64,000 nucleotides of DNA from NCBI RefSeq assembly GCF_003641205.1, contig NZ_CP032762.1, positions 5,804,662 through 5,868,661 of the forward strand, written 5' to 3'. Below the pieces are notes generated by a model. That model did no database searches. It worked only from the letters and a program-made list of their open reading frames with translations, and was not told the origin of the DNA. Source of the DNA: Rhodococcus sp. P1Y. Its GTDB lineage: Bacteria; Actinomycetota; Actinomycetes; Mycobacteriales; Mycobacteriaceae. Below, piece by piece: positions 1-64,000 of the stretch; positions within the stretch are counted from its first letter, which is position 1; each line of letters begins with the position of its first letter. A program made the translations under genes and the position numbers.

Positions 1-170
1 CCATCACTGCCGAGGGAGTGGAAGACCTCGCGACGCTGCTCGAATTGCGATCTCTGCGCTGCGATTTCGCTCAGGGTTACTACATAGGACGGCCGGCCCC
101 AGCAGCCGACGTTGCGGCGTCGATCGCAAAATTCGACGCCGAAGTGAAGGAATACGCGAAGACCCTCTGA
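1..170 (+). CDS. EAL-domain protein, C-terminal fragment (cyclic-di-GMP phosphodiesterase family)
   Basis: The window opens inside this gene, and only the last 55 codons plus stop are present (reading frame begins at base 3). The fragment reads ITAEGVEDLATLLELR, then CDFAQGYYIGRP. These are the closing motifs of EAL domains: the conserved glutamate of AEGVE and the QGYxxGRP strand. EAL domains hydrolyse cyclic di-GMP and often sit behind GGDEF or sensor domains, but the upstream part lies outside the window, so neither activity nor domain partners can be judged. The protein ends about 20 residues after the EAL fold with no extra domain. Confidence 0.85.
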   Translation, partial: ITAEGVEDLATLLELRSLRCDFAQGYYIGRPAPAADVAASIAKFDAEVKEYAKTL

Positions 171-214
171 GCCTGCAGGCACGTCAGGGCTGCGACCTCA
201 CCAACCCCAGGACC

Positions 215-712
215 TCACCAACCCCAGCTGCCGGGTATCCCCTTGAACGGGCCGACGACATCACTGGTAATCCAGCCTTCGTAGAAACCGCCCTCCTGCG
301 GCGTGACGCGCTCTCCGTCCACTTCGCACTCGAGACGACTCGGCGAGAACGCGAGATGCCCTGTGATGGAAAGAAAGTCACTGGTTGGAGTCTCGTAGCT
401 CCATGCAGCCCCTTCGCTGACTCGGTCGTCGCCGTGCACGTCCCAGTAGGTTGCGGCGCCTTTCCACTCGCAGTGCGTCGACCGCACGCCGGACGCTGTC
501 AACGCACCCGGTGCAACGTCGTCACGCGGTACGTACCAGGTCGGCGGATGGCTCGTCTCGAGTACACGCCATGCATCTCTGGTCTCCGCTACGAGAACTC
601 CTTGGAACCTGACCGTGATCAACCGATTCGACTGTTCGAGAAGCGGAGGCCTCGGGTAGTCCCACACCGATTCCTGCCCCGGTCCTGGAACCTGTGGTGT
701 CACCTTGCTCAT
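215..712 (-). CDS. DUF427 domain protein
   Basis: A 165-residue protein that matches the DUF427 family, small cytosolic proteins of unknown function. Visible hallmarks are WDYPRPP near the start, a VxVRFxGxxxAET strand, the run THCEWKGAATYWDV, and a C-terminal GGFYEGWITSDVVGPFKG. The open frame continues upstream to 940 through a proline-leucine repeat (the 30-bp minisatellite). I chose the ATG at 712 because the family fold begins there and the upstream stretch looks non-coding. Last gene of a minus-strand group running from whiB3. Function unknown. Confidence 0.8.
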   Translation of the reverse strand: MSKVTPQVPGPGQESVWDYPRPPLLEQSNRLITVRFQGVLVAETRDAWRVLETSHPPTWYVPRDDVAPGALTASGVRSTHCEWKGAATYWDVHGDDRVSEGAAWSYETPTSDFLSITGHLAFSPSRLECEVDGERVTPQEGGFYEGWITSDVVGPFKGIPGSWGW

Positions 713-742
713 CTTCTCGATAGTGCCACAACCCGAAGGCCA

Positions 743-832
743 CAGCGGTTCTGGAAGCAGCGGGTCTGGAGGCAGCGGTTCTGGAAGCAGCCGGTCTGGA
801 GGCAGCGGTTTTGGAGACAGCGGTCTTGGAGG
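743..832. repeat. 30-bp tandem repeat (three units)
   Basis: Three successive 30-base units start at 743, 773 and 803, each beginning CAGCGGTT and ending GGAGG. Units 1 and 2 differ by one base (CGGG versus CCGG); unit 3 is more diverged. The array sits between the 3' end of the DUF2637 gene and the DUF427 start. The unit length keeps the minus-strand frame open, giving a ten-residue LPPDxLLPEP-like repeat, so an N-terminally extended DUF427 protein is formally possible. Confidence 0.85.
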
Positions 833-845
833 CGCAGTTCCGGTG

Positions 846-1568
846 TCACGGCGCCTCGACCGGGTACAGGTCCTCGGAGCGGTCCTCATCGAGAATCCAC
901 CGGTCGACATCGGCGAGCGGGTCCTGTGCCTCGTCGTCACCGCGCGCAGCGAGCGTCGAATGCGAGTACTCGGGCCGATCCTGGAGCGCTGGCCTGTCCG
1001 CGACTACAGGTTCTGCGGCGAGAACCCTGCCCGCCGATTCGGGAGCCTTGGGGGATTCTCCGGTCACGTGAACCACCTCTGGCGGGCTCGGCTCCGGATG
1101 CACAGGTTGTTGTTCGCGTCGAGCCTCGGTGAACGGTGCCACCACCGCCTCGCGTCGGGACGGCAGTCGCACCAAGATTCCCAGTCCGTGTGTGGCGGCG
1201 AGGAGGCTGACCGGCGCGACCGTTGCGATCGTGGCCGACAACGCTGGATGAAGGGTACCCGTCTGAGAGATGAACGCGTGCATGGCGTTTGCGCCGATAC
1301 TGACCAAGGCGGCTATGACGAGAACGGCCCAGAAGAATCGACGCCCACTACGTTGCTCGTCGAACTGTGCCAGGGCGATGACCGAGATCGTGGCCTGCAG
1401 GATGGTTCCGTCGACGATGACCGGCCACAGCCAGGAAAGATTTCTCGGCACGCCTGCCATCGTCGCGAGATCCCACAGCGCCGCGAAACTCAGGACGAAC
1501 GACGCTATGCCGATGACCGTGGTGATGACGACCGCACTGACGAGCGTCGCCCGCAAGACCTTGTTCAT
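846..1568 (-). CDS. DUF2637 domain membrane protein
   Basis: A 240-residue protein with four hydrophobic helices in the first 130 residues: near the N-terminus, around PRNLSWLWPVIVDG, around FFWAVLVIAALVSIGANAMHA, and around SATIATVAPVSLLAATHG. This is the actinobacterial DUF2637 pattern, including the W-P-x-x-x-DG motif. The remaining 110 residues are a charged, proline-rich cytoplasmic tail. DUF2637 proteins are often annotated as Spd-like spread proteins on plasmids, but here the neighbours are chromosomal. The ATG at 1568 starts directly before the first helix. The biochemical role is unknown. Confidence 0.85.
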   Translation of the reverse strand: MNKVLRATLVSAVVITTVIGIASFVLSFAALWDLATMAGVPRNLSWLWPVIVDGTILQATISVIALAQFDEQRSGRRFFWAVLVIAALVSIGANAMHAFISQTGTLHPALSATIATVAPVSLLAATHGLGILVRLPSRREAVVAPFTEARREQQPVHPEPSPPEVVHVTGESPKAPESAGRVLAAEPVVADRPALQDRPEYSHSTLAARGDDEAQDPLADVDRWILDEDRSEDLYPVEAP

Positions 1569-1618
1569 GGTTGCCCATCGTGCACGAGGGCACCGACACG
1601 AAACGTGATCTCGGTGTT

Positions 1619-1969
1619 CTAAGCACCTACCGCCGATGCATAGGCGACTACACCTGCCATACAGGTGAGCATGCACACCACCAGGGTGCCCACCGCGAAC
1701 GGCCACGCTGTCTTTCTGCGCGCGAGTCTGACGCCCGTCGCGACCAGCCCCGCTACACCGAGTGCTCCCGCTGCAACGAGGGTCACCATTACCGCGGCGA
1801 CAGCACCGTCGGCGCTGCACGATTCGGGTGGGCAGTAGTCGAGGAAGGCAAGCGAGAAGATTCCGACGAGGACGGCGAGGCCACCGAACATCAGAGTGAA
1901 CACCAAAGCGGTCATCGAGACCGCGACATCCCATCCCCGCACCGGGGTGACCTTCTGCGGTTCGACCAC
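1619..1969 (-). CDS. Small four-helix membrane protein (DUF6264-like)
   Basis: A 116-residue integral membrane protein. A short polar N-terminus ending TPVRGWDVAVS leads into helices around residues 17-43, 55-78 and 90-113, with a Cys-containing loop (DYCPPESCSADGA) between the first two. The PVRxWD entry followed by helices resembles the DUF6264 family, an assignment from memory. It lies 9 bp downstream of whiB3 on the same strand, so the two are probably co-transcribed. No enzymatic motif is visible. Confidence 0.65.
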   Translation of the reverse strand: MVEPQKVTPVRGWDVAVSMTALVFTLMFGGLAVLVGIFSLAFLDYCPPESCSADGAVAAVMVTLVAAGALGVAGLVATGVRLARRKTAWPFAVGTLVVCMLTCMAGVVAYASAVGA

Positions 1970-1978
1970 AAGGCGAGA

Positions 1979-2296
1979 TTAGGCCAGTCGGGCGGTCCCG
2001 CGGTAGTAGTCGGCCCGGTCGTGGGCCGACATTCCGCCCCACACGCCGTAGGGCTCGTTGGCGGACAGCGCATGGGATCGGCACTGTTCGAGCACCGGGC
2101 ACCTCGCACAGATGTCTTTCGCGCGCCGTTCACGCGTAGCGCGAGCGCGTCCTCGTTCACCCTCCGGGTGGTAGAAGACCGAGGAGTCGTAGCCGCGGCA
2201 CAGGCCGTCGAGCTGCCAATCCCAGACGTCGGCGTTCGGCACCGGCAGCTCGACCGGTCTCGACGGCACACCTCTCACCATCGGACGTCTCCTCAC
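1979..2296 (-). CDS. whiB3: WhiB3-like iron-sulfur transcription factor
   Basis: A 105-residue WhiB-family protein. The four cluster cysteines are C33, C63, C66 and C72 (C-x29-C-x2-C-x5-C), followed by the GVWGG turn at 84-88. The N-terminal signature LPVPNADVWDWQLDGLCRG and the FYHPEGERGRAR stretch match mycobacterial WhiB3, which binds a 4Fe-4S cluster, senses oxygen, nitric oxide and redox state, and controls lipid metabolism and virulence genes through SigA. An in-frame ATG at residue 6 is an alternative start. A 16-bp inverted repeat lies about 50 bp upstream. The family is certain, the WhiB3 subtype likely. Confidence 0.93.
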   Translation of the reverse strand: MRRRPMVRGVPSRPVELPVPNADVWDWQLDGLCRGYDSSVFYHPEGERGRARATRERRAKDICARCPVLEQCRSHALSANEPYGVWGGMSAHDRADYYRGTARLA

Positions 2297-2346
2297 ATGT
2301 ACTGCCGCGTCGAAGGCTCGTGACCTGTCCGCGTGCGCGAGTATTC

Positions 2347-2362
2347 AGTGAACCAGTTCACT
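2347..2362. promoter_or_regulatory. Inverted repeat upstream of whiB3 (candidate operator)
   Basis: AGTGAACCAGTTCACT is a 7+2+7 inverted repeat with perfect arms, in the 135-bp gap between gntK and whiB3, starting about 50 bp upstream of the whiB3 start codon. Its form and position suit a dimeric repressor or activator site. The cognate regulator is not known. Confidence 0.45.
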
Positions 2363-2431
2363 CTCCCGCATTCACCATACTTTTTGCAACAATGTCGTTC
2401 ATTCGTATGCCTAAAAACCAGCACTGCTGCT

Positions 2432-2965
2432 TCATACCGCGTTCTTGCGCTCGAGTTCCTCGATGATTCGAGCAGCGATTTCCGCAGGTGGAGGCCCCAC
2501 ATCGACAACAATGGCGGCCTCGTCCGGTTCGATCGGCTCCAACGTCGAGAGCTGGGTGTCCAACAGCCCGCTCGGCATGAAGTGGTTCATCCGCGCATTG
2601 AGCCGTCCGCTGATCCGATCCTTCGTTCCGGCGAGGTGAACGAAGACGACGCGCCCCTCGGAGCCTTCCGCGAGGACGTCTCGGTAACTGCGCTTGAGCG
2701 CGGAGCACGTCACGATTCCGGGTTCACCCACACTCGTGTGCGCACGAATCCATTCAGCGATCGTCCCGAGCCAAGGCCATCGATCAGCGTCGGTCAACGG
2801 CTGACCGGACGCCATCTTCTCCACGTTCGCCTCGGGATGCAGGTCGTCGCCCTCCTGGAGATCCCATTTGAGCGCACCGGCGAGAATTCCTGCCACAGTT
2901 GACTTTCCGGATCCCGAGACGCCCATGATGACGAGTACGGGATGCGGGGTCAGCTCGGTCGTCAC
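2432..2965 (-). CDS. gntK: Gluconokinase
   Basis: A 177-residue P-loop kinase of the usual gluconokinase length that phosphorylates D-gluconate to 6-phosphogluconate for the pentose phosphate pathway. The Walker A motif GVSGSGKST is at residues 15-23. The family motifs EGDDLHP, DRWPWL and CSALKRSYRD follow in order. The GTG start at 2965 lies one base after the gntP stop, so kinase and permease form one translationally close operon. An alternative role on a related sugar acid is possible but there is no sign of it. Confidence 0.95.
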   Translation of the reverse strand: MTTELTPHPVLVIMGVSGSGKSTVAGILAGALKWDLQEGDDLHPEANVEKMASGQPLTDADRWPWLGTIAEWIRAHTSVGEPGIVTCSALKRSYRDVLAEGSEGRVVFVHLAGTKDRISGRLNARMNHFMPSGLLDTQLSTLEPIEPDEAAIVVDVGPPPAEIAARIIEELERKNAV

Positions 2966-2966
2966 G

Positions 2967-4346
2967 TCAGATCACCGCACTCAACGCGAGCACACCGGCT
3001 AGGCCCGTCACCGAGATGACGCATTCCATCACACTCCATGTCTTCAAATTCTGCACTACGGAGGTTCCCAGGTACTCCTTCACCAACCAGAAGCCTGCGT
3101 CGTTGACGTGCGACAAGAACAACGATCCCGAGCCGATCGCCAGAACCATCAGCGACACGTGCGTCGAAGACAGTTCTGCGGCAACAGGAGCCAGAATTCC
3201 CGACGCCGTGACCGTTGCAACCGTCGCCGATCCTGTCGCGACGCGAATCAACACCGCCACCAGCCACGCCAAGAACAGAACCGGCAGACTGCTTGCCGAG
3301 ATGGCGTCGGCGATCACATCGGCGATTCCGGTGTCGATGAGGACCTGCTTGAAACCGCCACCCGCGCCGACGATCAGAAGGATTCCGGCGATGGGAGGCA
3401 ACGAACTCTCGAGGGATTTCGCAACCGTGGGACGGTCCATGCCGCCACCGCGGCCGAGCAGTCCGATACCGGCGAGGACGGCCAACCCCAACGCGACGAC
3501 AGGTGTGCCGAGAAAGTCGAGAAGATTCTTGAGAGGCGAGTTCGAGTCGGCAGCAACAACATCCGCGGCCGCTTTGCCCAGCATCAGAACGACCGGGAGC
3601 AAGATGGCCGCCAGAGTCGCTGCGAACGTCGGCCGTCGGCGAGATCCTTCGTCCTCGTCGGAGGTCTCGAACAACGCGGGAACAGGAACGTCGACCCATT
3701 TCGCGGCCAGCTTGCCGAACAGCGGGCCGGCAACGACGACGGTCGGAATTGCGACGATGACACCCAGGCCGAGAGTGAGGCCGAGGTTCGCGTTCAGCGC
3801 GGACACCGCAACCAGCGGGCCCGGATGCGGTGGTACGAGTCCGTGCATGGCAGACAGTCCGGCGAGCGTCGGGATTGCGATCCTGATCAACGACTGACCC
3901 GATCTGCGGGCGACGAGGATGATCACCGGCATCAGCAATACGAGGCCGATCTCGAAGAACATCGGCAGGCCGATCACGGCGCCCACGAGAGCCATCGTCC
4001 ACGGCAGCATCGCCGGCGAGGATCGTCCGACCAGCGTGTCGACGACACGGTCCGCGCCGCCGGAGTCGGCCAGAAGTTTGCCGAACATCGCGCCGAAGCC
4101 GATGAGGATGCCGACGCTGCCCATCGTCGAGCCAAAGCCCTGCACGAAGGCAGCCACCGAATCGGCTGCCCCCAGCTCGGCGGCGATACCCACTCCGACC
4201 GCACCGATCGAGAGCGCGAGGAACGGGTGCAGTTTCAGCCAAGTGATCAAAGCGATGATGACCGCGACGCCGACCACGGCCGCGGTGATGAGCTGCGCAT
4301 CCGACGCCGTTGCGTCCTCGGCAGCTTGAGCAAGCGTCGTCAGCAT
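2967..4346 (-). CDS. gntP: Gluconate:H+ symporter (GntP family permease)
   Basis: A 459-residue protein composed almost wholly of hydrophobic helices, the normal size for GntP/GntT permeases. Family features include GFGSTMGSVGILIGFGAMFGKLL near residues 70-95, the PHPGPLVAV motif around 170, and GSATVATVTASGI in the C-terminal half. It imports gluconate by proton symport. It is followed one base later by gntK. Control by the FadR/GntR-type regulator at 5508 is inferred from proximity. A candidate palindromic site lies in the upstream region. Confidence 0.95.
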   Translation of the reverse strand: MLTTLAQAAEDATASDAQLITAAVVGVAVIIALITWLKLHPFLALSIGAVGVGIAAELGAADSVAAFVQGFGSTMGSVGILIGFGAMFGKLLADSGGADRVVDTLVGRSSPAMLPWTMALVGAVIGLPMFFEIGLVLLMPVIILVARRSGQSLIRIAIPTLAGLSAMHGLVPPHPGPLVAVSALNANLGLTLGLGVIVAIPTVVVAGPLFGKLAAKWVDVPVPALFETSDEDEGSRRRPTFAATLAAILLPVVLMLGKAAADVVAADSNSPLKNLLDFLGTPVVALGLAVLAGIGLLGRGGGMDRPTVAKSLESSLPPIAGILLIVGAGGGFKQVLIDTGIADVIADAISASSLPVLFLAWLVAVLIRVATGSATVATVTASGILAPVAAELSSTHVSLMVLAIGSGSLFLSHVNDAGFWLVKEYLGTSVVQNLKTWSVMECVISVTGLAGVLALSAVI

Positions 4347-4412
4347 GGTTCACCCTGTCTCAGTGAGGTACGTCAGCCTCGACCGTCGAGGTGACACGGC
4401 TCACTATCCCCA

Positions 4413-4426
4413 ATAGTCATACAAAT
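4413..4426. promoter_or_regulatory. Candidate operator upstream of gntP
   Basis: The AT-rich sequence ATAGTCATACAAAT (complement ATTTGTATGACTAT) contains a TTGT-ATG-AC core that resembles FadR-subfamily operators (T.GT-N3-AC.A). It lies about 70 bp upstream of gntP in a 214-bp gap that is otherwise featureless. Assignment to the neighbouring regulator is inference only. Confidence 0.3.
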
Positions 4427-4560
4427 AGCAATAGCAGTTTGGATTCGTACTACTCATTGGCGGTGTTTTGCTGCACGCGACCGCAGCGAACGTCTCTTTC
4501 GGTCACCTCCCGGGCACGCGAAAACCCCAGAGCCCGCAAAACCCCGGACGCAGGGTCGGG

Positions 4561-5439
4561 CTAGTTCCGAACAGGTGCGCAGCGCAGGAGGAACTCGATT
4601 TGATCGGCCACGACCCGCTCGAAGGCTTCGCCGACGTAAATTGCGAAATGGCCTTCCGGGTAGAGCCGCACTTCTCCCCTGGGCGCCCGTGCTGCATGGC
4701 GCAATGTGGCTTTGGCGGGCGCGACCGAGTCGGTTTCGCACACCGAGAACAGGATCGGACACGCCACCTTCGACGCGTGCCGTCCCGGACGACGGAGAGG
4801 GATGTCGAGGCCGACGCGGGCAAACACTTCGTTTCGAAAGGTGCCGGCCTCCGGCAGCAGCGCGAGGTAGCCGTCGAGTGCATCGGGTGTCGACATCAGT
4901 GCCGTGGAGCCGGGAGGACCTGCCAGCGGGATCATCCTCGGCGTTCGGCCGATCGTCCCGCGAACCCGATCGCCGAGAGCACGGAGGGTGACTTTTGCCG
5001 CCACGAGCGGGTTCGTGGCCAGCGCGGATGCGAGTCCGTCGGTGAACGGACACTGCGACACGACAGCAGCGATGTCACCGTCTCGTGCTGCCGCCACGAT
5101 GACGTGCCCGCCGCCGAACGACGTCCCCCACAGCACCACGCGACCGCTTCCTCGTGTACGCGCGTACGCGATCGCCGCGGCCCAGTCCTGGAGCTGACGG
5201 TCTATGTCGAGAAGCTGGCGCGGCTCGCCGTCACTGTCGCCGAAATGACGGTAGTCGAACACCAGGCACGAATATCCTTCGGCCGCGAAGCGCTCGGCGA
5301 AAGCATCGAGTCGCATGGTTCTGACGCCCCCGAGCCCGTGCCCGAGCACCACCACGGGCGCGCCGGGTGTTCCCTCGTAGAACCACGCCCGGCACGTCAC
5401 TCCGCCGGACGTGAACTGCACATCTTCTCTGTTGTTCAT
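4561..5439 (-). CDS. Alpha/beta hydrolase
   Basis: A 292-residue single-domain alpha/beta hydrolase. Residues 34-37 GHGL form the oxyanion segment, the nucleophile elbow is G105-T-S107-F-G-G, and the likely catalytic histidine lies in EGHFAIY near residue 268; a DSVAP segment near 240 could supply the acid. The strand FDYRHFGDSDGEPRQ is typical of YafA/dienelactone-hydrolase-like serine hydrolases. It lies upstream of the gnt genes on the same strand, 214 bp away, and is divergent from the regulator at 5508 across 68 bp. The substrate cannot be deduced. Confidence 0.85.
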   Translation of the reverse strand: MNNREDVQFTSGGVTCRAWFYEGTPGAPVVVLGHGLGGVRTMRLDAFAERFAAEGYSCLVFDYRHFGDSDGEPRQLLDIDRQLQDWAAAIAYARTRGSGRVVLWGTSFGGGHVIVAAARDGDIAAVVSQCPFTDGLASALATNPLVAAKVTLRALGDRVRGTIGRTPRMIPLAGPPGSTALMSTPDALDGYLALLPEAGTFRNEVFARVGLDIPLRRPGRHASKVACPILFSVCETDSVAPAKATLRHAARAPRGEVRLYPEGHFAIYVGEAFERVVADQIEFLLRCAPVRN

Positions 5440-5507
5440 AGTGTTCGTCCTCCCTGCGCCAACACTAGCGACAAGAGAACCTCACGCATACGTGGCACGA
5501 TCGAACA

Positions 5508-6236
5508 GTGGTGGCCGAAGCACGCGCAGAGTTCCTGCAATTACACGATTCCGTACTCGACAAACTGGGACGGGACATCGTGGACGGAACTGTGCCGGTC
5601 GGCACGCGCATCTCGGCCGACGACGTCGCCGTCCGGTTCGAGGTTTCCCGGACAGTGGTTCGTGAAGTCGTCCGCGTTCTCGAGTCGCTCGGACTGCTCA
5701 CCGTTCGCCGCAGGGTGGGAATAACGGTGCTCGACTCGTCACACTGGAACTCGCTCGACCCACTGGTGATCCGATGGCAGCTCGCCGGACCCAATCGGTC
5801 TGCGCAACTTCTCATTCTCAGTGAACTGCGCTCGGGTATAGAGCCTTTGGCTGCGCGGCTCGCAGCGACCCGCGCTACCCCCGAGCATTGTGGTCAGCTC
5901 ACAGCGGCCGTGATCGGCATGTCGGCCACCTCCCGTGCCGCGAACTCCGACGCCTACCTCGGGCACGACTCGGACTTCCATCGGACGTTGCTTGCCGCGT
6001 CGGGTAATCCCATGCTGCGCTCGATGTCCGAGATCGTCGTCGAGGTGTTGGCCGGCCGCACCAGGCACGCACTGATGCCGCATCAGGCCGATCCGGAGGC
6101 CATCCGGTTGCACGGCGTCGTCGCCTCCTCGATTCAAGCAGGCGATGCCGCCGCCGCCGAGAAGGCCATGCTCGAGATCGTCACCGAATCTGCGTCGGCG
6201 ATGATCAACTCCTCGACAGAATCAGACCCGACGTAG
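5508..6236 (+). CDS. FadR-subfamily GntR transcriptional regulator
   Basis: A 242-residue regulator with an N-terminal winged helix (residues about 12-75, containing ADDVAVRFEVSRTVVREVVRVLESLGLL) and a C-terminal FCD ligand-binding domain (about 95-230). The FCD metal/ligand positions include the DSDFHRTLLAASGNPML motif. Genes of this type next to gntP-gntK generally repress gluconate uptake and are released by gluconate or 6-phosphogluconate; that function here is an inference from location. The GTG at 5508 is used; the GTG at 5511 is equally possible. Confidence 0.9.
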   Translation: MVAEARAEFLQLHDSVLDKLGRDIVDGTVPVGTRISADDVAVRFEVSRTVVREVVRVLESLGLLTVRRRVGITVLDSSHWNSLDPLVIRWQLAGPNRSAQLLILSELRSGIEPLAARLAATRATPEHCGQLTAAVIGMSATSRAANSDAYLGHDSDFHRTLLAASGNPMLRSMSEIVVEVLAGRTRHALMPHQADPEAIRLHGVVASSIQAGDAAAAEKAMLEIVTESASAMINSSTESDPT

Positions 6237-7377
6237 GAACACCTGTCCCCGCCGTCACCAGCACGTTGTCCACGTCCGGCACCTGATTCACCGAGGTTTT
6301 CCGAATCTGCCTGACGCCCTCGGCAATTCCGTTCATTCCGTGGATGTAGGCCTCGCCCAGTTGGCCGCCGTGGGTGTTGAGGGGCAGTCTGCCGCCCAGT
6401 TCGATGGCCCCGTCCGCGATGAAATCCCTCGCCTCGCCGCGCCCGCAGAACCCCAACTCCTCGAGTTGCATCAAGACGAACGGGGTGAAGTGGTCGTACA
6501 GCACAGCCATTTGCATATCCGACGGTGTCAGTCCGGACTGCGCCCACAGTTGGTCGCCGACGAGACCCATCTCGGGCAAGCCGGTCATGGCGTCGCGGTA
6601 GTAGCTGGTCATGATGTATTGATCCGGTCCGCTCCCCTGTGCTGCGGCGGTGATCACCGCAGCCGGGTTCGGAAGGTCTTTCGCACGTTCGGCGCTGGTC
6701 ACAACAATTGCGATTCCGCCGTCGGACTCCTGGCAGCAATCGAGAAGGTGCAGCGGTTCGGCGATCCACCGCGAATTCTGATGGTCCTCCAGGGTGATCG
6801 GCTTGCCGTAGAAGAACGCGGCCGGATTGTTCGCAGCGTGCTTTCGGTCGGCGACGGCAACTTTCCCGAAATCCTCACTCGTAGCGCCGTACACGTGCAT
6901 GTACCGACGCGCGACCATCGCAACGAAGGACGCGGGGGTTCCCAGTCCATGCGGGTACGACCAGCCCGCGTCGATTCCCGACGAGGTCGGGGCGGCGGCG
7001 AGGTGCGAGGCGACCTGCCCGAAACGTGCTCCCGAGCGTTCGTTGAACGCGCGGTATGCGACGACGACATCGGCGACACCCGTCGCGACGGCCATCGCCG
7101 CCTGCTGAATCGTCGCGCACGCCGCACCGCCGCCGTAGTGAATTCGACTGAAGAACTTCAGGTTCGGGATACCAACGGCACGAGCGACTGCGGTCTCGGT
7201 GTTGGTGTCCATCGTGAACGACGTCAGTCCGTCGACGTCCGCGGGCGTGAGACCGGCATCGTCCAACGCAGATGTCACAGCTTCTGCGGCCAGGCGCAAT
7301 TCACTCCGGCCCGAGTCCTTGGAGAAGTCGGTCGCACCGATCCCGACGATCGCGGCGCGTCCCGACAGCCCGGTCAC
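6205..7377 (-). CDS. ltp2: Steroid side-chain retro-aldolase Ltp2 (thiolase superfamily)
   Basis: A 390-residue thiolase-fold protein very close to mycobacterial Ltp2 (Rv3540c). With the DUF35 domain of ChsH2 it cleaves the 17-hydroxy-steroid C22-CoA intermediate to androstene-dione and propionyl-CoA, the last step of cholesterol side-chain removal. The two tyrosines reported as catalytic for Ltp2 (Y294 and Y344, from memory) are found at exactly those positions, in AVLYDHFTP and GEAYIHG. C-terminal VTAGTGVPTSG is conserved. The gene overlaps the chsH1 end by 4 bp and converges tail-to-tail with the gnt regulator, overlapping it by 32 bp. Confidence 0.95.
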   Translation of the reverse strand: MTGLSGRAAIVGIGATDFSKDSGRSELRLAAEAVTSALDDAGLTPADVDGLTSFTMDTNTETAVARAVGIPNLKFFSRIHYGGGAACATIQQAAMAVATGVADVVVAYRAFNERSGARFGQVASHLAAAPTSSGIDAGWSYPHGLGTPASFVAMVARRYMHVYGATSEDFGKVAVADRKHAANNPAAFFYGKPITLEDHQNSRWIAEPLHLLDCCQESDGGIAIVVTSAERAKDLPNPAAVITAAAQGSGPDQYIMTSYYRDAMTGLPEMGLVGDQLWAQSGLTPSDMQMAVLYDHFTPFVLMQLEELGFCGRGEARDFIADGAIELGGRLPLNTHGGQLGEAYIHGMNGIAEGVRQIRKTSVNQVPDVDNVLVTAGTGVPTSGLILSRS

Positions 7378-7754
7378 GACACCCTCACGGTCGCGGTGAT
7401 GTGATCACCCAACGAGTCTCGACCGAGGACGTCGACGGTAACTTCCCCGTCCTCGACCGAGGACACGGTCCCGGTCAACGTCAGCGTGTCGTAGGCGTAC
7501 CACGGGACACCGAGTTTCAGAGCGATCGAGCGTAGCTGGGCCGACGGCCCGGCCCAGTCGGTGACGAACCGTTGCACGAGTCCGGTGTCGGTGAGGATGT
7601 TGACGAAGATGTCCTTCGACCCCCGTTCGATCGCCTTGTCTCGGTCGTGATGGACATCCTGAAAGTCCCTGGTGGCCAACGCCGTCGACACCACGAACGT
7701 CGGGTCCGCTGTGATCTGCAGTTCCGGCAGTACATCACCCACGCGTGCGATCAT
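7374..7754 (-). CDS. chsH1: MaoC-like enoyl-CoA hydratase subunit ChsH1
   Basis: A 126-residue hot-dog-fold subunit matching ChsH1 of the igr operon, including STALATRDFQDVHHDRDKA and GSKDIFVNILTDTGLVQR. The D-x4-H pair in DFQDVHHDRD is the MaoC hydratase motif. ChsH1 pairs with the N-terminal MaoC domain of ChsH2 to hydrate the 17(20)-unsaturated steroid-CoA. The ATG at 7754 overlaps the chsH2 stop as ATGA, which favours it over the in-frame ATG at 7769. Confidence 0.94.
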   Translation of the reverse strand: MIARVGDVLPELQITADPTFVVSTALATRDFQDVHHDRDKAIERGSKDIFVNILTDTGLVQRFVTDWAGPSAQLRSIALKLGVPWYAYDTLTLTGTVSSVEDGEVTVDVLGRDSLGDHITATVRVS

Positions 7755-8650
7755 GTCCTCGCCCTCCATGCCGGAAGGGTCAGCTCGTCGTCGACGCGGA
7801 CGAACTCCACCTCGACCTCGAGGCCGACGGCCGGCTCTACTCCTCGCAGTTCCCCGAGCATGCGGACTCCTTCTTCGAGTTCGACGAGTGCGACCACGAA
7901 AGGCAGTGATCGCCCCGGCACCTTCGGAGCGTGGTGGACGACGTAGCTGAACACGGTCCCGCGCCCACTGGCCACCACGTAGTCGATGGGCTTGTCCTTG
8001 TCCTGCCAGATGGCCGGGATCGGAGGGTGCCGCAGGGAGCCGTCGTCGACGCATTGGATTCTTAGTTCTCCCAGTTTGGCTCCTTCCCAGAAGAACTCGG
8101 TTTCCTGCGAGGCGACGGGGCGGATCTGGTCGGTCACGTCAGGTTGTGCGGTAGGAGCGAACTTGAGAACCCGGAACAGCATGTCGGCCACGGGTTGGCC
8201 GTCCACCCACCAGGTATTTCGTACGGTGACGAACCAGCCGAGGCCGAGTCCGGTCTTCTTCGGCCCGACGACGTCATCCAATCGTGCTGTCAGAGAGACC
8301 TCTTCGCCAAGCTGGAGATAGCGGTGGTACGTTTGTTCGCAATTTGTGGCAACGATGGACGTGAATCCTGCGTCGTCGAGGATTTCCATGATCTGCCCGA
8401 GCGGATCGTCGGCGGATCTCGTTCGATGCAGACCACCCATCGTCCAGACCTGCGCCATTGCGGGCGGTGCGACTATCCCCGAATGACCCGCGGCCTTGGC
8501 CTCCGCGTCATCGACGTAGATTGGATTTGCGTCCCCTATGGCTTCGACCCAATTGTTGATCATCGGCTGGTTGACGGGATCCCGGCCCGCTCGCGGAGCA
8601 CTGTCCCCCGCAGCTCGGATTCGCTCGGCCGCATCCAGAATGTCGGTCAC
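7751..8650 (-). CDS. chsH2: ChsH2: MaoC-like hydratase fused to DUF35 aldolase partner
   Basis: A 299-residue two-domain protein. Residues about 1-170 are a MaoC-like hot-dog domain (INNWVEAIGDANPIYVDDAEA, GIVAPPAMAQVWTMGG) that works with ChsH1. Residues about 180-299 are the DUF35 domain (GELRIQ, SLRHPP, DYVVASGRGTVFSYVVHHAPK) that forms the retro-aldolase with Ltp2. The GTG start at 8650 overlaps the chsE2 stop as GTGA. The DUF35 zinc ribbon is degenerate: only C200 is left of the expected C-x2-C...C-x2-C ligands (D203 and I214 replace two), which I confirmed in the nucleotide sequence. Confidence 0.94.
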   Translation of the reverse strand: MTDILDAAERIRAAGDSAPRAGRDPVNQPMINNWVEAIGDANPIYVDDAEAKAAGHSGIVAPPAMAQVWTMGGLHRTRSADDPLGQIMEILDDAGFTSIVATNCEQTYHRYLQLGEEVSLTARLDDVVGPKKTGLGLGWFVTVRNTWWVDGQPVADMLFRVLKFAPTAQPDVTDQIRPVASQETEFFWEGAKLGELRIQCVDDGSLRHPPIPAIWQDKDKPIDYVVASGRGTVFSYVVHHAPKVPGRSLPFVVALVELEEGVRMLGELRGVEPAVGLEVEVEFVRVDDELTLPAWRART

Positions 8651-9798
8651 CGGATCACCCTCGGCAATCCGAGACCGGAGGTCGCGATCAACTCGCGCAT
8701 CACCTCGTTGACTCCACCGCCGAACGTGATGACGAGATTGCGTTTGACCTGCTTGTCCAGCCAGTCCATCAGCGTCGCGGTATCCGAATCGGCCGGATTT
8801 CCGTGCCGCCCCACCATCTCCTCGGCGATCCGCCCGATCCTTTGAATACGTTCGGTGGCAAAGACTTTGGTCGCCGAAGCATCGGCGATGTCGACCGATT
8901 CCGCAGCGGAGGACGCCACTTGCCAGTTGAGCAATTCGTTGATGCGGAAGGTCGCGTGGATCTCGCCGAGAGTCCGCTGGACGTCGGGTTCCTCGAGAAG
9001 CGCGTGCTGCTCGGCCCACCTCCGCAGTCGCACATACAGTCCCGCTATCCGACCGGCAGGGCCGAGCATGACCCGTTCGTGATTGAGCTGCGTGGTGATG
9101 AGCCGCCAGCCTGCGTTCTCCTCACCGACCAGCATGTCCACAGGGACTCTGACGTCGTTGAAGTAGGTGGCGTTGACATGATGCGCGCCGTCGCACGTGA
9201 TGATCGGCGTCCACGAATACCCTGGATCGCGCGTGTCGACGATCAGCATCGAGATGCCGCGATGACGCGAATCCGGTGCTCCGGTACGAACTGCCAGCCA
9301 GATGTAGTCCGCGTCGTGACCGCCGGTGGTGAAGATCTTCTGTCCGTTGACGATGTACTCGTCGCCCTGTTTCACGGCCGTCGTACGGAGCGACGCGAGA
9401 TCGGTACCGGCCTCGGGTTCGGTGTACCCGATCGCGAAGTGCACATCGCCCGAGAGGATCTTGGGTAGGAACATGTCCTTCTGTATTTCCGTGCCGAACT
9501 TCTGCAGCGTCGGCCCGACGGTTTGCAGTGTCACGGCGGGCAGCGGGACATCGGCGCGGGCAGCCTCGTTGACGAAGATCGACTGCTCGATGTCGCCGAA
9601 ACCGTGGCCACCGAACTCCTTCGGCCAGCCGACCCCGAGCCAGCCGTCGGAACCCATTTTCTTGATGATCTTTCGATACGTCTCACCGTGACGCTCGGTC
9701 ATCATGATGTCGGCGTCGTGTTCGCTGACGAGGTCGGCGAAGTAGTTGCGCAGCTCGGCTTGCAGTTTCAGTTGCTCTTCGGTCAGTTCGACGAACAT
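8647..9798 (-). CDS. chsE2: Acyl-CoA dehydrogenase ChsE2 (FadE29)
   Basis: A 383-residue acyl-CoA dehydrogenase subunit of the FadE29 type. The FAD/substrate motifs GYTEPEAGTDLASLRT and NGQKIFTTGGHDADYIW are in the middle domain and FGGGVNEVMRE is near the end. In M. tuberculosis FadE28 and FadE29 (ChsE1-ChsE2) form an alpha2-beta2 enzyme that dehydrogenates the propionyl-CoA side chain of cholesterol intermediates. Here its start overlaps the chsE1 end by 16 bp, consistent with a coupled pair. Confidence 0.95.
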   Translation of the reverse strand: MFVELTEEQLKLQAELRNYFADLVSEHDADIMMTERHGETYRKIIKKMGSDGWLGVGWPKEFGGHGFGDIEQSIFVNEAARADVPLPAVTLQTVGPTLQKFGTEIQKDMFLPKILSGDVHFAIGYTEPEAGTDLASLRTTAVKQGDEYIVNGQKIFTTGGHDADYIWLAVRTGAPDSRHRGISMLIVDTRDPGYSWTPIITCDGAHHVNATYFNDVRVPVDMLVGEENAGWRLITTQLNHERVMLGPAGRIAGLYVRLRRWAEQHALLEEPDVQRTLGEIHATFRINELLNWQVASSAAESVDIADASATKVFATERIQRIGRIAEEMVGRHGNPADSDTATLMDWLDKQVKRNLVITFGGGVNEVMRELIATSGLGLPRVIR

Positions 9799-10790
9799 GC
9801 TGCCCCCACGAGATCGAGCCGGTAAGACGACCCGCCGACGAGGCGAGCGAGATCCTTTGCGGCAGAGTAATACCGGTGCATGGGATACGTGACGTCCACG
9901 CCGATCCCACCGTGCAAGTGATGACAGATCTGCATCGCGGCGGGAAGCTCGGCCGCGATCCAGTAGGCGAGGACATCCGAATCGTCGTCGGGGCGCCGAT
10001 TGCCGGCCTGCCAGATTGCAGATACCGCTGCGACGTGAATGGTCCTGGCGGTGACGTAGACGTCGGCGATCTCTCCTGCGACGGCTTGGAACGTCGCGAG
10101 CGGCTTGCCGAATTGATGTCGACTGGCGAGATGGGCTGCTGTCAGCTCCGCGGCGCCTGTCGCGAGACCGTCGGCGACGGCGCCGATCGCCGCGATCGCG
10201 ACACGATACAGCGTCTCGATCTCCGCACTGATCAGTTTGCCTGGTGCCGAATCGAATTCGATCACATACTCGGGGTCTCCCGAAGACGACGGCGTTCGAG
10301 TCAGCTGCACTCCATCAGAGTGGGGGTCCACCAGCACGACACCCCGAGATGTCGGCACGAGAACGAGGTGGGCCTGCTCGGCGTAGGGGACGGCGACCTT
10401 CGTACCCGTGACTCGCACACCGTCGCCGTCCGTCTCGGCCGCTGTAACGGGCACCCGAGGGAACGCTCTGCCCGGTTCCGCCAAAGCCGCGGTAAGAATC
10501 GATCCGGGCGGCACGCCTGCTGCTGCGTCCGGCGACAGCGTCGCGAGCGGAACCATACCGAACCCGATGGTGGCGAGGGCTGGTCCGACCGCGGCCGCCC
10601 GTGCAAGTTCAGTGAGCACAGCCGCCGCCTCCGGCAGACCGAGTCCGTCGCCGCCTGCAGATTCGGGCAGCAGCATCGTCACCAACCCGGCATCGGACAG
10701 CGCCGCCCACAGATCCTCGGGCTGACGCGCCACCAACCCGGTGACCATGTCGGCAACGGTCGCCTGGGTCGAATCTCGTCCGAAATCCAC
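9783..10790 (-). CDS. chsE1: Acyl-CoA dehydrogenase ChsE1 (FadE28)
   Basis: A 335-residue FadE28-type subunit, shorter than classical acyl-CoA dehydrogenases, as expected for ChsE1. It keeps the family stretches MLLPESAGGDGLGLPEAAAVL, RHQFGKPLATFQAVAGE and QICHHLHGGIGVDVTYPMHRY. It partners with ChsE2. The open frame extends further upstream, but the GTG at 10790 (VDFGRD) matches the family N-terminus and leaves the KstR operator at 10827-10840 free, about 37 bp upstream. First gene of the ltp2 operon. Confidence 0.94.
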   Translation of the reverse strand: MDFGRDSTQATVADMVTGLVARQPEDLWAALSDAGLVTMLLPESAGGDGLGLPEAAAVLTELARAAAVGPALATIGFGMVPLATLSPDAAAGVPPGSILTAALAEPGRAFPRVPVTAAETDGDGVRVTGTKVAVPYAEQAHLVLVPTSRGVVLVDPHSDGVQLTRTPSSSGDPEYVIEFDSAPGKLISAEIETLYRVAIAAIGAVADGLATGAAELTAAHLASRHQFGKPLATFQAVAGEIADVYVTARTIHVAAVSAIWQAGNRRPDDDSDVLAYWIAAELPAAMQICHHLHGGIGVDVTYPMHRYYSAAKDLARLVGGSSYRLDLVGAACSSN

Positions 10791-10826
10791 GCCTGAACAC
10801 CTGCCTCGACCTGAGATGAAAGTTGG

Positions 10827-10840
10827 TAGAACGTGTTCTA
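10827..10840. promoter_or_regulatory. KstR operator upstream of chsE1
   Basis: TAGAACGTGTTCTA is a perfect 14-bp palindrome matching the known KstR consensus TnnAACnnGTTnnA. It lies about 37 bp before the chsE1 start, where repressor binding would block the promoter of the chsE1-chsE2-chsH2-chsH1-ltp2 operon. KstR is released by 3-oxo-cholestenoyl-CoA thioesters in related organisms. Confidence 0.93.
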
Positions 10841-10878
10841 TTTTTAACACCTTCGGCTGGGTTTCACCAGACCCGGGT

Positions 10879-10920
10879 CGTGCGTGCGTAGTTACCGCCG
10901 AACGTAAGTACGCGCGCACG
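10879..10920. repeat. Dispersed intergenic palindrome, family A (copy A1)
   Basis: Imperfect inverted repeat with arms CGTGCGTGCGTAGTTAC and GTAAGTACGCGCGCACG around an 8-base loop, between the fadE34-like gene and the chsE1 promoter. The stop codon of the upstream gene (10927-10929) lies in a flank (ACGGGCGCGTCAGCGC) that recurs exactly at the A4b copy near 33972. It may act as a terminator for the upstream gene. Confidence 0.8.
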
Positions 10921-10926
10921 GGCGCG

Positions 10927-13032
10927 TCAGCGCCTCGGCAACCCGAGAATCCTTTCAGCCGCGACCGTCAGCAAAATCTGCGACGTTCCACCCGCGATCG
11001 ACAGGCACCGCGTCAGCAGCATTTCCTTCGCCAGCGGCCCGTCCACGGCGCCGGCGGGGCCCGACACCTCCAGCGCGAACTCGGCCAGATCCTGACGATG
11101 ACGGACCCCCACCAACTTGCGTACCGAGGATTCGGCACCCGGGTCCTGCCCGCCGAGGCGTCGCAACGTCGATCGGAACTCGAGCAGCGATCCGACGAGA
11201 GCGTCGGCGACGAGACTTCCTAGACGTGCCTCGATTCCGCCGATTTCGCGGGTCTCTTCGACCACGTCCTCCAACGCCGACCCGAGCGTGGATCCGTTGC
11301 TCATCGCGACGCGCTCGTTGGCGAGCGTCGTGCGTGCCAGCTTCCAACCGTCGTTCTCGATACCGACGAGCCCGTCCTCGGGGACGAAGACCGCATCGAG
11401 GAACACCTCGTTGAACACAGCGTCACCGGTGATCTCGCGGAGTGGTTCCACGCGAATCCCCGGCGATCTCATGTCGACGAGAAAGTAGCTGATCCCCTTG
11501 TGTTTCGGTGCGTCGCGATCGGTCCGCGCCAGACAGATCGCCCAATCGGCCTCACGCGCGAGCGAGGTCCAAATCTTGTGTCCCTGCAGCGTCCACCCGC
11601 CGTCGACCTTCGTCGCCACCGTCCGCAGCGACGCCAGATCCGACCCGGCTTCGGGCTCGCTGAAGAGTTGGCACCAGGTGATGTCGCCGCGCAACGTCGG
11701 GCCCGCGAAACGTTCGATCTGCTCGTGCGTTCCGTGCTCGAGAATGGTCGGCACCGCCCACCACCCGATCACCAGGTCCGGTGCAGCGAGGCCGGCTCGA
11801 TGCAGTTCCTCGGCGTAGAGCAATTGCTCGGCGGCACTTGCGTCGCGGCCGTGCGGCCTCGGCCAATGCGGGGCAGCCAGTCCGGACTCGGCCAGCGCCG
11901 CCCGAGTGTCGCTGACGGACAACAGCTCGCGAACCTCGTCGCGAGCCCGGTGCCGGAGTTCCTCCGCATCGCCGAGATCCACGGTCAATTGTCTACGAAC
12001 CCCGGCTCGGGTCAGTTCCGTCACGCGGGCTTGCCACGACGCTGTGCCGCCCAGCAGCTGGCGCAACGACAACGCCCGTCGCAGGTACAGGTGCGCGTCG
12101 TGCTCCCAGGTGAACCCGATCCCACCGAGGATCTGAATACAGTCCTTGGCTGTGTCGACGGCGGCATCGAGCGCAATCGCGCCTGCCACCGCCGCGGACA
12201 ACGGAAATTCCTCGGGCGCCGAATCGGCCGCGACTGCGGCATCCCACGCCGACGCTCGAATCTTCTCGACCCGACACAGCATCTCCGCGGCCAGATGTTT
12301 GACCGCTTGGAAACTACCTATCGGCGCACCGAACTGCTCGCGGAACTTGGCGTGTTCGACGGCTGTCGACAAGCACCATCCGGCGATCCCCGCGGCTTCG
12401 GCGGCCGCGAGCGTGACGGCAAGGTCGCGGACCCCGGCATCGGACAGCTGCAGAATGTCGCTCGCGTCGACGGTGACAGCATCCAGTGAGACCCGCGCGA
12501 GGGGAACACTTCGATCGACACCGACGACCGCCGCGATCTGCACCCCCGACGCGTCCGACGGCACGATGCACCATTCACCTTCCCGCCCTCTATCGAGCGG
12601 AAGCAGCAACGAGACTCCGTCCGCGGCTCCCTGCGCGATCTCGACCGTGCCGTCGAGCCGGACCGCATCGCCCTCGGCTCTCGCCGCAACCGGCTCTCCC
12701 GACAGAGCGACCGCGCACGGCGACCCGTCCCACGGTATGCCGTTACGCCCGAGGAGGATCGCGGCCAGCGCCGTCGACAGGACAGGCCCACCCACCAGCC
12801 CCGCGCCCGTCTCCTCCAGCATCGACGCCAGGTCCGCGACGCTTCCGCCTGCGCCGCCCGCGTCCTCGGCAACCGCGACCGAGAACAGCCCGATGTCGAT
12901 GAGGGCCTGCCAGTGCGTCGCCCAGCTACCACACTCGTCACCGCGTAATGTTTCGATCGGTCCCGCCGAGGAAACCCACGATCTGATCGATCGTTGGATA
13001 TCGCGCTGATCCTCGGTCGTGGCAATTGTCAC
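10927..13032 (-). CDS. fadE34: Fused acyl-CoA dehydrogenase, FadE34/ChsE3-like
   Basis: A 701-residue protein made of two acyl-CoA dehydrogenase modules, about residues 1-340 and 345-701, like FadE34 (ChsE3) of M. tuberculosis, which oxidises the C5 side chain of cholesterol-derived CoA esters. The N-module has KFREQFGAPIGSFQAVKH and ILGGIGFTWEHDAHLYLRR. The C-module has FSEPEAGSDLASLRTVATK and GHKIWTSLAREADWA. It is divergent from kstR with a perfect KstR operator 36 bp before its start. Its stop lies beside repeat A1. The FadE34 assignment rests on architecture and regulon membership. Confidence 0.9.
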   Translation of the reverse strand: MTIATTEDQRDIQRSIRSWVSSAGPIETLRGDECGSWATHWQALIDIGLFSVAVAEDAGGAGGSVADLASMLEETGAGLVGGPVLSTALAAILLGRNGIPWDGSPCAVALSGEPVAARAEGDAVRLDGTVEIAQGAADGVSLLLPLDRGREGEWCIVPSDASGVQIAAVVGVDRSVPLARVSLDAVTVDASDILQLSDAGVRDLAVTLAAAEAAGIAGWCLSTAVEHAKFREQFGAPIGSFQAVKHLAAEMLCRVEKIRASAWDAAVAADSAPEEFPLSAAVAGAIALDAAVDTAKDCIQILGGIGFTWEHDAHLYLRRALSLRQLLGGTASWQARVTELTRAGVRRQLTVDLGDAEELRHRARDEVRELLSVSDTRAALAESGLAAPHWPRPHGRDASAAEQLLYAEELHRAGLAAPDLVIGWWAVPTILEHGTHEQIERFAGPTLRGDITWCQLFSEPEAGSDLASLRTVATKVDGGWTLQGHKIWTSLAREADWAICLARTDRDAPKHKGISYFLVDMRSPGIRVEPLREITGDAVFNEVFLDAVFVPEDGLVGIENDGWKLARTTLANERVAMSNGSTLGSALEDVVEETREIGGIEARLGSLVADALVGSLLEFRSTLRRLGGQDPGAESSVRKLVGVRHRQDLAEFALEVSGPAGAVDGPLAKEMLLTRCLSIAGGTSQILLTVAAERILGLPRR

Positions 13033-13068
13033 AATGGTTTCCCCAGTTCTCGTGATGACTTTTTCATC

Positions 13069-13082
13069 TAGAACGTGTTCTA
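13069..13082. promoter_or_regulatory. KstR operator between fadE34 and kstR
   Basis: A second perfect TAGAACGTGTTCTA palindrome, identical to the one at 10827, is centred between the divergent fadE34-like gene (starts 13032) and kstR (starts 13127). One site could control both directions, giving KstR autoregulation as known in mycobacteria. Confidence 0.93.
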
Positions 13083-13126
13083 ATACGCTAGCTGGTCGCG
13101 AGTCAAGGTGGATAGGAATAACGTCG

Positions 13127-13801
13127 ATGACCTCATCAACTCGGTCGGGGTCTGACGGCCCTCAGGACAACAACGGAGCGTCGGATCTCACGCCGCTGCG
13201 ATCGGTCGGTGTGCTCACGGACGACGACCTGAGTTCCAACGCTCAGCGTGAACGCCGCAAGCGAATCCTGGACTCGACTTTGGCCCTTGCGTCGAAGGGC
13301 GGATACGAAGCCGTCCAGATGCGCGCCGTTGCCGAACGGGCCGATGTCGCCGTCGGGACGCTGTACCGCTACTTCCCTTCCAAGGTGCACCTGCTCGTTT
13401 CCGCTCTTGCGAGGGAATTCGAGAAGATCGATTCCAGGCGCAAACTCCCGCCCGGCCAGACGCCACAGGAGCGCATGCACCTGATACTCGGACAGATCAC
13501 ACGTGCCATGCAACGTGACCCGCTACTCACCGAGGCAATGACCCGCGCCTTCATGTTCGCCGACGCATCCGCCGCCGCCGAGGTCGATCAGGTCGGTCGT
13601 CTGATGGACCGGCTGTTCGCAAAGGCGATGAGCGACGGCGAGCCGACTGAGTTGCAGCTCAGCATCGCTCGCGTCATCAGTGATGTGTGGCTGTCGAATC
13701 TCGTCGCGTGGCTGACCCGGCGATCCTCCGCGACGGACGTCGCCGCACGCCTCGAACTGACCGTCGATCTTCTGCTCGGAGACTCCAAAGCTCTGGGGTG
13801 A
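13127..13801 (+). CDS. kstR: TetR-family cholesterol catabolism repressor KstR
   Basis: A 224-residue TetR regulator almost identical in key segments to mycobacterial KstR: QRERRKRILDSTLALASKGG, AVQMRAVAERADVAVGTLYR (recognition helix), and later MQRDPLLTEAMTRAFMFADA and RVISDVWLSNLVAWLTRR. It represses the cholesterol regulon until CoA-activated sterol intermediates bind. The frame is open upstream to 13019 but that region holds the operator; the ATG at 13127 has an AGGAAT-like ribosome site. The N-terminal 50 residues are longer and more polar than in M. tuberculosis KstR. Confidence 0.96.
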   Translation: MTSSTRSGSDGPQDNNGASDLTPLRSVGVLTDDDLSSNAQRERRKRILDSTLALASKGGYEAVQMRAVAERADVAVGTLYRYFPSKVHLLVSALAREFEKIDSRRKLPPGQTPQERMHLILGQITRAMQRDPLLTEAMTRAFMFADASAAAEVDQVGRLMDRLFAKAMSDGEPTELQLSIARVISDVWLSNLVAWLTRRSSATDVAARLELTVDLLLGDSKALG

Positions 13802-13853
13802 CGCTCGGCGTCCGAGTGAGCCGGTTTCCTCTTCATCGCCTAGATTCTTTGAG

Positions 13854-16400
13854 GTGACTGCACAGGATCTACCGCTGGAACTTCGCCGCGCCCTCATCGG
13901 CGTTGCCAGGACCCCCCGACTGCTCGTCACCTCCGACTACGACGGGACGATGGCTCCCATCGTCTCCGATCCGTTGAAGGCGTTTCCGCACGCCGAGGCA
14001 GTGAGCGCGATGCGCGGTCTGGCGACGCTCGCTGGAACCACCGCCGCCGTCATCTCCGGTCGTGCCCTCCGTGACCTCGCGACGCTGTCGCGCCTACCTG
14101 CCGAAGTGCAACTGGTCGGAAGCCACGGCAGCGAGTTCGATGTCGGCTTCATCCATGCCATCGACGACAAAGCCAAGAAGCTGCTCGCCGACATCTCCAC
14201 CGAGATGGAGTCGATTGCCAGTAGGTTCCCTGGCGTCGGGGTGGAAGTGAAGCCCGCGAGCGCTGCGCTTCACGTACGCAACGCCGAACCCGGCGACGCG
14301 GAACGCGCGTTGAACGCCGTCCGCGAAGGTGTTGCTCTCCGCGATGGCGTGCAGGTCACCGAAGGTAAGTCGGTCATCGAACTCGCCGTCATCGTCACCG
14401 ACAAGGGCGTTGCTCTCGACATACTTCGTCACCAGGAAGGTGCGACGGCCGCCGTGTTCTTCGGTGACGACACCACCGACGAGAAGGCGTTCGCTCGCCT
14501 CCACGGTCCCGACATCGGCGTCAAGGTCGGTGCTGGAGACAGCGCGGCCGAATTTCGTATCGAGAGCACCGAGCAGGTCGCCCTGGCTCTGGCGTTCCTG
14601 CTCGAGGAGCGTCGCCAGTGGCTGTCCGGCGCCGACGCGCCCCGAATCGAGCGCTTGACGATGCTGGCTAGCCCCAACGCCGTCGCACTCGTGACGCCGG
14701 ACGCGAACATGACCTGGCTGTGCCATCCAGAACCTGACTCCGCAGCGATCTTCGCGCACCTGCTCGGCGGCAACGAGGCAGGCCACTTCAGCGTCGGCCC
14801 GACCCGGGCCGCGCTGCCGTTGAGTCAGCAGTATGTCGACGGGACCATGACCGTGCAGACGAAGTGGTCGAGCCTGCAGGTCACCGACTACCTCCCGCAC
14901 GACGTGCCGGACGGTCAGACGTCGCTGACCCGCGTCATCACAGGCAAGGCGACCGCCGTGATCACGTTCGCGCCGAGGCCGGAGTTCGGCAAGGTGTGGG
15001 TACGGCTCGAGCCGGAGGCCGACGGTCTGCGCATCTACGGCACCGCCGACCCGATGGTGCTGCGCAGTCCTGGCGTGCGGTGGAATGTCGTGTCCGACGG
15101 GGCTCAGCAAACCGCGCACGCGGAGGTGGACCCGTCGACGAGTCCCATTGTTCTCGAACTGCGTTTGGGCACGGACGATCTCGGACCTTCCGAAGTGCCC
15201 GAGGAGGAGCGGCGTCGACACGCTGAGACCTACTGGAAGGACTGGGCCGACGGCCTCACCCTGCCCCCACTCAAGCGAGACCTGATGAAGCGTTCGGCGC
15301 TGACTCTCCGAGGACTGGTCCACGCCGCCTCCGGTTCCATCATGGCCGCAGCAACCACGTCGCTTCCCGAGGAAATCGGTGGCGTCAGGAACTGGGACTA
15401 CCGATACTGCTGGCTCCGCGACGCGGCACTGACGGCGTCGGCTCTGGTCAACGTAGGCTCGACGGTCGAAGCCGAGAACTACCTATCCTGGATTCACAAT
15501 GTGCTGCAATCGGTTCCAGGTCCCGAGCGCCTGCACCCGCTGTACACAATCTGGGGCCTCGGCCTGCCGCCCGAGGCCGTCATCGACGAACTCCCCGGCT
15601 ATGCCGGTTCCCGGCCGGTGCGCGTCGGGAATGCGGCGAACCAGCAGGTCCAGCTCGACGTGTTCGGGCCGATCGTCGACCTGATCTCTTCGCTAGCGCA
15701 CGCACGCCAGGCGAAGGGGCTCCACGGCAAAGATGCTCTGTCCGAGGATGATTGGTCACTCGTTCGCTCGATGGTCGAAGCCGTCGAGCGCCGCTGGTCC
15801 GAACCCGATCACGGCATCTGGGAGATCCGCGGCAACCCTCGTCACCACGTGTACTCGAAGGTGATGGGGTGGATGACGATCGACCGCGCGCTCACCCTGG
15901 CGTCGACTTTCGGTCGCGAGACCGAACCCGGTTGGGAAACACTGCGTTCGACGATCCACGCCGAAGTCCTCGACCAAGGCTGGAACGAGGAAGTGCAGTC
16001 CTACACCGCCGCATACGACGGCACCGATCTCGACGCGGCAACCTTGCACATCGGACTGTCCGGCTTGATCGACCCCGAAGATCCACGGTTCGCAGCGACC
16101 GTCACCGCAACCGAGGCCGAACTACGCAGCGGATCGACGGTGTATCGCTACCACCACGACGACGGCCTGCCCGGCGGGGAGGGCGGATTCCACCTCTGTG
16201 CCGCCTGGCTCGTCGAGGCATACCTGCTGACCGGCCAACGCTCCGAGGCCGAAGCACTGTTCGCACAGCTCATCAGCGCAGCCGGTCCAACCGGACTGCT
16301 CAGCGAGGAGTACGACCCCGTCGCCGAACGTTCCCTCGGCAACCACCCACAGGCCTACAGTCACCTCGGGCTGCTCAGGTGTGCGGCGTTGCTGAGCTGA
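13854..16400 (+). CDS. Trehalose-phosphatase fused to GH15 glycoside hydrolase
   Basis: An 848-residue bifunctional-looking protein. Residues about 20-265 are a HAD trehalose-6-phosphate phosphatase (OtsB) with nucleophile D28 in SDYDGTMAP, then SGRALRDL, GSHGSEF and FFGDDTTDE. Residues about 270-845 are a GH15 glucoamylase/trehalase-type domain: GGVRNWDYRYCWLRDAALT, ANQQVQLDVFG, and two acidic segments where GH15 enzymes hold catalytic glutamates (QGWNEEVQSY and LLSEEYDP). Mycobacterial GH15 proteins can be trehalases, so the fusion may make and then hydrolyse trehalose. GTG start at 13854. Convergent with the LacI gene across repeat B1. Confidence 0.9.
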   Translation: MTAQDLPLELRRALIGVARTPRLLVTSDYDGTMAPIVSDPLKAFPHAEAVSAMRGLATLAGTTAAVISGRALRDLATLSRLPAEVQLVGSHGSEFDVGFIHAIDDKAKKLLADISTEMESIASRFPGVGVEVKPASAALHVRNAEPGDAERALNAVREGVALRDGVQVTEGKSVIELAVIVTDKGVALDILRHQEGATAAVFFGDDTTDEKAFARLHGPDIGVKVGAGDSAAEFRIESTEQVALALAFLLEERRQWLSGADAPRIERLTMLASPNAVALVTPDANMTWLCHPEPDSAAIFAHLLGGNEAGHFSVGPTRAALPLSQQYVDGTMTVQTKWSSLQVTDYLPHDVPDGQTSLTRVITGKATAVITFAPRPEFGKVWVRLEPEADGLRIYGTADPMVLRSPGVRWNVVSDGAQQTAHAEVDPSTSPIVLELRLGTDDLGPSEVPEEERRRHAETYWKDWADGLTLPPLKRDLMKRSALTLRGLVHAASGSIMAAATTSLPEEIGGVRNWDYRYCWLRDAALTASALVNVGSTVEAENYLSWIHNVLQSVPGPERLHPLYTIWGLGLPPEAVIDELPGYAGSRPVRVGNAANQQVQLDVFGPIVDLISSLAHARQAKGLHGKDALSEDDWSLVRSMVEAVERRWSEPDHGIWEIRGNPRHHVYSKVMGWMTIDRALTLASTFGRETEPGWETLRSTIHAEVLDQGWNEEVQSYTAAYDGTDLDAATLHIGLSGLIDPEDPRFAATVTATEAELRSGSTVYRYHHDDGLPGGEGGFHLCAAWLVEAYLLTGQRSEAEALFAQLISAAGPTGLLSEEYDPVAERSLGNHPQAYSHLGLLRCAALLS

Positions 16401-16412
16401 CCGGCCTCGGAT

Positions 16413-16465
16413 CGCTCGAATGGTCCATTCATACGGTCAGATAGCTACTCGGGTCCATTCAAGCG
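16413..16465. repeat. Dispersed intergenic repeat, family B (copy B1)
   Basis: A 53-bp unit bounded by CGCTCGAATGGTCC and GGGTCCATTCAAGCG, which are near inverted repeats, with an internal ATACGGTCAGATAGC. It is the reverse complement orientation of copies B3 and B4. Located between the convergent otsB-GH15 and lacI-type genes. Confidence 0.8.
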
Positions 16466-16479
16466 GAAGGGGCGGCGGC

Positions 16480-17571
16480 TCACCCGGCCGGCGGCGGACC
16501 CGCCGTACGCCCCTTGACCAGTTCGGTGGGTAGGAATTCCGTCGACACGACGCCCGACCGCGAGGTGGACATCAGCAGAGCGCCCGCGCGCCTGCCCTTT
16601 TCCTCCGCGTCCTGACGGACGGTGGTGAGGTTGTCACGGATGGCACCCTCGACGCCATCGAAACCGGTGACCGTCAGCTGACCTGGAACGTCGATGCCGG
16701 TAACCTTGGCGAAGTTCAAGGCACCGAGTGCAAGTACGTCGGTGGTGCAGAGCATGGCCGTGGTCTCTCGGTTCGCTTGCAGCGCTTGGGCAGCCGCGGA
16801 GTGGCCGGATCTGGTGGTGTGCTCGAACCGTTCGACGACCGTCAAGGTCTCCGGGTCGAGCCCAGCGTCCGCCATCGCATCCTTGACGCCCGCAATGCGT
16901 TCGCGTTGGACGTGAAAGTGACTGTCCGCAAGCCTTCCCGGCGGTACGACGCCATCGCGTCGGTCACGTCCGAGCCGCATGCACAGCACTGCGATGTGCT
17001 TGTGACCGAGCGTGATCACCTGGTCGGCAATGAGTTTCATCGCGGCACGGTCGTCGATGGCGACGAGGGCAGCTTCCGGCACACCTCGTGGTTGATCGCA
17101 GATGACGATCGGCAGGTGCCGCTCGCGCACCGCTTGGAGGTACGGGTCGTCGTCGGCGACGGAGTAGACGACGAACGCGTCGACTCCTGCCTGCTGGACG
17201 ACGGCTGCAGCCGCGGTGTCGTCGCGATCGGGGCCCGCGGGTATCAACAGAAGGCCTTGTCCGGCTGCTTCGCACGATTCGGCCAGGCCTGCGAGGAACG
17301 CCATGGCGGCGGGGTCACGGAAGGAATAGCTGAGAGCCTCGGTCAGCACGAGACCGACCGCACCTGCCTTGCGAGTGCGCAACGACCGTGCAACCGGGTC
17401 GGGCCCGGCGTAGCCGCGACGCTTGGCTGCCATGAGCACTCGCTCGCGCAGTTCCGGGGACAGCTGGTCAGGACGGTTGTACGCGTTCGACACCGTGGTG
17501 CGCGACACCTTCAACTCGGCGGCGATCGACGCCAACGTTGCCGGGCGCCTCGGCTCCCTCGACCTGGACAT
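16480..17571 (-). CDS. LacI-family transcriptional regulator
   Basis: A 363-residue LacI/GalR regulator. The helix-turn-helix and hinge are at residues 11-65 (LASIAAELKVSRTTVSNAYN, RPDQLSPELRERVLMAAKRRGY), followed by a periplasmic-binding-protein-like sensor domain (about 70-350) with AVGLVLTEALSYSF and VTGFDGVEGA. It probably responds to a sugar. The neighbour to the left is the trehalose enzyme and to the right a metal importer, so the regulon is unclear. It is divergent from the metal-binding lipoprotein across 137 bp, where a LacI-like palindrome is found. Confidence 0.92.
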   Translation of the reverse strand: MSRSREPRRPATLASIAAELKVSRTTVSNAYNRPDQLSPELRERVLMAAKRRGYAGPDPVARSLRTRKAGAVGLVLTEALSYSFRDPAAMAFLAGLAESCEAAGQGLLLIPAGPDRDDTAAAAVVQQAGVDAFVVYSVADDDPYLQAVRERHLPIVICDQPRGVPEAALVAIDDRAAMKLIADQVITLGHKHIAVLCMRLGRDRRDGVVPPGRLADSHFHVQRERIAGVKDAMADAGLDPETLTVVERFEHTTRSGHSAAAQALQANRETTAMLCTTDVLALGALNFAKVTGIDVPGQLTVTGFDGVEGAIRDNLTTVRQDAEEKGRRAGALLMSTSRSGVVSTEFLPTELVKGRTAGPPPAG

Positions 17572-17662
17572 ACTCGGACGTTAGTCGCAAACCGGGTCCC
17601 AGTGAAAATCGAGGAGCCGATGCCCGATTCGATCCGTGACCAGGAAATAGCTAGAGTACAAC

Positions 17663-17675
17663 GGTAACGGTTTCC
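17663..17675. promoter_or_regulatory. Candidate operator between lacI-type gene and metal importer
   Basis: GGTAACGGTTTCC is an imperfect 13-bp palindrome (GGwAACsGTTwCC) within a longer ACGGTAACGGTTTCCAATT stretch. It lies 34 bp before the metal-binding lipoprotein start. The form fits a LacI-family operator and also resembles high-GC actinobacterial Zur boxes (TGAAAACGGTTTTCA type). Which protein binds cannot be told from the sequence. Confidence 0.4.
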
Positions 17676-17708
17676 AATTGCATCTAGATTTCTTCCAGGA
17701 GCACCCCC

Positions 17709-18698
17709 ATGCGTCGTACCACCACCGCGCTCGTCGGATTGTCCTGCGCCGCCACTCTCACCCTCAGCGCGTGCAGTTCGGACACCGAGACCCAGACGAC
17801 GTCGGCGCCCGCAACCGCAGTCGACGGACCGATCACCATCGTCGCCTCGACCAACGTGTGGGGAAGCGTCGCCGAAGCCGTTGCAGGCGACTTGGCCACC
17901 GTCGACTCGATCATCGCCGACCCGTCGGCAGACCCCCACTCGTACGAAGCAAGCCCCGGTGACGCCGCCAAGATCGCCGAGGCGTCGCTCGTCGTGTACA
18001 ACGGCGGCGGATACGACGAGTTCATCGACGACATCCTCGCTTCCGAGGGCCAGAACGTGCCGTCGGTCAACGCATTCGACCTTCTCGATGCCGATCACGC
18101 CCACGACGAGGACACCGCGGAGCCGGCCGACACAGCGGAGCCGGCCGACACCGATGGGCACAGCCACGGCGAGGTCAACGAACACGTCTGGTACAACGCC
18201 GAAGTAGCCGCTGCCACTGCAGAATCCATTGCAGAGTCACTCGGACAGCTCGATCCCGACAATGCCGCGCAGTACACCGCCAACGCCGAAACCTTCCACG
18301 AGCAGGTGCACGGCATCACCGACGTGACGGCGAAGATCGCCGCCGATCACAGCAACGTGCCCGTCGCACAAACCGAGCCGATTGCGCACTACCTGATCGA
18401 AGAATCCGGCTTGGACGACAAGACGCCCGAGGACTTCAAGGACGCCATCGAGGAGGGCAACGATCCGTCGCCTGCCTCCATCGCAGCCACTCGCGACCTG
18501 TTCACCTCGAACTCGGTCAAAGCACTGGTCTACAACACCCAGACTCAGGACGCCGTCACACAGGACATCCGCTCGACCGCCGAAGCGGCGGGTGTGCCCG
18601 TCGTCGAGGTCACCGAAACTCTGCCCGAAGGTCTGACCTACATCGAGTGGCAGACCAAGGCGGCCGAGGATCTCCAAGCCGCACTCAGTGCATCCTGA
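17709..18698 (+). CDS. Zinc/manganese ABC transporter substrate-binding lipoprotein
   Basis: A 329-residue ZnuA/AztC-type cluster 9 binding protein. The lipobox TLSAC puts the lipidated cysteine at residue 22. The fold motifs IVASTNVWGSVAEAVAGD and ADPHSYEASPGDAAKI (metal-ligand histidine) are followed by a His/Asp-rich loop with DADHAHDED and DGHSHGE, typical of zinc binders, then NEHVWYN. The loop carries a short internal duplication (TAEPAD twice). First gene of a three-gene importer operon. Metal specificity for zinc is likely from the histidine loop but not proven. Confidence 0.93.
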   Translation: MRRTTTALVGLSCAATLTLSACSSDTETQTTSAPATAVDGPITIVASTNVWGSVAEAVAGDLATVDSIIADPSADPHSYEASPGDAAKIAEASLVVYNGGGYDEFIDDILASEGQNVPSVNAFDLLDADHAHDEDTAEPADTAEPADTDGHSHGEVNEHVWYNAEVAAATAESIAESLGQLDPDNAAQYTANAETFHEQVHGITDVTAKIAADHSNVPVAQTEPIAHYLIEESGLDDKTPEDFKDAIEEGNDPSPASIAATRDLFTSNSVKALVYNTQTQDAVTQDIRSTAEAAGVPVVEVTETLPEGLTYIEWQTKAAEDLQAALSAS

Positions 18699-18735
18699 CT
18701 AGGCCCGATACGCACGGCCCTGGGAAGATGAACGC

Positions 18736-19557
18736 ATGTCTGCTGTAGAACTGCGCGACGCCGGTTTGGCGTTCGGTGAGCGCACGCTGTGGCAGAACCT
18801 CGACCTGAGCGTCGAGGCCGGCGAATTCGTCGCCGTCCTTGGCCCCAACGGCTCCGGCAAGACTTCGCTGCTCAAGGTCCTGCTCGGCCAGAACCATCTG
18901 ACCACGGGCGATGCCACCATCGGCGATGCTCCGGTTCGCCGCGGCCAGTCGGGCGTCGGTTACGTTCCCCAACAACGCAGCATCGACGACGGTTTGCCCC
19001 TGCGCGGGCGCGATCTCGTCGGCCTCGGCTGGGACGGTCATCAGTGGGGAATCGGACTTCGGGGACGGCGTGAACGCAGGCGAATCGTCGACGACGCAAT
19101 CGAACAGGTCGGTGCAGGCGCATTCGCCGACGCGCCCGTCGGCACGCTGTCCGGCGGCGAGCAGCAACGGCTGCGTATCGCGCAGGCACTCGTCGGCGAT
19201 CCGTCGGTCCTGCTGTGCGACGAGCCTTTGCTCAGCCTCGATCTCGCGAACCAGCGGTTGGTGTCCGAACTGATCGATCGACGACGCCGGGAGCACGGCA
19301 CCGCGGTCCTCTTCGTCACCCACGAGATCAATCCGATCCTTCCTCTCGTCGATCGCGTCGTGTACATCGTCGACGGCAAGTTCCGTATCGGCCGACCTGC
19401 CGAAGTGATGACCACCGAGGTGCTTTCGGAGTTGTACGGCACCGAGGTCGAGGTGTTGAAAGTCCGCGGCCGACTCATCGTCGTCGGCACCGGAGACTCC
19501 ATCGATGCGCTGGGAACTGCGGGTGCGCACCACCCACCTACCGAGGACGTGTCGTGA
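18736..19557 (+). CDS. Metal ABC transporter ATP-binding protein
   Basis: A 273-residue ABC ATPase. Walker A is GPNGSGKTS, the Q-loop is in YVPQQRS, the signature is LSGGEQQRLRIAQAL, Walker B is VLLCDEPLLSLD, and the switch histidine is in FVTHEINP. This is the organisation of ZnuC/AztA proteins that energise zinc or manganese uptake. It starts 37 bp after the binding lipoprotein and its stop overlaps the permease start by 4 bp (GTGA). Confidence 0.94.
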   Translation: MSAVELRDAGLAFGERTLWQNLDLSVEAGEFVAVLGPNGSGKTSLLKVLLGQNHLTTGDATIGDAPVRRGQSGVGYVPQQRSIDDGLPLRGRDLVGLGWDGHQWGIGLRGRRERRRIVDDAIEQVGAGAFADAPVGTLSGGEQQRLRIAQALVGDPSVLLCDEPLLSLDLANQRLVSELIDRRRREHGTAVLFVTHEINPILPLVDRVVYIVDGKFRIGRPAEVMTTEVLSELYGTEVEVLKVRGRLIVVGTGDSIDALGTAGAHHPPTEDVS

Positions 19558-20432
19558 ACGAGAAAGTCATAGACGCCTTCTCCAAGATCTTCGACTTCAG
19601 CACCACCGCGAACCTGCTGAGCTACGACTTCGTTCAACAAGCACTCATCGCGGCCGCCATCCTCGGGTTGCTCGCGGGCGCGCTCGGACCGCTCATCGTC
19701 AGCCGTCAATGGGCATTCGCGGTTCACGGCTCGAGTGAGCTGTCGCTGACGGGTGCATCGGCGGCACTGCTCGTGGGCATCACCGTCGGACTCGGAGCGA
19801 TCGTCGGATCCGTCGTCGCGGCCGTGATGTTCGCGCTGCTCGGATCGAAGGCGCGCGACCGCGACTCGGTCATCGGCGTGATCATGTCGTTCGGTCTCGG
19901 CCTGTCGGTGCTCTTCATCTGGCTGTACCCCGGACGTACCGGCACCAGCTTCTCGCTCCTCATCGGCCAAATCGTCGGCGTCGGGCAGAGCGGGTTGCAG
20001 TTGCTGTTGATCTGCGCGGTGCTCGTGCTGATCGTGCTGGCAGTCGTCTACCGCCCCTTGTTGTTCGCCAGCACCGACCCGGAGGTCGCACTGGCCAGAG
20101 GCGTCCCGGTACGGGCGTTGTCGGTCGTCTTCGCTGTGTTGGTCGGCGTAGCCTGCGCGTTGGGTGTACAGATCGTCGGTGCTCTGCTGGTTCTGTCGCT
20201 GCTCATCACCCCCGCAGCCGCTGCCGCACGTGTGACTGCCAGCCCGCTGAAAGCGACGCTGCTGTCCATCCTGTTCGCCGAAACCGCGGCCGTCGGCGGG
20301 ATTCTGCTGTCCCTGGCTCCCGGCGTGCCCGTGTCGACCTTCGTGACCACGATCTCGTTCGTTATCTACCTCGTCTGCCGTGCCGTGGGATCTCGCCGTA
20401 AGGCCAATTCAGGACGGGTGCTCGCGGTCTAG
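19554..20432 (+). CDS. Metal ABC transporter permease
   Basis: A 292-residue membrane protein of the ZnuB/AztB (ABC-3) family with about eight to nine helices. Diagnostic segments include [40 protein letters not shown] and, near the end, [24 protein letters not shown]. It completes the importer encoded from 17709. The GTG start is set by the 4-base overlap with the ATPase gene; the much longer open frame upstream is a shadow of that gene. Confidence 0.94.
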
Positions 20433-20443
20433 ACTTGGCTCCG

Positions 20444-21202
20444 ATGCCTTCCATCGATTTGAACTCGGACCTCGGCGAAAGTTTCGGTACCTGGAAACTA
20501 GGTGACGACGACGCCATGTTGGCGGTCGTCACGAGCGCGAATGTCGCGTGCGGCTTCCACGCGGGCGATCCGCGGACGATTCTCGACACCTGTCGCGCTG
20601 CTGCGGATGGTGCCGTTCGTATCGGCGCTCAAGTCGGTTACCGCGATCTCGCCGGATTCGGCAGACGCTTCATCGACATCGAGCCTGCCGATCTGACCGC
20701 CGACGTTCTGTACCAGATGGGCGCCCTCGACGGTCTCGCTCAGGCGGCCGGTTCAGCGATCGCCTACGTCAAACCTCATGGAGCGCTGTACAACGCGATC
20801 GTCAGCCATCGAGAGCAAGCGCAGGCCGTGGTCGACGCCGTACGCACCTACGACCCGACTCTTCCTGTCCTCGGACTACCCGGCTCCGTATTCCTCGACG
20901 TAGCCCACGGAGCCGGACTGAGAACCGTCTCCGAGGCGTTCGCCGATCGTGCGTACACCCCGAGCGGCGAGTTGGTATCCAGGCGTATCGACGGCGCAGT
21001 CCTGTCCGATCCGTCCACGGTGGCCGAGCGGGTACTCAGGCTGGTACGCGACGGTGTGGTCGAGGCGATCGACGGCTCGACAGTGAGCATCGACGCCGAA
21101 TCCGTCTGCGTGCACGGAGATTCGCCCGGCGCACTCGAGATGGCACGTGCAGTCCGTAATACACTGTCCGACAACGACATCGACATCTCCGCGTTCGTCT
21201 GA
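20444..21202 (+). CDS. pxpA: 5-oxoprolinase subunit PxpA (LamB/YcsF family)
   Basis: A 252-residue LamB/YcsF protein beginning [20 protein letters not shown], with [15 protein letters not shown] and [12 protein letters not shown], the conserved His/Asp-bearing segments. PxpA works with PxpBC in ATP-dependent hydrolysis of 5-oxoproline to glutamate. The ATG at 20444 matches the family start. Its stop overlaps the pxpB start by one base. Confidence 0.95.
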
Positions 21203-21804
21203 TGATCATCCACGACTGCGGAGATCACGCATTGCTCGTCGAGTATTCCGACTTGGCCGAGACCATGACGTACTACCGGTCTCTCGCCCAGTCCCCGATC
21301 GACGAAGTCGAGGACCTCGTCCCCGCTGCGCGCACCGTCCTCGTGCGGCACAACGGGAATCGCGATCGCGTGCTCGATTGGGTCCGCACAAAAGATCCTG
21401 CGAACTCCACCGCAGCAGAAAACAGCGAACCCGTGGTCATCGTAGTGTCCTACAACGGCGAGGACCTGGGTGACGTAGCCGAGGCCACGTCGATGAGCGT
21501 CGACGAGGTTATCCGCGCACACACGGAGCAGACGTGGACCGTTGCGTTCGGCGGATTTGCGCCGGGATTCGGCTACCTCGTCGGCGAAAACGATCGGCTG
21601 CACGTGCCTCGCCGCAACACACCACGCACGAAGGTGCCCGCAGGTTCGGTGGGGCTGGCGGGTGAATTCTCGGGCATCTACCCGCGCAGCTCCCCGGGCG
21701 GTTGGCAGCTGATCGGAAGAACCGATGCGCCGCTATGGGACGTTCACCGCGACCCACCTGCCCTGTTGCAACCGGGAGCAACCGTCCGGTTCGAGCAACG
21801 ATGA
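21202..21804 (+). CDS. pxpB: 5-oxoprolinase subunit PxpB (KipI-like)
   Basis: A 200-residue member of the KipI/PxpB family. The characteristic segment TVAFGGFAPGFGYLVG is at about residues 113-128, followed by VPRRNTPRTKVPAGSVGLAG and YPRSSPGGWQLIGRT. In Bacillus the homologue KipI inhibits a sporulation kinase, but next to pxpA and pxpC the 5-oxoprolinase role is much more likely. Start and stop overlap both neighbours (TGATG and ATGA). Confidence 0.95.
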   Translation: MIIHDCGDHALLVEYSDLAETMTYYRSLAQSPIDEVEDLVPAARTVLVRHNGNRDRVLDWVRTKDPANSTAAENSEPVVIVVSYNGEDLGDVAEATSMSVDEVIRAHTEQTWTVAFGGFAPGFGYLVGENDRLHVPRRNTPRTKVPAGSVGLAGEFSGIYPRSSPGGWQLIGRTDAPLWDVHRDPPALLQPGATVRFEQR

Positions 21805-22652
21805 GTTCCATCGAAGTGCTCTCCCCGGGTGCGCTTTCCACAGTCCAGGATCGAGGCAGGCTCGGATATTCGTCCATCGGCGTCGGCCGCTCCGGAGCTG
21901 CGGACAGCGACGCACATGACACCGCAAATCGGCTGGTAGGCAACATGCTCGGCGCAGCAACAGTGGAGACGACTCTCGGCGGACTGCGAATACGAGCGCA
22001 CGGACCCGTCGTGACCGCGGCGACCGGGGCTCGGGCGCCGGTGACGATCAACGGCGTCGGCGATGCGATGCACTGCACTCTCAACCTCGCCGATGGGGAC
22101 GAATTGTTCATCGGGACAGCCATTTCCGGACTTCGGACCTATCTCGCGGTCCGAGGCGGCATCGACGTCGAACCGGTTCTCGGAAGCAGATCGACCGACA
22201 CGATGGCCGAGCTCGGACCAGCGCCGCTCGCTGCGAACGACGTGCTCACCATCGGCCGGGAGTCGACCGATTGGCCTGCCGCATCCTGGGCCCCACCGCG
22301 TATCGATTCCGGGCCCATCCGGGTAATCCTCGGCCCCCGCGACGACTGGTTCGCCGACGCGTCCGCACTGTTCGGCCAGGAATGGACGGTCACCTCCGAA
22401 GCCGACCGCGTCGGCGTCAGACTCGATGGCGTCGCACCGTTGGAACGCTCGGGCACCGCTGAACTCCCCAGCGAAGGCATGGTCGTCGGCGCCCTTCAGG
22501 TCCCTCCTGACGGTCAACCGGTCGTGTTCCTGGCCGACCACCCCGTCACCGGCGGTTACCCGGTCATCGGTGTCGTCACCAGCGCCGACCTTCCCCGCCT
22601 CGGCCAGCTACGCCCGGGGGATGTCGTGCGCTTCGCGCCCGTGCGTGCGTAA
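21801..22652 (+). CDS. pxpC: 5-oxoprolinase subunit PxpC (KipA-like)
   Basis: A 283-residue biotin-dependent-carboxylase-like domain protein of the PxpC/KipA type: VLSPGALSTVQDRGRLGYSS at the N-terminus, GRSGAADSDAHDTANRLVGN, and near the C-terminus PSEGMVVGALQVPPDGQP with HPVTGGYPVIG. It forms the PxpBC part of 5-oxoprolinase. The stop codon and last residues (PVRA) are encoded by repeat A2, the same C-terminus as MutY in this window. Confidence 0.95.
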   Translation: MSSIEVLSPGALSTVQDRGRLGYSSIGVGRSGAADSDAHDTANRLVGNMLGAATVETTLGGLRIRAHGPVVTAATGARAPVTINGVGDAMHCTLNLADGDELFIGTAISGLRTYLAVRGGIDVEPVLGSRSTDTMAELGPAPLAANDVLTIGRESTDWPAASWAPPRIDSGPIRVILGPRDDWFADASALFGQEWTVTSEADRVGVRLDGVAPLERSGTAELPSEGMVVGALQVPPDGQPVVFLADHPVTGGYPVIGVVTSADLPRLGQLRPGDVVRFAPVRA

Positions 22653-22680
22653 TGACAGCGGAGTGTCATTACGCACGCAC
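22641..22680. repeat. Dispersed intergenic palindrome, family A (copy A2), terminator-like
   Basis: A perfect 17-bp inverted repeat, GTGCGTGCGTAATGACA and its complement, separated by a 6-base loop. It lies between the convergent pxpC and iron-binding lipoprotein genes and contains the pxpC stop codon (22650-22652). Such a stem could terminate transcription from both sides, though no T-tract follows. Confidence 0.9.
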
Positions 22681-22686
22681 GTGCCG

Positions 22687-23688
22687 TTACTTGGATGCAG
22701 CCTCGGCGAGCTGTGGGACGAGCGCGTCGATTGCGAATGGCAGGCTCAGGACCGTGCCCCACGTCAAGGCACCGGACACGATCGGATCATCGACGAAGAT
22801 GGCTCTGCCGTCCCGTGCGACGTTCAAGGCCTGATACGTCGGCACTGCCTTGACCTGATCGCTCGTGCCTACGCTACTGCCCGTGTTCCACACCAGCACA
22901 TCGAGATCGAGCATTCCCAGTTGTTCGGTGCTGATCTGGAATGCGTCCTGGTCTCCCGCGAGATCGGCAATCTGCTGCGGAATTACGAACCCCAAGGACG
23001 TGAGAAGACGAGAACGCTGGTCGTTCGGCGACCGCACCCAGAAGCTGCCCGGTTCACCGGCCTCGGCGACCGCGACGGTCTTGCCCTCGAACTCGGGATG
23101 AGCTTGCCGTTGCGCGGTCAGTTCGGCATCGACGTCGGAGACCAGCTCTGCAGCCTTGTCGGACTGCCCTAGAGTATCGCCGACAAGTCGGACGCTCTCC
23201 TGCCACGGCATACCGAAATCGGGGTAGTCGGGCGAGCCCGTCACGGTGGGAGCGATCTCGCTCAAGCGTGAATAGGCGTCACTGCTGACATCGATGTACT
23301 GGGCCATGATGAGATCCGGTTGCAGCGCGGCGATCTGCTCGTAGGCGATGTTGGCCTGCCCGGTGAACTGCCCCCGATTGAACACCTCAGGCTGGGCGTC
23401 GCCCAGCGCGTCCTGGGCCCACGGCCACGTTGCGTACGGATAGTCCCCATACCAATCGGTGACCCCGACCGGAACCTCCGCGAACGCAAGCAGAGTGTCC
23501 TGATCCGAGTAGCCGACGGTGACGATCCGTTCGGGGTCGACGGGGACCTCGGTGGTCCCGAGCTTGTGCACCACAGAACGTGTCTCGGTCGCCGGCTTCT
23601 CCTCTGCATCGGAGGCACACGCGCCCACACCGAGAACAAGACCGAATGCTGCGATGCCCGCAACTGCGCGCACACTGTTGAACGCCAC
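22687..23688 (-). CDS. Iron-siderophore ABC transporter substrate-binding lipoprotein
   Basis: A 333-residue FepB/FecB-type binding protein. The signal peptide ends at a GVGAC lipobox (C24). The fold has KLGTTEVPVDPERIVTVGYSDQD, the mid-region IAALQPDLIMAQYIDVSSDAY, and C-terminal VDDPIVSGALTWGTVLSLPF. It captures ferric siderophores for an ABC importer encoded elsewhere. GTG start at 23688. A near-consensus IdeR box at 23705-23723 predicts iron repression. Confidence 0.93.
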   Translation of the reverse strand: MAFNSVRAVAGIAAFGLVLGVGACASDAEEKPATETRSVVHKLGTTEVPVDPERIVTVGYSDQDTLLAFAEVPVGVTDWYGDYPYATWPWAQDALGDAQPEVFNRGQFTGQANIAYEQIAALQPDLIMAQYIDVSSDAYSRLSEIAPTVTGSPDYPDFGMPWQESVRLVGDTLGQSDKAAELVSDVDAELTAQRQAHPEFEGKTVAVAEAGEPGSFWVRSPNDQRSRLLTSLGFVIPQQIADLAGDQDAFQISTEQLGMLDLDVLVWNTGSSVGTSDQVKAVPTYQALNVARDGRAIFVDDPIVSGALTWGTVLSLPFAIDALVPQLAEAASK

Positions 23689-23704
23689 GTGACGAACCCT
23701 TTCG

Positions 23705-23723
23705 TTAGGTTCGACTAACCTAA
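23705..23723. promoter_or_regulatory. IdeR/DtxR iron box
   Basis: TTAGGTTCGACTAACCTAA matches 17 of 19 bases of the IdeR/DtxR consensus TTAGGTTAGGCTAACCTAA and is 17 bp upstream of the siderophore-binding lipoprotein start. Iron-loaded IdeR would repress this gene. Confidence 0.92.
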
Positions 23724-23738
23724 CATTCGTCGCGGGTC

Positions 23739-23778
23739 GTGCGTGCGTAATGACATTGGGGTGTCACTACCCACGCAC
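23739..23778. repeat. Dispersed intergenic palindrome, family A (copy A3)
   Basis: Arms GTGCGTGCGTAATGACA and TGTCACTACCCACGCAC (two mismatches) around a 6-base loop. It lies downstream of rlmB and just upstream of the IdeR box. The right flank GGGCGGCGAAGCCG is the exact complement of the flank at the mutY end (CGGCTTCGCCGCCC), so the mobile unit is longer than the stem. Confidence 0.85.
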
Positions 23779-23793
23779 GGGCGGCGAAGCCGC

Positions 23794-24774
23794 TTACCGC
23801 CTACGCTGACGCGCGATGTCGGCGAGCACAACGCCCGCTGCTACGGATGCATTCAGCGACTCGACCGGCCCAGCCATCGGAATCGACAGGATCGAATCGC
23901 AGGTCTCACGAACCAAGCGCGAGAGGCCCTTGCCCTCGGATCCGACGACGATGGCGACGGGTCCGCTGGCGTCGAAGTCGTCGAGCGTGGTGTCGCCCTC
24001 GGCGTCGAGGCCGACGATGGTGACACCCTTGGTCTGCCAATCCTTGAGCGTACGAGTCAGATTGGTAGCCCGAGCGACGGGAAGCCGGGCCGCCGCACCG
24101 GCACTCGTGCGCCATGCGACTGCGGACACGCTTGCGCTTCGACGCTGCGGGATCACGACGCCATGGCCACCGAAGGCAGCGACGGAACGCACGACAGCTC
24201 CGAGGTTGCGGGGGTCGGTGATGTTGTCGAGCGCGACGAGAATCGCAGACTCCTGGTGTGCGCGAGCGGCACCGAGAAGATCGTCGGGGTGTGCGTAGCG
24301 ATACGGCGGCACCTGAAGCGCGAGACCCTGGTGCAGGCCGTTGACGCTGAGCTTGTCCAGATCGCTGCGTGGCACCTCGAGAATCGAGATGCCGGCGTCG
24401 GCGGCGCGCTGAATGCTCTCCTTGAGCCGCTCGTCGCTGTCGGTGCCGACAGCGACCCACAGAGCCGTCGCCGGCACACCCGCGCGGAGGCACTCCACGA
24501 CAGGGTTACGACCCAGCACCACCTCGGGAGCGTCGTCGTTCTTTCTGCTCGCGACGCGACCGCCGCCCTGCCTGCCACCGCCGCCTTGGTTCTGTGCGGA
24601 CTTCTCCGCAAGCTTGGCCCGTCGCGACGCGGGGTGCTTCGTCCTGGCCTCGGCTGGTGGCGTCGCACCGCGTCCTTCGAGGCCCCTGCGGCGGTTACCG
24701 CCGGATCCGGCGACCTGCCCCTTCTTGGTGCCTGTCTTGCGAACTGCGCCGCGCCTACTGGAATTGCCTGCCAT
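23794..24774 (-). CDS. rlmB: 23S rRNA (guanosine-2'-O-)-methyltransferase, TrmH/SpoU family
   Basis: A 326-residue SPOUT methyltransferase. The first 75 residues are a basic, Arg/Lys/Gly-rich extension. The substrate-binding domain follows ([15 protein letters not shown]), then the SPOUT domain with [37 protein letters not shown] and [16 protein letters not shown], the three motifs that bind S-adenosylmethionine in a trefoil knot. It probably methylates 23S rRNA at G2251. The ATG at 24774 overlaps the cysS stop by one base. Same position as Rv3579c next to cysS in M. tuberculosis. Confidence 0.93.
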
Positions 24775-26198
24775 CACTGCCCTGCTTCGTCGGTACCACT
24801 GGTTGCCCCGACGGACCATTCGGGCCCGTTGGGGGTGTCTGTCACGTCTATTCCGGCCTTCGCCAGACGGTCCCTGATCGCGTCCGCTGCGGCCCAGTCC
24901 TTGTCGACCTTCGCCTGTGCGCGGCGCTGCAACTCGGCGTCGACCAGAACACCGAGGGCTCCGACGACGGCATCGTTGTCGCCCGAATCAGCTGCCCAAT
25001 GCGGGTCGAGTGGGTCGACGCCGAGAATGGACAGCATCGCCCTGACCTTCGACGCCTGCTCGACGGCTCCGGAAAGGTCCCCACTCTCGAGCGCACTGTT
25101 GCCGGTTTTCACCGTTGCATGCACGGCAGCGAGGGCCTTGGGTACTCCGAGATCGTCGTTCAGCGCGGCGGCGAAGTCCTCGGTCCACGTGCCGAGCGGA
25201 ACCTCTCCGGCGCGTTCGACGGTGCGCTTCACGAAACCTTCGATGCCGCGGTACGTGACCGCTGCCGTCTGCAGTGCATTGTCCGAATACTCAAGCATCG
25301 AACGGTAGTGCGCACTTCCGAGGTAGTAGCGAAGTTCCTGCGGTCGAACGCTTTTCAGCACATTCGGCACGGACAGGACGTTGCCGAGCGATTTCGACAT
25401 CTTCTCGCCGCCCATGGTGACCCAGCCGTTGTGGAGCCAGTATCGGCTGAATCCGTCGCCTGCAGCCTTGCTCTGAGCGCGCTCGTTCTCGTGATGTGGA
25501 AACACCAGATCCAAACCGCCGCAATGGATATCGAAGTCCGGACCGAGGTACGCCTCGCACATAGCCGAGCATTCGAGATGCCAACCCGGCCGGCCACGGC
25601 CCCACGGCGTCGGCCACGACGGCTCGCCTGGCTTCGCAGCCTTCCACAGCGTGAAGTCTCGCGGGTCGCGCTTTCCGGCGCCGACGCTCTCACCCTGATG
25701 AACGTCGTCGAGTTTGTGACCGGACAGTGCGCCGTAATCGGGGAAGCTGACGACGTCGAAATAGACGTCACCTTCCGCGGCATACGCATGACCGGAAGCG
25801 ATGAGCCGTTCGATCAGCTCGACCATCTGTGTGATGTGCCCGGTCGCCCGCGGCTCGGCCGAGGGCGGAAGTACTCCGAGCTTGTCGTACGCCCAGGTGA
25901 ACGATCGCTCGAACGTCGCTGCCCACTCCCACCACGGGCGGCCGGCGTCGCGTGCCTTGTTCAATATCTTGTCGTCGATATCGGTGACGTTGCGGATGAA
26001 CGCCACGTCGTAGTCGTGGGCGAGAAGCCAACGCCGCAACACGTCGAAGGCGACTCCACTACGTACGTGACCGATGTGCGGCTCACCCTGGACCGTCGCC
26101 CCACACAGATACACCGATGCATGGCCAGGGACCAAGGGGGAAAATTCCCGCAGGGCCCTCGTCTCGGTGTCGTATAGGTGAAGGGTCACGACCAGCAA
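24774..26198 (-). CDS. cysS: Cysteinyl-tRNA synthetase
   Basis: A 474-residue class I synthetase. The HIGH motif is in [11 protein letters not shown], the KMSKS motif in [12 protein letters not shown], and zinc-binding residues lie in [17 protein letters not shown] and the HHENE stretch. It charges tRNA-Cys with cysteine. The GTG at 26189 is an alternative start. The gene is in the conserved ispD-ispF-cysS-rlmB order. It is not the related MshC mycothiol ligase, which lacks this operon context. Confidence 0.96.
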
Positions 26199-26212
26199 TG
26201 CTACCGGTGCAT

Positions 26213-26677
26213 TTACTCCGTCACGACAAGTGCGGTAGCGATGGCGGCGATTCCCTCACCTCGACCCGTCAATCCGAGTCCGTCGGTGGTGGTCGCCGAT
26301 ACCGATACCGGCGCTCCGAGCACCGTCGACAAGGTTTCCTGAGCTTCGAGGCGCCGCGGTCCGATCTTGGGCCGGTTGCCGATGATCTGCACCGCAGCGT
26401 TGCCGATGGCAAAGCCGCTCTCGGTAAGCAGTCGGCGCACCTCGGTGAGCATCGCCGAACCGCTGACACCGTCCCATTCGGGTCGTCCGGTCCCGAACAC
26501 GGACCCGAGATCGCCCAGGCCTGCTGCCGACAGAAGCGCGTCACACAGGGCATGAGCGGCGACGTCACCGTCGGAATGGCCTTCACAACCGTCTGCGTCC
26601 TCGAAGAGCAGACCTGCGAGCCAGCACGGACGACCGACTTCGATCGGATGCACGTCGCTGCCGATACCGACCCTCAT
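26213..26677 (-). CDS. ispF: 2-C-methyl-D-erythritol 2,4-cyclodiphosphate synthase
   Basis: A 154-residue IspF of standard length, fifth enzyme of the MEP isoprenoid pathway. The zinc-site segment GSDVHPIE and the [17 protein letters not shown] motif are at the N-terminus; the C-terminal [19 protein letters not shown] is diagnostic. The start overlaps the ispD stop by 4 bp. Confidence 0.96.
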
Positions 26678-27354
26678 ACGCTCTCCTGCAGGACGATCGC
26701 CTCGGCCAACAGAAGGTCGTGAGGCGTAGTGATCTTGAAAGCTAGTGCGTCACCGACGATGGTGTGGACGGTTTCGCCCAGTCGTTCGACCAGACCCGCA
26801 TCGTCGGTCGCGGTGCCCGACGCCTCGGCGTAGGCGCGGCGGAGCAGGTCGGCTCGAAATCCCTGCGGCGTTTGGATCGCACGTAGCGCGCTCCGGTCGG
26901 GTGTGCCGACCACGGCGCCCATGATGTCGACGGATTTGATCGTGTCGGCCACGGGGAGGGCAGGCACGACAGCGGTACGGCCCGCTCTGACCTCCGCTAC
27001 GACACGTGCGATCAATGTCGGTGGGGTGAGTGCGCGGGCGGCGTCGTGTACGAGCACGATGCCGGCGTCACCTACTTCGGACAGACCGGAGCGAACGGAG
27101 TCCGTTCGCTCTGCGGCGCCCGCCACGACTGTTACGGACGGACCGAACAGTGCACGTGTGTGTTCGACCAGATCAGCGGGCACCATTACGACAACACGGT
27201 CGACGGCCCCTGACGATGTCAGGCCGTCGACCGATCGTTGCAACAATGTGGAGCCGCCGAGTTCGACGAATGCCTTCGGCTGACCTCGCAGAAGGCGAAG
27301 GCCTTGGCCCGCCGCCGGAACGAGCGCGACGACGGGACCGAGATGCGAACTCAC
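26674..27354 (-). CDS. ispD: 2-C-methyl-D-erythritol 4-phosphate cytidylyltransferase
   Basis: A 226-residue nucleotidyltransferase. The CTP-binding loop is [10 protein letters not shown] near residue 12, and [11 protein letters not shown] and [16 protein letters not shown] are the family motifs. It makes CDP-methylerythritol in the MEP pathway. The GTG start at 27354 directly abuts the carD stop, so carD-ispD-ispF-cysS-rlmB is one tightly packed operon. Confidence 0.96.
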
Positions 27355-28176
<822 letters not shown>

Positions 28177-28842
28177 GTGACTGCGTTCATTGCTGCGACT
28201 GCGAACCGTAAGACCCGTCGATTGGCAACCGCTGTCGCCATCGCTGCGGGCGGAGTACTGACGCTGAGTGCCTGTGGTGCCGGACAGGTCTCACAGACCT
28301 CCGACCAGGTCGCTGCGGTCAACGGAAACTCAGCCGAGGTCGGCAACATCTCGCTGCGCAACGTGCACGTCGTCTACCCCCAGACCGAGGAGTACTCGAT
28401 CGAGCCGGGCGGCAAGGTCGAACTCGGATTCATCGTCGTCAACAACAGCCCCGCGAGCGCCGACACCCTCACGCGCATCTCGACGACTGCAGCGTCGTCG
28501 ATCACTGTCGGCGAGGAGTCGGGCGGCACGGAGATCGCCCCGCTCACCGCCCTCGGAGCAGGCGCCCCCGTCGACAACCAGGTCGAGGATCCCGGTATCC
28601 CGCTCCAGTTCATCGTCGTCGAACTGAACGGCATCGGCGAGGAAGTTCGCCCCGGGCTCACCGTGCCTGTCACCTTCACGTTCGAGGAGGCAGGCGACGT
28701 CGAGTTGCTCGTCCCCGTCGATGCAGGTCAGGTTCTTCCCCGCGACGTCTCAGCGAAGTCGCCGGTGGAGGCCGAAGCTCACAGTGTCGAAGAGAGCATC
28801 GTCGAAACTCAGGTCGAGGAAGCTACCGACGGCAACAACTGA
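28177..28842 (+). CDS. lpqE: LpqE-like lipoprotein
   Basis: A 221-residue lipoprotein between carD and radA, the same position as LpqE (Rv3584). The signal peptide runs from a basic N-region (ANRKTRR) through AVAIAAGGVL to the lipobox LSAC with C33. The mature part is beta-rich (ISLRNVHVVYPQTEEYSIEPGG, VVNNSPASADTL) with an acidic tail. Function unknown; the family is often predicted to bind metals or copper by analogy with PCuAC, which is unproven here. The GTG at 28177 has a GGAG site 9 bp upstream; an in-frame start at 28096 is less likely. Confidence 0.85.
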   Translation: MTAFIAATANRKTRRLATAVAIAAGGVLTLSACGAGQVSQTSDQVAAVNGNSAEVGNISLRNVHVVYPQTEEYSIEPGGKVELGFIVVNNSPASADTLTRISTTAASSITVGEESGGTEIAPLTALGAGAPVDNQVEDPGIPLQFIVVELNGIGEEVRPGLTVPVTFTFEEAGDVELLVPVDAGQVLPRDVSAKSPVEAEAHSVEESIVETQVEEATDGNN

Positions 28843-28876
28843 CGTTCCTGTCGGTAGCCACCTCTAGTCTTTGCCC

Positions 28877-30286
28877 GTGGCCAAACTGAAGACGAACTAC
28901 CGCTGTTCGGCCTGCCAGCACACCGTGGCCAAGTGGGTCGGCCGTTGCCCGGAGTGTGGTAGCTGGGGCTCGATGGACGAAGCGCCTGTGCTCGCTCCCG
29001 TCGCCAGTCGCGCGGGTGCATCCGGCCTCGGGGCAGGCAACACTCGATCGCCCATGGCTGCGATGGTTCCGACTACTCCTGCCACCGCCATCACCCAGGT
29101 CAGCAGCACATCCTCCCAGGCCAACTCCACCGGAATATCCGAATTCGATCGAGTGCTCGGAGGCGGGCTAGTCCCCGGCTCGGTGGTTCTACTCGCCGGT
29201 GAACCCGGCGTCGGAAAATCCACCTTGCTTCTCGAGGTCGTGCACCGCTGGGCACGGACCGGCGAAGATCGGCGTGCCCTGTACGTCACCGGCGAGGAGT
29301 CGGCCGGGCAGGTGCGACTGCGCGCCGACCGAACCGGCGCCGTTCACGAACGCGTCTACCTCGCCGCCGAATCCGATCTCGCGACCGTCTTCGGGCACGT
29401 CGAGCAAGTGAAGCCGAGCCTGCTGATCGTCGACTCCGTTCAGACGATGCTCGCCGCCGACGTCGACGGCGTCATCGGTGGTGTGACGCAGGTCCGCGCC
29501 ATAACCAGTGCGCTCACCTCACTCGCGAAGACCACAGGCGTAGCGGTACTGCTCATCGGGCACGTCACCAAGGACGGCGCCGTCGCCGGACCCCGATCAC
29601 TCGAACACCTCGTCGACGTCGTCCTTCACTTCGAAGGCGACAAACACACCACGCTGCGCATGATCCGTGGCGTCAAGAATCGCTTCGGTGCCTCCGACGA
29701 AGTCGGGTGTTTCGAGTTGCGCGACACCGGCATCGAGGGCATCTCGGATCCGTCGGGACTCTTCCTGCACCACCGCACCGACTCGGTCCCCGGCACTGCC
29801 GTCACGGTCACCATGGACGGCAAGAGGCCCCTACTGGCCGAACTGCAGGCACTCGTCGTGGACACGCACATGCCGTCACCACGACGCGCGGTCAGCGGCC
29901 TCGACTCGGCCCGTGTCGCGATGATCCTTGCCGTTCTCGAACGACGCTGTGGCGTGAAAGTCGCCAAGACCGAGGTGTACGCAGCGACGGTCGGCGGCAT
30001 GAAGACCAGTGAACCTGCGGCGGATCTCGCGCTGGCGGCAGCCGTCGCATCGGCCGTCACCGATGTCCCCCTCCCGCCTGGATTCGTGATTCTCGGCGAG
30101 GTCGGATTGGCCGGCGAGGTTCGGCGGGTCTCCGGTCTCGGGCGCCGACTGGCCGAGGCGGCGCGGCTCGGCTTCACCCATGCCATCACCCCGGAACACG
30201 AGGACGCCATCCCTGCCGGAATGAAGGTGAAGACCGTCACCAATCTCGGCGACGCACTGAATTCACTGCGTACGCGATCACGGTGA
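28877..30286 (+). CDS. radA: DNA repair protein RadA (Sms)
   Basis: A 469-residue RadA. An N-terminal C4 zinc ribbon (CSACQ and CPECGSWG), the RecA-like ATPase core with Walker [10 protein letters not shown], the RadA-specific KNRFG motif ([13 protein letters not shown]), and a C-terminal Lon-protease-like domain with [20 protein letters not shown]. RadA drives branch migration in homologous recombination. GTG start at 28877. It lies immediately upstream of disA as in most actinobacteria; RadA is known to modulate DisA. Confidence 0.96.
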
Positions 30287-30372
30287 TATCGCTCAAGTAA
30301 CCTTCTACCTGCGGGGCTGCGAAGTGCCGTGAAATTGCGCAAGCTTGCAGCAGAGCCGACACCGACGAGGGG

Positions 30373-31476
30373 ATGACCATGGACGACTCCACACGCGGCG
30401 AGCCGTCGTCCGCCGCGTTGAGGGAGACCATCGCGAGGTTGGCGCCGGGCACTGCCCTCCGCGACGGCCTGGAGCGCATCCTCCGCGGTCGCACGGGTGG
30501 GCTCATCGTCCTCGGTTACGACGACGAGGTCGAGGCTATCTGCGACGGCGGTTTCGAATTGGACGTCGAATTCGCACCCACCCGGCTACGCGAGCTGTCG
30601 AAGATGGACGGGGCCGTCGTGTTGTCGACGGACGGCACACGGATCGTCCGATCCAATGTCCAACTGGTTCCCGACCACAAGATCCCCACCGTCGAGTCCG
30701 GCACGCGACACCGCGCAGCCGAGCGTACGGCGATGCAGACCGGGTACCCGGTCGTGTCGGTGAGTCAGTCGATGAGCATTGTCAGTGTCTACGTCGCAGG
30801 GGTGCGGCACGTGGTCGAGGGGTCGGCGACCATCCAGTCACGAGCCAACCAGGCCGTCGCGACACTCGAACGCTACAAGGCACGTCTCGACGAGACCACA
30901 CGTCAGTTGTCCGTCGTCGAGATCGAAGACTTCGTCACCTTGCGTGATGCCCTCACCGTTGCGCAGAGGCTGGAGATGGTGCGACGCGTCTCGGTCGAGA
31001 TCGAGCAGAACGTACTCGAACTCGGTACCGACGGAAGACAATTGGCCCTCCAATTGGAGGAACTGCTCGGCGACAACGACGTCGACCGTCAGCTCGTGGT
31101 GCGTGACTATCTTGCCGGAACGGAACCTGCTGGCACAGCGGCCGTCGAACGCGCGCTCGGCGCTCTGGACAAACTCACCGACGTCGATCTTCTCGATCTG
31201 ACCACCCTGGCCAGAGCCTTCGGCTACCCCTCGACCATCGAAGCTCTCGACACTCCCATGAGCCCCCGCGGCTACCGCGTACTGACCCGTGTGCCGAGAT
31301 TGCAGTTCAGCCAGATCCACCGGCTCGTCGCCTCGTTCGGGACGCTTCAGGTACTGCTGGCGGCCACAGCAGCCGATCTACAGTCGGTCGACGGCATCGG
31401 CGGCTTGTGGGCACGGCACATCAGGGAAGGCCTGTCCCGGCTGGCCGAATCTTCGATCGCCGGGCCGTTCGACTGA
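30373..31476 (+). CDS. disA: DNA integrity scanning diadenylate cyclase
   Basis: A 367-residue DisA that makes cyclic di-AMP and senses branched DNA. The DAC catalytic domain (about 1-150) has the DGA motif (KMDGAVVLS) and [10 protein letters not shown], the two ATP-contact motifs. A helical linker leads to a C-terminal helix-hairpin-helix DNA-binding domain (residues about 295-360, with [21 protein letters not shown]). Its stop abuts the stop of the convergent gene with no spacer, so there is no room for a separate terminator. Confidence 0.96.
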
Positions 31477-32205
31477 CTAGGTCGTGATGTTGAACGGCTC
31501 CGGCGAGCTGCGGAGTTCACCAAGCTGTGCGATGACCTTGTAGGAGCCCGCACCGACCGGGATTCGTTCGGCCTCGCATCCTGGGACGGAATTGGTGCCG
31601 GACCACTTGACCGTGAAGCCGGCCTGCTCACCGGGCTTGAAGGTCCGCAGATCGGACTGCGCGTCGGGGAAGCAGTCCGTGTTGGACCAGATGCGCTGAT
31701 CGTCGAGCGTGTAGACCAAAGCCTGCTGCAGACCTGCACCGACGTCGCGCTGGCACTCCGTCGAGCTGATGTTGGTGATGACGACGGTGAATCCAGGTTC
31801 CTCGCCGACCCGGTAGGTGGCCTTGTCGGGCGTCGCCTTGATCGCAAGGCTCTGATCGGGGCACTGATTGGCCGCGACCGGAGCACCGGAAGCAGGCGCA
31901 CTGCTGGACCCGGAACCACCGGATGCCGCAGCGCCCGAGGACCCACCAGACCCACCAGATCCGCCGGACCCGCCTTCGCTGGCGGCGCCGAGCGCCTGAG
32001 ACGAGGTGGTGGTGGGTGCCGTCGTCGTCGGGCTCGCCGAGGACACGACACCAGCGGGCTCGGCCTGCTGATTCTCGTCGCCTCCGCCACCGAGCGAGGC
32101 GATGAACCACACGATCAAACCGAGCACGACGACGGCCGCACCGATGGCGAGAGCACGACGTCGCCAGTAGATTTCGGGAGGCAAAGGCCCGGTTGGTTCC
32201 AACAC
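31477..32205 (-). CDS. Membrane-anchored Ser/Gly-rich protein (Rv3587c-like)
   Basis: A 242-residue protein with a short cytoplasmic N-terminus, one transmembrane helix (residues about 18-40, ALAIGAAVVVLGLIVWFIASL), a low-complexity Ser/Gly/Thr linker (about 50-110, with GGSGGSGGSGGSSG), and an extracellular beta domain carrying three or four cysteines (QCPDQSL, TECQRDV, TDCFPDAQ, PGCEAERI). Matches the position and layout of Rv3587c, between disA and carbonic anhydrase. Function unknown. Confidence 0.85.
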   Translation of the reverse strand: MLEPTGPLPPEIYWRRRALAIGAAVVVLGLIVWFIASLGGGGDENQQAEPAGVVSSASPTTTAPTTTSSQALGAASEGGSGGSGGSGGSSGAAASGGSGSSSAPASGAPVAANQCPDQSLAIKATPDKATYRVGEEPGFTVVITNISSTECQRDVGAGLQQALVYTLDDQRIWSNTDCFPDAQSDLRTFKPGEQAGFTVKWSGTNSVPGCEAERIPVGAGSYKVIAQLGELRSSPEPFNITT

Positions 32206-32282
32206 AGAACAACCGTAGGTGCCATCAGCTCACCCGTCGGGCAAGCGCCTGCGGCGTGTCGCGACCTAGCTGCCCGAGATGA

Positions 32283-32906
32283 TCAAGGCAGTTCGCCGAT
32301 GTCGCCGATGACCTCGCGCAAACGTGCGCTGCCCTCGGACAGCCTGTACGTCAAACCGACGATTGCGACCTCTCCCGTTTCGACTTTGTCGGCGATGATG
32401 CGCGAGCGCTGCATCAGCAGATTCGCGGTCTCCTCGACGTGACGCGCCTCGAAATCGTCGACCGCGGTGTACCCGTCGCGGCGTGCGGACAGCACCGACG
32501 GAGTGACGCGCTCGACTACATCGCGAATGTAGCCACCGGGGGTGTCACCGGAATCGAGGGCGTCGATGGTCGCTTTGACGGCGCCGCACCTGTCGTGGCC
32601 CAGCACGACGATGAGTGGCGCTCCGAGGACGGCGACTCCGTATTCGATCGATCCGAGAACGGACGAGTCCATGGTGTGGCCCGCAGTTCGGACTACGAAC
32701 ATGTCGCCGAGACCCTGATCGAAAATGATCTCGGCGGCGACGCGGGAGTCGGCGCATCCGAACAGGATTGCGCCTGGGTGCTGGCCCTCCGCAAGACGTG
32801 TGCGGTCCTCGATTCCCTGACTCGGGTGCAGTGGCTCTCCGGCGACGAAACGCTGGTTACCATCTTTGAGGGACTTCCATGCTGTGACTGGGTTCGTAGC
32901 AGGCAT
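32283..32906 (-). CDS. Beta-class carbonic anhydrase
   Basis: A 207-residue beta-carbonic anhydrase, same length as M. tuberculosis Rv3588c (CanB). Zinc ligands are in FGCADSRVAAE (Cys, with the Asp-Arg dyad) and VLGHDRCGAV (His and Cys). It interconverts CO2 and bicarbonate. The ATG at 32906 begins PATNPVTAWKSLKDGN, the family N-terminus; upstream in-frame ATGs exist but add unlike sequence. Divergent from mutY across 70 bp. Confidence 0.94.
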   Translation of the reverse strand: MPATNPVTAWKSLKDGNQRFVAGEPLHPSQGIEDRTRLAEGQHPGAILFGCADSRVAAEIIFDQGLGDMFVVRTAGHTMDSSVLGSIEYGVAVLGAPLIVVLGHDRCGAVKATIDALDSGDTPGGYIRDVVERVTPSVLSARRDGYTAVDDFEARHVEETANLLMQRSRIIADKVETGEVAIVGLTYRLSEGSARLREVIGDIGELP

Positions 32907-32976
32907 GTCATCCATTGTGCCTGTACTGCTGGTTACCAGCGAGTCGGGTACTTCTCGACAACGCCGTAGGAGAGAC

Positions 32977-33879
32977 GTGCCGATCGATACAGCTGCCCTT
33001 CTCGGATGGTTCGATTCCGAGGAACGCGACCTACCGTGGCGTCGGCCGGGCGTCACCGGATGGCAGATCCTGATGAGCGAAATTATGCTCCAGCAGACAC
33101 CGGTCTCTCGCGTCGCTCCCATCTGGGAGCAGTGGGTACAGCGATGGCCCGTGCCGTCGGCGATGGCTGCGTCGTCACAGGCCGAGGTTCTGCGTGCATG
33201 GGGGAAGTTGGGTTATCCCCGACGTGCGCTCCGACTGCACGAATGCGCGGGCGTACTTGCCTCCGAACACGGTGACGTCGTCCCCCAGGACGTGGAGACC
33301 CTCCTCGGACTGCCGGGCATCGGCGCCTACACCGCGCGGGCCGTCGCATGTTTCGCCTACGGGCAGCGCGTGCCCGTCGTCGACACCAACGTCCGACGCG
33401 TCGTAGCGCGGGCCGTGCACGGAGCCGCAGAGCCTGGAAACCCGTCGACGACGCGTGATCTCGCGGACACCCTCGCGCTCCTCCCACGGACCCGAGCCAA
33501 GGCTGCACGCTACTCGGCGGCGTTGATGGAACTCGGTGCTTTGATCTGTACCGCGAAGAATCCCGCATGCCTGCTGTGCCCACTGCCCGAGTGCTCGTGG
33601 ATCGAAGCGGGTCGGCCCGCGTACGAAGGCCCGGCGAAGAAGGTCCAGAAATTCGCGGGCACCGACCGCCAGGTGCGCGGGAAACTGATGTCGGTCCTGC
33701 GGGACAGTCACGGACCCGTCGAGCGGGCACGTCTGGACGTCGTGTGGCTCACCGACCCCGGGCAGCGTGACCGGGCGCTGCATTCACTGCTGCTCGACGG
33801 CTTGGTCGAACAGACCGAGGACGGCATGTTTGCCCTGGCTGGGGAGGGCGACGCGGCTTCGCCGCCCGTGCGTGCGTAG
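32977..33879 (+). CDS. mutY: A/G-specific adenine DNA glycosylase
   Basis: A 300-residue MutY that removes adenine mispaired with 8-oxoguanine. The catalytic glutamate is in MSEIMLQQT, the helix-hairpin-helix in LLGLPGIGAYTARAV, the catalytic aspartate in PVVDTNVRR, and the 4Fe-4S ligands are the four cysteines in ICTAKNPACLLCPLPECSW. The usual C-terminal NUDIX-like domain is reduced to a short helical tail. The GTG at 32977 is 6 bp after a GGAGA site. Its last residues and stop (PVRA) come from repeat A4a. Confidence 0.95.
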   Translation: MPIDTAALLGWFDSEERDLPWRRPGVTGWQILMSEIMLQQTPVSRVAPIWEQWVQRWPVPSAMAASSQAEVLRAWGKLGYPRRALRLHECAGVLASEHGDVVPQDVETLLGLPGIGAYTARAVACFAYGQRVPVVDTNVRRVVARAVHGAAEPGNPSTTRDLADTLALLPRTRAKAARYSAALMELGALICTAKNPACLLCPLPECSWIEAGRPAYEGPAKKVQKFAGTDRQVRGKLMSVLRDSHGPVERARLDVVWLTDPGQRDRALHSLLLDGLVEQTEDGMFALAGEGDAASPPVRA

Positions 33880-33914
33880 TTACGTTCTGGTGTCTGGTGT
33901 CACTACCCACTCAC
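33868..33914. repeat. Dispersed intergenic palindrome, family A (copy A4a)
   Basis: Arms GTGCGTGCGTAGTTAC and GTGTCACTACCCACTCAC flank a short loop; the mutY stop (33877-33879) is inside the left arm. It is followed 18 bases later by another copy (A4b) in the same gap. Confidence 0.82.
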
Positions 33915-33932
33915 GACCCGCGGCCGGAGGTC

Positions 33933-33972
33933 GTGAGTGAGTAATTACGTTCCTGTGTCATTACGCGCGCAC
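33933..33972. repeat. Dispersed intergenic palindrome, family A (copy A4b)
   Basis: Arms GTGAGTGAGTAATTAC and GTGTCATTACGCGCGCAC. The right flank ACGGGCGCGTCAGCGC is identical to that of copy A1 and supplies the stop codon of the convergent alpha/beta hydrolase (33980-33982), just as in the fadE34-like gene. Confidence 0.85.
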
Positions 33973-33979
33973 GGGCGCG

Positions 33980-34795
33980 TCAGCGCAAGAAGTCCACGAG
34001 GATTTTGTTGACGACCTCGGGTCGTTCGAGATAACCGAAATGACCGGTGTCCGCGACCTCTTCGTAGCGCGCACCCGGAATCGCCTGTGCGACCTCGCGA
34101 CTCAGGTGAACAGGGATGAGTCTGTCGTCCGCGAACCCGACGACGAGCGATTTGGCCGTGATCTTTCGGTAGGCGGTAAGCCGTTCCGAGCCTGCGCGCA
34201 TCTCGAGCCCGATCTGAGCCCGGGTTCCGGCTGTGCGCTTTCCGCCCGAGAACTCCAGCACTGCAAGCCAATCCCCGATAACCTTCTCGTCTCGCAGCGT
34301 GGCAGGCGAGAAGTTGTTCATCGCGGTCATCGCCGCGCGGTAGGAATCCGGCAGCGTGATACCCGCGTCGTAGAGATCACGCTCACCCTGAAACCACGCC
34401 TTCTGCATCGGCGACACTCGCCCGTACGTTGCCATCATGACGGCGTGTGACACGAGGTCGGGACGCGCGAGTGCCAGCTCCTGAGTGACCCGCGACCCCA
34501 TCGACGTTCCGACCACCCGCGCGCGCATTCCGCCGAGATGTTCGATGAGCGCAGCCGTGTCGGCAACCAAGTCGTCGAGAACCATTCCACGACCGGGTTC
34601 GAACGACGGCGAGATCCCGCGATTATCGAAGGTGACCACCTGGAACCCGGCGTTCACGAGAGCTGGGACCTGATGCGCCTGCCACACTCGCCCTGGGCTG
34701 CCGGTGCCCATCACCAGCACCACGAGGGGCCCCGTGCCCTTGACGTCGTAGTTGATATCGATTCCGTTGATCTTCGCCGTCGGCATTCGCGTCAT
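33980..34795 (-). CDS. Alpha/beta hydrolase
   Basis: A 271-residue alpha/beta hydrolase. The oxyanion segment is VMGTGSPGRVW, the nucleophile elbow is GTSMGSRV (serine near residue 98), the acid is likely D in ADDRLIPV, and the histidine is in DTGHFGYLERP. Similar to many esterases and C-C hydrolases; no substrate can be named. The ATG overlaps the stop of the next hydrolase gene by 4 bp, so the two are coupled. Confidence 0.88.
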   Translation of the reverse strand: MTRMPTAKINGIDINYDVKGTGPLVVLVMGTGSPGRVWQAHQVPALVNAGFQVVTFDNRGISPSFEPGRGMVLDDLVADTAALIEHLGGMRARVVGTSMGSRVTQELALARPDLVSHAVMMATYGRVSPMQKAWFQGERDLYDAGITLPDSYRAAMTAMNNFSPATLRDEKVIGDWLAVLEFSGGKRTAGTRAQIGLEMRAGSERLTAYRKITAKSLVVGFADDRLIPVHLSREVAQAIPGARYEEVADTGHFGYLERPEVVNKILVDFLR

Positions 34796-35529
34796 CGTAA
34801 TCGGCGCAGGAATGCCGTCACGACCTCGCGATATTCTTCCGGCCTCTCGTCGTGGATCAGGTGCGCTGCCCCAGGTACCGAGACGTACTCCGACTTGGGG
34901 TTTCGTCGGGACATTTCCTCCATCTGACCCTTCGGTGTGATGCCGAACTCACCTTCGACCAGCAGGGACGGCACGTCGACGGATTCCCACTCGGCCCAGA
35001 AGTGCCTCGTACCCCATTCCGAGGAGATGGCCTCGAAGGTCGCGACGTCGCCGTGCAGATACCAACCGTCCGGACGCCGCTCGAACGAATCAAGGAAGTA
35101 CTGCCCCGCGACATCTCCGAAGTACTCCCGCACGGCTACCTCGGTCGGGAACGGCTGGGGCCAGCTCTCGATCATGGCGGCCCACGCGTCCGCGGTGCGT
35201 CCGCGAAAGTCCGGTGCGATGTCCTCGACGACGAGTGCAGCCACCAGTTCCGGCCTGGCAGCCGCCAGACACCAGCCGTGCAACGAGCCCATGGAATGTC
35301 CGACGACGGTTGCCCGGCCGATCTCCTCGGCGTGGACGCTCAGATCCTCGACGAAGGCTTCCGTGGTCAAGGCCGCGGGAGGCGGGCGTCCGTGGCCTGG
35401 TGCGTCGTAGGTGTACACGTGGCCATAGCGGCGCAACCAGGGAATCTGACGGCGCCACGTTCGCGCACTGCCCATGAGCCCGTGCAGCAGAAGGATCGGA
35501 TCGCCGTCTCCACCCTCGTCGTGCAACAT
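34792..35529 (-). CDS. Alpha/beta hydrolase (Rv3591c-like)
   Basis: A 245-residue alpha/beta hydrolase with the HGLMGSARTW oxyanion loop, nucleophile elbow GHSMGSLHG (serine near residue 84), and PGAAHLIHDERPEEYRE holding the catalytic histidine. The position next to the mhuD homologue matches Rv3591c. Substrate unknown. The ATG at 35529 is preferred; the frame is open much further upstream over the mhuD start but that part has no family resemblance. Divergent from mhuD by 36 bp. Confidence 0.88.
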   Translation of the reverse strand: MLHDEGGDGDPILLLHGLMGSARTWRRQIPWLRRYGHVYTYDAPGHGRPPPAALTTEAFVEDLSVHAEEIGRATVVGHSMGSLHGWCLAAARPELVAALVVEDIAPDFRGRTADAWAAMIESWPQPFPTEVAVREYFGDVAGQYFLDSFERRPDGWYLHGDVATFEAISSEWGTRHFWAEWESVDVPSLLVEGEFGITPKGQMEEMSRRNPKSEYVSVPGAAHLIHDERPEEYREVVTAFLRRLR

Positions 35530-35565
35530 CACAGCGATGGTAGCCGCGCAGGTAACCTTTCCGGC

Positions 35566-35874
35566 ATGGCAGTCGTGAAGATCAACGCAATCGAAGTTCC
35601 CGCCGGTGCCGGCCCCGAGCTGGAGAAGCGGTTCGCCGCGCGAGCGAGTGCCGTCGAAGGTTCGGCCGGGTTCCTTGGTTTCCAGCTCCTGCGTCCGGTC
35701 AAGGGCGAGGACCGCTACTTCGTCGTGACGCAGTGGGAAACCGAGGAGGCGTTTCAGGCGTGGGCAGCCGGCCCCGCGAAAGCTGCGCATTCCGGTGAGC
35801 GCGCGAAACCAGTGGCTTCGGGTGCCTCGCTACTCGAATTCGAGGTCGTTCTCGACGTGCCCGCCAAGAGCTGA
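35566..35874 (+). CDS. mhuD: Heme-degrading monooxygenase MhuD
   Basis: A 102-residue ABM-domain protein nearly identical to mycobacterial MhuD (Rv3592). The residues known to be needed are present at their usual numbers: N7, W66 and the heme-ligating H75. MhuD dimers open heme to mycobilin and free iron without releasing carbon monoxide. Matching segments are VVKINAIEVPAGAGPELEKR and GFLGFQLLRPVKGE. No IdeR box is visible upstream. Confidence 0.96.
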   Translation: MAVVKINAIEVPAGAGPELEKRFAARASAVEGSAGFLGFQLLRPVKGEDRYFVVTQWETEEAFQAWAAGPAKAAHSGERAKPVASGASLLEFEVVLDVPAKS

Positions 35875-35902
35875 CCGAGACCGACGGCGCCTTCACAGGA
35901 GG

Positions 35903-37495
35903 CTAACCGTTTTCGGGGGATGCCGTATCGATGGGTTCCCTGTCCTCCGAGCTGTAGTGCGCGAGCAACCTCTTCTCCTCGTCGTGCTTCGGATACGCGA
36001 AGGAGACGATGACGGCACCCACCACGACGACGAGTATGGCTGCGGCGTAGGACTTCTGGTCACCGTCCTCGAATGCTTGCCTCGCAGCGGTGATGATCTG
36101 CTCCCCGTACTGCGGATAGCGCTCGGCCAGATCTGCTGCGGAGGAGAACGACTTCGTCAAGACCGCCTGGGTTTCGTCGCTGATGGTCCCCGCCTGCGGC
36201 GAATCGGCGATCTGCGACGTCAACGACGCGGCGTAGCCTGCAGTGAGGAGGGCGCCGAGCGTCGACTGCATAATCGCGCCTCCCAGGTCGCGCTGCAAAT
36301 CCGCAGTGCCGGAGGCCATTCCAGCACGATCAACCGGTACCGAACCAGTCAGCGAACGTGACGCGGGCGTCCCGGCGAACCCGACGCCTATCCCCAGCAA
36401 CGCGTAACTCGCCGCGATGAATCCGTACGACACTCCTTCCTTCCATGTCGCCCATGCCACCACCAATCCGGCGACGATGAAGAGGTAGCCCAGCAGCAGA
36501 GTGAACCGGGACCCGCGGGATTCGACGAGTTTCGCCGATTGCGGTGCCACGATGACCATCGCCAGTGCCGCGGGCAGCGTCGATGCACCAGCGGCGAGCG
36601 TCGAGTACTCGAGGACGTTCTGCAGGAACTGCTGCCCGACGAAGATCACACCCATCAGCGAACCGAACACGATGATTCCTGCGAGTCCCGCGGCCCAGAA
36701 AGTGCGTCGGCGCGCGATGCGCAGATCGTAGAGAGGGAACTTCGCGCGGGACTGTCTGAAGACGAACACAGCTCCGGCAGCGACAGCGATGGCACCCAAC
36801 CCGATTGCCAGCGTGCCCATTCCGTCGACCGGGGCGAAGTTGATGCTCAGAACGAGCGCCGCAATGAACACGACGGACACCATGCCGCCGAGGTTGTCCA
36901 CCGGGTCCGAAGTCTCGTTGACGTGAGCCGGCACGAACACCACCGCGAGTACGAGAGCAAGAAATGCCAATGGCAGAGTCGCGATGAACACCGACCCCCA
37001 ATGGAACTTCTCGAGCAGCGCCCCGGACAAGAGTGGGCCCAGCGCCGACAGAGCACCCCCGAGCGCCGACCACAGTGCGATGGCCTTGGTCCGCGCGGTG
37101 CCCGACCACAGCGCGGTGATCAACGCAAGAGTCGTCGGGTACGCAAGTCCAGCGGACAACCCGCCGAGCAACCGAGCACCGAAGAGCACCTCGAAGTTCG
37201 GTGCGATGCTCGCGATGACGCAGGCCGGGATGGACAGCGCCATGCCCAGAACCAACAGGAGCTTGCGTCCGTACCGGTCACCGAGTGCACCCAGGTAGAG
37301 CACGGATCCCGCAAGCCCCAACGAATACGCCACCGCAATGAGGTTCAGCTGGGTTTGGCTGGCGTCGAAATCACGTCCGATCTCGGGTAGCGCGACATTC
37401 GCAACCGCCAAATTCAAGTTCGCCACGGCGGCGACGAGGATGAGGACGAACAAGACAAGCCCTGCCCGGGCCGGAGTCTTCGAGGCGGTAGTCAC
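35903..37495 (-). CDS. MFS transporter, DHA2-like (14 helices)
   Basis: A 530-residue major-facilitator protein with about 14 helices. Motif A is GALGDRYGRKLLLVLG, motif C-like glycines follow, and a large loop is inserted near residues 420-475 (TGSVPVDRAGMASGT, then a soluble stretch with SFSSAADLAERYPQYG). Members export drugs, dyes or lipids by proton antiport. The substrate cannot be deduced. A 12-bp palindrome at 37516-37527 just before the start might bind its regulator. Divergent from the lipase gene. Confidence 0.9.
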   Translation of the reverse strand: MTTASKTPARAGLVLFVLILVAAVANLNLAVANVALPEIGRDFDASQTQLNLIAVAYSLGLAGSVLYLGALGDRYGRKLLLVLGMALSIPACVIASIAPNFEVLFGARLLGGLSAGLAYPTTLALITALWSGTARTKAIALWSALGGALSALGPLLSGALLEKFHWGSVFIATLPLAFLALVLAVVFVPAHVNETSDPVDNLGGMVSVVFIAALVLSINFAPVDGMGTLAIGLGAIAVAAGAVFVFRQSRAKFPLYDLRIARRRTFWAAGLAGIIVFGSLMGVIFVGQQFLQNVLEYSTLAAGASTLPAALAMVIVAPQSAKLVESRGSRFTLLLGYLFIVAGLVVAWATWKEGVSYGFIAASYALLGIGVGFAGTPASRSLTGSVPVDRAGMASGTADLQRDLGGAIMQSTLGALLTAGYAASLTSQIADSPQAGTISDETQAVLTKSFSSAADLAERYPQYGEQIITAARQAFEDGDQKSYAAAILVVVVGAVIVSFAYPKHDEEKRLLAHYSSEDREPIDTASPENG

Positions 37496-37515
37496 AAGGG
37501 TCAGTCAAGCCCAGT

Positions 37516-37527
37516 ACGACCGGTCGT
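37516..37527. promoter_or_regulatory. Palindrome upstream of MFS gene (candidate operator)
   Basis: ACGACCGGTCGT is a perfect 12-bp palindrome 20 bp upstream of the MFS transporter start. No regulator gene is adjacent, so function is speculative. Confidence 0.35.
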
Positions 37528-37555
37528 GCCTCACCTGTTTAGTGCGAACTATGAC

Positions 37556-37608
37556 CGCTTGAATGGTCCATCGATACGAACGAATAGCTACAAGGGTCCA
37601 TGCAAGCG
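37556..37608. repeat. Dispersed intergenic repeat, family B (copy B2)
   Basis: A 53-bp unit, CGCTTGAATGGTCC to GGGTCCATGCAAGCG, in the same orientation as B1. Here it lies between divergently transcribed genes, so it cannot serve purely as a terminator. Confidence 0.78.
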
Positions 37609-37688
37609 ATGCTCACCGGTACCGCGAGTCACGCTCCGATCGGTCGTTGCGCTGGCGAACCAGTCGCAGCCGGTCTAGCCTGACCGCC

Positions 37689-38864
37689 GTGACCGCCTTC
37701 CGATTCGCTGTCGTTGCCGCTCTCGCCGTCACCGCGCTCGCTGCTGCTCCCGCCACGGCCCAACCTTTGGCCGAGTTCTATTCCACACCCGTGATCGACG
37801 CCGGAGCGCACGCAGGCGGTGACATCGTCCGACGTTCGCACGTCGGGCCTCCCTTGGGAGAAGGTCTCGGAGTCGACATCGAACGCATTCTGTACACCTC
37901 CACCGACACGCACGGTGATCCGATGGTCGTGTCCGGCTACACCATGACGCCGCAGGCACCCTGGCCAGGACCCGGCCCTCGCCCCGTCATCGCCTACGCC
38001 CCCGGTACCTCCGGCATGGCCGACCGGTGTGCAGGCTCCGCTGTACTCGGGACCATCGGCTCGTCGCCCGCGGTGCTCCCCCTGCTCCTTGCCGGCTACG
38101 CCGTCGCTGCCACCGACTACCGAGGACTCGGCACACCCGGCGGCCACACCTACCTCAATCGTCTCGACGCCGGTCACGCCCTACTCGATGTCGCGCGCGC
38201 AGGCGTCGGGAACACCGGAGCACCCGTCGTCTTGTTCGGCTACTCCGAAGGAGGACACGCTGCAGGCTCGGCTGCGGAACTCGAGTCCTCGTATGCACCC
38301 GAACTCGACATCCGTGGCAGCTACGTCGGTGCACCGCCCGCCGACCCGTCGCTCAACGTCGACAACCTCGACAACAGTTCCCTCGCTCCGGCGCTGCTCT
38401 ACGCCGTCGACGGGTTGGTCAACGCCTACCCCGAGAGTGCCGACGCAATTCTCCGACAGTTCAACCCCGCGGGTAGAGAACTCCTCGACGCTTCACAGAA
38501 CTGGTGCTCGACGGATCCCGCCGCCAATCGCGCCTTCCGGTCGGCCGACATCACCTCCGACGGCCGATCACTGGGCGAGAACCTGAAAGACGAACCAGCG
38601 GCCTCACTCATCGCTCTCAATGCCGTCGGCTACGGTCGGCCGAGCGCGCCGGTCCTGTTGTCTCAATCCATGTCCGACGACACCGTGCCCGTGCAACAAA
38701 GCCGAACCCTTCGGGACCGATGGACTGCCGCAGGTTTCACGGACCTGACGTATATCGAGTACCCGATCCCGTCGGTCCCCGTCCCCGGAGCCAATCATGC
38801 GCCGGGTGGGCTGATCGCCTATGCCGATGTCATGCCCTTCATCGCACGGGTGCTCGCGAGCTGA
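37689..38864 (+). CDS. Secreted lipase (LIP family)
   Basis: A 391-residue secreted hydrolase. A Sec signal peptide of about 25 residues ends ATA-QP (TAFRFAVVAALAVTALAAAP). The mature protein has the secretory-lipase fold: RPVIAYAPGTSGMADRC, the serine elbow GYSEGGHAAG, and SDDTVPVQQSR with the catalytic acid, then ANHAPGG with the histidine. Related to PF03583 triacylglycerol lipases. The GTG at 37689 is chosen because it starts the signal peptide. Two tandem family-B repeats follow it. Confidence 0.9.
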   Translation: MTAFRFAVVAALAVTALAAAPATAQPLAEFYSTPVIDAGAHAGGDIVRRSHVGPPLGEGLGVDIERILYTSTDTHGDPMVVSGYTMTPQAPWPGPGPRPVIAYAPGTSGMADRCAGSAVLGTIGSSPAVLPLLLAGYAVAATDYRGLGTPGGHTYLNRLDAGHALLDVARAGVGNTGAPVVLFGYSEGGHAAGSAAELESSYAPELDIRGSYVGAPPADPSLNVDNLDNSSLAPALLYAVDGLVNAYPESADAILRQFNPAGRELLDASQNWCSTDPAANRAFRSADITSDGRSLGENLKDEPAASLIALNAVGYGRPSAPVLLSQSMSDDTVPVQQSRTLRDRWTAAGFTDLTYIEYPIPSVPVPGANHAPGGLIAYADVMPFIARVLAS

Positions 38865-38891
38865 CGGTTCGTCCCGGGCGGCCGGTCCCCC

Positions 38892-38944
38892 GGCTTGAAT
38901 GGACCCCGCACGCTATCTGACCGTATGAATGGACCATTCAAGCG
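38892..38944. repeat. Dispersed intergenic repeat, family B (copy B3)
   Basis: A 53-bp unit with the internal core GCTATCTGACCGTATGAATG, reverse complement to the core of B1. First of two tandem copies with a 74-bp period, between the convergent lipase and clpC1 genes. Confidence 0.82.
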
Positions 38945-38965
38945 ATCGCGAGGCCGGCGGTCCCC

Positions 38966-39018
38966 CGCTTGAATGGACCCCGCACTCTATCTGACCGTAT
39001 GAATGGGCCATTCAAGCG
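38966..39018. repeat. Dispersed intergenic repeat, family B (copy B4)
   Basis: Second tandem unit, nearly identical to B3 across 53 bp and also sharing the following CGATCGC. Bounded by CGCTTGAATGG and CCATTCAAGCG, giving a long hairpin. Confidence 0.82.
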
Positions 39019-39059
39019 ATCGCCCGGGCGGCCAGACGGCCACCGGTCCGTGACAGCAA

Positions 39060-39093
39060 AACGGACCGCACCCCGTAAGGAGTGCGGTCCGTT
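39060..39093 (-). terminator. Rho-independent terminator of clpC1
   Basis: A strong hairpin: AACGGACCGCAC pairs with GTGCGGTCCGTT (12 bp, followed by one mismatch and two further pairs) around a GTAA loop. Read on the minus strand it is followed by TTTTGCTG, so it terminates clpC1, whose stop is 18 bp upstream. Confidence 0.9.
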
Positions 39094-39111
39094 CAGTTGG
39101 AACCTGGAGAC

Positions 39112-41649
<2,538 letters not shown>

Positions 41650-41920
41650 CGCTCTCCCTCACTTCTCGGTGGGTGGTCGTACTCACCCACCAGGTCTTTC
41701 CAGCACCACAGGTTCCAGTGACACGGGGTCGCTCGGCATTGAAGGTGTCGCGCCTACGCCGAAGCGTCTGCGCCTCCAGCTCCACTGTAGTTGGCCGGTG
41801 GTTCACTTGCCGACCCTCGGTCCCCCTTTGTACAGACGATTCTCGCCGGTACGGGCTCCCAATGTGCCTGCTTACCGTTCATAACGCGGGCAGAGCTCAA
41901 ATCGTTTCCACTTTCGTGTC

Positions 41921-41934
41921 CGCTGCTGGCGAAC
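41921..41934 (-). promoter_or_regulatory. Candidate ClgR site upstream of clpC1
   Basis: On the minus strand GTTCGCCAGCAGCG fits the GTTCGC-N5-GCG motif described for ClgR, the activator of clp genes in mycobacteria and corynebacteria. It sits just downstream of the lysS stop and about 270 bp before clpC1. The match is short and could be chance. Confidence 0.4.
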
Positions 41935-41943
41935 ACGCTTACC

Positions 41944-43461
41944 TCAGAGCTGTGGCTTGACGATCGGGAACAGAATGGTCTCTCGGATACCCAGACCGGT
42001 CAGCGTCATGAGCAACCGATCGATTCCCATTCCTGTTCCGGTCGTCGGCGGCATCCCCTGTTCCATCGCGGCGAGGAAGTCCTCGTCGAGCACCATCGCC
42101 TCGTCGTCACCCGCTGCGGCCTGACGCGCCTGGTCCTCGAAACGTTCCCGCTGAATGACCGGGTCGACGAGCTCGGAGTACCCGGTGGCCAGCTCGAATC
42201 CACGGATGTAGAGGTCCCACTTCTCGGTGATACCGGGCTTGCTGCGGTGCTGACGGGTCAACGGCGAGGTCTCGACGGGGAAGTCGCGGACGAAGGTCGG
42301 CGCGAACAAGTCGTCGCCGACCTGGTGCTCCCACAACTCTTCCACTAGCTTGCCGTGGCCGTAGATGGGCTTACCGTCCTTGCGAGGAACGTCGAGCCCG
42401 ACCTTCTCGGCCAGCGAGAGAAGTTCCTCGACGGACGTCTCGGGGGTGACATCGACGCCGATGGCCTCGGACAACGACGGGTACATCTCGAGGGTCGTCC
42501 ACTCGCCGCTCAAGTCGTACGTGGTGCCGTCGGGGAGGAGGACGATCTGCGATCCAAGAGCCGCCTGCGCGACCTCCTGGATGAGCTCGCGCGTCATCGT
42601 TGCCGAGTCGTCGTAGGTGCCGTATGCCTCGTAGGTCTCGAGCATCGCGAACTCGGGCGAGTGCGACGAGTCAGCGCCCTCGTTGCGGAAATTCCTGTTG
42701 ATCTCGAAGACCTTCTCGATGCCGCCGACCACGCAGCGCTTGAGGAACAGTTCCGGAGCGATGCGCAGGTACAGGTCGGTGTCGAGGGCGTTGGAGTGCG
42801 TGACGAACGGCCTGGCAGCAGCGCCTCCGTGCAGCGTTTGCAGCATCGGGGTCTCGACTTCGAGGAAGCCCCTCCGTTCGAGGGCGGCGCGCAACTCGCG
42901 AACGACCGCGACCCGCTTGCGAGCGACCTCACGAGCCTCGGGACGCGTGATCAGGTCGAGGTAACGCTGACGAATCCGCGTCTCCTCGTTCAATTCCTTG
43001 TGCGCGACGGGCAACGGGCGAAGTGCCTTGGACGCGATCTGCCATGCGTCCGCCATCACGCTGAGCTCACCACGGCGGCTGGAGATGACCTCACCGTGGA
43101 CGAAGACGAAGTCGCCGAGGTCGACGTCCGACTTCCATGCCGCTAGTGCATCCTCGCCCACACCGGCGAGGCTGATCATCGCTTGCAGCTGGGTGCCGTC
43201 GCCTTCTTGCAGCGTGGCGAAACACAGCTTGCCGGTGTTTCGAACGAAGATGACTCGGCCGGCGACGCCGACGAGTTGACCCGTCGTGGTGTCGGCCTCG
43301 AGGCTCGGAAAGAGATCGCGGACCTGACGGAGAGAGTGGGTCCGCGGGACGGAGACCGGATAGGCCTCCCGCCCCTGTTCGAGCAGGCGGTCCCGCTTGG
43401 CACGACGAATCCGTAGCTGTTCCGGAGTGTCGTCGGTCGTCGGGGCGGCTGCGTCAGTCAC
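41944..43461 (-). CDS. lysS: Lysyl-tRNA synthetase (class II)
   Basis: A 505-residue class II synthetase. An N-terminal OB-fold anticodon domain (about 60-170, [22 protein letters not shown]) is followed by the catalytic core with motif 2 ([18 protein letters not shown]) and motif 3 ([15 protein letters not shown]). It charges tRNA-Lys. The GTG at 43461 is preferred over the in-frame ATG four codons upstream, by comparison with mycobacterial LysS. No lsr2 gene lies between it and clpC1, unlike mycobacteria. Confidence 0.95.
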
Positions 43462-43500
43462 AGGCACACACATTATCTGTCACGTGCGACAAAGACAGAA

Positions 43501-43956
43501 TCAGTGCGCGGTGACGGCCTCGGCCTCACGAACGCAGTGCTGGGCCTTGGTCAGAACGCCGAGCAGACCTGCGGACTTGAGTGCCTGGTAGCCACCGACC
43601 AGGTCGGTGGCCTTGGACAACCCCAGTTCCTGCAGCGACGCTGCCGCCAGCGACGAGGTGTATCCCTCGGAGCAGATGACTATCCACTCGACACCGTGAT
43701 CGACGGCGGCCGCGAGGCGCGCATCCGACGTCGGGTCGAGACGCCACTCGAGGACGTTGCGTTCGATGGCGAGTGCTCCCGGCAGCGTCCCTTCGATGGC
43801 TCGCTGCGCCTGTGGCCTGATGTCGACGACGATCGCGCCGCGCGCGACTGCGTCTCGCAGTTCGAAGACGGTCATTCGCTGAATCTTGGTGCGCGCCTCC
43901 TCCAAGAGCTCGACGATCGTTCTGCGCGTTGGACCGACGGGAGCGGCAGTGGTCAT
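43501..43956 (-). CDS. Rhodanese-like sulfurtransferase domain protein
   Basis: A 151-residue single rhodanese domain. The active-site cysteine is in VICSEGYTSSLAA (CxxGxxS loop), and the fold segments are RGAIVVDIRPQAQRAIEGTLPGA and DLVGGYQAL. It probably transfers sulfane sulfur. Its ATG overlaps the cysteine dioxygenase stop by 4 bp (ATGA), so the two form a sulfur-oxidation pair; the persulfide or sulfite link is inference. Confidence 0.92.
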   Translation of the reverse strand: MTTAAPVGPTRRTIVELLEEARTKIQRMTVFELRDAVARGAIVVDIRPQAQRAIEGTLPGALAIERNVLEWRLDPTSDARLAAAVDHGVEWIVICSEGYTSSLAAASLQELGLSKATDLVGGYQALKSAGLLGVLTKAQHCVREAEAVTAH

Positions 43957-44537
43957 TTCGAGGGTCCTTCGGGCTCGTCGGTCAGCTCGGTTCGGGTTCT
44001 TCGTAAAGAGGACTTGTCGGTCACCTCGTAGTACGACATCGCGGTCAACGGTGGCGAGTACGCGTGCACGCTCAGTGTCGGGGTCAGCAACTCGTCCGCA
44101 GGCGCGGGAGCGATGGACGCCGGTGCCCTCATCACGTCGTGCACCCAACCGAGCGGGAACGAGGCCTGGTCCCCTGCCTCGAGGCGACGACGCTTGAGAC
44201 CGACACCCGCCCAACGATGTTCGACGAGGGAGCCGCTGAGAACTGTGAGCGCACCGAGCGACCCGGCGTGATCGTGCAGCTCGGTGGAACGATCGGGAAC
44301 CCAACTGATGAGCCAGACATCCAGGTCGTCATCGGTATGCAGGCGGGTGGACCACCGTTCGTCGGTCGGCCAGGCACCACCGTCGGGAAGGAGGTGATCG
44401 AAGCGACCTTCGAGGACTTCGGATGCACCCTGATCGGTGATCCGCAGCAGGTCGTGCGGACGCAGGCGTGTGGGAAGCGTCAGGTGCGGGGCAGATGACG
44501 GGAACACAGATCCAGAAAAGACAGGTGTGGAAAGCAC
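43953..44537 (-). CDS. Cysteine dioxygenase type I (cupin)
   Basis: A 194-residue cupin that oxidises cysteine to cysteine sulfinate with non-heme iron. The iron ligands include the HxH pair in STELHDHAGSLGALTVLSG and a later histidine in PLGWVHDVM. Bacterial CDOs are 170-200 residues. GTG start at 44537 with a GGAG site about 10 bp upstream. Coupled to the rhodanese gene. Confidence 0.93.
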   Translation of the reverse strand: MLSTPVFSGSVFPSSAPHLTLPTRLRPHDLLRITDQGASEVLEGRFDHLLPDGGAWPTDERWSTRLHTDDDLDVWLISWVPDRSTELHDHAGSLGALTVLSGSLVEHRWAGVGLKRRRLEAGDQASFPLGWVHDVMRAPASIAPAPADELLTPTLSVHAYSPPLTAMSYYEVTDKSSLRRTRTELTDEPEGPSK

Positions 44538-44651
44538 GGAAACTACTCCAGGATCGGTAATTGAACGAGGCAGCGGTCAGCCTCGACAACACTCCTGGGG
44601 TCCCATGCACGTCATCACGGTGAAGATTCTGGCACAGCACTCCGAATTTGG

Positions 44652-45452
44652 CTAGCGCACGCGTCGTTTCGCTTGATTACGCTCGAACACCAGCCTCAGC
44701 CCTTCGAGCGTCAGGTCTGGTTCGTGATGCTCGATCGCCGAACTCTCGGCCATGATCAGCGGCGCACTGTCTCCCGTTCCGATCACCGCGACGTCGGTGC
44801 CGGAGAACTCGGGCAGCTCCCGCCTCACTCGCCCGACGAGACCATCGACCAGCCCCGCGAACCCGAAGACTGCACCCGCCTGCATGCACTCGACCGTGTT
44901 CTTGCCGACCACCGATCGTGGCCGCAGGAGTTCGACCTCGCGCAGCGCGGCCGACCTGGACGACATCGCCGCAGCTGACACTTCCAGACCCGGCGCGATA
45001 GCTCCGCCGAGAAATTCCCCCTTGGCCGAGACGACGTCTACGCAGGTCGTGGTGCCGAAATCCACGACGATGCAGGCACTTCCGTACAAATCGTGTGCAG
45101 CGAGGGTGTTCACGATCCGGTCGGCACCCACTTCCTTGGGGTTGTCGACGAGCAACGGCACACCGGTTCGAACACCGGGTTCGACGACGACGTGGGGAAC
45201 GTGGTTCCAGTACCTTCCCAGCATCGTTCGCGTCTCACGCAGGATCGACGGCACGGTCGACAGCGCGGACACACCGGTGATCTGCTCCACGTCGTTGCCG
45301 ATGAGACCGCGCAACATCAGAGCCAACTCGTCGGCGGTGACGCGAGGATCGGTGCGCATCCTCCAGTCGCGAAGAAGTTTTGCGTGATCGCCGCTACCGC
45401 TGAACAAGCCGAGGGTCGTCGACGTGTTCCGAATGTCGACTGCGAGCAGCAT
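44652..45452 (-). CDS. coaX: Type III pantothenate kinase
   Basis: A 266-residue CoaX. The ATP-binding start [16 protein letters not shown] (usual DxGNT is here DIRNT), the motif [31 protein letters not shown] and [15 protein letters not shown]. It phosphorylates pantothenate to begin CoA synthesis. Starts 2 bp after the panD stop. The DIRNT variant of the first motif also occurs in mycobacterial CoaX, as far as I recall. Confidence 0.95.
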
Positions 45453-45454
45453 CG

Positions 45455-45886
45455 CTACACCAGAACCGAGTCCGCGCGCAGCGTCCTCGGGGTGATCAAT
45501 CCGGAGCCCTCGGGCGCATGCGCTGGATCGGTCCCGAGATCGACAGGTGCGTTCTTCTCGTCGACGAACACCACTCGCGGCGCGTAGTCCTTGCATTCCT
45601 GCTCGTTCATCACGCCGTAGGCGATCAGAATCACCAGATCACCCGGGTTGACCAGATGTGCTGCAGCGCCGTTGATTCCGATGACTCCACTGCCTCGCTC
45701 ACCAGTGATCACGTACGTCTCGAGCCGCGCCCCGTTGTCGATATCGACGATGGTCACCTGCTCGCCTTCGAGAAGATCAGCTGCGTCCATCAGATCCTGG
45801 TCCACGGTGACCGAGCCGACGTAGTGCAGGTCTGCATGCGTCACCGTGGCGCGATGAATCTTCGACTTCATCATCGTGCGAAACAT
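45455..45886 (-). CDS. panD: Aspartate 1-decarboxylase (pyruvoyl)
   Basis: A 143-residue PanD. The self-cleavage site is G24-S25 in [10 protein letters not shown], which generates the pyruvoyl group from Ser25. Other markers are [20 protein letters not shown] and VILIAYGVM. It makes beta-alanine for PanC. The C-terminal 20 residues extend beyond the E. coli enzyme. Confidence 0.96.
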
Positions 45887-45895
45887 TTTCTCTCC

Positions 45896-46870
45896 CTAGC
45901 TCCGTCGATCCACTGCATTGCCCAAATCAGGTCGTTCCGCGGGCTCCACTGCCATGCCCAAACCGGGTCGTTCCGCGGGCTCCACTCCTGCTTCGAGGAA
46001 ACCGGTGCCGACCGCAACCCCCACGTTGTCGATCAATCTGGTTGCGCCGACCTTCGCCGCGACCAGCAACCTGCCGTCACCGCGCTCCGGCGCGTCACCC
46101 AGGTCGACGCCTCGCAGTTCGAGGTAGTCGACGGCGACCTCGGGGACCGCATCGAGCACACCGCGCGCTGTGGCGAGGATCGCGTCCGCTCCCCCGGCCG
46201 CTGCATGCGCGCCCGCTACCAAGGCCGCGGACAGCACCATGGCCGCTTCCCGTTGCGACGCATCGAGATACCGGTTACGCGAGGACAACGCGAGGCCGTC
46301 CTGCTCTCGCACAGTGGGTACGCCGAATATCTTCACGTCGAAATTCAGATCCCGCACCATCTGCCGGATGAGGGTCAGTTGCTGATAGTCCTTCTCGCCG
46401 AAATACGCCGCATGAGGTGACGCGAGCTGAAGGAGCTTCGCGACCACGGTGAGCATTCCCGCGAAGTGCGTCGGCCGCGACGCACCTTCGAGCTCGCTAC
46501 CCAGCGGCCCTGGATGGACCGTCGTTCGTGGTCCCGCCGGATACATGTCGGAGACCGACGGCGCGAACACGAGCTCGACGCCTTCCTCTTTCAGCAGTTC
46601 GACGTCGGATTCGAGCGTCCGAGGGTAGGCGTCGAGATCCTCGCCGACGCCGAACTGCAGTGGGTTGACGAAGATCGACACGATCACCACCGAGCCGGTG
46701 CGCTTCGCCTGCCGCACGAGGTGGATGTGACCCGCGTGCAATGCGCCCATGGTGGGAACGAGCGCCACCGTCTTACCCACTGCCCGTAGAGCTTTCGAGA
46801 CCGACGTCACCACCGCGGGATCGTGATGGACGGTCAGTTCGCCCGCCTTGTAAGTTCCTGCGAGCGTCAT
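45896..46870 (-). CDS. panC: Pantothenate synthetase
   Basis: A 324-residue PanC condensing pantoate and beta-alanine. The nucleotide-binding motif [53 protein letters not shown] and [13 protein letters not shown] are all present. The C-terminal 25 residues hold a 12-residue duplication ([12 protein letters not shown] and [12 protein letters not shown]) not expected in the family. The start overlaps the upstream gene by 4 bp. Confidence 0.96.
45920..45986. repeat. Tandem duplication at the panC 3' end
   Basis: Two units of about 36 bp (starting 45920 and 45956) share GGTCGTTCCGCGGGCTCCAC. They encode the repeated EPAERPxLGxAV tail of PanC just before the stop. Confidence 0.85.
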
Positions 46871-47835
46871 TGTTCACCTTCCAGAAATTCGACGAGTTCG
46901 GCTCCGGCATCGACTCTTTGCGCCGAACGCAAGGACAATGCGCGGTAGCCGGCCGCAATGCGCGGATCCACCGCTGTCAACACTTCGAGGTGTTTCCGCA
47001 CGGCACCCAGGTCACCGCGAGCAACGGGCCCGGTCAGTGCCGACTGGCCGCTCCGAAGCACGTTCTCGAGCGCTGCCGTCACCAACGGCGCCAGAACACG
47101 CTGCGCCAGTGCGTTTCCCGGCTCACTCCGCGCGATGCGCTCCGAGCCGGGTTCTGCGTAGATGTCGGGTTCTGGGTCGATGCCGGGAAAGCCGGGGCCG
47201 TCCAGGGCCACGCGCAATGCGTCGACTGCATCGGCGATCAACGTGACGAGATGGTTCGAACCATGCGCGAGGGCTGCGTGATAGAGCGCACGGTTGGCCT
47301 CGGCCACGTGTACGGGTTCGCCGCCCAACTCCAACACCAGTGCCTGCGCGACGGCGTAGCCGATCTCGTCGGACGCGGTGATGCCGAAGCACGCGGAGGC
47401 GAGCCGGTCCGTGTCCTCCGAATGACCGGTGAACGTCATCGCAGGATGAATGGCGAGCGGAATTGCACCGAGGGCGGTCAGCGGTGCGAGCACGCCGATC
47501 CCGTTGGCGCCGGAGGTATGAACCACTAGCTTCCCCGGTGCGATCACACCCGTCGCCGCGAGTCCTGATGCGAGCGAAGCAAGTTCGTAGTCAGGGACCG
47601 ACAACACGAGCAGCTCAGCTCGGGTCGCGACCTCGTCGATCGGAAGAATCTGGGAATCGGGCAACCGCGTCGCCGCGCGGTGCCGCGAATCCTCCGACAC
47701 AGCCGAACAACCGACCACGAGATGCCCGACGCGCTCCAGCGCCTCGCCTAACGCCGTTCCCACACGTCCTGCAGAGACGATTCCCACCGTCAAACGCGCA
47801 GGGGCAGGGTCGGCAGTGAACTCGGATGAGGTCAC
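46867..47835 (-). CDS. Rossmann-like and DUF2520 domain protein
   Basis: A 322-residue protein of the Rv3603c type. An N-terminal NAD(P)-binding Rossmann fold ([20 protein letters not shown], with GxGxxG-like SAGRVGTA) is followed by a DUF2520 helical domain ([31 protein letters not shown]). The pairing with panC is conserved across Actinobacteria, and such proteins have been proposed as ketopantoate-type reductases, unproven. GTG start at 47835; panC overlaps by 4 bp. Confidence 0.88.
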
Positions 47836-47969
47836 CGATGTACTTCCTCTCGTTCGTTCCAGTCCCGCGCTGCGGGTACCGGACGTCCTGAACGAAGGAT
47901 AGCGGTAGGGCCACCGCACCTGCTACCGCGCTGAGCAGTGATCTACTTCACCCGACCGGAGGTGAACGA

Positions 47970-49343
47970 TCAATCCGCGCGACGACGGTGCCTGCGCTCG
48001 GAGGGTTCGCTGTCACCTGACTGCAGGCCTGCCATGATCTCGGCGACCGACCGACCGTTGGAGTGGGCTCCCGAGTTCTCTGGAGAGTCGGGTTGAGCGC
48101 GTCGCCGGCGGCGAGGAGTGGGCTCGGGCAGGTCCCAGTTGCCTGACGATGCGTCGGTGGACTCCTGATCGACCACAGGCTGCGGGTCGGCCACAGGCTG
48201 CGGGTCGGCCACAGGCTGCGGGTCGTGCGAATCCGGGACAGCCGCGTTGTCGAGGTTGCTCCACCCACCTTGGCTCTGCACCGCTTCGGGCTCGGGCTCG
48301 GGCAGGTAACCGCCCCAGGTATCGCTACTGGTCGACGGTTCGACCGGAACCGGAGCTACATGGTCGTCGGCGCCGGGCTCCGGCACGGCCTCCTGGTACG
48401 AGGCGGCAGGAGGTGCATCGAAGTCGTTGACTGGGCCGGCGGACTCGACGTACGCCTGCGCGGCGACGAACGGCTCGGGATCGCCGACGGACGAGGTCCC
48501 GGCGTACGCCGGAAAGTTGGAATCCTGCGACGGGCCCGATGCACGCGGCGGCGTCGGAACTCGCCTACCACCACCGGGAACGCGTGGTTCTGGGCGTCGG
48601 GACGGCGGCACTCGGCCCGAGTCGGGACCATATCCCCGAGGTGGCTCGGTCCCGATCGGGGTGTCGGGGAACAAGATGGACGTTTCGGCGGTGACGGGTT
48701 CGTCGTACGGGGTTGCCAATCCCGGCACAGACCCAGCGGGAGTCGGGTCGTCGGCGGCCTGAGGCGCGGCGACCGGACCATGCTCTGCGCCGTTCGTCCC
48801 GGGTACGCCCTGACGGCCAGGTATGTACAGACCCGAGGGCGCGGGCTGATAACTGTCGTAGTTGCGGCCACCACCGAGTTCCTGCATTCTCGTTGCTTCC
48901 GCGCGGAGAGCGACCCTCTCGGTGGGGAGGTTGCCGTCGAACAGCATCTGTAGGTTGTTTCGCAGATGCGCTAGCTCGGCTCGCAGTGCAGCTACCTCGC
49001 TGGTCTCGATCTGGACCTCGCTGCGGACGCGAGCCTCCACGCCGAGCTCGTATTCGCGACGGGCGGAGATCTCACGGGCCAACTGCAGCTCGTACACCGT
49101 CTGAAGGTCTTTCGCCTTGGTCTGGTCGGCGACGGACTCGCGTCGGTACTTCGTCATGGCGAAGGCGCCGACGATGGCAGCCCACAATGCGGACACCAGG
49201 CCGACGCGGAGCCATTGAATGTTCTCGCTGAACAACAGAAGAACACTCGCGGCGATGCCGAAGACGACCAGTGCAGCGATGAAGACCTGGCTCGCACTGC
49301 GCCGCGAGCGGCGGGCGGCTTTCGCGCGAGTCGGTTCGGTCAT
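47970..49343 (-). CDS. DUF6779-type membrane protein with long proline-rich tail (Rv3604c-like)
   Basis: A 457-residue protein with two N-terminal transmembrane helices (about 20-38 and 44-62), a coiled-coil-prone segment (about 70-145, YRRESVADQTKAKDLQTVYE then ELRAELAHLRNN), and a 300-residue low-complexity cytoplasmic tail. The tail includes a four-fold PVADPQ repeat (48173-48233). Corresponds by position to Rv3604c. Function unknown. Confidence 0.85.
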   Translation of the reverse strand: MTEPTRAKAARRSRRSASQVFIAALVVFGIAASVLLLFSENIQWLRVGLVSALWAAIVGAFAMTKYRRESVADQTKAKDLQTVYELQLAREISARREYELGVEARVRSEVQIETSEVAALRAELAHLRNNLQMLFDGNLPTERVALRAEATRMQELGGGRNYDSYQPAPSGLYIPGRQGVPGTNGAEHGPVAAPQAADDPTPAGSVPGLATPYDEPVTAETSILFPDTPIGTEPPRGYGPDSGRVPPSRRPEPRVPGGGRRVPTPPRASGPSQDSNFPAYAGTSSVGDPEPFVAAQAYVESAGPVNDFDAPPAASYQEAVPEPGADDHVAPVPVEPSTSSDTWGGYLPEPEPEAVQSQGGWSNLDNAAVPDSHDPQPVADPQPVADPQPVVDQESTDASSGNWDLPEPTPRRRRRAQPDSPENSGAHSNGRSVAEIMAGLQSGDSEPSERRHRRRAD

Positions 49344-49441
49344 GCCACCAAGGGTAACCGCCCAGTCATCGACAAACGGTCAAGCTGGTTTGTGGTTCGC
49401 CACAGGAGTCCGAAAATCATCCGGCGTGAGCCCGAGGGATG

Positions 49442-49915
49442 TCATCTTCGATCGTCCGACCCGTCCTTGGGCGTCCGGCAGCAGTGTTCGAGCCACAGAG
49501 CGGCGCCGACGAGCGCAAGTGCGGCGACGAGACCGATGACGGCGCCTGCCCTGTCGTCGGCCGCCGCTCGCACCGTCGCGGCCTGTGGGAGGACGTGGAG
49601 CAGAAATCCCACCCACGCACCCGTCACAGCGGCTCCCACCAGTGCGGATGCTTTGGCCAGGGCCACAGCTCGCGCGGCGGTGATGGGGTGCAGCTGTTGT
49701 GGCCCGTCGCCGATCCGGCTTCCTCCGATGCGTGACCGGACGACGAACGCAAGAATCATTTCGCCGAGCGCAATCGGATAGAGCGAACCACCCGCGACGA
49801 CGGAGATCGGCGGCAAGGATCCGTAGAACGACCGTACGAGGAGCCACGTCGCGACGGCTGCGACAACGCCGATCCCGAGGAGGTCCCACGCCCTGGTCGG
49901 CTTCACCTCGTTCAC
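49442..49915 (-). CDS. DUF3180 membrane protein
   Basis: A 157-residue four-helix membrane protein beginning [18 protein letters not shown] (GTG start), with SLYPIALGEMILAFVVRSRI and ARAVALAKASALVGAAVTGAW, the DUF3180 hallmarks. It is in the conserved place after folK (Rv3605c). The start overlaps the folK stop by GTGA, which fixes it against the longer open frame. Function unknown. Confidence 0.9.
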   Translation of the reverse strand: MNEVKPTRAWDLLGIGVVAAVATWLLVRSFYGSLPPISVVAGGSLYPIALGEMILAFVVRSRIGGSRIGDGPQQLHPITAARAVALAKASALVGAAVTGAWVGFLLHVLPQAATVRAAADDRAGAVIGLVAALALVGAALWLEHCCRTPKDGSDDRR

Positions 49916-50430
49916 GCGGACGTGTCCAGTGTCATGTCGGTTCTGCGCACGCTGTCGCGTTCGGACTCCGGTAGGGCCCCTAGCCACGTCGCTGTCGGTT
50001 CGACGTCGTCACCCACCCTCAGCGTGGCGTCCGGTTCTACGTCCAACCACGGGACCAGGACGAATGCCCGTTCGTGAGCGCGTGGGTGCGGTAACAGCAA
50101 CGATTCGTCGCGGTTGACGATGTCCTCCGGATCCCGGCACACGACGATGTCCACGTCGAGGCTGCGCGGTCCCCACCGCACGACACGAACGCGTTCGGCA
50201 GCTGCCTCACGTTCGCGGGCGAACTCCAGCCACTCGTACGGTCCACGATCTGCGTCCTCGGCCACGACGACCGCGTTGAGAAAATCCTGCTGCTCGACCC
50301 CACCCCAGGGCGCGGAAGAATAGACGGGGGATGCCGCGACGAGGCGTGAACCGAGAGCCTCGGCGACCGAGCGGAGATGGGCCAGGGAATCTCCGACGTT
50401 GCTGCCGATCGACAGGACCGCCCGGCTCAC
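49912..50430 (-). CDS. folK: 2-amino-4-hydroxy-6-hydroxymethyldihydropteridine diphosphokinase
   Basis: A 172-residue HPPK. Diagnostic motifs are [38 protein letters not shown], and the magnesium/ATP site [11 protein letters not shown] and [16 protein letters not shown]. It pyrophosphorylates the pterin before FolP. GTG start set by a GTGA overlap with folB. Confidence 0.96.
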
Positions 50431-50795
50431 GCGCCGGCCCGCGTCCGGTGCGCGACGACCGCGACGTCGGCGAACTCCAACGGAATAGGCGCCGACGGCT
50501 TGTGCAGCACCACCTCGACGGCGTCCACACGCTCGTCCTGCATGACTGTGTCCGCGATCTCGGCGGCAACGGTTTCGATGAGGTCCCGCGCAGGACCCGA
50601 CACGATCGCGGCAGCGGCCTCGGCAAGTTCGCCGTAATGCATGGTCTCGGTCAGATCGTCGGTCGCAGCCGCGCGCCGGAGATCCATCCACACGACGATG
50701 TCGACGACGAAGTCTTGACCGTCTCGCTTCTCGAAGTCGAATACCCCATGGTTGCCGCGAACGGTCAAGCCGCGCAACTCGATTCGGTCACTCAC
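50427..50795 (-). CDS. folB: Dihydroneopterin aldolase
   Basis: A 122-residue FolB. Conserved segments are [37 protein letters not shown], and [13 protein letters not shown] with the [11 protein letters not shown] motif that includes the catalytic lysine. It cleaves dihydroneopterin. GTG start overlaps the folP stop. Confidence 0.96.
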
Positions 50796-51622
50796 CCTGC
50801 ATCTCCCTGCCACGCTCGAACTACGGCGACCGCGTCGAGACTCGAACGCGCGTCATGCACCCGGACGCCCCACGCACCACCCGCTACAGCGAGCGCCGAG
50901 ACGACCGCCGTCGCGATCTCGCGCCCGTCCGGTGGGCGCGGAACTCCGTCCCTCGCCAACAACGATCCGAGAAAACGTTTGCGCGACGCCCCGATCAACA
51001 CGGGCATACCCAGCTCGACGAACGTAGGAATCGCTCGGAGCAACTCCCAGTTGTGATGCGCGTTCTTGGCGAATCCGAGACCGGGATCCAACACGATGTT
51101 CGACGCCTCCACACCTGCCGCGACCGCGCGCGCAACTTGTTCTTCGAGCTCCCGCCGCACGTCCGCGACCACATCGTCGTATTGCTCGGCAGCGCCCGAA
51201 TGCGCGAAGTCCTCGTTCGATCGCCAGTGCATCAAAATCCATGGCACACCCGCATCGGCGACCACGGCTGCCATGTCGGGATCAGCGCGTCCACCAGAGA
51301 CGTCGTTGACGATCGACACGCCGGCGTCGATGGCCGCCGCAGCCACCGACGCGCGCATCGTATCGACGCTCGTCGTGATCCCACGAGCGCTGAGGGCCGC
51401 AATGACAGGGACCACGCGGTCCGCTTCGACACCCGGATCGATTCGTTCGGCGCCTGGGCGTGTCGATTCACCGCCGACGTCGACGATGTCGACACCGAGC
51501 TCGTGCAGCTCCACGCCGTGAGCTACCGCCGACTCGACGTCCAGATAGCGCCCACCGTCCGAGAACGAGTCGGTGGTCACGTTGAGTACCCCCATGACCA
51601 CGGGGGCGTCGGGCAACGTCAT
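50792..51622 (-). CDS. folP: Dihydropteroate synthase
   Basis: A 276-residue DHPS that joins p-aminobenzoate to the pterin, the sulfonamide target. Motifs: [16 protein letters not shown] (pterin loop), [18 protein letters not shown], and [10 protein letters not shown] (pABA/pterin site). The ATG at 51622 overlaps the folE stop as ATGA. Confidence 0.96.
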
Positions 51623-52260
51623 TTGCGCAGAATGAGATCCAACGCCTCGGACCGCGACGCCGCACTCGATTGGAACAGGCCCCGCACAGCCGAGGTTGTG
51701 GTGCTCGCACCCGGCTTGCGGATACCGCGCATCGCCATGCACAGGTGCTCCGCCTCGATCACGACGATCGCCCCACGCGGATCCAACTTGCGCATCACCG
51801 CGTCCGCGATCTGACTGGTCAGACGCTCCTGGACCTGAGGCCGCTTGGCGTAGAGGTCGACGACGCGTGCGAGCTTGGACAGGCCGGTGACTTTGCCGTT
51901 GCTGCCGGGGATGTACCCCACGTGAGCGACACCGTGGAACGACACGAGATGGTGCTCGCACGTGGAGAACATGGGGATATCGCGAACCAGAACGAGCTCC
52001 TGATGGCCCTCGTCGAACGTCGTGTTGAGGACCGAATCGGGATCGAGGTACAACCCGCCGAAGATCTCTCGGTAGGCCCGCGCCACCCGTGCAGGGGTGT
52101 CGACCAGCCCGGCGCGGTCCGGGTCCTCACCCACGGCGATCAGCAGTTCACGCACGGCAGCTTCCGCACGCGGCTGATCGAAGGTATTGCCGGTCGCAAC
52201 CGCGACAACATCGCTCGGCTCCGCTGCAGCGCCTTCTTCGTCGATCTGCCTGACTGACAC
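51619..52260 (-). CDS. folE: GTP cyclohydrolase I
   Basis: A 213-residue FolE, first step of folate synthesis. The zinc cysteines and histidine are in [14 protein letters not shown] and [38 protein letters not shown] is diagnostic. The GTG at 52260 follows a strong GGAGG site about 10 bp upstream, which decides it over the in-frame ATG at 52290. Head of the folE-folP-folB-folK-DUF3180 run, in which every junction is a 4-base overlap. Confidence 0.96.
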
Positions 52261-52404
52261 GTACCTTCTACCTCCACCGATCGGGCCCACGGGTCCATCG
52301 GAACCCGACGAGCCGATTCACATGCTCCGCTTCGAGTCCTCCGTGGCCGATGTCGCCGCGGGAACTCGTCGTGTCAGCCTATCGCCGTGCACGGACAGGT
52401 CCGA

Positions 52405-55212
52405 CTACTGCCCGTTCGGACCTTCCCAGCGCTGAGTGCGAGGGCCGTCGTCGCCGTCTCGATCGGTGTCGCGTTCCTCAGGTTCGCGGTGCCCACCCGA
52501 AGGCAGCCCGCCCAGCGGATCCCACTGTGATCCCGCCGGATCCTGGTACCGAGGCGCCGGAGCCTGCGCCGGAGGGGTGTAAGCCTGGGTGTTCTGACCC
52601 TGCTCGTCACCGTGCGCGTCCCGATCGTTGCCGGGCTCCCGATACTCCGGTGGCTGGTACTGCGGGGGGCGGTACTGGGGCGACTGGTACGCGGGAGGCG
52701 ACTGGTACTGCGGCGATTGATCGGAGTAGCGATTGCCGCTACTGCGGCCGGCGTCCGAACCCGACGTTCCCGAGTCACGGGGCGGCCAACCCGGTGCCGA
52801 CCATCCGGCCGGTGCACCGTAGTCCGGCCGCGCAGGCTGCGGCCGCGACTCGGGGTTGCGGTAGGAACCGCCGGAGTAACCCCCACCGGAGTGCTGCCCC
52901 GAACCGCCCTGTCCACCGTTGTACGGCGCGCTGCCGTACGGCAGTCCACCGTTGTTGGGTCCACCGTTGTTGGGTCCACCGCTGGCAGGCGCACCATTAC
53001 TCGGCGCACCATTTGCAGCACCGTTGCTCGGCCCACCGTTCGTGGGTGCACCGTTGCTCGGCCCACCGTTCGTGGGTGCACCGTTCGGAGGCGCACCGTT
53101 CGTAGGCGAACCATGGGTTGGTGCACCGTTGTACGCGTTACCCGGTCCGTAACCGTTCGGACGGCTCACACCGTTGTAGCCCTCGGGAGCTCCCTTGGAC
53201 AGCTGCGGCGATCCGGCGTAACTGGGCTGCGGGAACTGCTGCGGCGGAACCACTTTGGGAGCAACCGGCTGCGGAGGCCACGGCTCGCCGCGCTCGATCG
53301 CGAGCTCACCGGGTGTCTTGACCGGAGGCTTGTCCGACGGAATGCGGTCGCCGAAGTCGTTGAACAGAGTGATTCGAGGTCGCTTGGTCACGCCAGTGAA
53401 GATCTTTTCCAGATCCTTACGGGTCAGTGTTTCGCGCTCGAGCAGTTCGGTGGCCAGGATGTCCAGCACGTCGCGGTATTCGTTGAGGATCGCCCACGCC
53501 TCGGTGTGCGCAGCCTCGATGAGGTTGCGTACCTCCTCGTCGATTTCACGTGCGACCTCGTGCGAGAAGTCGGACTGCACGCCCATCGACCGACCCAGGA
53601 ACGGATCACCCTGTTCCTGGCCGTACCGGACCGCGCCGAGCTTGCTGCTCATGCCGTACTCGGTGACCATTGCGCGGGCGATCTTCGTTGCCTGGTCGAT
53701 GTCCGAGGACGCACCGGTGGTCGGCTCGTGGAAGACGAGTTCTTCTGCGGCACGTCCACCCATCGCCATGACCAGTCGGGCGAGCATTTCCGACCGCGTC
53801 ATCAGGCCCTTGTCGTCCTCGGGCACTGTCATCGCGTGGCCGCCGGTGCGCCCGCGGGCCAGGATGGTGACCTTGTAGACGGGCTCGATGTCGGGCATAG
53901 CCCACGCCGCAAGCGTGTGCCCGCCTTCGTGGTACGCCGTGATCTTCTTCTCGTGCTCGCTGATGATGCGACTCTTGCGACGTGGTCCGCCGACGACTCG
54001 GTCGACCGATTCTTCGAGCGCCGCCTCGGTGATGACGGTCCCGTTCTCGCGCGCGGTGAGCAGGGCGGCCTCGTTGATGACGTTGGCGAGGTCTGCGCCC
54101 GACATACCGACGGTGCGCTTGGCCAGACCTTCCAGGTCTGCGTCGTGTGCGACGGGCTTTCCGGCGGAGTGCACCGCCAGAATCGCGCGACGACCTGCGA
54201 GGTCGGGGGCACCGACCGGAATCTGGCGGTCGAATCGGCCCGGACGCAGTAGCGCTGGGTCGAGGATGTCGGGGCGGTTGGTCGCCGCGATGAGGATGAC
54301 GCCGGTGCGCTCCCCGAAGCCGTCCATCTCGACGAGTAGCTGGTTGAGCGTCTGTTCACGCTCGTCGTGGCCACCGCCCATGCCGGCGCCGCGCTGGCGA
54401 CCGACGGCGTCGATCTCGTCGACGAAGATGATGCACGGGCTGTTCTGCTTGGCCTGTTCGAAGAGGTCGCGCACACGGGAGGCGCCGACGCCGACGAACA
54501 TCTCCACGAAGTCCGAGCCGGAGATAGTGAAGAACGGAACGCCTGCTTCACCGGCAACCGCGCGCGCCAGCAAGGTCTTGCCGGTTCCGGGAGGGCCGTA
54601 GAGCAGGACTCCGCGGGGAATCTTCGCGCCGAGCGACTGGTAGCGCGCCGGGTTCTGCAGGAAATCCTTGATCTCGTACAGCTCTTCGACAGCTTCGTCT
54701 GCACCTGCGACGTCCTGGAACGTCGTCTTCGGCATGTCCTTGCTGAGCTGCTTGGCCTTCGACTTTCCGAAGCCCATGACTCCACCGCGACCGCCGCCCT
54801 GCATACGGCTCATGATGAAGATGAATACGCCGAGCAGAAGGAGCATCGGGAGGACGAAGAGAAGGAGCGACGAGACCCAGCTGTCCTGACTGACGACAGT
54901 GTTGTAGCTCTCGAGGCCGTCGTCGCTCACCTTGTCGAATATGGTCTGCGACGCCGAGTCCGGGTATTTGGCGAGAATCTGCGTCTCGTTGCCGGTGTCG
55001 TCGTTACCGTTCTTCAGGTAGAGACGGACCTGCTGTTCGCGGTCGTCGATCTGTGCTTTGTCGACGTTCTTCGAATCGAGCTGCGCGATCGCCACCGACG
55101 TGTCGACGGTCTTCCAGCCGCGTGTGTCGTTTCCGAAGTAACTGAAGGCGAAGATCACCAGCAGAATCCCGAAAACGATGGCCAGGTTCCGTATAACTGT
55201 CTTCCGATTCAT
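52405..55212 (-). CDS. ftsH: ATP-dependent zinc metalloprotease FtsH with long Asn/Gly/Pro tail
   Basis: A 935-residue membrane AAA protease. Helices at about 8-26 and 113-134 flank an extracytoplasmic domain. The AAA core has Walker A GPPGTGKT (206-213), Walker B IIFVDEID and the SRH; the zinc site HEGGH is at 428-432. The FtsH fold ends near residue 640. About 290 further residues are a Pro/Asn/Gly/Gln-rich tail with [10 protein letters not shown] repeats, longer than in M. tuberculosis FtsH (760 residues). Confidence 0.96.
52953..53130. repeat. Degenerate tandem repeats encoding the FtsH tail
   Basis: Repeated 9- to 36-base units such as TTGGGTCCACCG (twice near 52957) and CCGTTCGTGGGTGCACCG with TGCTCGGCCCACCG, giving [18 protein letters not shown] repeats in FtsH. 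Likely unstable in length. Confidence 0.8.
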
Positions 55213-55491
55213 ACAGCTTCAGCCGAGACGGCCTCGTCCTTTCCAGTCATCTCCAACGCGCGGCTCCGGCCGCGCACCGGATACTCCAGGCTACCGCGCA
55301 CAGTCGCGCCGTACCCGAAGTGCGTCCGAGGCCCGACGTGCATCGAACCCTCGGCAGTGCTGCAGTTCGTTCACACTTCCCTCGTCCAACGTCCCCCACG
55401 CCCGTCAGGTTCCCGAACAGCATCGGGTTCGCCCCCCGGCTCGGGAGCGATTGTGTCAAAACGCGTAAGCCGAGGACACCCCTCCTGCGTT

Positions 55492-56754
55492 TTACTCGTT
55501 ATACGTCATGACATCGAAGGTCAGGGGCAACTGCTCGGAGCGATCGGCTGAGGTGAACGTCGGGTCCATGGCGGCCGGCCCGCCTGTCGAGACCAGCTGA
55601 TCCAGGGCTTCCTCGCCTGCCAACTTCGAAGTGAGCTCGAACGAATCGAACACGAACGGAATACCGTTCGCATGCAACGGATCCGGGCCGTCCATCACGT
55701 GAAAGTGCAGATGCGGCGCATCGGTGTTTCCGCTGTTGCCGAGCAGCCCGACTTTCGTCCCCGTCTTCAACTCGTCACCCACCGCGACGTCACTGGTGCT
55801 ACCCGTCTTCAGATGGGCGTAGAACGCGTAGTGCCCGCCGCCCAGATCTTGCACGACGTGGTTACCGCCGTACTGATCGACAGGAAGTCCGACTGGACTG
55901 GTGCCTGCTGTTTGTTCGGGAAGACCGTCGACAACTGCCACGACGGGCCCGTCGCCGACGGCATGTATCTCGTCGCCGAAATACGCGTAGCTCTCGAGCA
56001 CGTTCGCTGGACCGTCGAACATCTTGCCGTCCTGGTTCAGCTGGACATAGTCGATTGCGAAGCGCTCCGCAGCGAACAGCCCTCCCCCGATCGGATTGAC
56101 TGCCCCTCGATGCGGCGTCACGGCGCAGCAACCGTTTCCGTCGAGCCACCCGCTGCCACGAAGAGGTGGGGAGATCACCACCGGAGAAGAGTCCGGCACA
56201 TCCGTGTACGCAATATCCTCGGTGAGGGTAGTCGGGACCAGGGGCGGAGCTGCGTTCTCCGGCGTCGCGGTCACGACGTGCCGTAGCGATCCGGGCACCT
56301 GAGCAGGGTCGTCGAATGCGACGTCCACCCACACGATGCCGCTCTGCCCCGGTCCCAGCACCGTTCCGGGCGTAGCGGAACCCAGAACTCGGAGCCATGC
56401 CGGAAGCTCGGCGGCGTCCAGCGTCAGAAGGCTGTCGCCGTCGCTGCGGACTTCCACGGACTCCAGCGTCACCGGCTGTGCCAGTACGTTGGTGAGAACG
56501 AGCTCGTAGACCAGGTGGGTTTTGCTGTCGGTCGCGAGGACTGGTTCGGGCGCTTCCAGCACACGACCGAGCACCGGCGTGAACTCGGGAGGTGGCTCCG
56601 CCGCGGACGTGGTCGGCGAAGATTCGGACAAGCTGACAGAAGGGGTCGATTCGGTCGAATCAACCGAGCCCTCGGTGGAGGACGAGCAGGCCACGGCCAC
56701 GATCGCGACGGTAACCATGCAGGCGCACTTCGACAGAGTGGTTCTGCGGTTCAT
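55492..56754 (-). CDS. M23-type peptidase-domain lipoprotein
   Basis: A 420-residue exported protein. Signal peptide with lipobox AVAC (residue 23), a Ser/Thr/Pro linker, a beta-rich middle region (ELVLTNVLAQPVTLESVEVRSD), and a C-terminal LytM/M23 domain with GNHVVQDLGGGHYAFYAHL and PHLHFHVMD. The position of the first zinc histidine reads ERFAIDY, so an Arg replaces it while the Asp and the HLHFH histidine pair remain. Metal-dependent endopeptidase activity is therefore uncertain. Divergent from the kinase gene by 94 bp. Confidence 0.82.
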   Translation of the reverse strand: MNRRTTLSKCACMVTVAIVAVACSSSTEGSVDSTESTPSVSLSESSPTTSAAEPPPEFTPVLGRVLEAPEPVLATDSKTHLVYELVLTNVLAQPVTLESVEVRSDGDSLLTLDAAELPAWLRVLGSATPGTVLGPGQSGIVWVDVAFDDPAQVPGSLRHVVTATPENAAPPLVPTTLTEDIAYTDVPDSSPVVISPPLRGSGWLDGNGCCAVTPHRGAVNPIGGGLFAAERFAIDYVQLNQDGKMFDGPANVLESYAYFGDEIHAVGDGPVVAVVDGLPEQTAGTSPVGLPVDQYGGNHVVQDLGGGHYAFYAHLKTGSTSDVAVGDELKTGTKVGLLGNSGNTDAPHLHFHVMDGPDPLHANGIPFVFDSFELTSKLAGEEALDQLVSTGGPAAMDPTFTSADRSEQLPLTFDVMTYNE

Positions 56755-56848
56755 ACAGATGAATGTAGGCCTGCCGACGAGGTGACCGTCGCGGTTCCGC
56801 AGTATCGAATCAACTGCTTCCACCAGGCGTAACGCCGTCGCTGGGTCT

Positions 56849-59284
56849 ATGGTTGGTCTCGTGCAGCCAGGCTCGGACAGAGTCACCGCAGACGAGAACA
56901 CAGTTCGAGCCAGCTCGGGCACCGTTCCGGTGATGGCCGACGCGTCCTCGACCCGCTCCACTGTGCCTGTCGGCGTCGACCTCGAGGTCGACGCGGTGCA
57001 TCGCCTGCACCGCGCGTGGAACGCGATCACCACCAGCGGGGCACCCGAACCGCCTGTTCTCGCCGACTACCTCCCCGACTCGGATGTCATCCGTCGTCGA
57101 TGGCTCGAGAAGTTGATCTCCGTCGACCTCCAGGAACGCTGGCTGCGGTTTCGGATGCCGAAGCGCCTGCACGAGTACTGCGCGGAGTTCGACGAGATCG
57201 ACGCTCGGTCTCTGCCTGCGGACCTCATCTACGAAGAATTCTGCATTCGACGCCAGAGCGGTGACTCCGTGTCGCCGCCGGAGTATCTGACCGAGTTCCC
57301 CCATCAAGCTGCCGCGCTCGCCGAACTGCTGAACACGATGGTCGGCGAGCCGACGGCCCAACATCCTCCCGACCTCGACGGAACACTGACGGGCCGACCC
57401 ACCGGGGCCTACACGTCAGAGATGACGGCGACCTCGGATGCGACATCGACCGCCGGGCTGGCGTGGACTCGTCCAGGTTCGCCCGGCGAGCTGGAGGATC
57501 TCGACGTCGGCGAGCGAGTGGACGACTTCGATCTCCTGATGGGCCTCGGTCGAGGAGCATTCGCCCGTGTCTTTCTGGCGCGCCAACGGTCGATGCAACG
57601 GATCGTCGCGGTGAAGATTTCCGAGGATCGCGGCAGCGAGCCACAGACTCTCGCGCAGCTCGACCACGACTACATCGTGCGTGTCTTCGACCAACGTCTG
57701 CTTGCAGACCGAGGTCTTCGCCTCCTGTACATGCAGTACGTGCCAGGCGGAACCCTGCTCGAGTTGCTGGTACGGGTGCGCGCATGCGAGCCCAGCGAGC
57801 GAAGCGGCACACTGCTCCTCGACGTCGTCGACACGGCACTCGACGCCCGCGGGAGTCTGCGCCCCACCGATTCGACTGTGCGACAGTCTCTTTCTGCACT
57901 GTCGTGGCCGGAGACCGTAGCGTGGCTGGGGCGACGACTCGCGGAGGCCCTGCACTACGCCGGTGAGCACGGCGTGCTGCATCGGGACATCAAACCGGCC
58001 AACATACTGCTCACCGCGGAGGGTGTGCCGAAGCTGGCCGATTTCAACATCAGTTTCTCCGACCAGGTCGACGGCGACAGCCCGGTCGCCTATTTCGGCG
58101 GCTCGCTGTCGTACATGTCCCCAGAGCAGTTGGAAGCCTGCCATCCGGGCAGACCGGGTAGCGCCGAGGATCTGGACACCCGAAGCGACCTGTACTCGCT
58201 GGCGGTCGTGCTGTGGGAGCTCCTGTCCGGCAGAAAACCGTTCGACGACGCCTCGCCGGCATCCGGAGACGGCGACCGGACGGTCATCGACGGGCTACTC
58301 GAGATGCGCCGCGCCGGAATCAGCGACGCTGCCGTCGCCGCCCTCCCGCCGGATTGCCCGTCGACGCTGCGCCGCGTGCTGACCCGATGCCTCGCACCCT
58401 TGCCCGAGGACAGATGGTCGACGGGCCAGGAGCTGGCCCAGCAGTTCGAGCTGTGCCTCGACCAGCACGCGCGAGATCTCGTCGACCCGCCTCCGACGAG
58501 TACTCGGTTTCGGCTACGAAAACTCACAGTCCCGACGATGACGGCCGCCATCGGCATTCCCAACGTCACCGCGGCGTTCTACAACTACCAGCACAACAAG
58601 GCCCTCATCATCGGCGATCTTCTGCCCGTCGCGCAGGATCAATTCGAGACGATCACCGCAGTGATCAACGGGGTGTTCTGGCCCGTCGGGCTGGCCATGA
58701 TCGTGTACTTCTTCCGACGGGTCCTGTCCGTTCCCCGTGCCCTACGCGCAGGCAAGCCCGTCTCGGACGACGATCTCGCAGCCGTGCGGTACGACACTCT
58801 GCAGGTCGCAGGCCGCGTGGTCGCGGTGTGCCTCGGACTCTGGGTATGTGCGGGGATCGCATTTCCGGTGTCGCTGCAGATCGCTGCCGGTTCGGTGCCG
58901 GCCCAGGCATACGTCCACTTCATCGCATCGCTCGTAGTGTGCGGAGCCATGGCGACGGCATACCCGTTCTTCCTGGTGTCGCTGTTCGCCGTGCGATGCC
59001 TGTACCCGTCGTTCCTTCCCTACGGACGAGCCGGTGAGCGGGACGACGTTCTGCTCGCCAGAGCCAGCAGGCGCAGCATCGGCTACCTGACCGTGGCCGC
59101 GGCAATTCCCCTGGTCGCCGTCGGCGGTCTGACTTTCGTTCCAGCGGAGAACATTCCGGACATACTCGACGTCGTACGGGTCGTCTGCGTCGGCGGGATC
59201 GCCGCGTTCGTGGCGTCGTACTCGATTTTCCGTCTGATCGAGCGCGACCTCGGAGCGCTACGCCGCGTCGTGTCCAGGAACTAG
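56849..59284 (+). CDS. Unusual membrane Ser/Thr protein kinase with planctomycete-like N-terminus
   Basis: An 811-residue kinase. Residues about 90-165 ([47 protein letters not shown]) resemble the N-terminal module of planctomycete Ser/Thr kinases. The kinase domain (about 227-540) has the Gly loop GLGRGAF (232-238), K256, HRDIKPAN (378-385, D380) and SPEQ (424-427). The DFG motif is DFN (398-400). A 44-residue insertion lies near 310-353. The C-terminal 250 residues hold five to six transmembrane helices instead of an extracellular sensor such as PASTA. No close mycobacterial Pkn counterpart comes to mind. Confidence 0.85.
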
Positions 59285-59868
59285 CCGCCGTAGACGCGGG
59301 GTTCGAGGGTTCCGATGTAGGGCAGGTCGCGGTAACGCTCGTTGTAGTCCAGTCCGTACCCGACCACGAACTCGTTGGGGATATCGAAACCGACGTGTCC
59401 GACCTCGACGTCGACCTTGATGGCATCCGGCTTACGCAGCAGCGTGACGACTGACAACGACGCAGGATTCCGCGTCGCGAGGTTGCGCTTGAGCCACGAC
59501 AACGTCAGCCCTGAATCGATGATGTCCTCGACGATGAGCACGTGCCTGCCGTTGATGTCACGGTCGAGGTCTTTGAGAATGCGCACCACGCCGGACGACG
59601 ACGTCGACGAACCGTACGAGCTGACCGCCATGAACTCGAGCTGCGTGGGAATCGGCAGCGCACGCGCGAAATCGGTCATGAACATGATCGCGCCCTTGAG
59701 GACACCGACCAGAAGAAGATCACCCTCGGGCGCGCCCACCGGATACAGCTTGGCGATCTCCTCGGCAAGCTCCGCGGTTCGAGCCTTGATCTGCTCCTCG
59801 GAGATGAGAATCGATTCGATGTCGCCCTCGTACACGGCGCGTCCCTTCGTAGGTTCTCGTTCGTTCAC
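59281..59868 (-). CDS. hpt: Hypoxanthine-guanine phosphoribosyltransferase
   Basis: A 195-residue purine salvage enzyme making IMP and GMP. Motifs: [39 protein letters not shown], the PRPP-binding loop [17 protein letters not shown], and [21 protein letters not shown] use the GTG at 59868 with an AGGGA ribosome site; the ATG at 59916, which overlaps the tilS 3' end, is a possible alternative. Converges with the kinase gene, with 4 bp overlap of the stops. Confidence 0.94.
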
Positions 59869-59888
59869 GGATTCCCTGAAAAGCCCCT

Positions 59889-59935
59889 CAGGCTCCACTC
59901 CAGCCTCAATGGTCATTCCGCAGGCTCCACTCCAG
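59889..59935. repeat. Direct repeat at the tilS/hpt junction
   Basis: CAGGCTCCACTCCAG occurs at 59889-59903 and again at 59921-59935 (32-bp period), across the tilS stop codon. It makes the end of tilS and the possible N-terminal extension of hpt similar in sequence. Confidence 0.75.
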
Positions 59936-60880
59936 CTCCGTGACAAGCCTGCCACGCCGACGCCCCACCACCAACCTCGCACCGTCGGGCGCGCCGCTCA
60001 CAGCAACGCCCCCTTGCCCACGCCACTCTCCGATCAAATCGTCGACCAACCGTAACTGCTTGTCCGACAGCCCTTTTGCGCCATTGCGCAGCAACCACAG
60101 ACGTAGAGTTCGTCGACGAAGCGCCGGAGGTACGTCAGTGAGCACCGTCACCGACAGGTCGTCGCCGGCGCCCGCCGAGTGGAGCAGGTCCACCGCCAGT
60201 GCGTCGAGAACCTGGGAATCCTCGCGGACCTGAGTCGCGGTCCGGCCGAGTGCCTGGGCGACGCCGCCGCCCAGCACGTCCTCGAGCAGCGGCAGCACTT
60301 CGCGGCGCAACCGGACCCGGGAGAAGGCGTCGTCGACGTTGTGTGGGTCCTCGAACGCGGCGATTCCGAGGTCACCGCACGCCTGCCACGTCACCGACCG
60401 TCTCACCCCGAGCAACGGTCTCCCCCACGGCGCGTCCCATGGGGCCATACCGGCGATCGACCGCGGTCCCGACCCACGCGAGAGTCCGAGAAGGACGGTC
60501 TCCGCCTGATCGTCGAGCGTGTGCCCGATGAGTACCGCCGACTCGCCCCGCGCATCTCGAAGCGCGTCGTAGCGGGCGCGCCTGGCAGCAGCTTCCATGC
60601 CGCCGTCGGTTCCGACAGTCACCGTCAGCACCCTCGCGTCGACGCAACCGAGTGCCGTCGCCTGCCAGGCTGCGGTAGCGGCGACCGCGGCGGATCCGGA
60701 CTGCAGACCGTGATCGACGACGAGTGCCACCACCTCGGGGGCCTCGGCCGCCGCTGCCGCGGTCAGTGCGAGAGAATCCGCGCCACCGGACAGCGCAACG
60801 GCCACTGGGCCGGACCAGTACCGCAGCCACGAACGCACGGCGAGGCGCACCTCGAGGATCGCTGGTGTCTCCGGCAGCAT
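59906..60880 (-). CDS. tilS: tRNA(Ile)-lysidine synthetase
   Basis: A 324-residue PP-loop ATPase that converts the wobble cytidine of tRNA-Ile(CAU) to lysidine. The PP-loop [15 protein letters not shown] is near residue 30, followed by [29 protein letters not shown] and RPLLGVRRS. The ATG at 60880 overlaps the upstream stop as TGATG. The C-terminal domain is short, as in other actinobacteria. Confidence 0.95.
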
Positions 60881-61962
60881 CAGCCCAGGACGCGCGCGAT
60901 CCACCGGTCCGGATTCTCGATCTCGTCGAGCAAAGGCAGGGTGCTCGCGTCGGTCCAAATGACGTTGAAGCGTTCCATTCCCACCGCACCGACCACATGA
61001 TCGACGAACGCTTTGCCGCGGACGTACTGCGCCATCTTCGCGTCCATTCCGAGCAAGGCTCGCACGACGCGCTGCAACGGGTTCTGCTTACGCCGACGTC
61101 GGCTGTCGAAGGCGCTTCTGATCTGCGCGACCGACGGAACCACAGCGGGCCCTACCGCGTCCATGACGTGATCGGCATGCCCCTCGAGCAAGGTTCCGAG
61201 GACCAACAGACGGTCTATGGCGTCGCGCTGCGCGGCGGGCTGAGTGGCACGAAGCAGTCCGACGATTCCTCCGTCCTCGGCCTTGTCGGACGCTTTGCGA
61301 GCCTTGAGTGCGGTGGTCAATCGGCCGGCGAACTCGCCCATGGGCTCGTCGACTCCGTCGGAGAGGACCGCCACCGAACTACGCATGTACTCCCCGATCC
61401 ACGGCGCGGAGGAGAACTGGACTCGGTGCGTCACCTCGTGCAGGCACACCCACAACCGAAAATCGCTCGGCGGAACCTTCAATGCTCGCTCGACCGCGAT
61501 GATGTTGGGCGCGACGAGCAGAAGTGTGCCGTGCTCGCCGGTAAAGGGGTCGTACTGCCCGAGGATGGCGCTGGACAGAAACGCAAGCATCGCGCCTGCC
61601 TGCAGCCCCGCGGGCTTGCCGGCGAGCAGTCCCGACGGCTCGGCGTCCGAGTCACCGGTGAGGTGCTTCATGGACGCTGCTGCTGCTTCGATCCACCCAG
61701 CGCGAGTGACGATCTGCGCCTCGGGAACCGGGAGACCGTCGGCCAGTCCTGTCGTCTCCCGAACCGGCCCTTCGGCACGAATGGATGCCTGTGCGAGTTC
61801 CTCGACGGCCGTTTCCGCGGTGTAGCGCGAGGTCGCCGGTTCCTTCGGAGCCAGCTTGGCACCGGTCTTGGACGCCAGGGCCCAGTCGACGGCGCCGCCG
61901 ATTCCACGCGATTCCGACTTCTCGTCGTTGGTGCTCTCTACGTCCGTGTTCTTGGCATTCAC
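60880..61962 (-). CDS. Zinc-dependent metalloprotease family protein (DUF2342, Rv3626c-like)
   Basis: A 360-residue zincin-type protein with the HExxH motif in VCLHEVTHRVQFSSAPW and, 60-70 residues later, LLEGHADHVMDAVGP, where an E-G-H-A-D-H run may complete the zinc site. It matches the DUF2342 family sometimes labelled F420-biosynthesis-associated; no link to F420 is visible here. Proteolysis is plausible but untested. GTG start at 61962 overlaps the dacB stop (GTGA). Confidence 0.9.
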   Translation of the reverse strand: MNAKNTDVESTNDEKSESRGIGGAVDWALASKTGAKLAPKEPATSRYTAETAVEELAQASIRAEGPVRETTGLADGLPVPEAQIVTRAGWIEAAAASMKHLTGDSDAEPSGLLAGKPAGLQAGAMLAFLSSAILGQYDPFTGEHGTLLLVAPNIIAVERALKVPPSDFRLWVCLHEVTHRVQFSSAPWIGEYMRSSVAVLSDGVDEPMGEFAGRLTTALKARKASDKAEDGGIVGLLRATQPAAQRDAIDRLLVLGTLLEGHADHVMDAVGPAVVPSVAQIRSAFDSRRRRKQNPLQRVVRALLGMDAKMAQYVRGKAFVDHVVGAVGMERFNVIWTDASTLPLLDEIENPDRWIARVLG

Positions 61963-63365
61963 CGGCAACCACACAATCTGAGCGTCGACGCGACGGCGTC
62001 CAGTGCGGGCCGCGATACCTCGGGCGGCCGATCGTTGGACATCAGCGCGAACGTGAGTGCCCTGCCATCCACATCGACGACGTATCCGGCGAGAGCGCTT
62101 GCGTTCGACAGTGTGCCAGTTTTGGCACGTACCCATCCGGCGCCGATGCGATCGTTGCTTGCGTAGCGGTCCGACAAGGTGCCCGTCGAGCCTGCAACGG
62201 GTAGGTAGTCGAGCATCGGGCGCAACTCCGGTTTGTCCGACCCAGCGGCCGAGGTCAATATCTGGTCGAGGATTCGAGCGGGAATCAGATCGTCGACCGA
62301 CAGCCCGCTCGTGTCGTGAAGTTTCATCCCGGTCAGGTCGTAGCCCGCAGAGAACAGGGTCTGACCGATCGAGTCGACCGCACCGGTGAACGACGGCGAC
62401 GCGTTGGTCTCGATGGCGATCTCTCGACCGATCGCCTCGGCCAGAACATTGTCCGACCTACCCATCATCTGTCCGAGCCGATCACGCAGCGGGGCTGACT
62501 GGACGCTCGCCACCTGGTCGGCACCTTCCGACGCGGTTCCGAGCGTCACCCGCGCGGGGTCGATTCCCAGCCCCCGTGCGAGTGCTCGGCCTGCGTCGAG
62601 GGCAGGTTGGGCGCTGCGAGGAGACTCGTCCTCCAACGGTATCGACCTGCCGCCGTCGAGCATGATCGGTTCGATCGGCGTGATGTATCCGGCGGCGACG
62701 TCGGGCTCGAACCATCCCTGCGCCATCGTGGGACCGTCGTAGATCGAGGTGTCGACGACGATTCGATCCACCGGAACCGAAGACCGCTTGATCTGTTCCA
62801 CCATGTCGTCGATCCGCGCTGCACCGGGATAAAACCCTGGAGTGCCCGTCGGCTGCGCGGTCATGGTCGGATCGCCTGCAGCGACGATGACGATCTCGCC
62901 CTCGCTCTGGCCTTTGACCACCCGTGTCGTGACGCGGTGTTCGGGCGAGAGTGCCAACATCGCGGCGGCTGCGGTGAGGACTTTCGTCGTCGACGCAGGT
63001 GTCATCGGGTTGTCACTGCCGGTGGACCACAGGACCTCGCCACTGACGGCGTCGGCCACCATCCCGGCGAACTCGCCCAGTTCAGGAGCGTCCACGACGG
63101 GGGCGAGCGCCGCAGCAAGCCCTGCCGCGCTCGGCACCGGCGCCGATTCGGGCACCGGCACGATGGCGGGCGCCGGAATGACCGGGTCGGGCTCGGGCGC
63201 CGTCGGAGCCGCGGAGTCCTCACCCGAGGTGAGCGGCAAGATCGCCGCGACGGCCGTTCCGCCCGCGGCCAGAGCTACGACGACGCCGAGAATCAGAAGG
63301 ATTCGAGTGCGACGCCGCTTACGGCCTGCGGTCGGGCCGAGAGATCGCTTGGTCAACCCCGCCAC
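61959..63365 (-). CDS. dacB: D-alanyl-D-alanine carboxypeptidase/endopeptidase (PBP4 type)
   Basis: A 468-residue class C penicillin-binding protein. A basic N-terminus and one helix ([19 protein letters not shown]) anchor or export it, followed by a Pro/Ala-rich linker. Active-site motifs: SxxK in [11 protein letters not shown], SxN in [14 protein letters not shown], and KTG in [12 protein letters not shown]. It trims peptidoglycan stem peptides. GTG at 63365 with an AGAGGA ribosome site; the frame continues upstream without family resemblance. Corresponds to Rv3627c. Confidence 0.93.
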
Positions 63366-63502
63366 CCAATCCTCTTTTCGGTATCGAATCTCTGCCCGGT
63401 GGCAGTTCCTCCAACAGTATCCTCGGGTCCGGTACGCTGGCGCCGCCACCACAGCGCGTCGAACAAGACGCCGCCAAGTACAAAGAAGAGCGAGGTCTGC
63501 AC

Positions 63503-63994
63503 GTGCCGTTCGACGTCACCATCGAGATCCCCAAGGGTCAGCGCAACAAGTACGAGGTCGACCACAAGACCGGTCGTGTACGCCTCGACCGCTACCTGTA
63601 CACCGCGATGGGATACCCGGCCGACTACGGCTTCATCGAAGGCACCCTCGGCGAGGACGGCGACCCGCTCGACGCGTTCGTGTTGCTCCCCGAATCGGTG
63701 TTCCCCGGCGTCATCGTCGAGGCCAGGCCCGTTGCCATGTTCAAGATGGTCGACGAGGCGGGCGGCGACGACAAAGTGCTGTGCGTTCCAGCCGGCGATC
63801 CTCGCTGGGATCACATCCAAGACCTGAGCGACGTGTCGACCTTCGAGCTGGAAGCCATCAAGCACTTCTTCGTCCATTACAAGGATCTGGAGCCGAACAA
63901 GCACGTCACGGCAGCAGACTGGGTGGGGCGCGCAGAGGCAGAAGCCGAAATCGCTGCATCGTTCAAGCGTTTGGCGGACAATCCGGAGCACTGA
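63503..63994 (+). CDS. ppa: Inorganic pyrophosphatase
   Basis: A 163-residue family I pyrophosphatase, complete to its stop near the window end. Active-site segments: [42 protein letters not shown] and [17 protein letters not shown]. It hydrolyses pyrophosphate to drive biosynthesis. GTG start at 63503. Divergent from dacB across 137 bp, as in M. tuberculosis (Rv3627c/Rv3628). Confidence 0.96.
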
Positions 63995-64000
63995 GAAGAA

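Follow-up and report, generated by a model that had tools for sequence, protein, structure and literature searches.

Palindromic elements with mini-hairpin ends, placed mainly at gene ends and apparently mobile in the past, in a Rhodococcoides genome

The window (the whole stretch of 64,000 nucleotides that was analysed) carries near-identical intergenic palindromes, and the question raised by this locus is whether they are copies of one element and, if so, what kind of element it is. The initial annotation listed five palindromes, took them for dispersed elements and not for independently evolved hairpins, and suggested REP-like or MITE-like elements or recruited terminators. All five hairpins were confirmed, but they make up four elements, since the palindromes at 33868-33914 and 33933-33972 are the halves of one double. 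A search of the window with the 16-mer GTGCGTGCGTAATGAC, allowing up to three mismatches, gave 11 matches, ten of which were the ten arms (mean 0.68 and maximum 3 in 100 shuffles). No window match was obtained in Rfam at gathering scores. The parts of the four elements are the following (all unstranded):

10880..10919: element 1, single core; left end truncated, finishing in an inner-linker-like GGGTC
10922..10933: element 1, right terminal mini-hairpin GCGC-GTCA-GCGC; TCA 10927-10929 is the stop of an acyl-CoA dehydrogenase-like gene, 10927-13032 (minus strand)
22628..22638: element 2, left terminal mini-hairpin GCGC-TTC-GCGC
22641..22680: element 2, single core; gives a TAA stop (22650-22652) to the gene ending there
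23739..23778: element 3, single core; left end truncated
23779..23793: element 3, right terminal mini-hairpin GGGCGGC-GAA-GCCGC; directly adjoins the stop (TTA 23794-23796) of an rlmB-like gene, 23794-24819 (minus strand)
33853..33867: element 4, left terminal mini-hairpin GCGGC-TTC-GCCGC-CC; translated in frame into the C-terminus of the mutY-like protein (...DAASPPVRA)
33868..33914: element 4 (double), first core, with a centre of 15 nt instead of 8; gives a TAG stop (33877-33879) to the mutY-like gene
33915..33932: element 4, inner linker (GACC...GGTC)
33933..33972: element 4 (double), second core
33975..33986: element 4, right terminal mini-hairpin GCGC-GTCA-GCGC; TCA 33980-33982 is the stop of a convergent alpha/beta-hydrolase gene, 33980-34795 (minus strand)

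The further copies that had been proposed as a check were found genome-wide. Among the matches listed, 103 elements were catalogued in this Rhodococcoides genome, 97 of them strong and six weak and perhaps false (scores 30-35; 807868, 5230164, 1252134, 1582774, 2350216 and 2353745). They comprise 54 singles and 49 doubles, or 48 and 49 among the matches listed when the six weakest are left aside. The unit is about 72 bp long and begins and finishes with a mini-hairpin of about 16 bp, which has a GC stem and a loop reading GNA in the 3' direction on either strand. Between the two mini-hairpins lies a 40-bp core, formed by a 16-bp arm, an 8-bp centre (8 nt in 149 of the 152 units among the matches listed) and the inverted 16-bp arm. 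Doubles contain two cores separated by a linker of mostly 16–18 bp, and some singles carry both mini-hairpins and are complete units of 70–72 bp. Terminal inverted repeats (TGCGGCTNCGCCGCCC...GGGCGGCGNAGCCGCA) are present. Within the arm, positions 4, 6, 8, 12 and 14 are free, the other positions being 86–100% conserved. The consensus 3' of the core is GGGCGGCGNAGCCGC; by eye, CCC and GGG border most cores, and the mini-hairpin comes after GCAC-GG. The motif GTGCGTGCGTA occurs 52+48 times in the genome (5+0 for the reversed control), and 95 of these 100 exact sites lie within catalogued palindromic units and five outside. A complete 74-nt copy folds at -70.6 kcal/mol (z -12.4), and the four window elements gave folding z values of -3.3 to -4.5.

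Some of the palindromes had been noted to share longer flanks. One of these, CGGCTTCGCCGCCC, is the terminal mini-hairpin of the element, whereas half of the other, ACGGGCGCGTCAGCGC, comes from the host: the TCA within it serves as stop codon for the adjoining gene at each of the two sites (10927-10929 and 33980-33982), and at 33980-33982 the element-less relatives have TCAGCGC or a close variant. The sequence GTGCGCTTC, at the place of the left mini-hairpin of element 2, is also present in element-less relatives, where it codes for VRF in a carboxyltransferase-domain gene. Among 206 flanks, 95 had a GNA loop and seven a GNNA loop (0.26% and 0.24% in the control); the remaining 104 lacked a GNA or GNNA mini-hairpin of at least 4 bp (78 without a stem, 26 with other loops). 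The stems of the mini-hairpins covary strongly, with z 14.6 in the 138 flanks that have G-N-A at the expected offset and z 9.9 after removal of the commonest stem. In PMC4686876, mini-hairpin DNA with GC pairs and a GNA or GNNA loop is described as extraordinarily stable and nuclease-resistant, and as a motif added to aptamers. The end hairpins of the elements follow the same rule (PMC4686876). We suggest that a dispersed genomic element would here use the GNA mini-hairpin as the structure of its ends.

In doubles, the arms of a core matched no better than in shuffles (98 cores, z -1.1), and in strong singles they matched weakly better (48 cores, z 2.5, p 0.011); the core is therefore not necessarily a maintained stem in this genome. 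Paired cells amounted to 87.0% in 62 chosen units (86.3% shuffled), within-core z values were -1.1 and 0.8 for 34 doubles and 1.9 for 36 singles, and 149 units together gave z 2.8 for arm matching (5.9 for singles, weak units included, and -1.1 for doubles). A small same-position association between arms was visible at positions 4, 9 and 14 and in the centre, with p-values that are too good because each pair was entered twice. Nested pairing of the inner arms in doubles was weak in what is one of many tests (p 0.012 for 16 positions in 49 doubles; p 0.006 for positions 1–11 in 34). In pooled relatives, arm matching lay above the species consensus (0.858 vs 0.803). Maintenance of the core hairpin stem by compensatory change is weak or absent in this genome. 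The idea that a 4-nt GTGN periodicity serves to provide stop codons in all frames was also discarded, as only some copies have them and the arms of some other species are without.

Comparison with relatives indicated that the elements are insertions, since several relatives have no element at three of the window sites. The site of element 2 was empty in G004 (A44A), G029 (14-2470-1b) and G006, and that of element 3 in G004, G029 and G028 (yunnanensis); L084, L085 and L086 are apparently duplicates of the genomes G004, G029 and G028 and so do not count as independent. The clearest case is the mutY site, where nine of the 11 relatives examined lacked the element, G031 carried an element of its own arm type and G026 may hold a remnant. 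Absence at 966798 is weaker evidence, because most relatives have a different left neighbour there. The relatives are about 80% identical, which leaves the exact insertion ends uncertain, and a target-site duplication gave no signal in a small sample of 12 doubles compared at that identity (the best repeat averaged 2.08, compared with 1.78 after shuffling, and 18% of the shuffles reached as high a value).

Within the genus, the family has a patchy distribution. It was detected in 9/37 genomes by the covariance model and in 9/37 by the end signature, eight being common to both, and was absent by both methods from 27/37; element counts were high in G000, G003, G010, G021 and G031. The sampled genomes from elsewhere yielded no copies. 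In seven genomes of relatives with different arms, 62 of 63 strand-counted cores were exactly 40 bp long, so that the length is kept while arm sequences are species-specific. Some copies are common to several species at one site and are therefore old. That the elements moved in the past is well supported. A genome-wide family with empty sites in relatives bears out the view of dispersed elements over independently evolved hairpins, and the empty sites, together with the fact that 28/37 genus genomes lack the end signature, exclude the possibility that the flanks arose by chance at high GC.

The copies are placed at gene ends. The copies are mostly intergenic, only five of the 103 elements being called inside predicted genes (three weak and two strong, 552747 and 1258999). 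Context was counted for 95 of the 103 elements, leaving aside those five and three at stretch ends, with up to three weak elements among the 95. With genes predicted by a simple caller based on codon usage (490 genes, 80% coding) and a crude noncoding null, 74/95 elements lay at most 20 bp from a gene 3' end, compared with 6.4% of noncoding bases. In tandem gene pairs 42 of 49 elements were nearer the upstream stop, and where the other spacer amounted to 100 bp or more, 20 of 28 were at most 20 bp from it (about 3.6 expected if uniform). A convergent context was observed for 36/95 elements vs 44/310. Twenty-one of the 95 elements were more than 20 bp from any 3' end, and ten lay between divergent genes. 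Twenty-nine genes have their end within an element, and in 15 of these the tail reads ...PVRA; MutY, which often ends in ...GEG in relatives, ends here in ...GEGDAASPPVRA. That an element contributes no more than a short tail and a stop codon may be the reason why it is tolerated.

This placement raises the question of whether the elements are mainly transcription terminators without a U-tract, spread by selection and occasional recombination, with no mobile element that has its own enzyme. Intrinsic terminators without a U-tract in actinobacteria are GC-rich hairpins at gene 3' ends, and the elements are likewise GC-rich hairpins in that position. Their strong placement at 3' ends and between convergent genes, their stable folds and the weak arm match beyond shuffles in strong singles and in pooled relatives would agree with such a role. 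However, nothing obliges terminators to share a composite unit of 72 bp in which a core is fixed at 40 bp, the corresponding 3' ends carry none in several related species, and arm covariation is absent in doubles. No U-tract was seen between 21500 and 35000, which covers three of the four window elements, and none of three terminator-like matches was an element. The elements differ from such terminators also in being composite repeated units, in their insertion differences between species and in supplying stop codons. We consider this explanation unlikely; what stands of the proposed recruited terminators is the location at gene 3' ends, but not a U-tract or, in this genome, more than weak covariation of the core arms.

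A different role, which appears improbable, would be that the 16-bp arms are paired binding sites, inverted and 8 bp apart, for a chromosomal DNA-binding or nucleoid protein, with copies kept for chromosome organisation. Arms that vary about a fixed motif at fixed spacing, with little matching between the arms of one core, agree with protein sites, as does the depletion of copies in the quarter of the chromosome beside one GC-skew switch (4/103 in three of twelve bins). Against this, the species-specific arms and the absence of the family from 27/37 genus genomes argue that it has no essential role, and the mini-hairpins are left unexplained.

No RAYT-type transposase, for which the initial annotation had suggested a search, was detectable in this genome, where PF01797 (Y1_Tnp) gave 0 matches. 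Y1_Tnp was present in 1/37 genus genomes, itself element-negative, and a RAYT encoded in this genome was rejected as the mobiliser. By eye, no GTAG or CGTC tag was seen at the hairpin foot (the GTAG of some arms sits within the stem), and none of the five lone GTGCGTGCGTA sites of this genome looks like an element end, so that the idea of these arms marking the termini of an autonomous transposon was discarded. A phage or plasmid origin was likewise rejected: plasmids gave no match, phages only a 23-bp chance match in one phage (two records), and in 20 viral contigs that carry the end signature no palindrome was seen after it by eye. SbcD was found in 37/37 genus genomes; therefore, loss of this subunit of the palindrome nuclease SbcCD does not explain the copies. 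MITEs are non-autonomous, carry terminal inverted repeats and show insertion differences between species. The elements are alike in these respects, and to that extent MITE-like, but no target-site duplication was seen in the 12 doubles compared and no parent transposon found in this genome, and their ends are themselves hairpins with GNA loops.

As for the REP-like label, REP, BIME and REPIN elements with RAYT are described in PMC3116915 and PMC2817692 as short extragenic palindromes with many copies, inverted dimers and species-specific sequence families, all of which are seen here. In contrast, for the elements studied here, no RAYT was found in the genome and no GTAG-type tag; they have a fixed 40-bp palindromic core between end hairpins, lie tightly at stop codons and belong to an actinobacterial host. 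The CGTC-tagged REPs, including RPE-4 and RPE-6 of Rickettsia, are also palindromic repeats apparently without a dedicated transposase, and some sit inside genes (PMC3733652); the present elements lack the CGTC tag and supply a C-terminal tail and a stop codon. That these are REP/REPIN elements whose mobilising RAYT has disappeared from this genome or is encoded elsewhere is the least probable explanation: dimers, extragenic palindromes and about 100 copies recall REPINs (PMC3116915) and CGTC REP families without a dedicated transposase are on record in PMC3733652, but 36/37 genus genomes, element-rich ones among them, have no Y1_Tnp, neither tag was seen, and an internal core is conserved in length and motif besides the ends.

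The reading that we favour, with a probability of roughly 0.6, is that of genus-restricted, non-autonomous mobile palindromes, REP/MITE-like but without RAYT, which are placed beside stop codons by an enzyme acting in trans or kept there by selection, and which then serve passively as two-way 3'-end hairpins. The enzyme and the function of the elements we infer as follows. A trans-acting enzyme, other than a RAYT encoded in this genome, would recognise a single-stranded intermediate by the folded mini-hairpin at either end; at its 3' terminus each strand has a GNA mini-hairpin, a nuclease-resistant DNA fold. The enzyme may gauge the fixed 40-bp core and may place the element beside gene ends, unless selection retains mainly such copies. 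Once in place, the palindrome would act in both directions in termination or mRNA end protection. Each lineage would gain new families with other arms, while old copies decay.

A more specific proposal, put forward tentatively, is that the elements represent a new class of bacterial mobile palindrome, with a single-stranded intermediate, a GNA mini-hairpin cap at the 3' end of each strand and the 40-bp core as a measure. A non-RAYT/Y1 enzyme would target translational stop codons, rewriting host C-termini, and arms would diverge fast between species.

A frequent explanation for short dispersed palindromes is a RAYT transposase; here, a large and diversified set is found in an actinobacterial genus nearly without RAYT, with ends that fit the rule for DNA mini-hairpins of extraordinary stability and with placement tight at stop codons. 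This provides a system for seeking a new mobiliser and for testing whether palindromes at gene ends are placed or selected there, and, with 29 gene ends in one genome, for studying how mobile DNA reshapes protein C-termini.

The five palindromes reported by the initial annotation lie where it had placed them, and their abundance is far beyond chance. All five hairpins are real, but the last two are the halves of one double element, and the elements of the window are as follows:

10880: element 1
22641: element 2
23739: element 3, at the end of an rlmB-like gene
33868-33972: element 4, double, at the end of a mutY-like gene

The window covers positions 5804662-5868661 of one 5.87-Mb contig (G+C 64-66%). 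For a periplasmic-binding protein encoded there, the relatives found in Rhodococcoides fascians A44A and Rhodococcus sp. 14-2470-1b are at 81-82% and the one in R. yunnanensis is at 77%, which places the genome in the R. fascians group; from these relatives we infer the genus name Rhodococcoides. Short inverted repeats unlike the palindrome family are clustered at 38893-39093 (GCTTGAATGGACC / GGACCATTCAAGC plus a near copy, then AACGGACCGCACCCC / GGAGTGCGGTCCGTT).

Further copies occur genome-wide. The sequence GTGCGTGCGTA was found 100 times (control, 5), with 95 occurrences inside catalogued units, and at least 150 strand matches came from a covariance model for which 62 units had been used. 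The catalogue, compiled from the window and the stretches fetched around the listed model matches, contains at least 152 hairpin units in at least 103 elements, of which 54 are single and 49 double; six elements score poorly and are possibly false, and their removal leaves 97 (48 single, 49 double). The centre is exactly 8 nt long in 149 of the 152 units, and the core therefore measures 40 bp. In doubles, the linker that joins the two cores is mostly 16-18 bp long and tends to have GA at its start and TC at its end (34 doubles listed). Twelve equal chromosome bins contain 12, 17, 11, 11, 11, 2, 1, 1, 6, 5, 12 and 14 elements. Since the GC skew of the fetched stretches switches sign at about 0.6 and 3.5 Mb, the element-poor bins adjoin the putative terminus.

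Among 298 half sites of this genome, arm positions 1-3, 5, 7, 11, 13, 15 and 16 are at least 94% conserved and positions 9 and 10 are 86-92% conserved, with 4, 6, 8, 12 and 14 variable. In doubles, agreement between paired arms does not exceed that of shuffled ones (98 cores, z -1.1); in strong singles it lies slightly above it (48 cores, z 2.5, p 0.011). The core here thus behaves largely as a pair of motif copies set a constant distance apart, and compensation is weak at most. In six relatives the arms match beyond the species consensus (36 cores; 0.858 vs 0.803 after within-species shuffling).

Next to the core there is mostly CCC or GGG, followed by a mini-hairpin. A stem of at least 4 bp carries a GNA loop in 95 of 206 flanks, a GNNA loop in seven and another loop in 26; the 78 flanks lacking such a stem include some truncated elements. 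Random 30-mers gave 0.26% (GNA) and 0.24% (GNNA). Stem halves pair far above shuffled halves (z 14.6, 138 flanks with G-N-A at the expected offset), still with z 9.9 in the 80 flanks left after omission of the commonest stem. The GNA hairpin sits at the 3' end of each element strand. Passages of PMC4686876 describe DNA mini-hairpins that follow this rule, a GNA or GNNA loop on GC pairs, as extraordinarily stable and nuclease-resistant. In three of four cases, a GTCA loop contains the abutting gene's stop codon.

With the covariance model, 9 of 37 genus genomes (this one included) were positive for the family, against none of 24 other genomes of the order. The end signature GCGGCTNCGCCGCCCGT alone was likewise present in 9 of the 37 and had zero matches in 28 (control, at most two per genome).

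Counts of GCGGCTNCGCCGCCCGT in genus genomes (G-numbers denote relatives, with their probable identity in brackets)
this genome: 48
G021: 25
G003: 20
G031: 17
G010: 16
G026: 5
G028 (R. yunnanensis NBRC 103083): 5
G006 (R. sovatensis): 1
G004 (A44A): 1

When lengthened by one base and searched in 150 genomes order-wide, the signature matched this genome and gave two single matches only. Relatives keep the 40-bp core with different arms, such as GTGTGYGCGTAGTMGG in G021 and GTGCGYGNATAGTTGG in G010, and of 63 cores counted by strand in seven relatives, 62 measure exactly 40 bp and one 41 bp. Core length and ends are thus conserved while the arm sequence turns over. Other-arm palindrome families were seen in G026 (fetched stretch L160:5895-5948) and G010 (L155-L157); the first three G010 copies read look young, their arms (GTGCGTGCGAATGTACAG) being nearly identical. 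Several long near-perfect palindromes, with arms of up to 31 bp, lie within 400 bp in Curtobacterium sp. MCBD17_032 (L106:4858-5232).

The proposal that these are dispersed elements was borne out by empty sites in related species. At the mutY site, 9 of 11 relatives read have no element; G031 has one with its own arm type, partly duplicated, and G026 another hairpin, possibly a remnant. In G031 an extra host stop region, TCAGCGC, lies between the element halves, as if duplicated along with the element (L119, G031:C69). At the mutY site G003, G004, G010, G021 and G029 (probably 14-2470-1b) have fewer than 10 bases vs about 130 here, and MutY ends in ...GEG in several relatives, in other short tails in others and in ...GEGDAASPPVRA here; a protein of unassigned origin, 93% identical to MutY, has the same tail. 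A44A and 14-2470-1b lack an element at both 22641 and 23739, and R. yunnanensis lacks one at 23739; other-arm elements lie nearby in G031 and G010. In G006, the place of element 3 is taken by a different, unrelated palindrome, which has 25-bp arms (CCTCCAGTGGTGTGGTTAAG...) and a GNA mini-hairpin of its own (L122:1376-1429). The gene that separates elements 2 and 3 in this genome (22687-23688), for a binding protein of the iron-siderophore type, is apparently absent at this position in G010 and G001. At genome position 966798, among 11 relatives read, partial or decayed elements occur in G031, G028, G003 and G010, G021 being doubtful; six lack a recognisable element, but most of these have a different left neighbour. 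Some insertions are therefore old.

The initial annotation had noted that some copies share longer flanks. One of these, GGGCGCGTCAGCGC, is half host: at each of the two window sites its TCA is the abutting gene's stop, and relatives without the element at the mutY locus have TCAGCGC or a close variant there. For 95 elements both neighbour genes were called, and in 74 of them the outer arm lies within 20 bp of a gene 3' end (stop inside the arm, 27; 0-15 bp, 34; 16-20 bp, 13), whereas 6.4% of noncoding bases are that close to a stop. In tandem gene pairs the element is closer to the upstream stop in 42 of 49; among those whose spacer, not counting the element, measures at least 100 bp, 20 of 28 lie within 20 bp of that stop (uniform expectation, about 3.6). 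Convergent pairs account for 36/95 elements vs 44/310 control pairs, and divergent pairs for 10/95 vs 71/310. The 29 genes ending inside an element have tails of exactly ...PVRA (15) or a near variant (6), both with TAG or TAA, or other tails with TGA (8). Pfam domains matched in ten of them reach to within 30 residues of the new end in six (one below the Pfam cut-off) and to 33 and 38 residues in two; in the other two the known domain stops much earlier and is uninformative. In other species the left end often directly follows a stop-like triplet, e.g. TAG-TGCGGC (by eye), and CTA, TCA or TTA stands three bases past the stem at 10 of the 67 ends examined in this genome and at 21 of 78 in other genomes.

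The REP-like or MITE-like reading held for a mobile palindrome family with empty sites, but not for the RAYT-type transposase (REP-associated Y1 tyrosine transposase): Y1_Tnp has no match in this genome and one in the 37 genus genomes, an element-negative one. Target-site duplications were not detected in a set of 12 doubles. No plasmid matched the element, phages gave a chance match only, and 20 viral contigs that carry the end signature all lack a palindrome after it. The family is not described among the matches listed for Rhodococcus/Rhodococcoides palindromes or dispersed repeats (subscription papers lie mostly outside this search), and among those listed for the 11-mer only unrelated ones appeared. 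Comparison drew on REPIN features in sections of PMC3116915 and the REP table in an excerpt of PMC2817692; CGTC REPs without a dedicated transposase are treated in PMC3733652, which mentions neither 'Rhodococcus' nor 'actinobacter'.

The empty sites in relatives show past movement. An enzyme, a single-stranded intermediate, a choice of target and a role as terminator are inferred for these elements. The palindromes form a real mobile family, REP/MITE-like yet RAYT-less, that is distinctive in its composite build and in its placement at stop codons.
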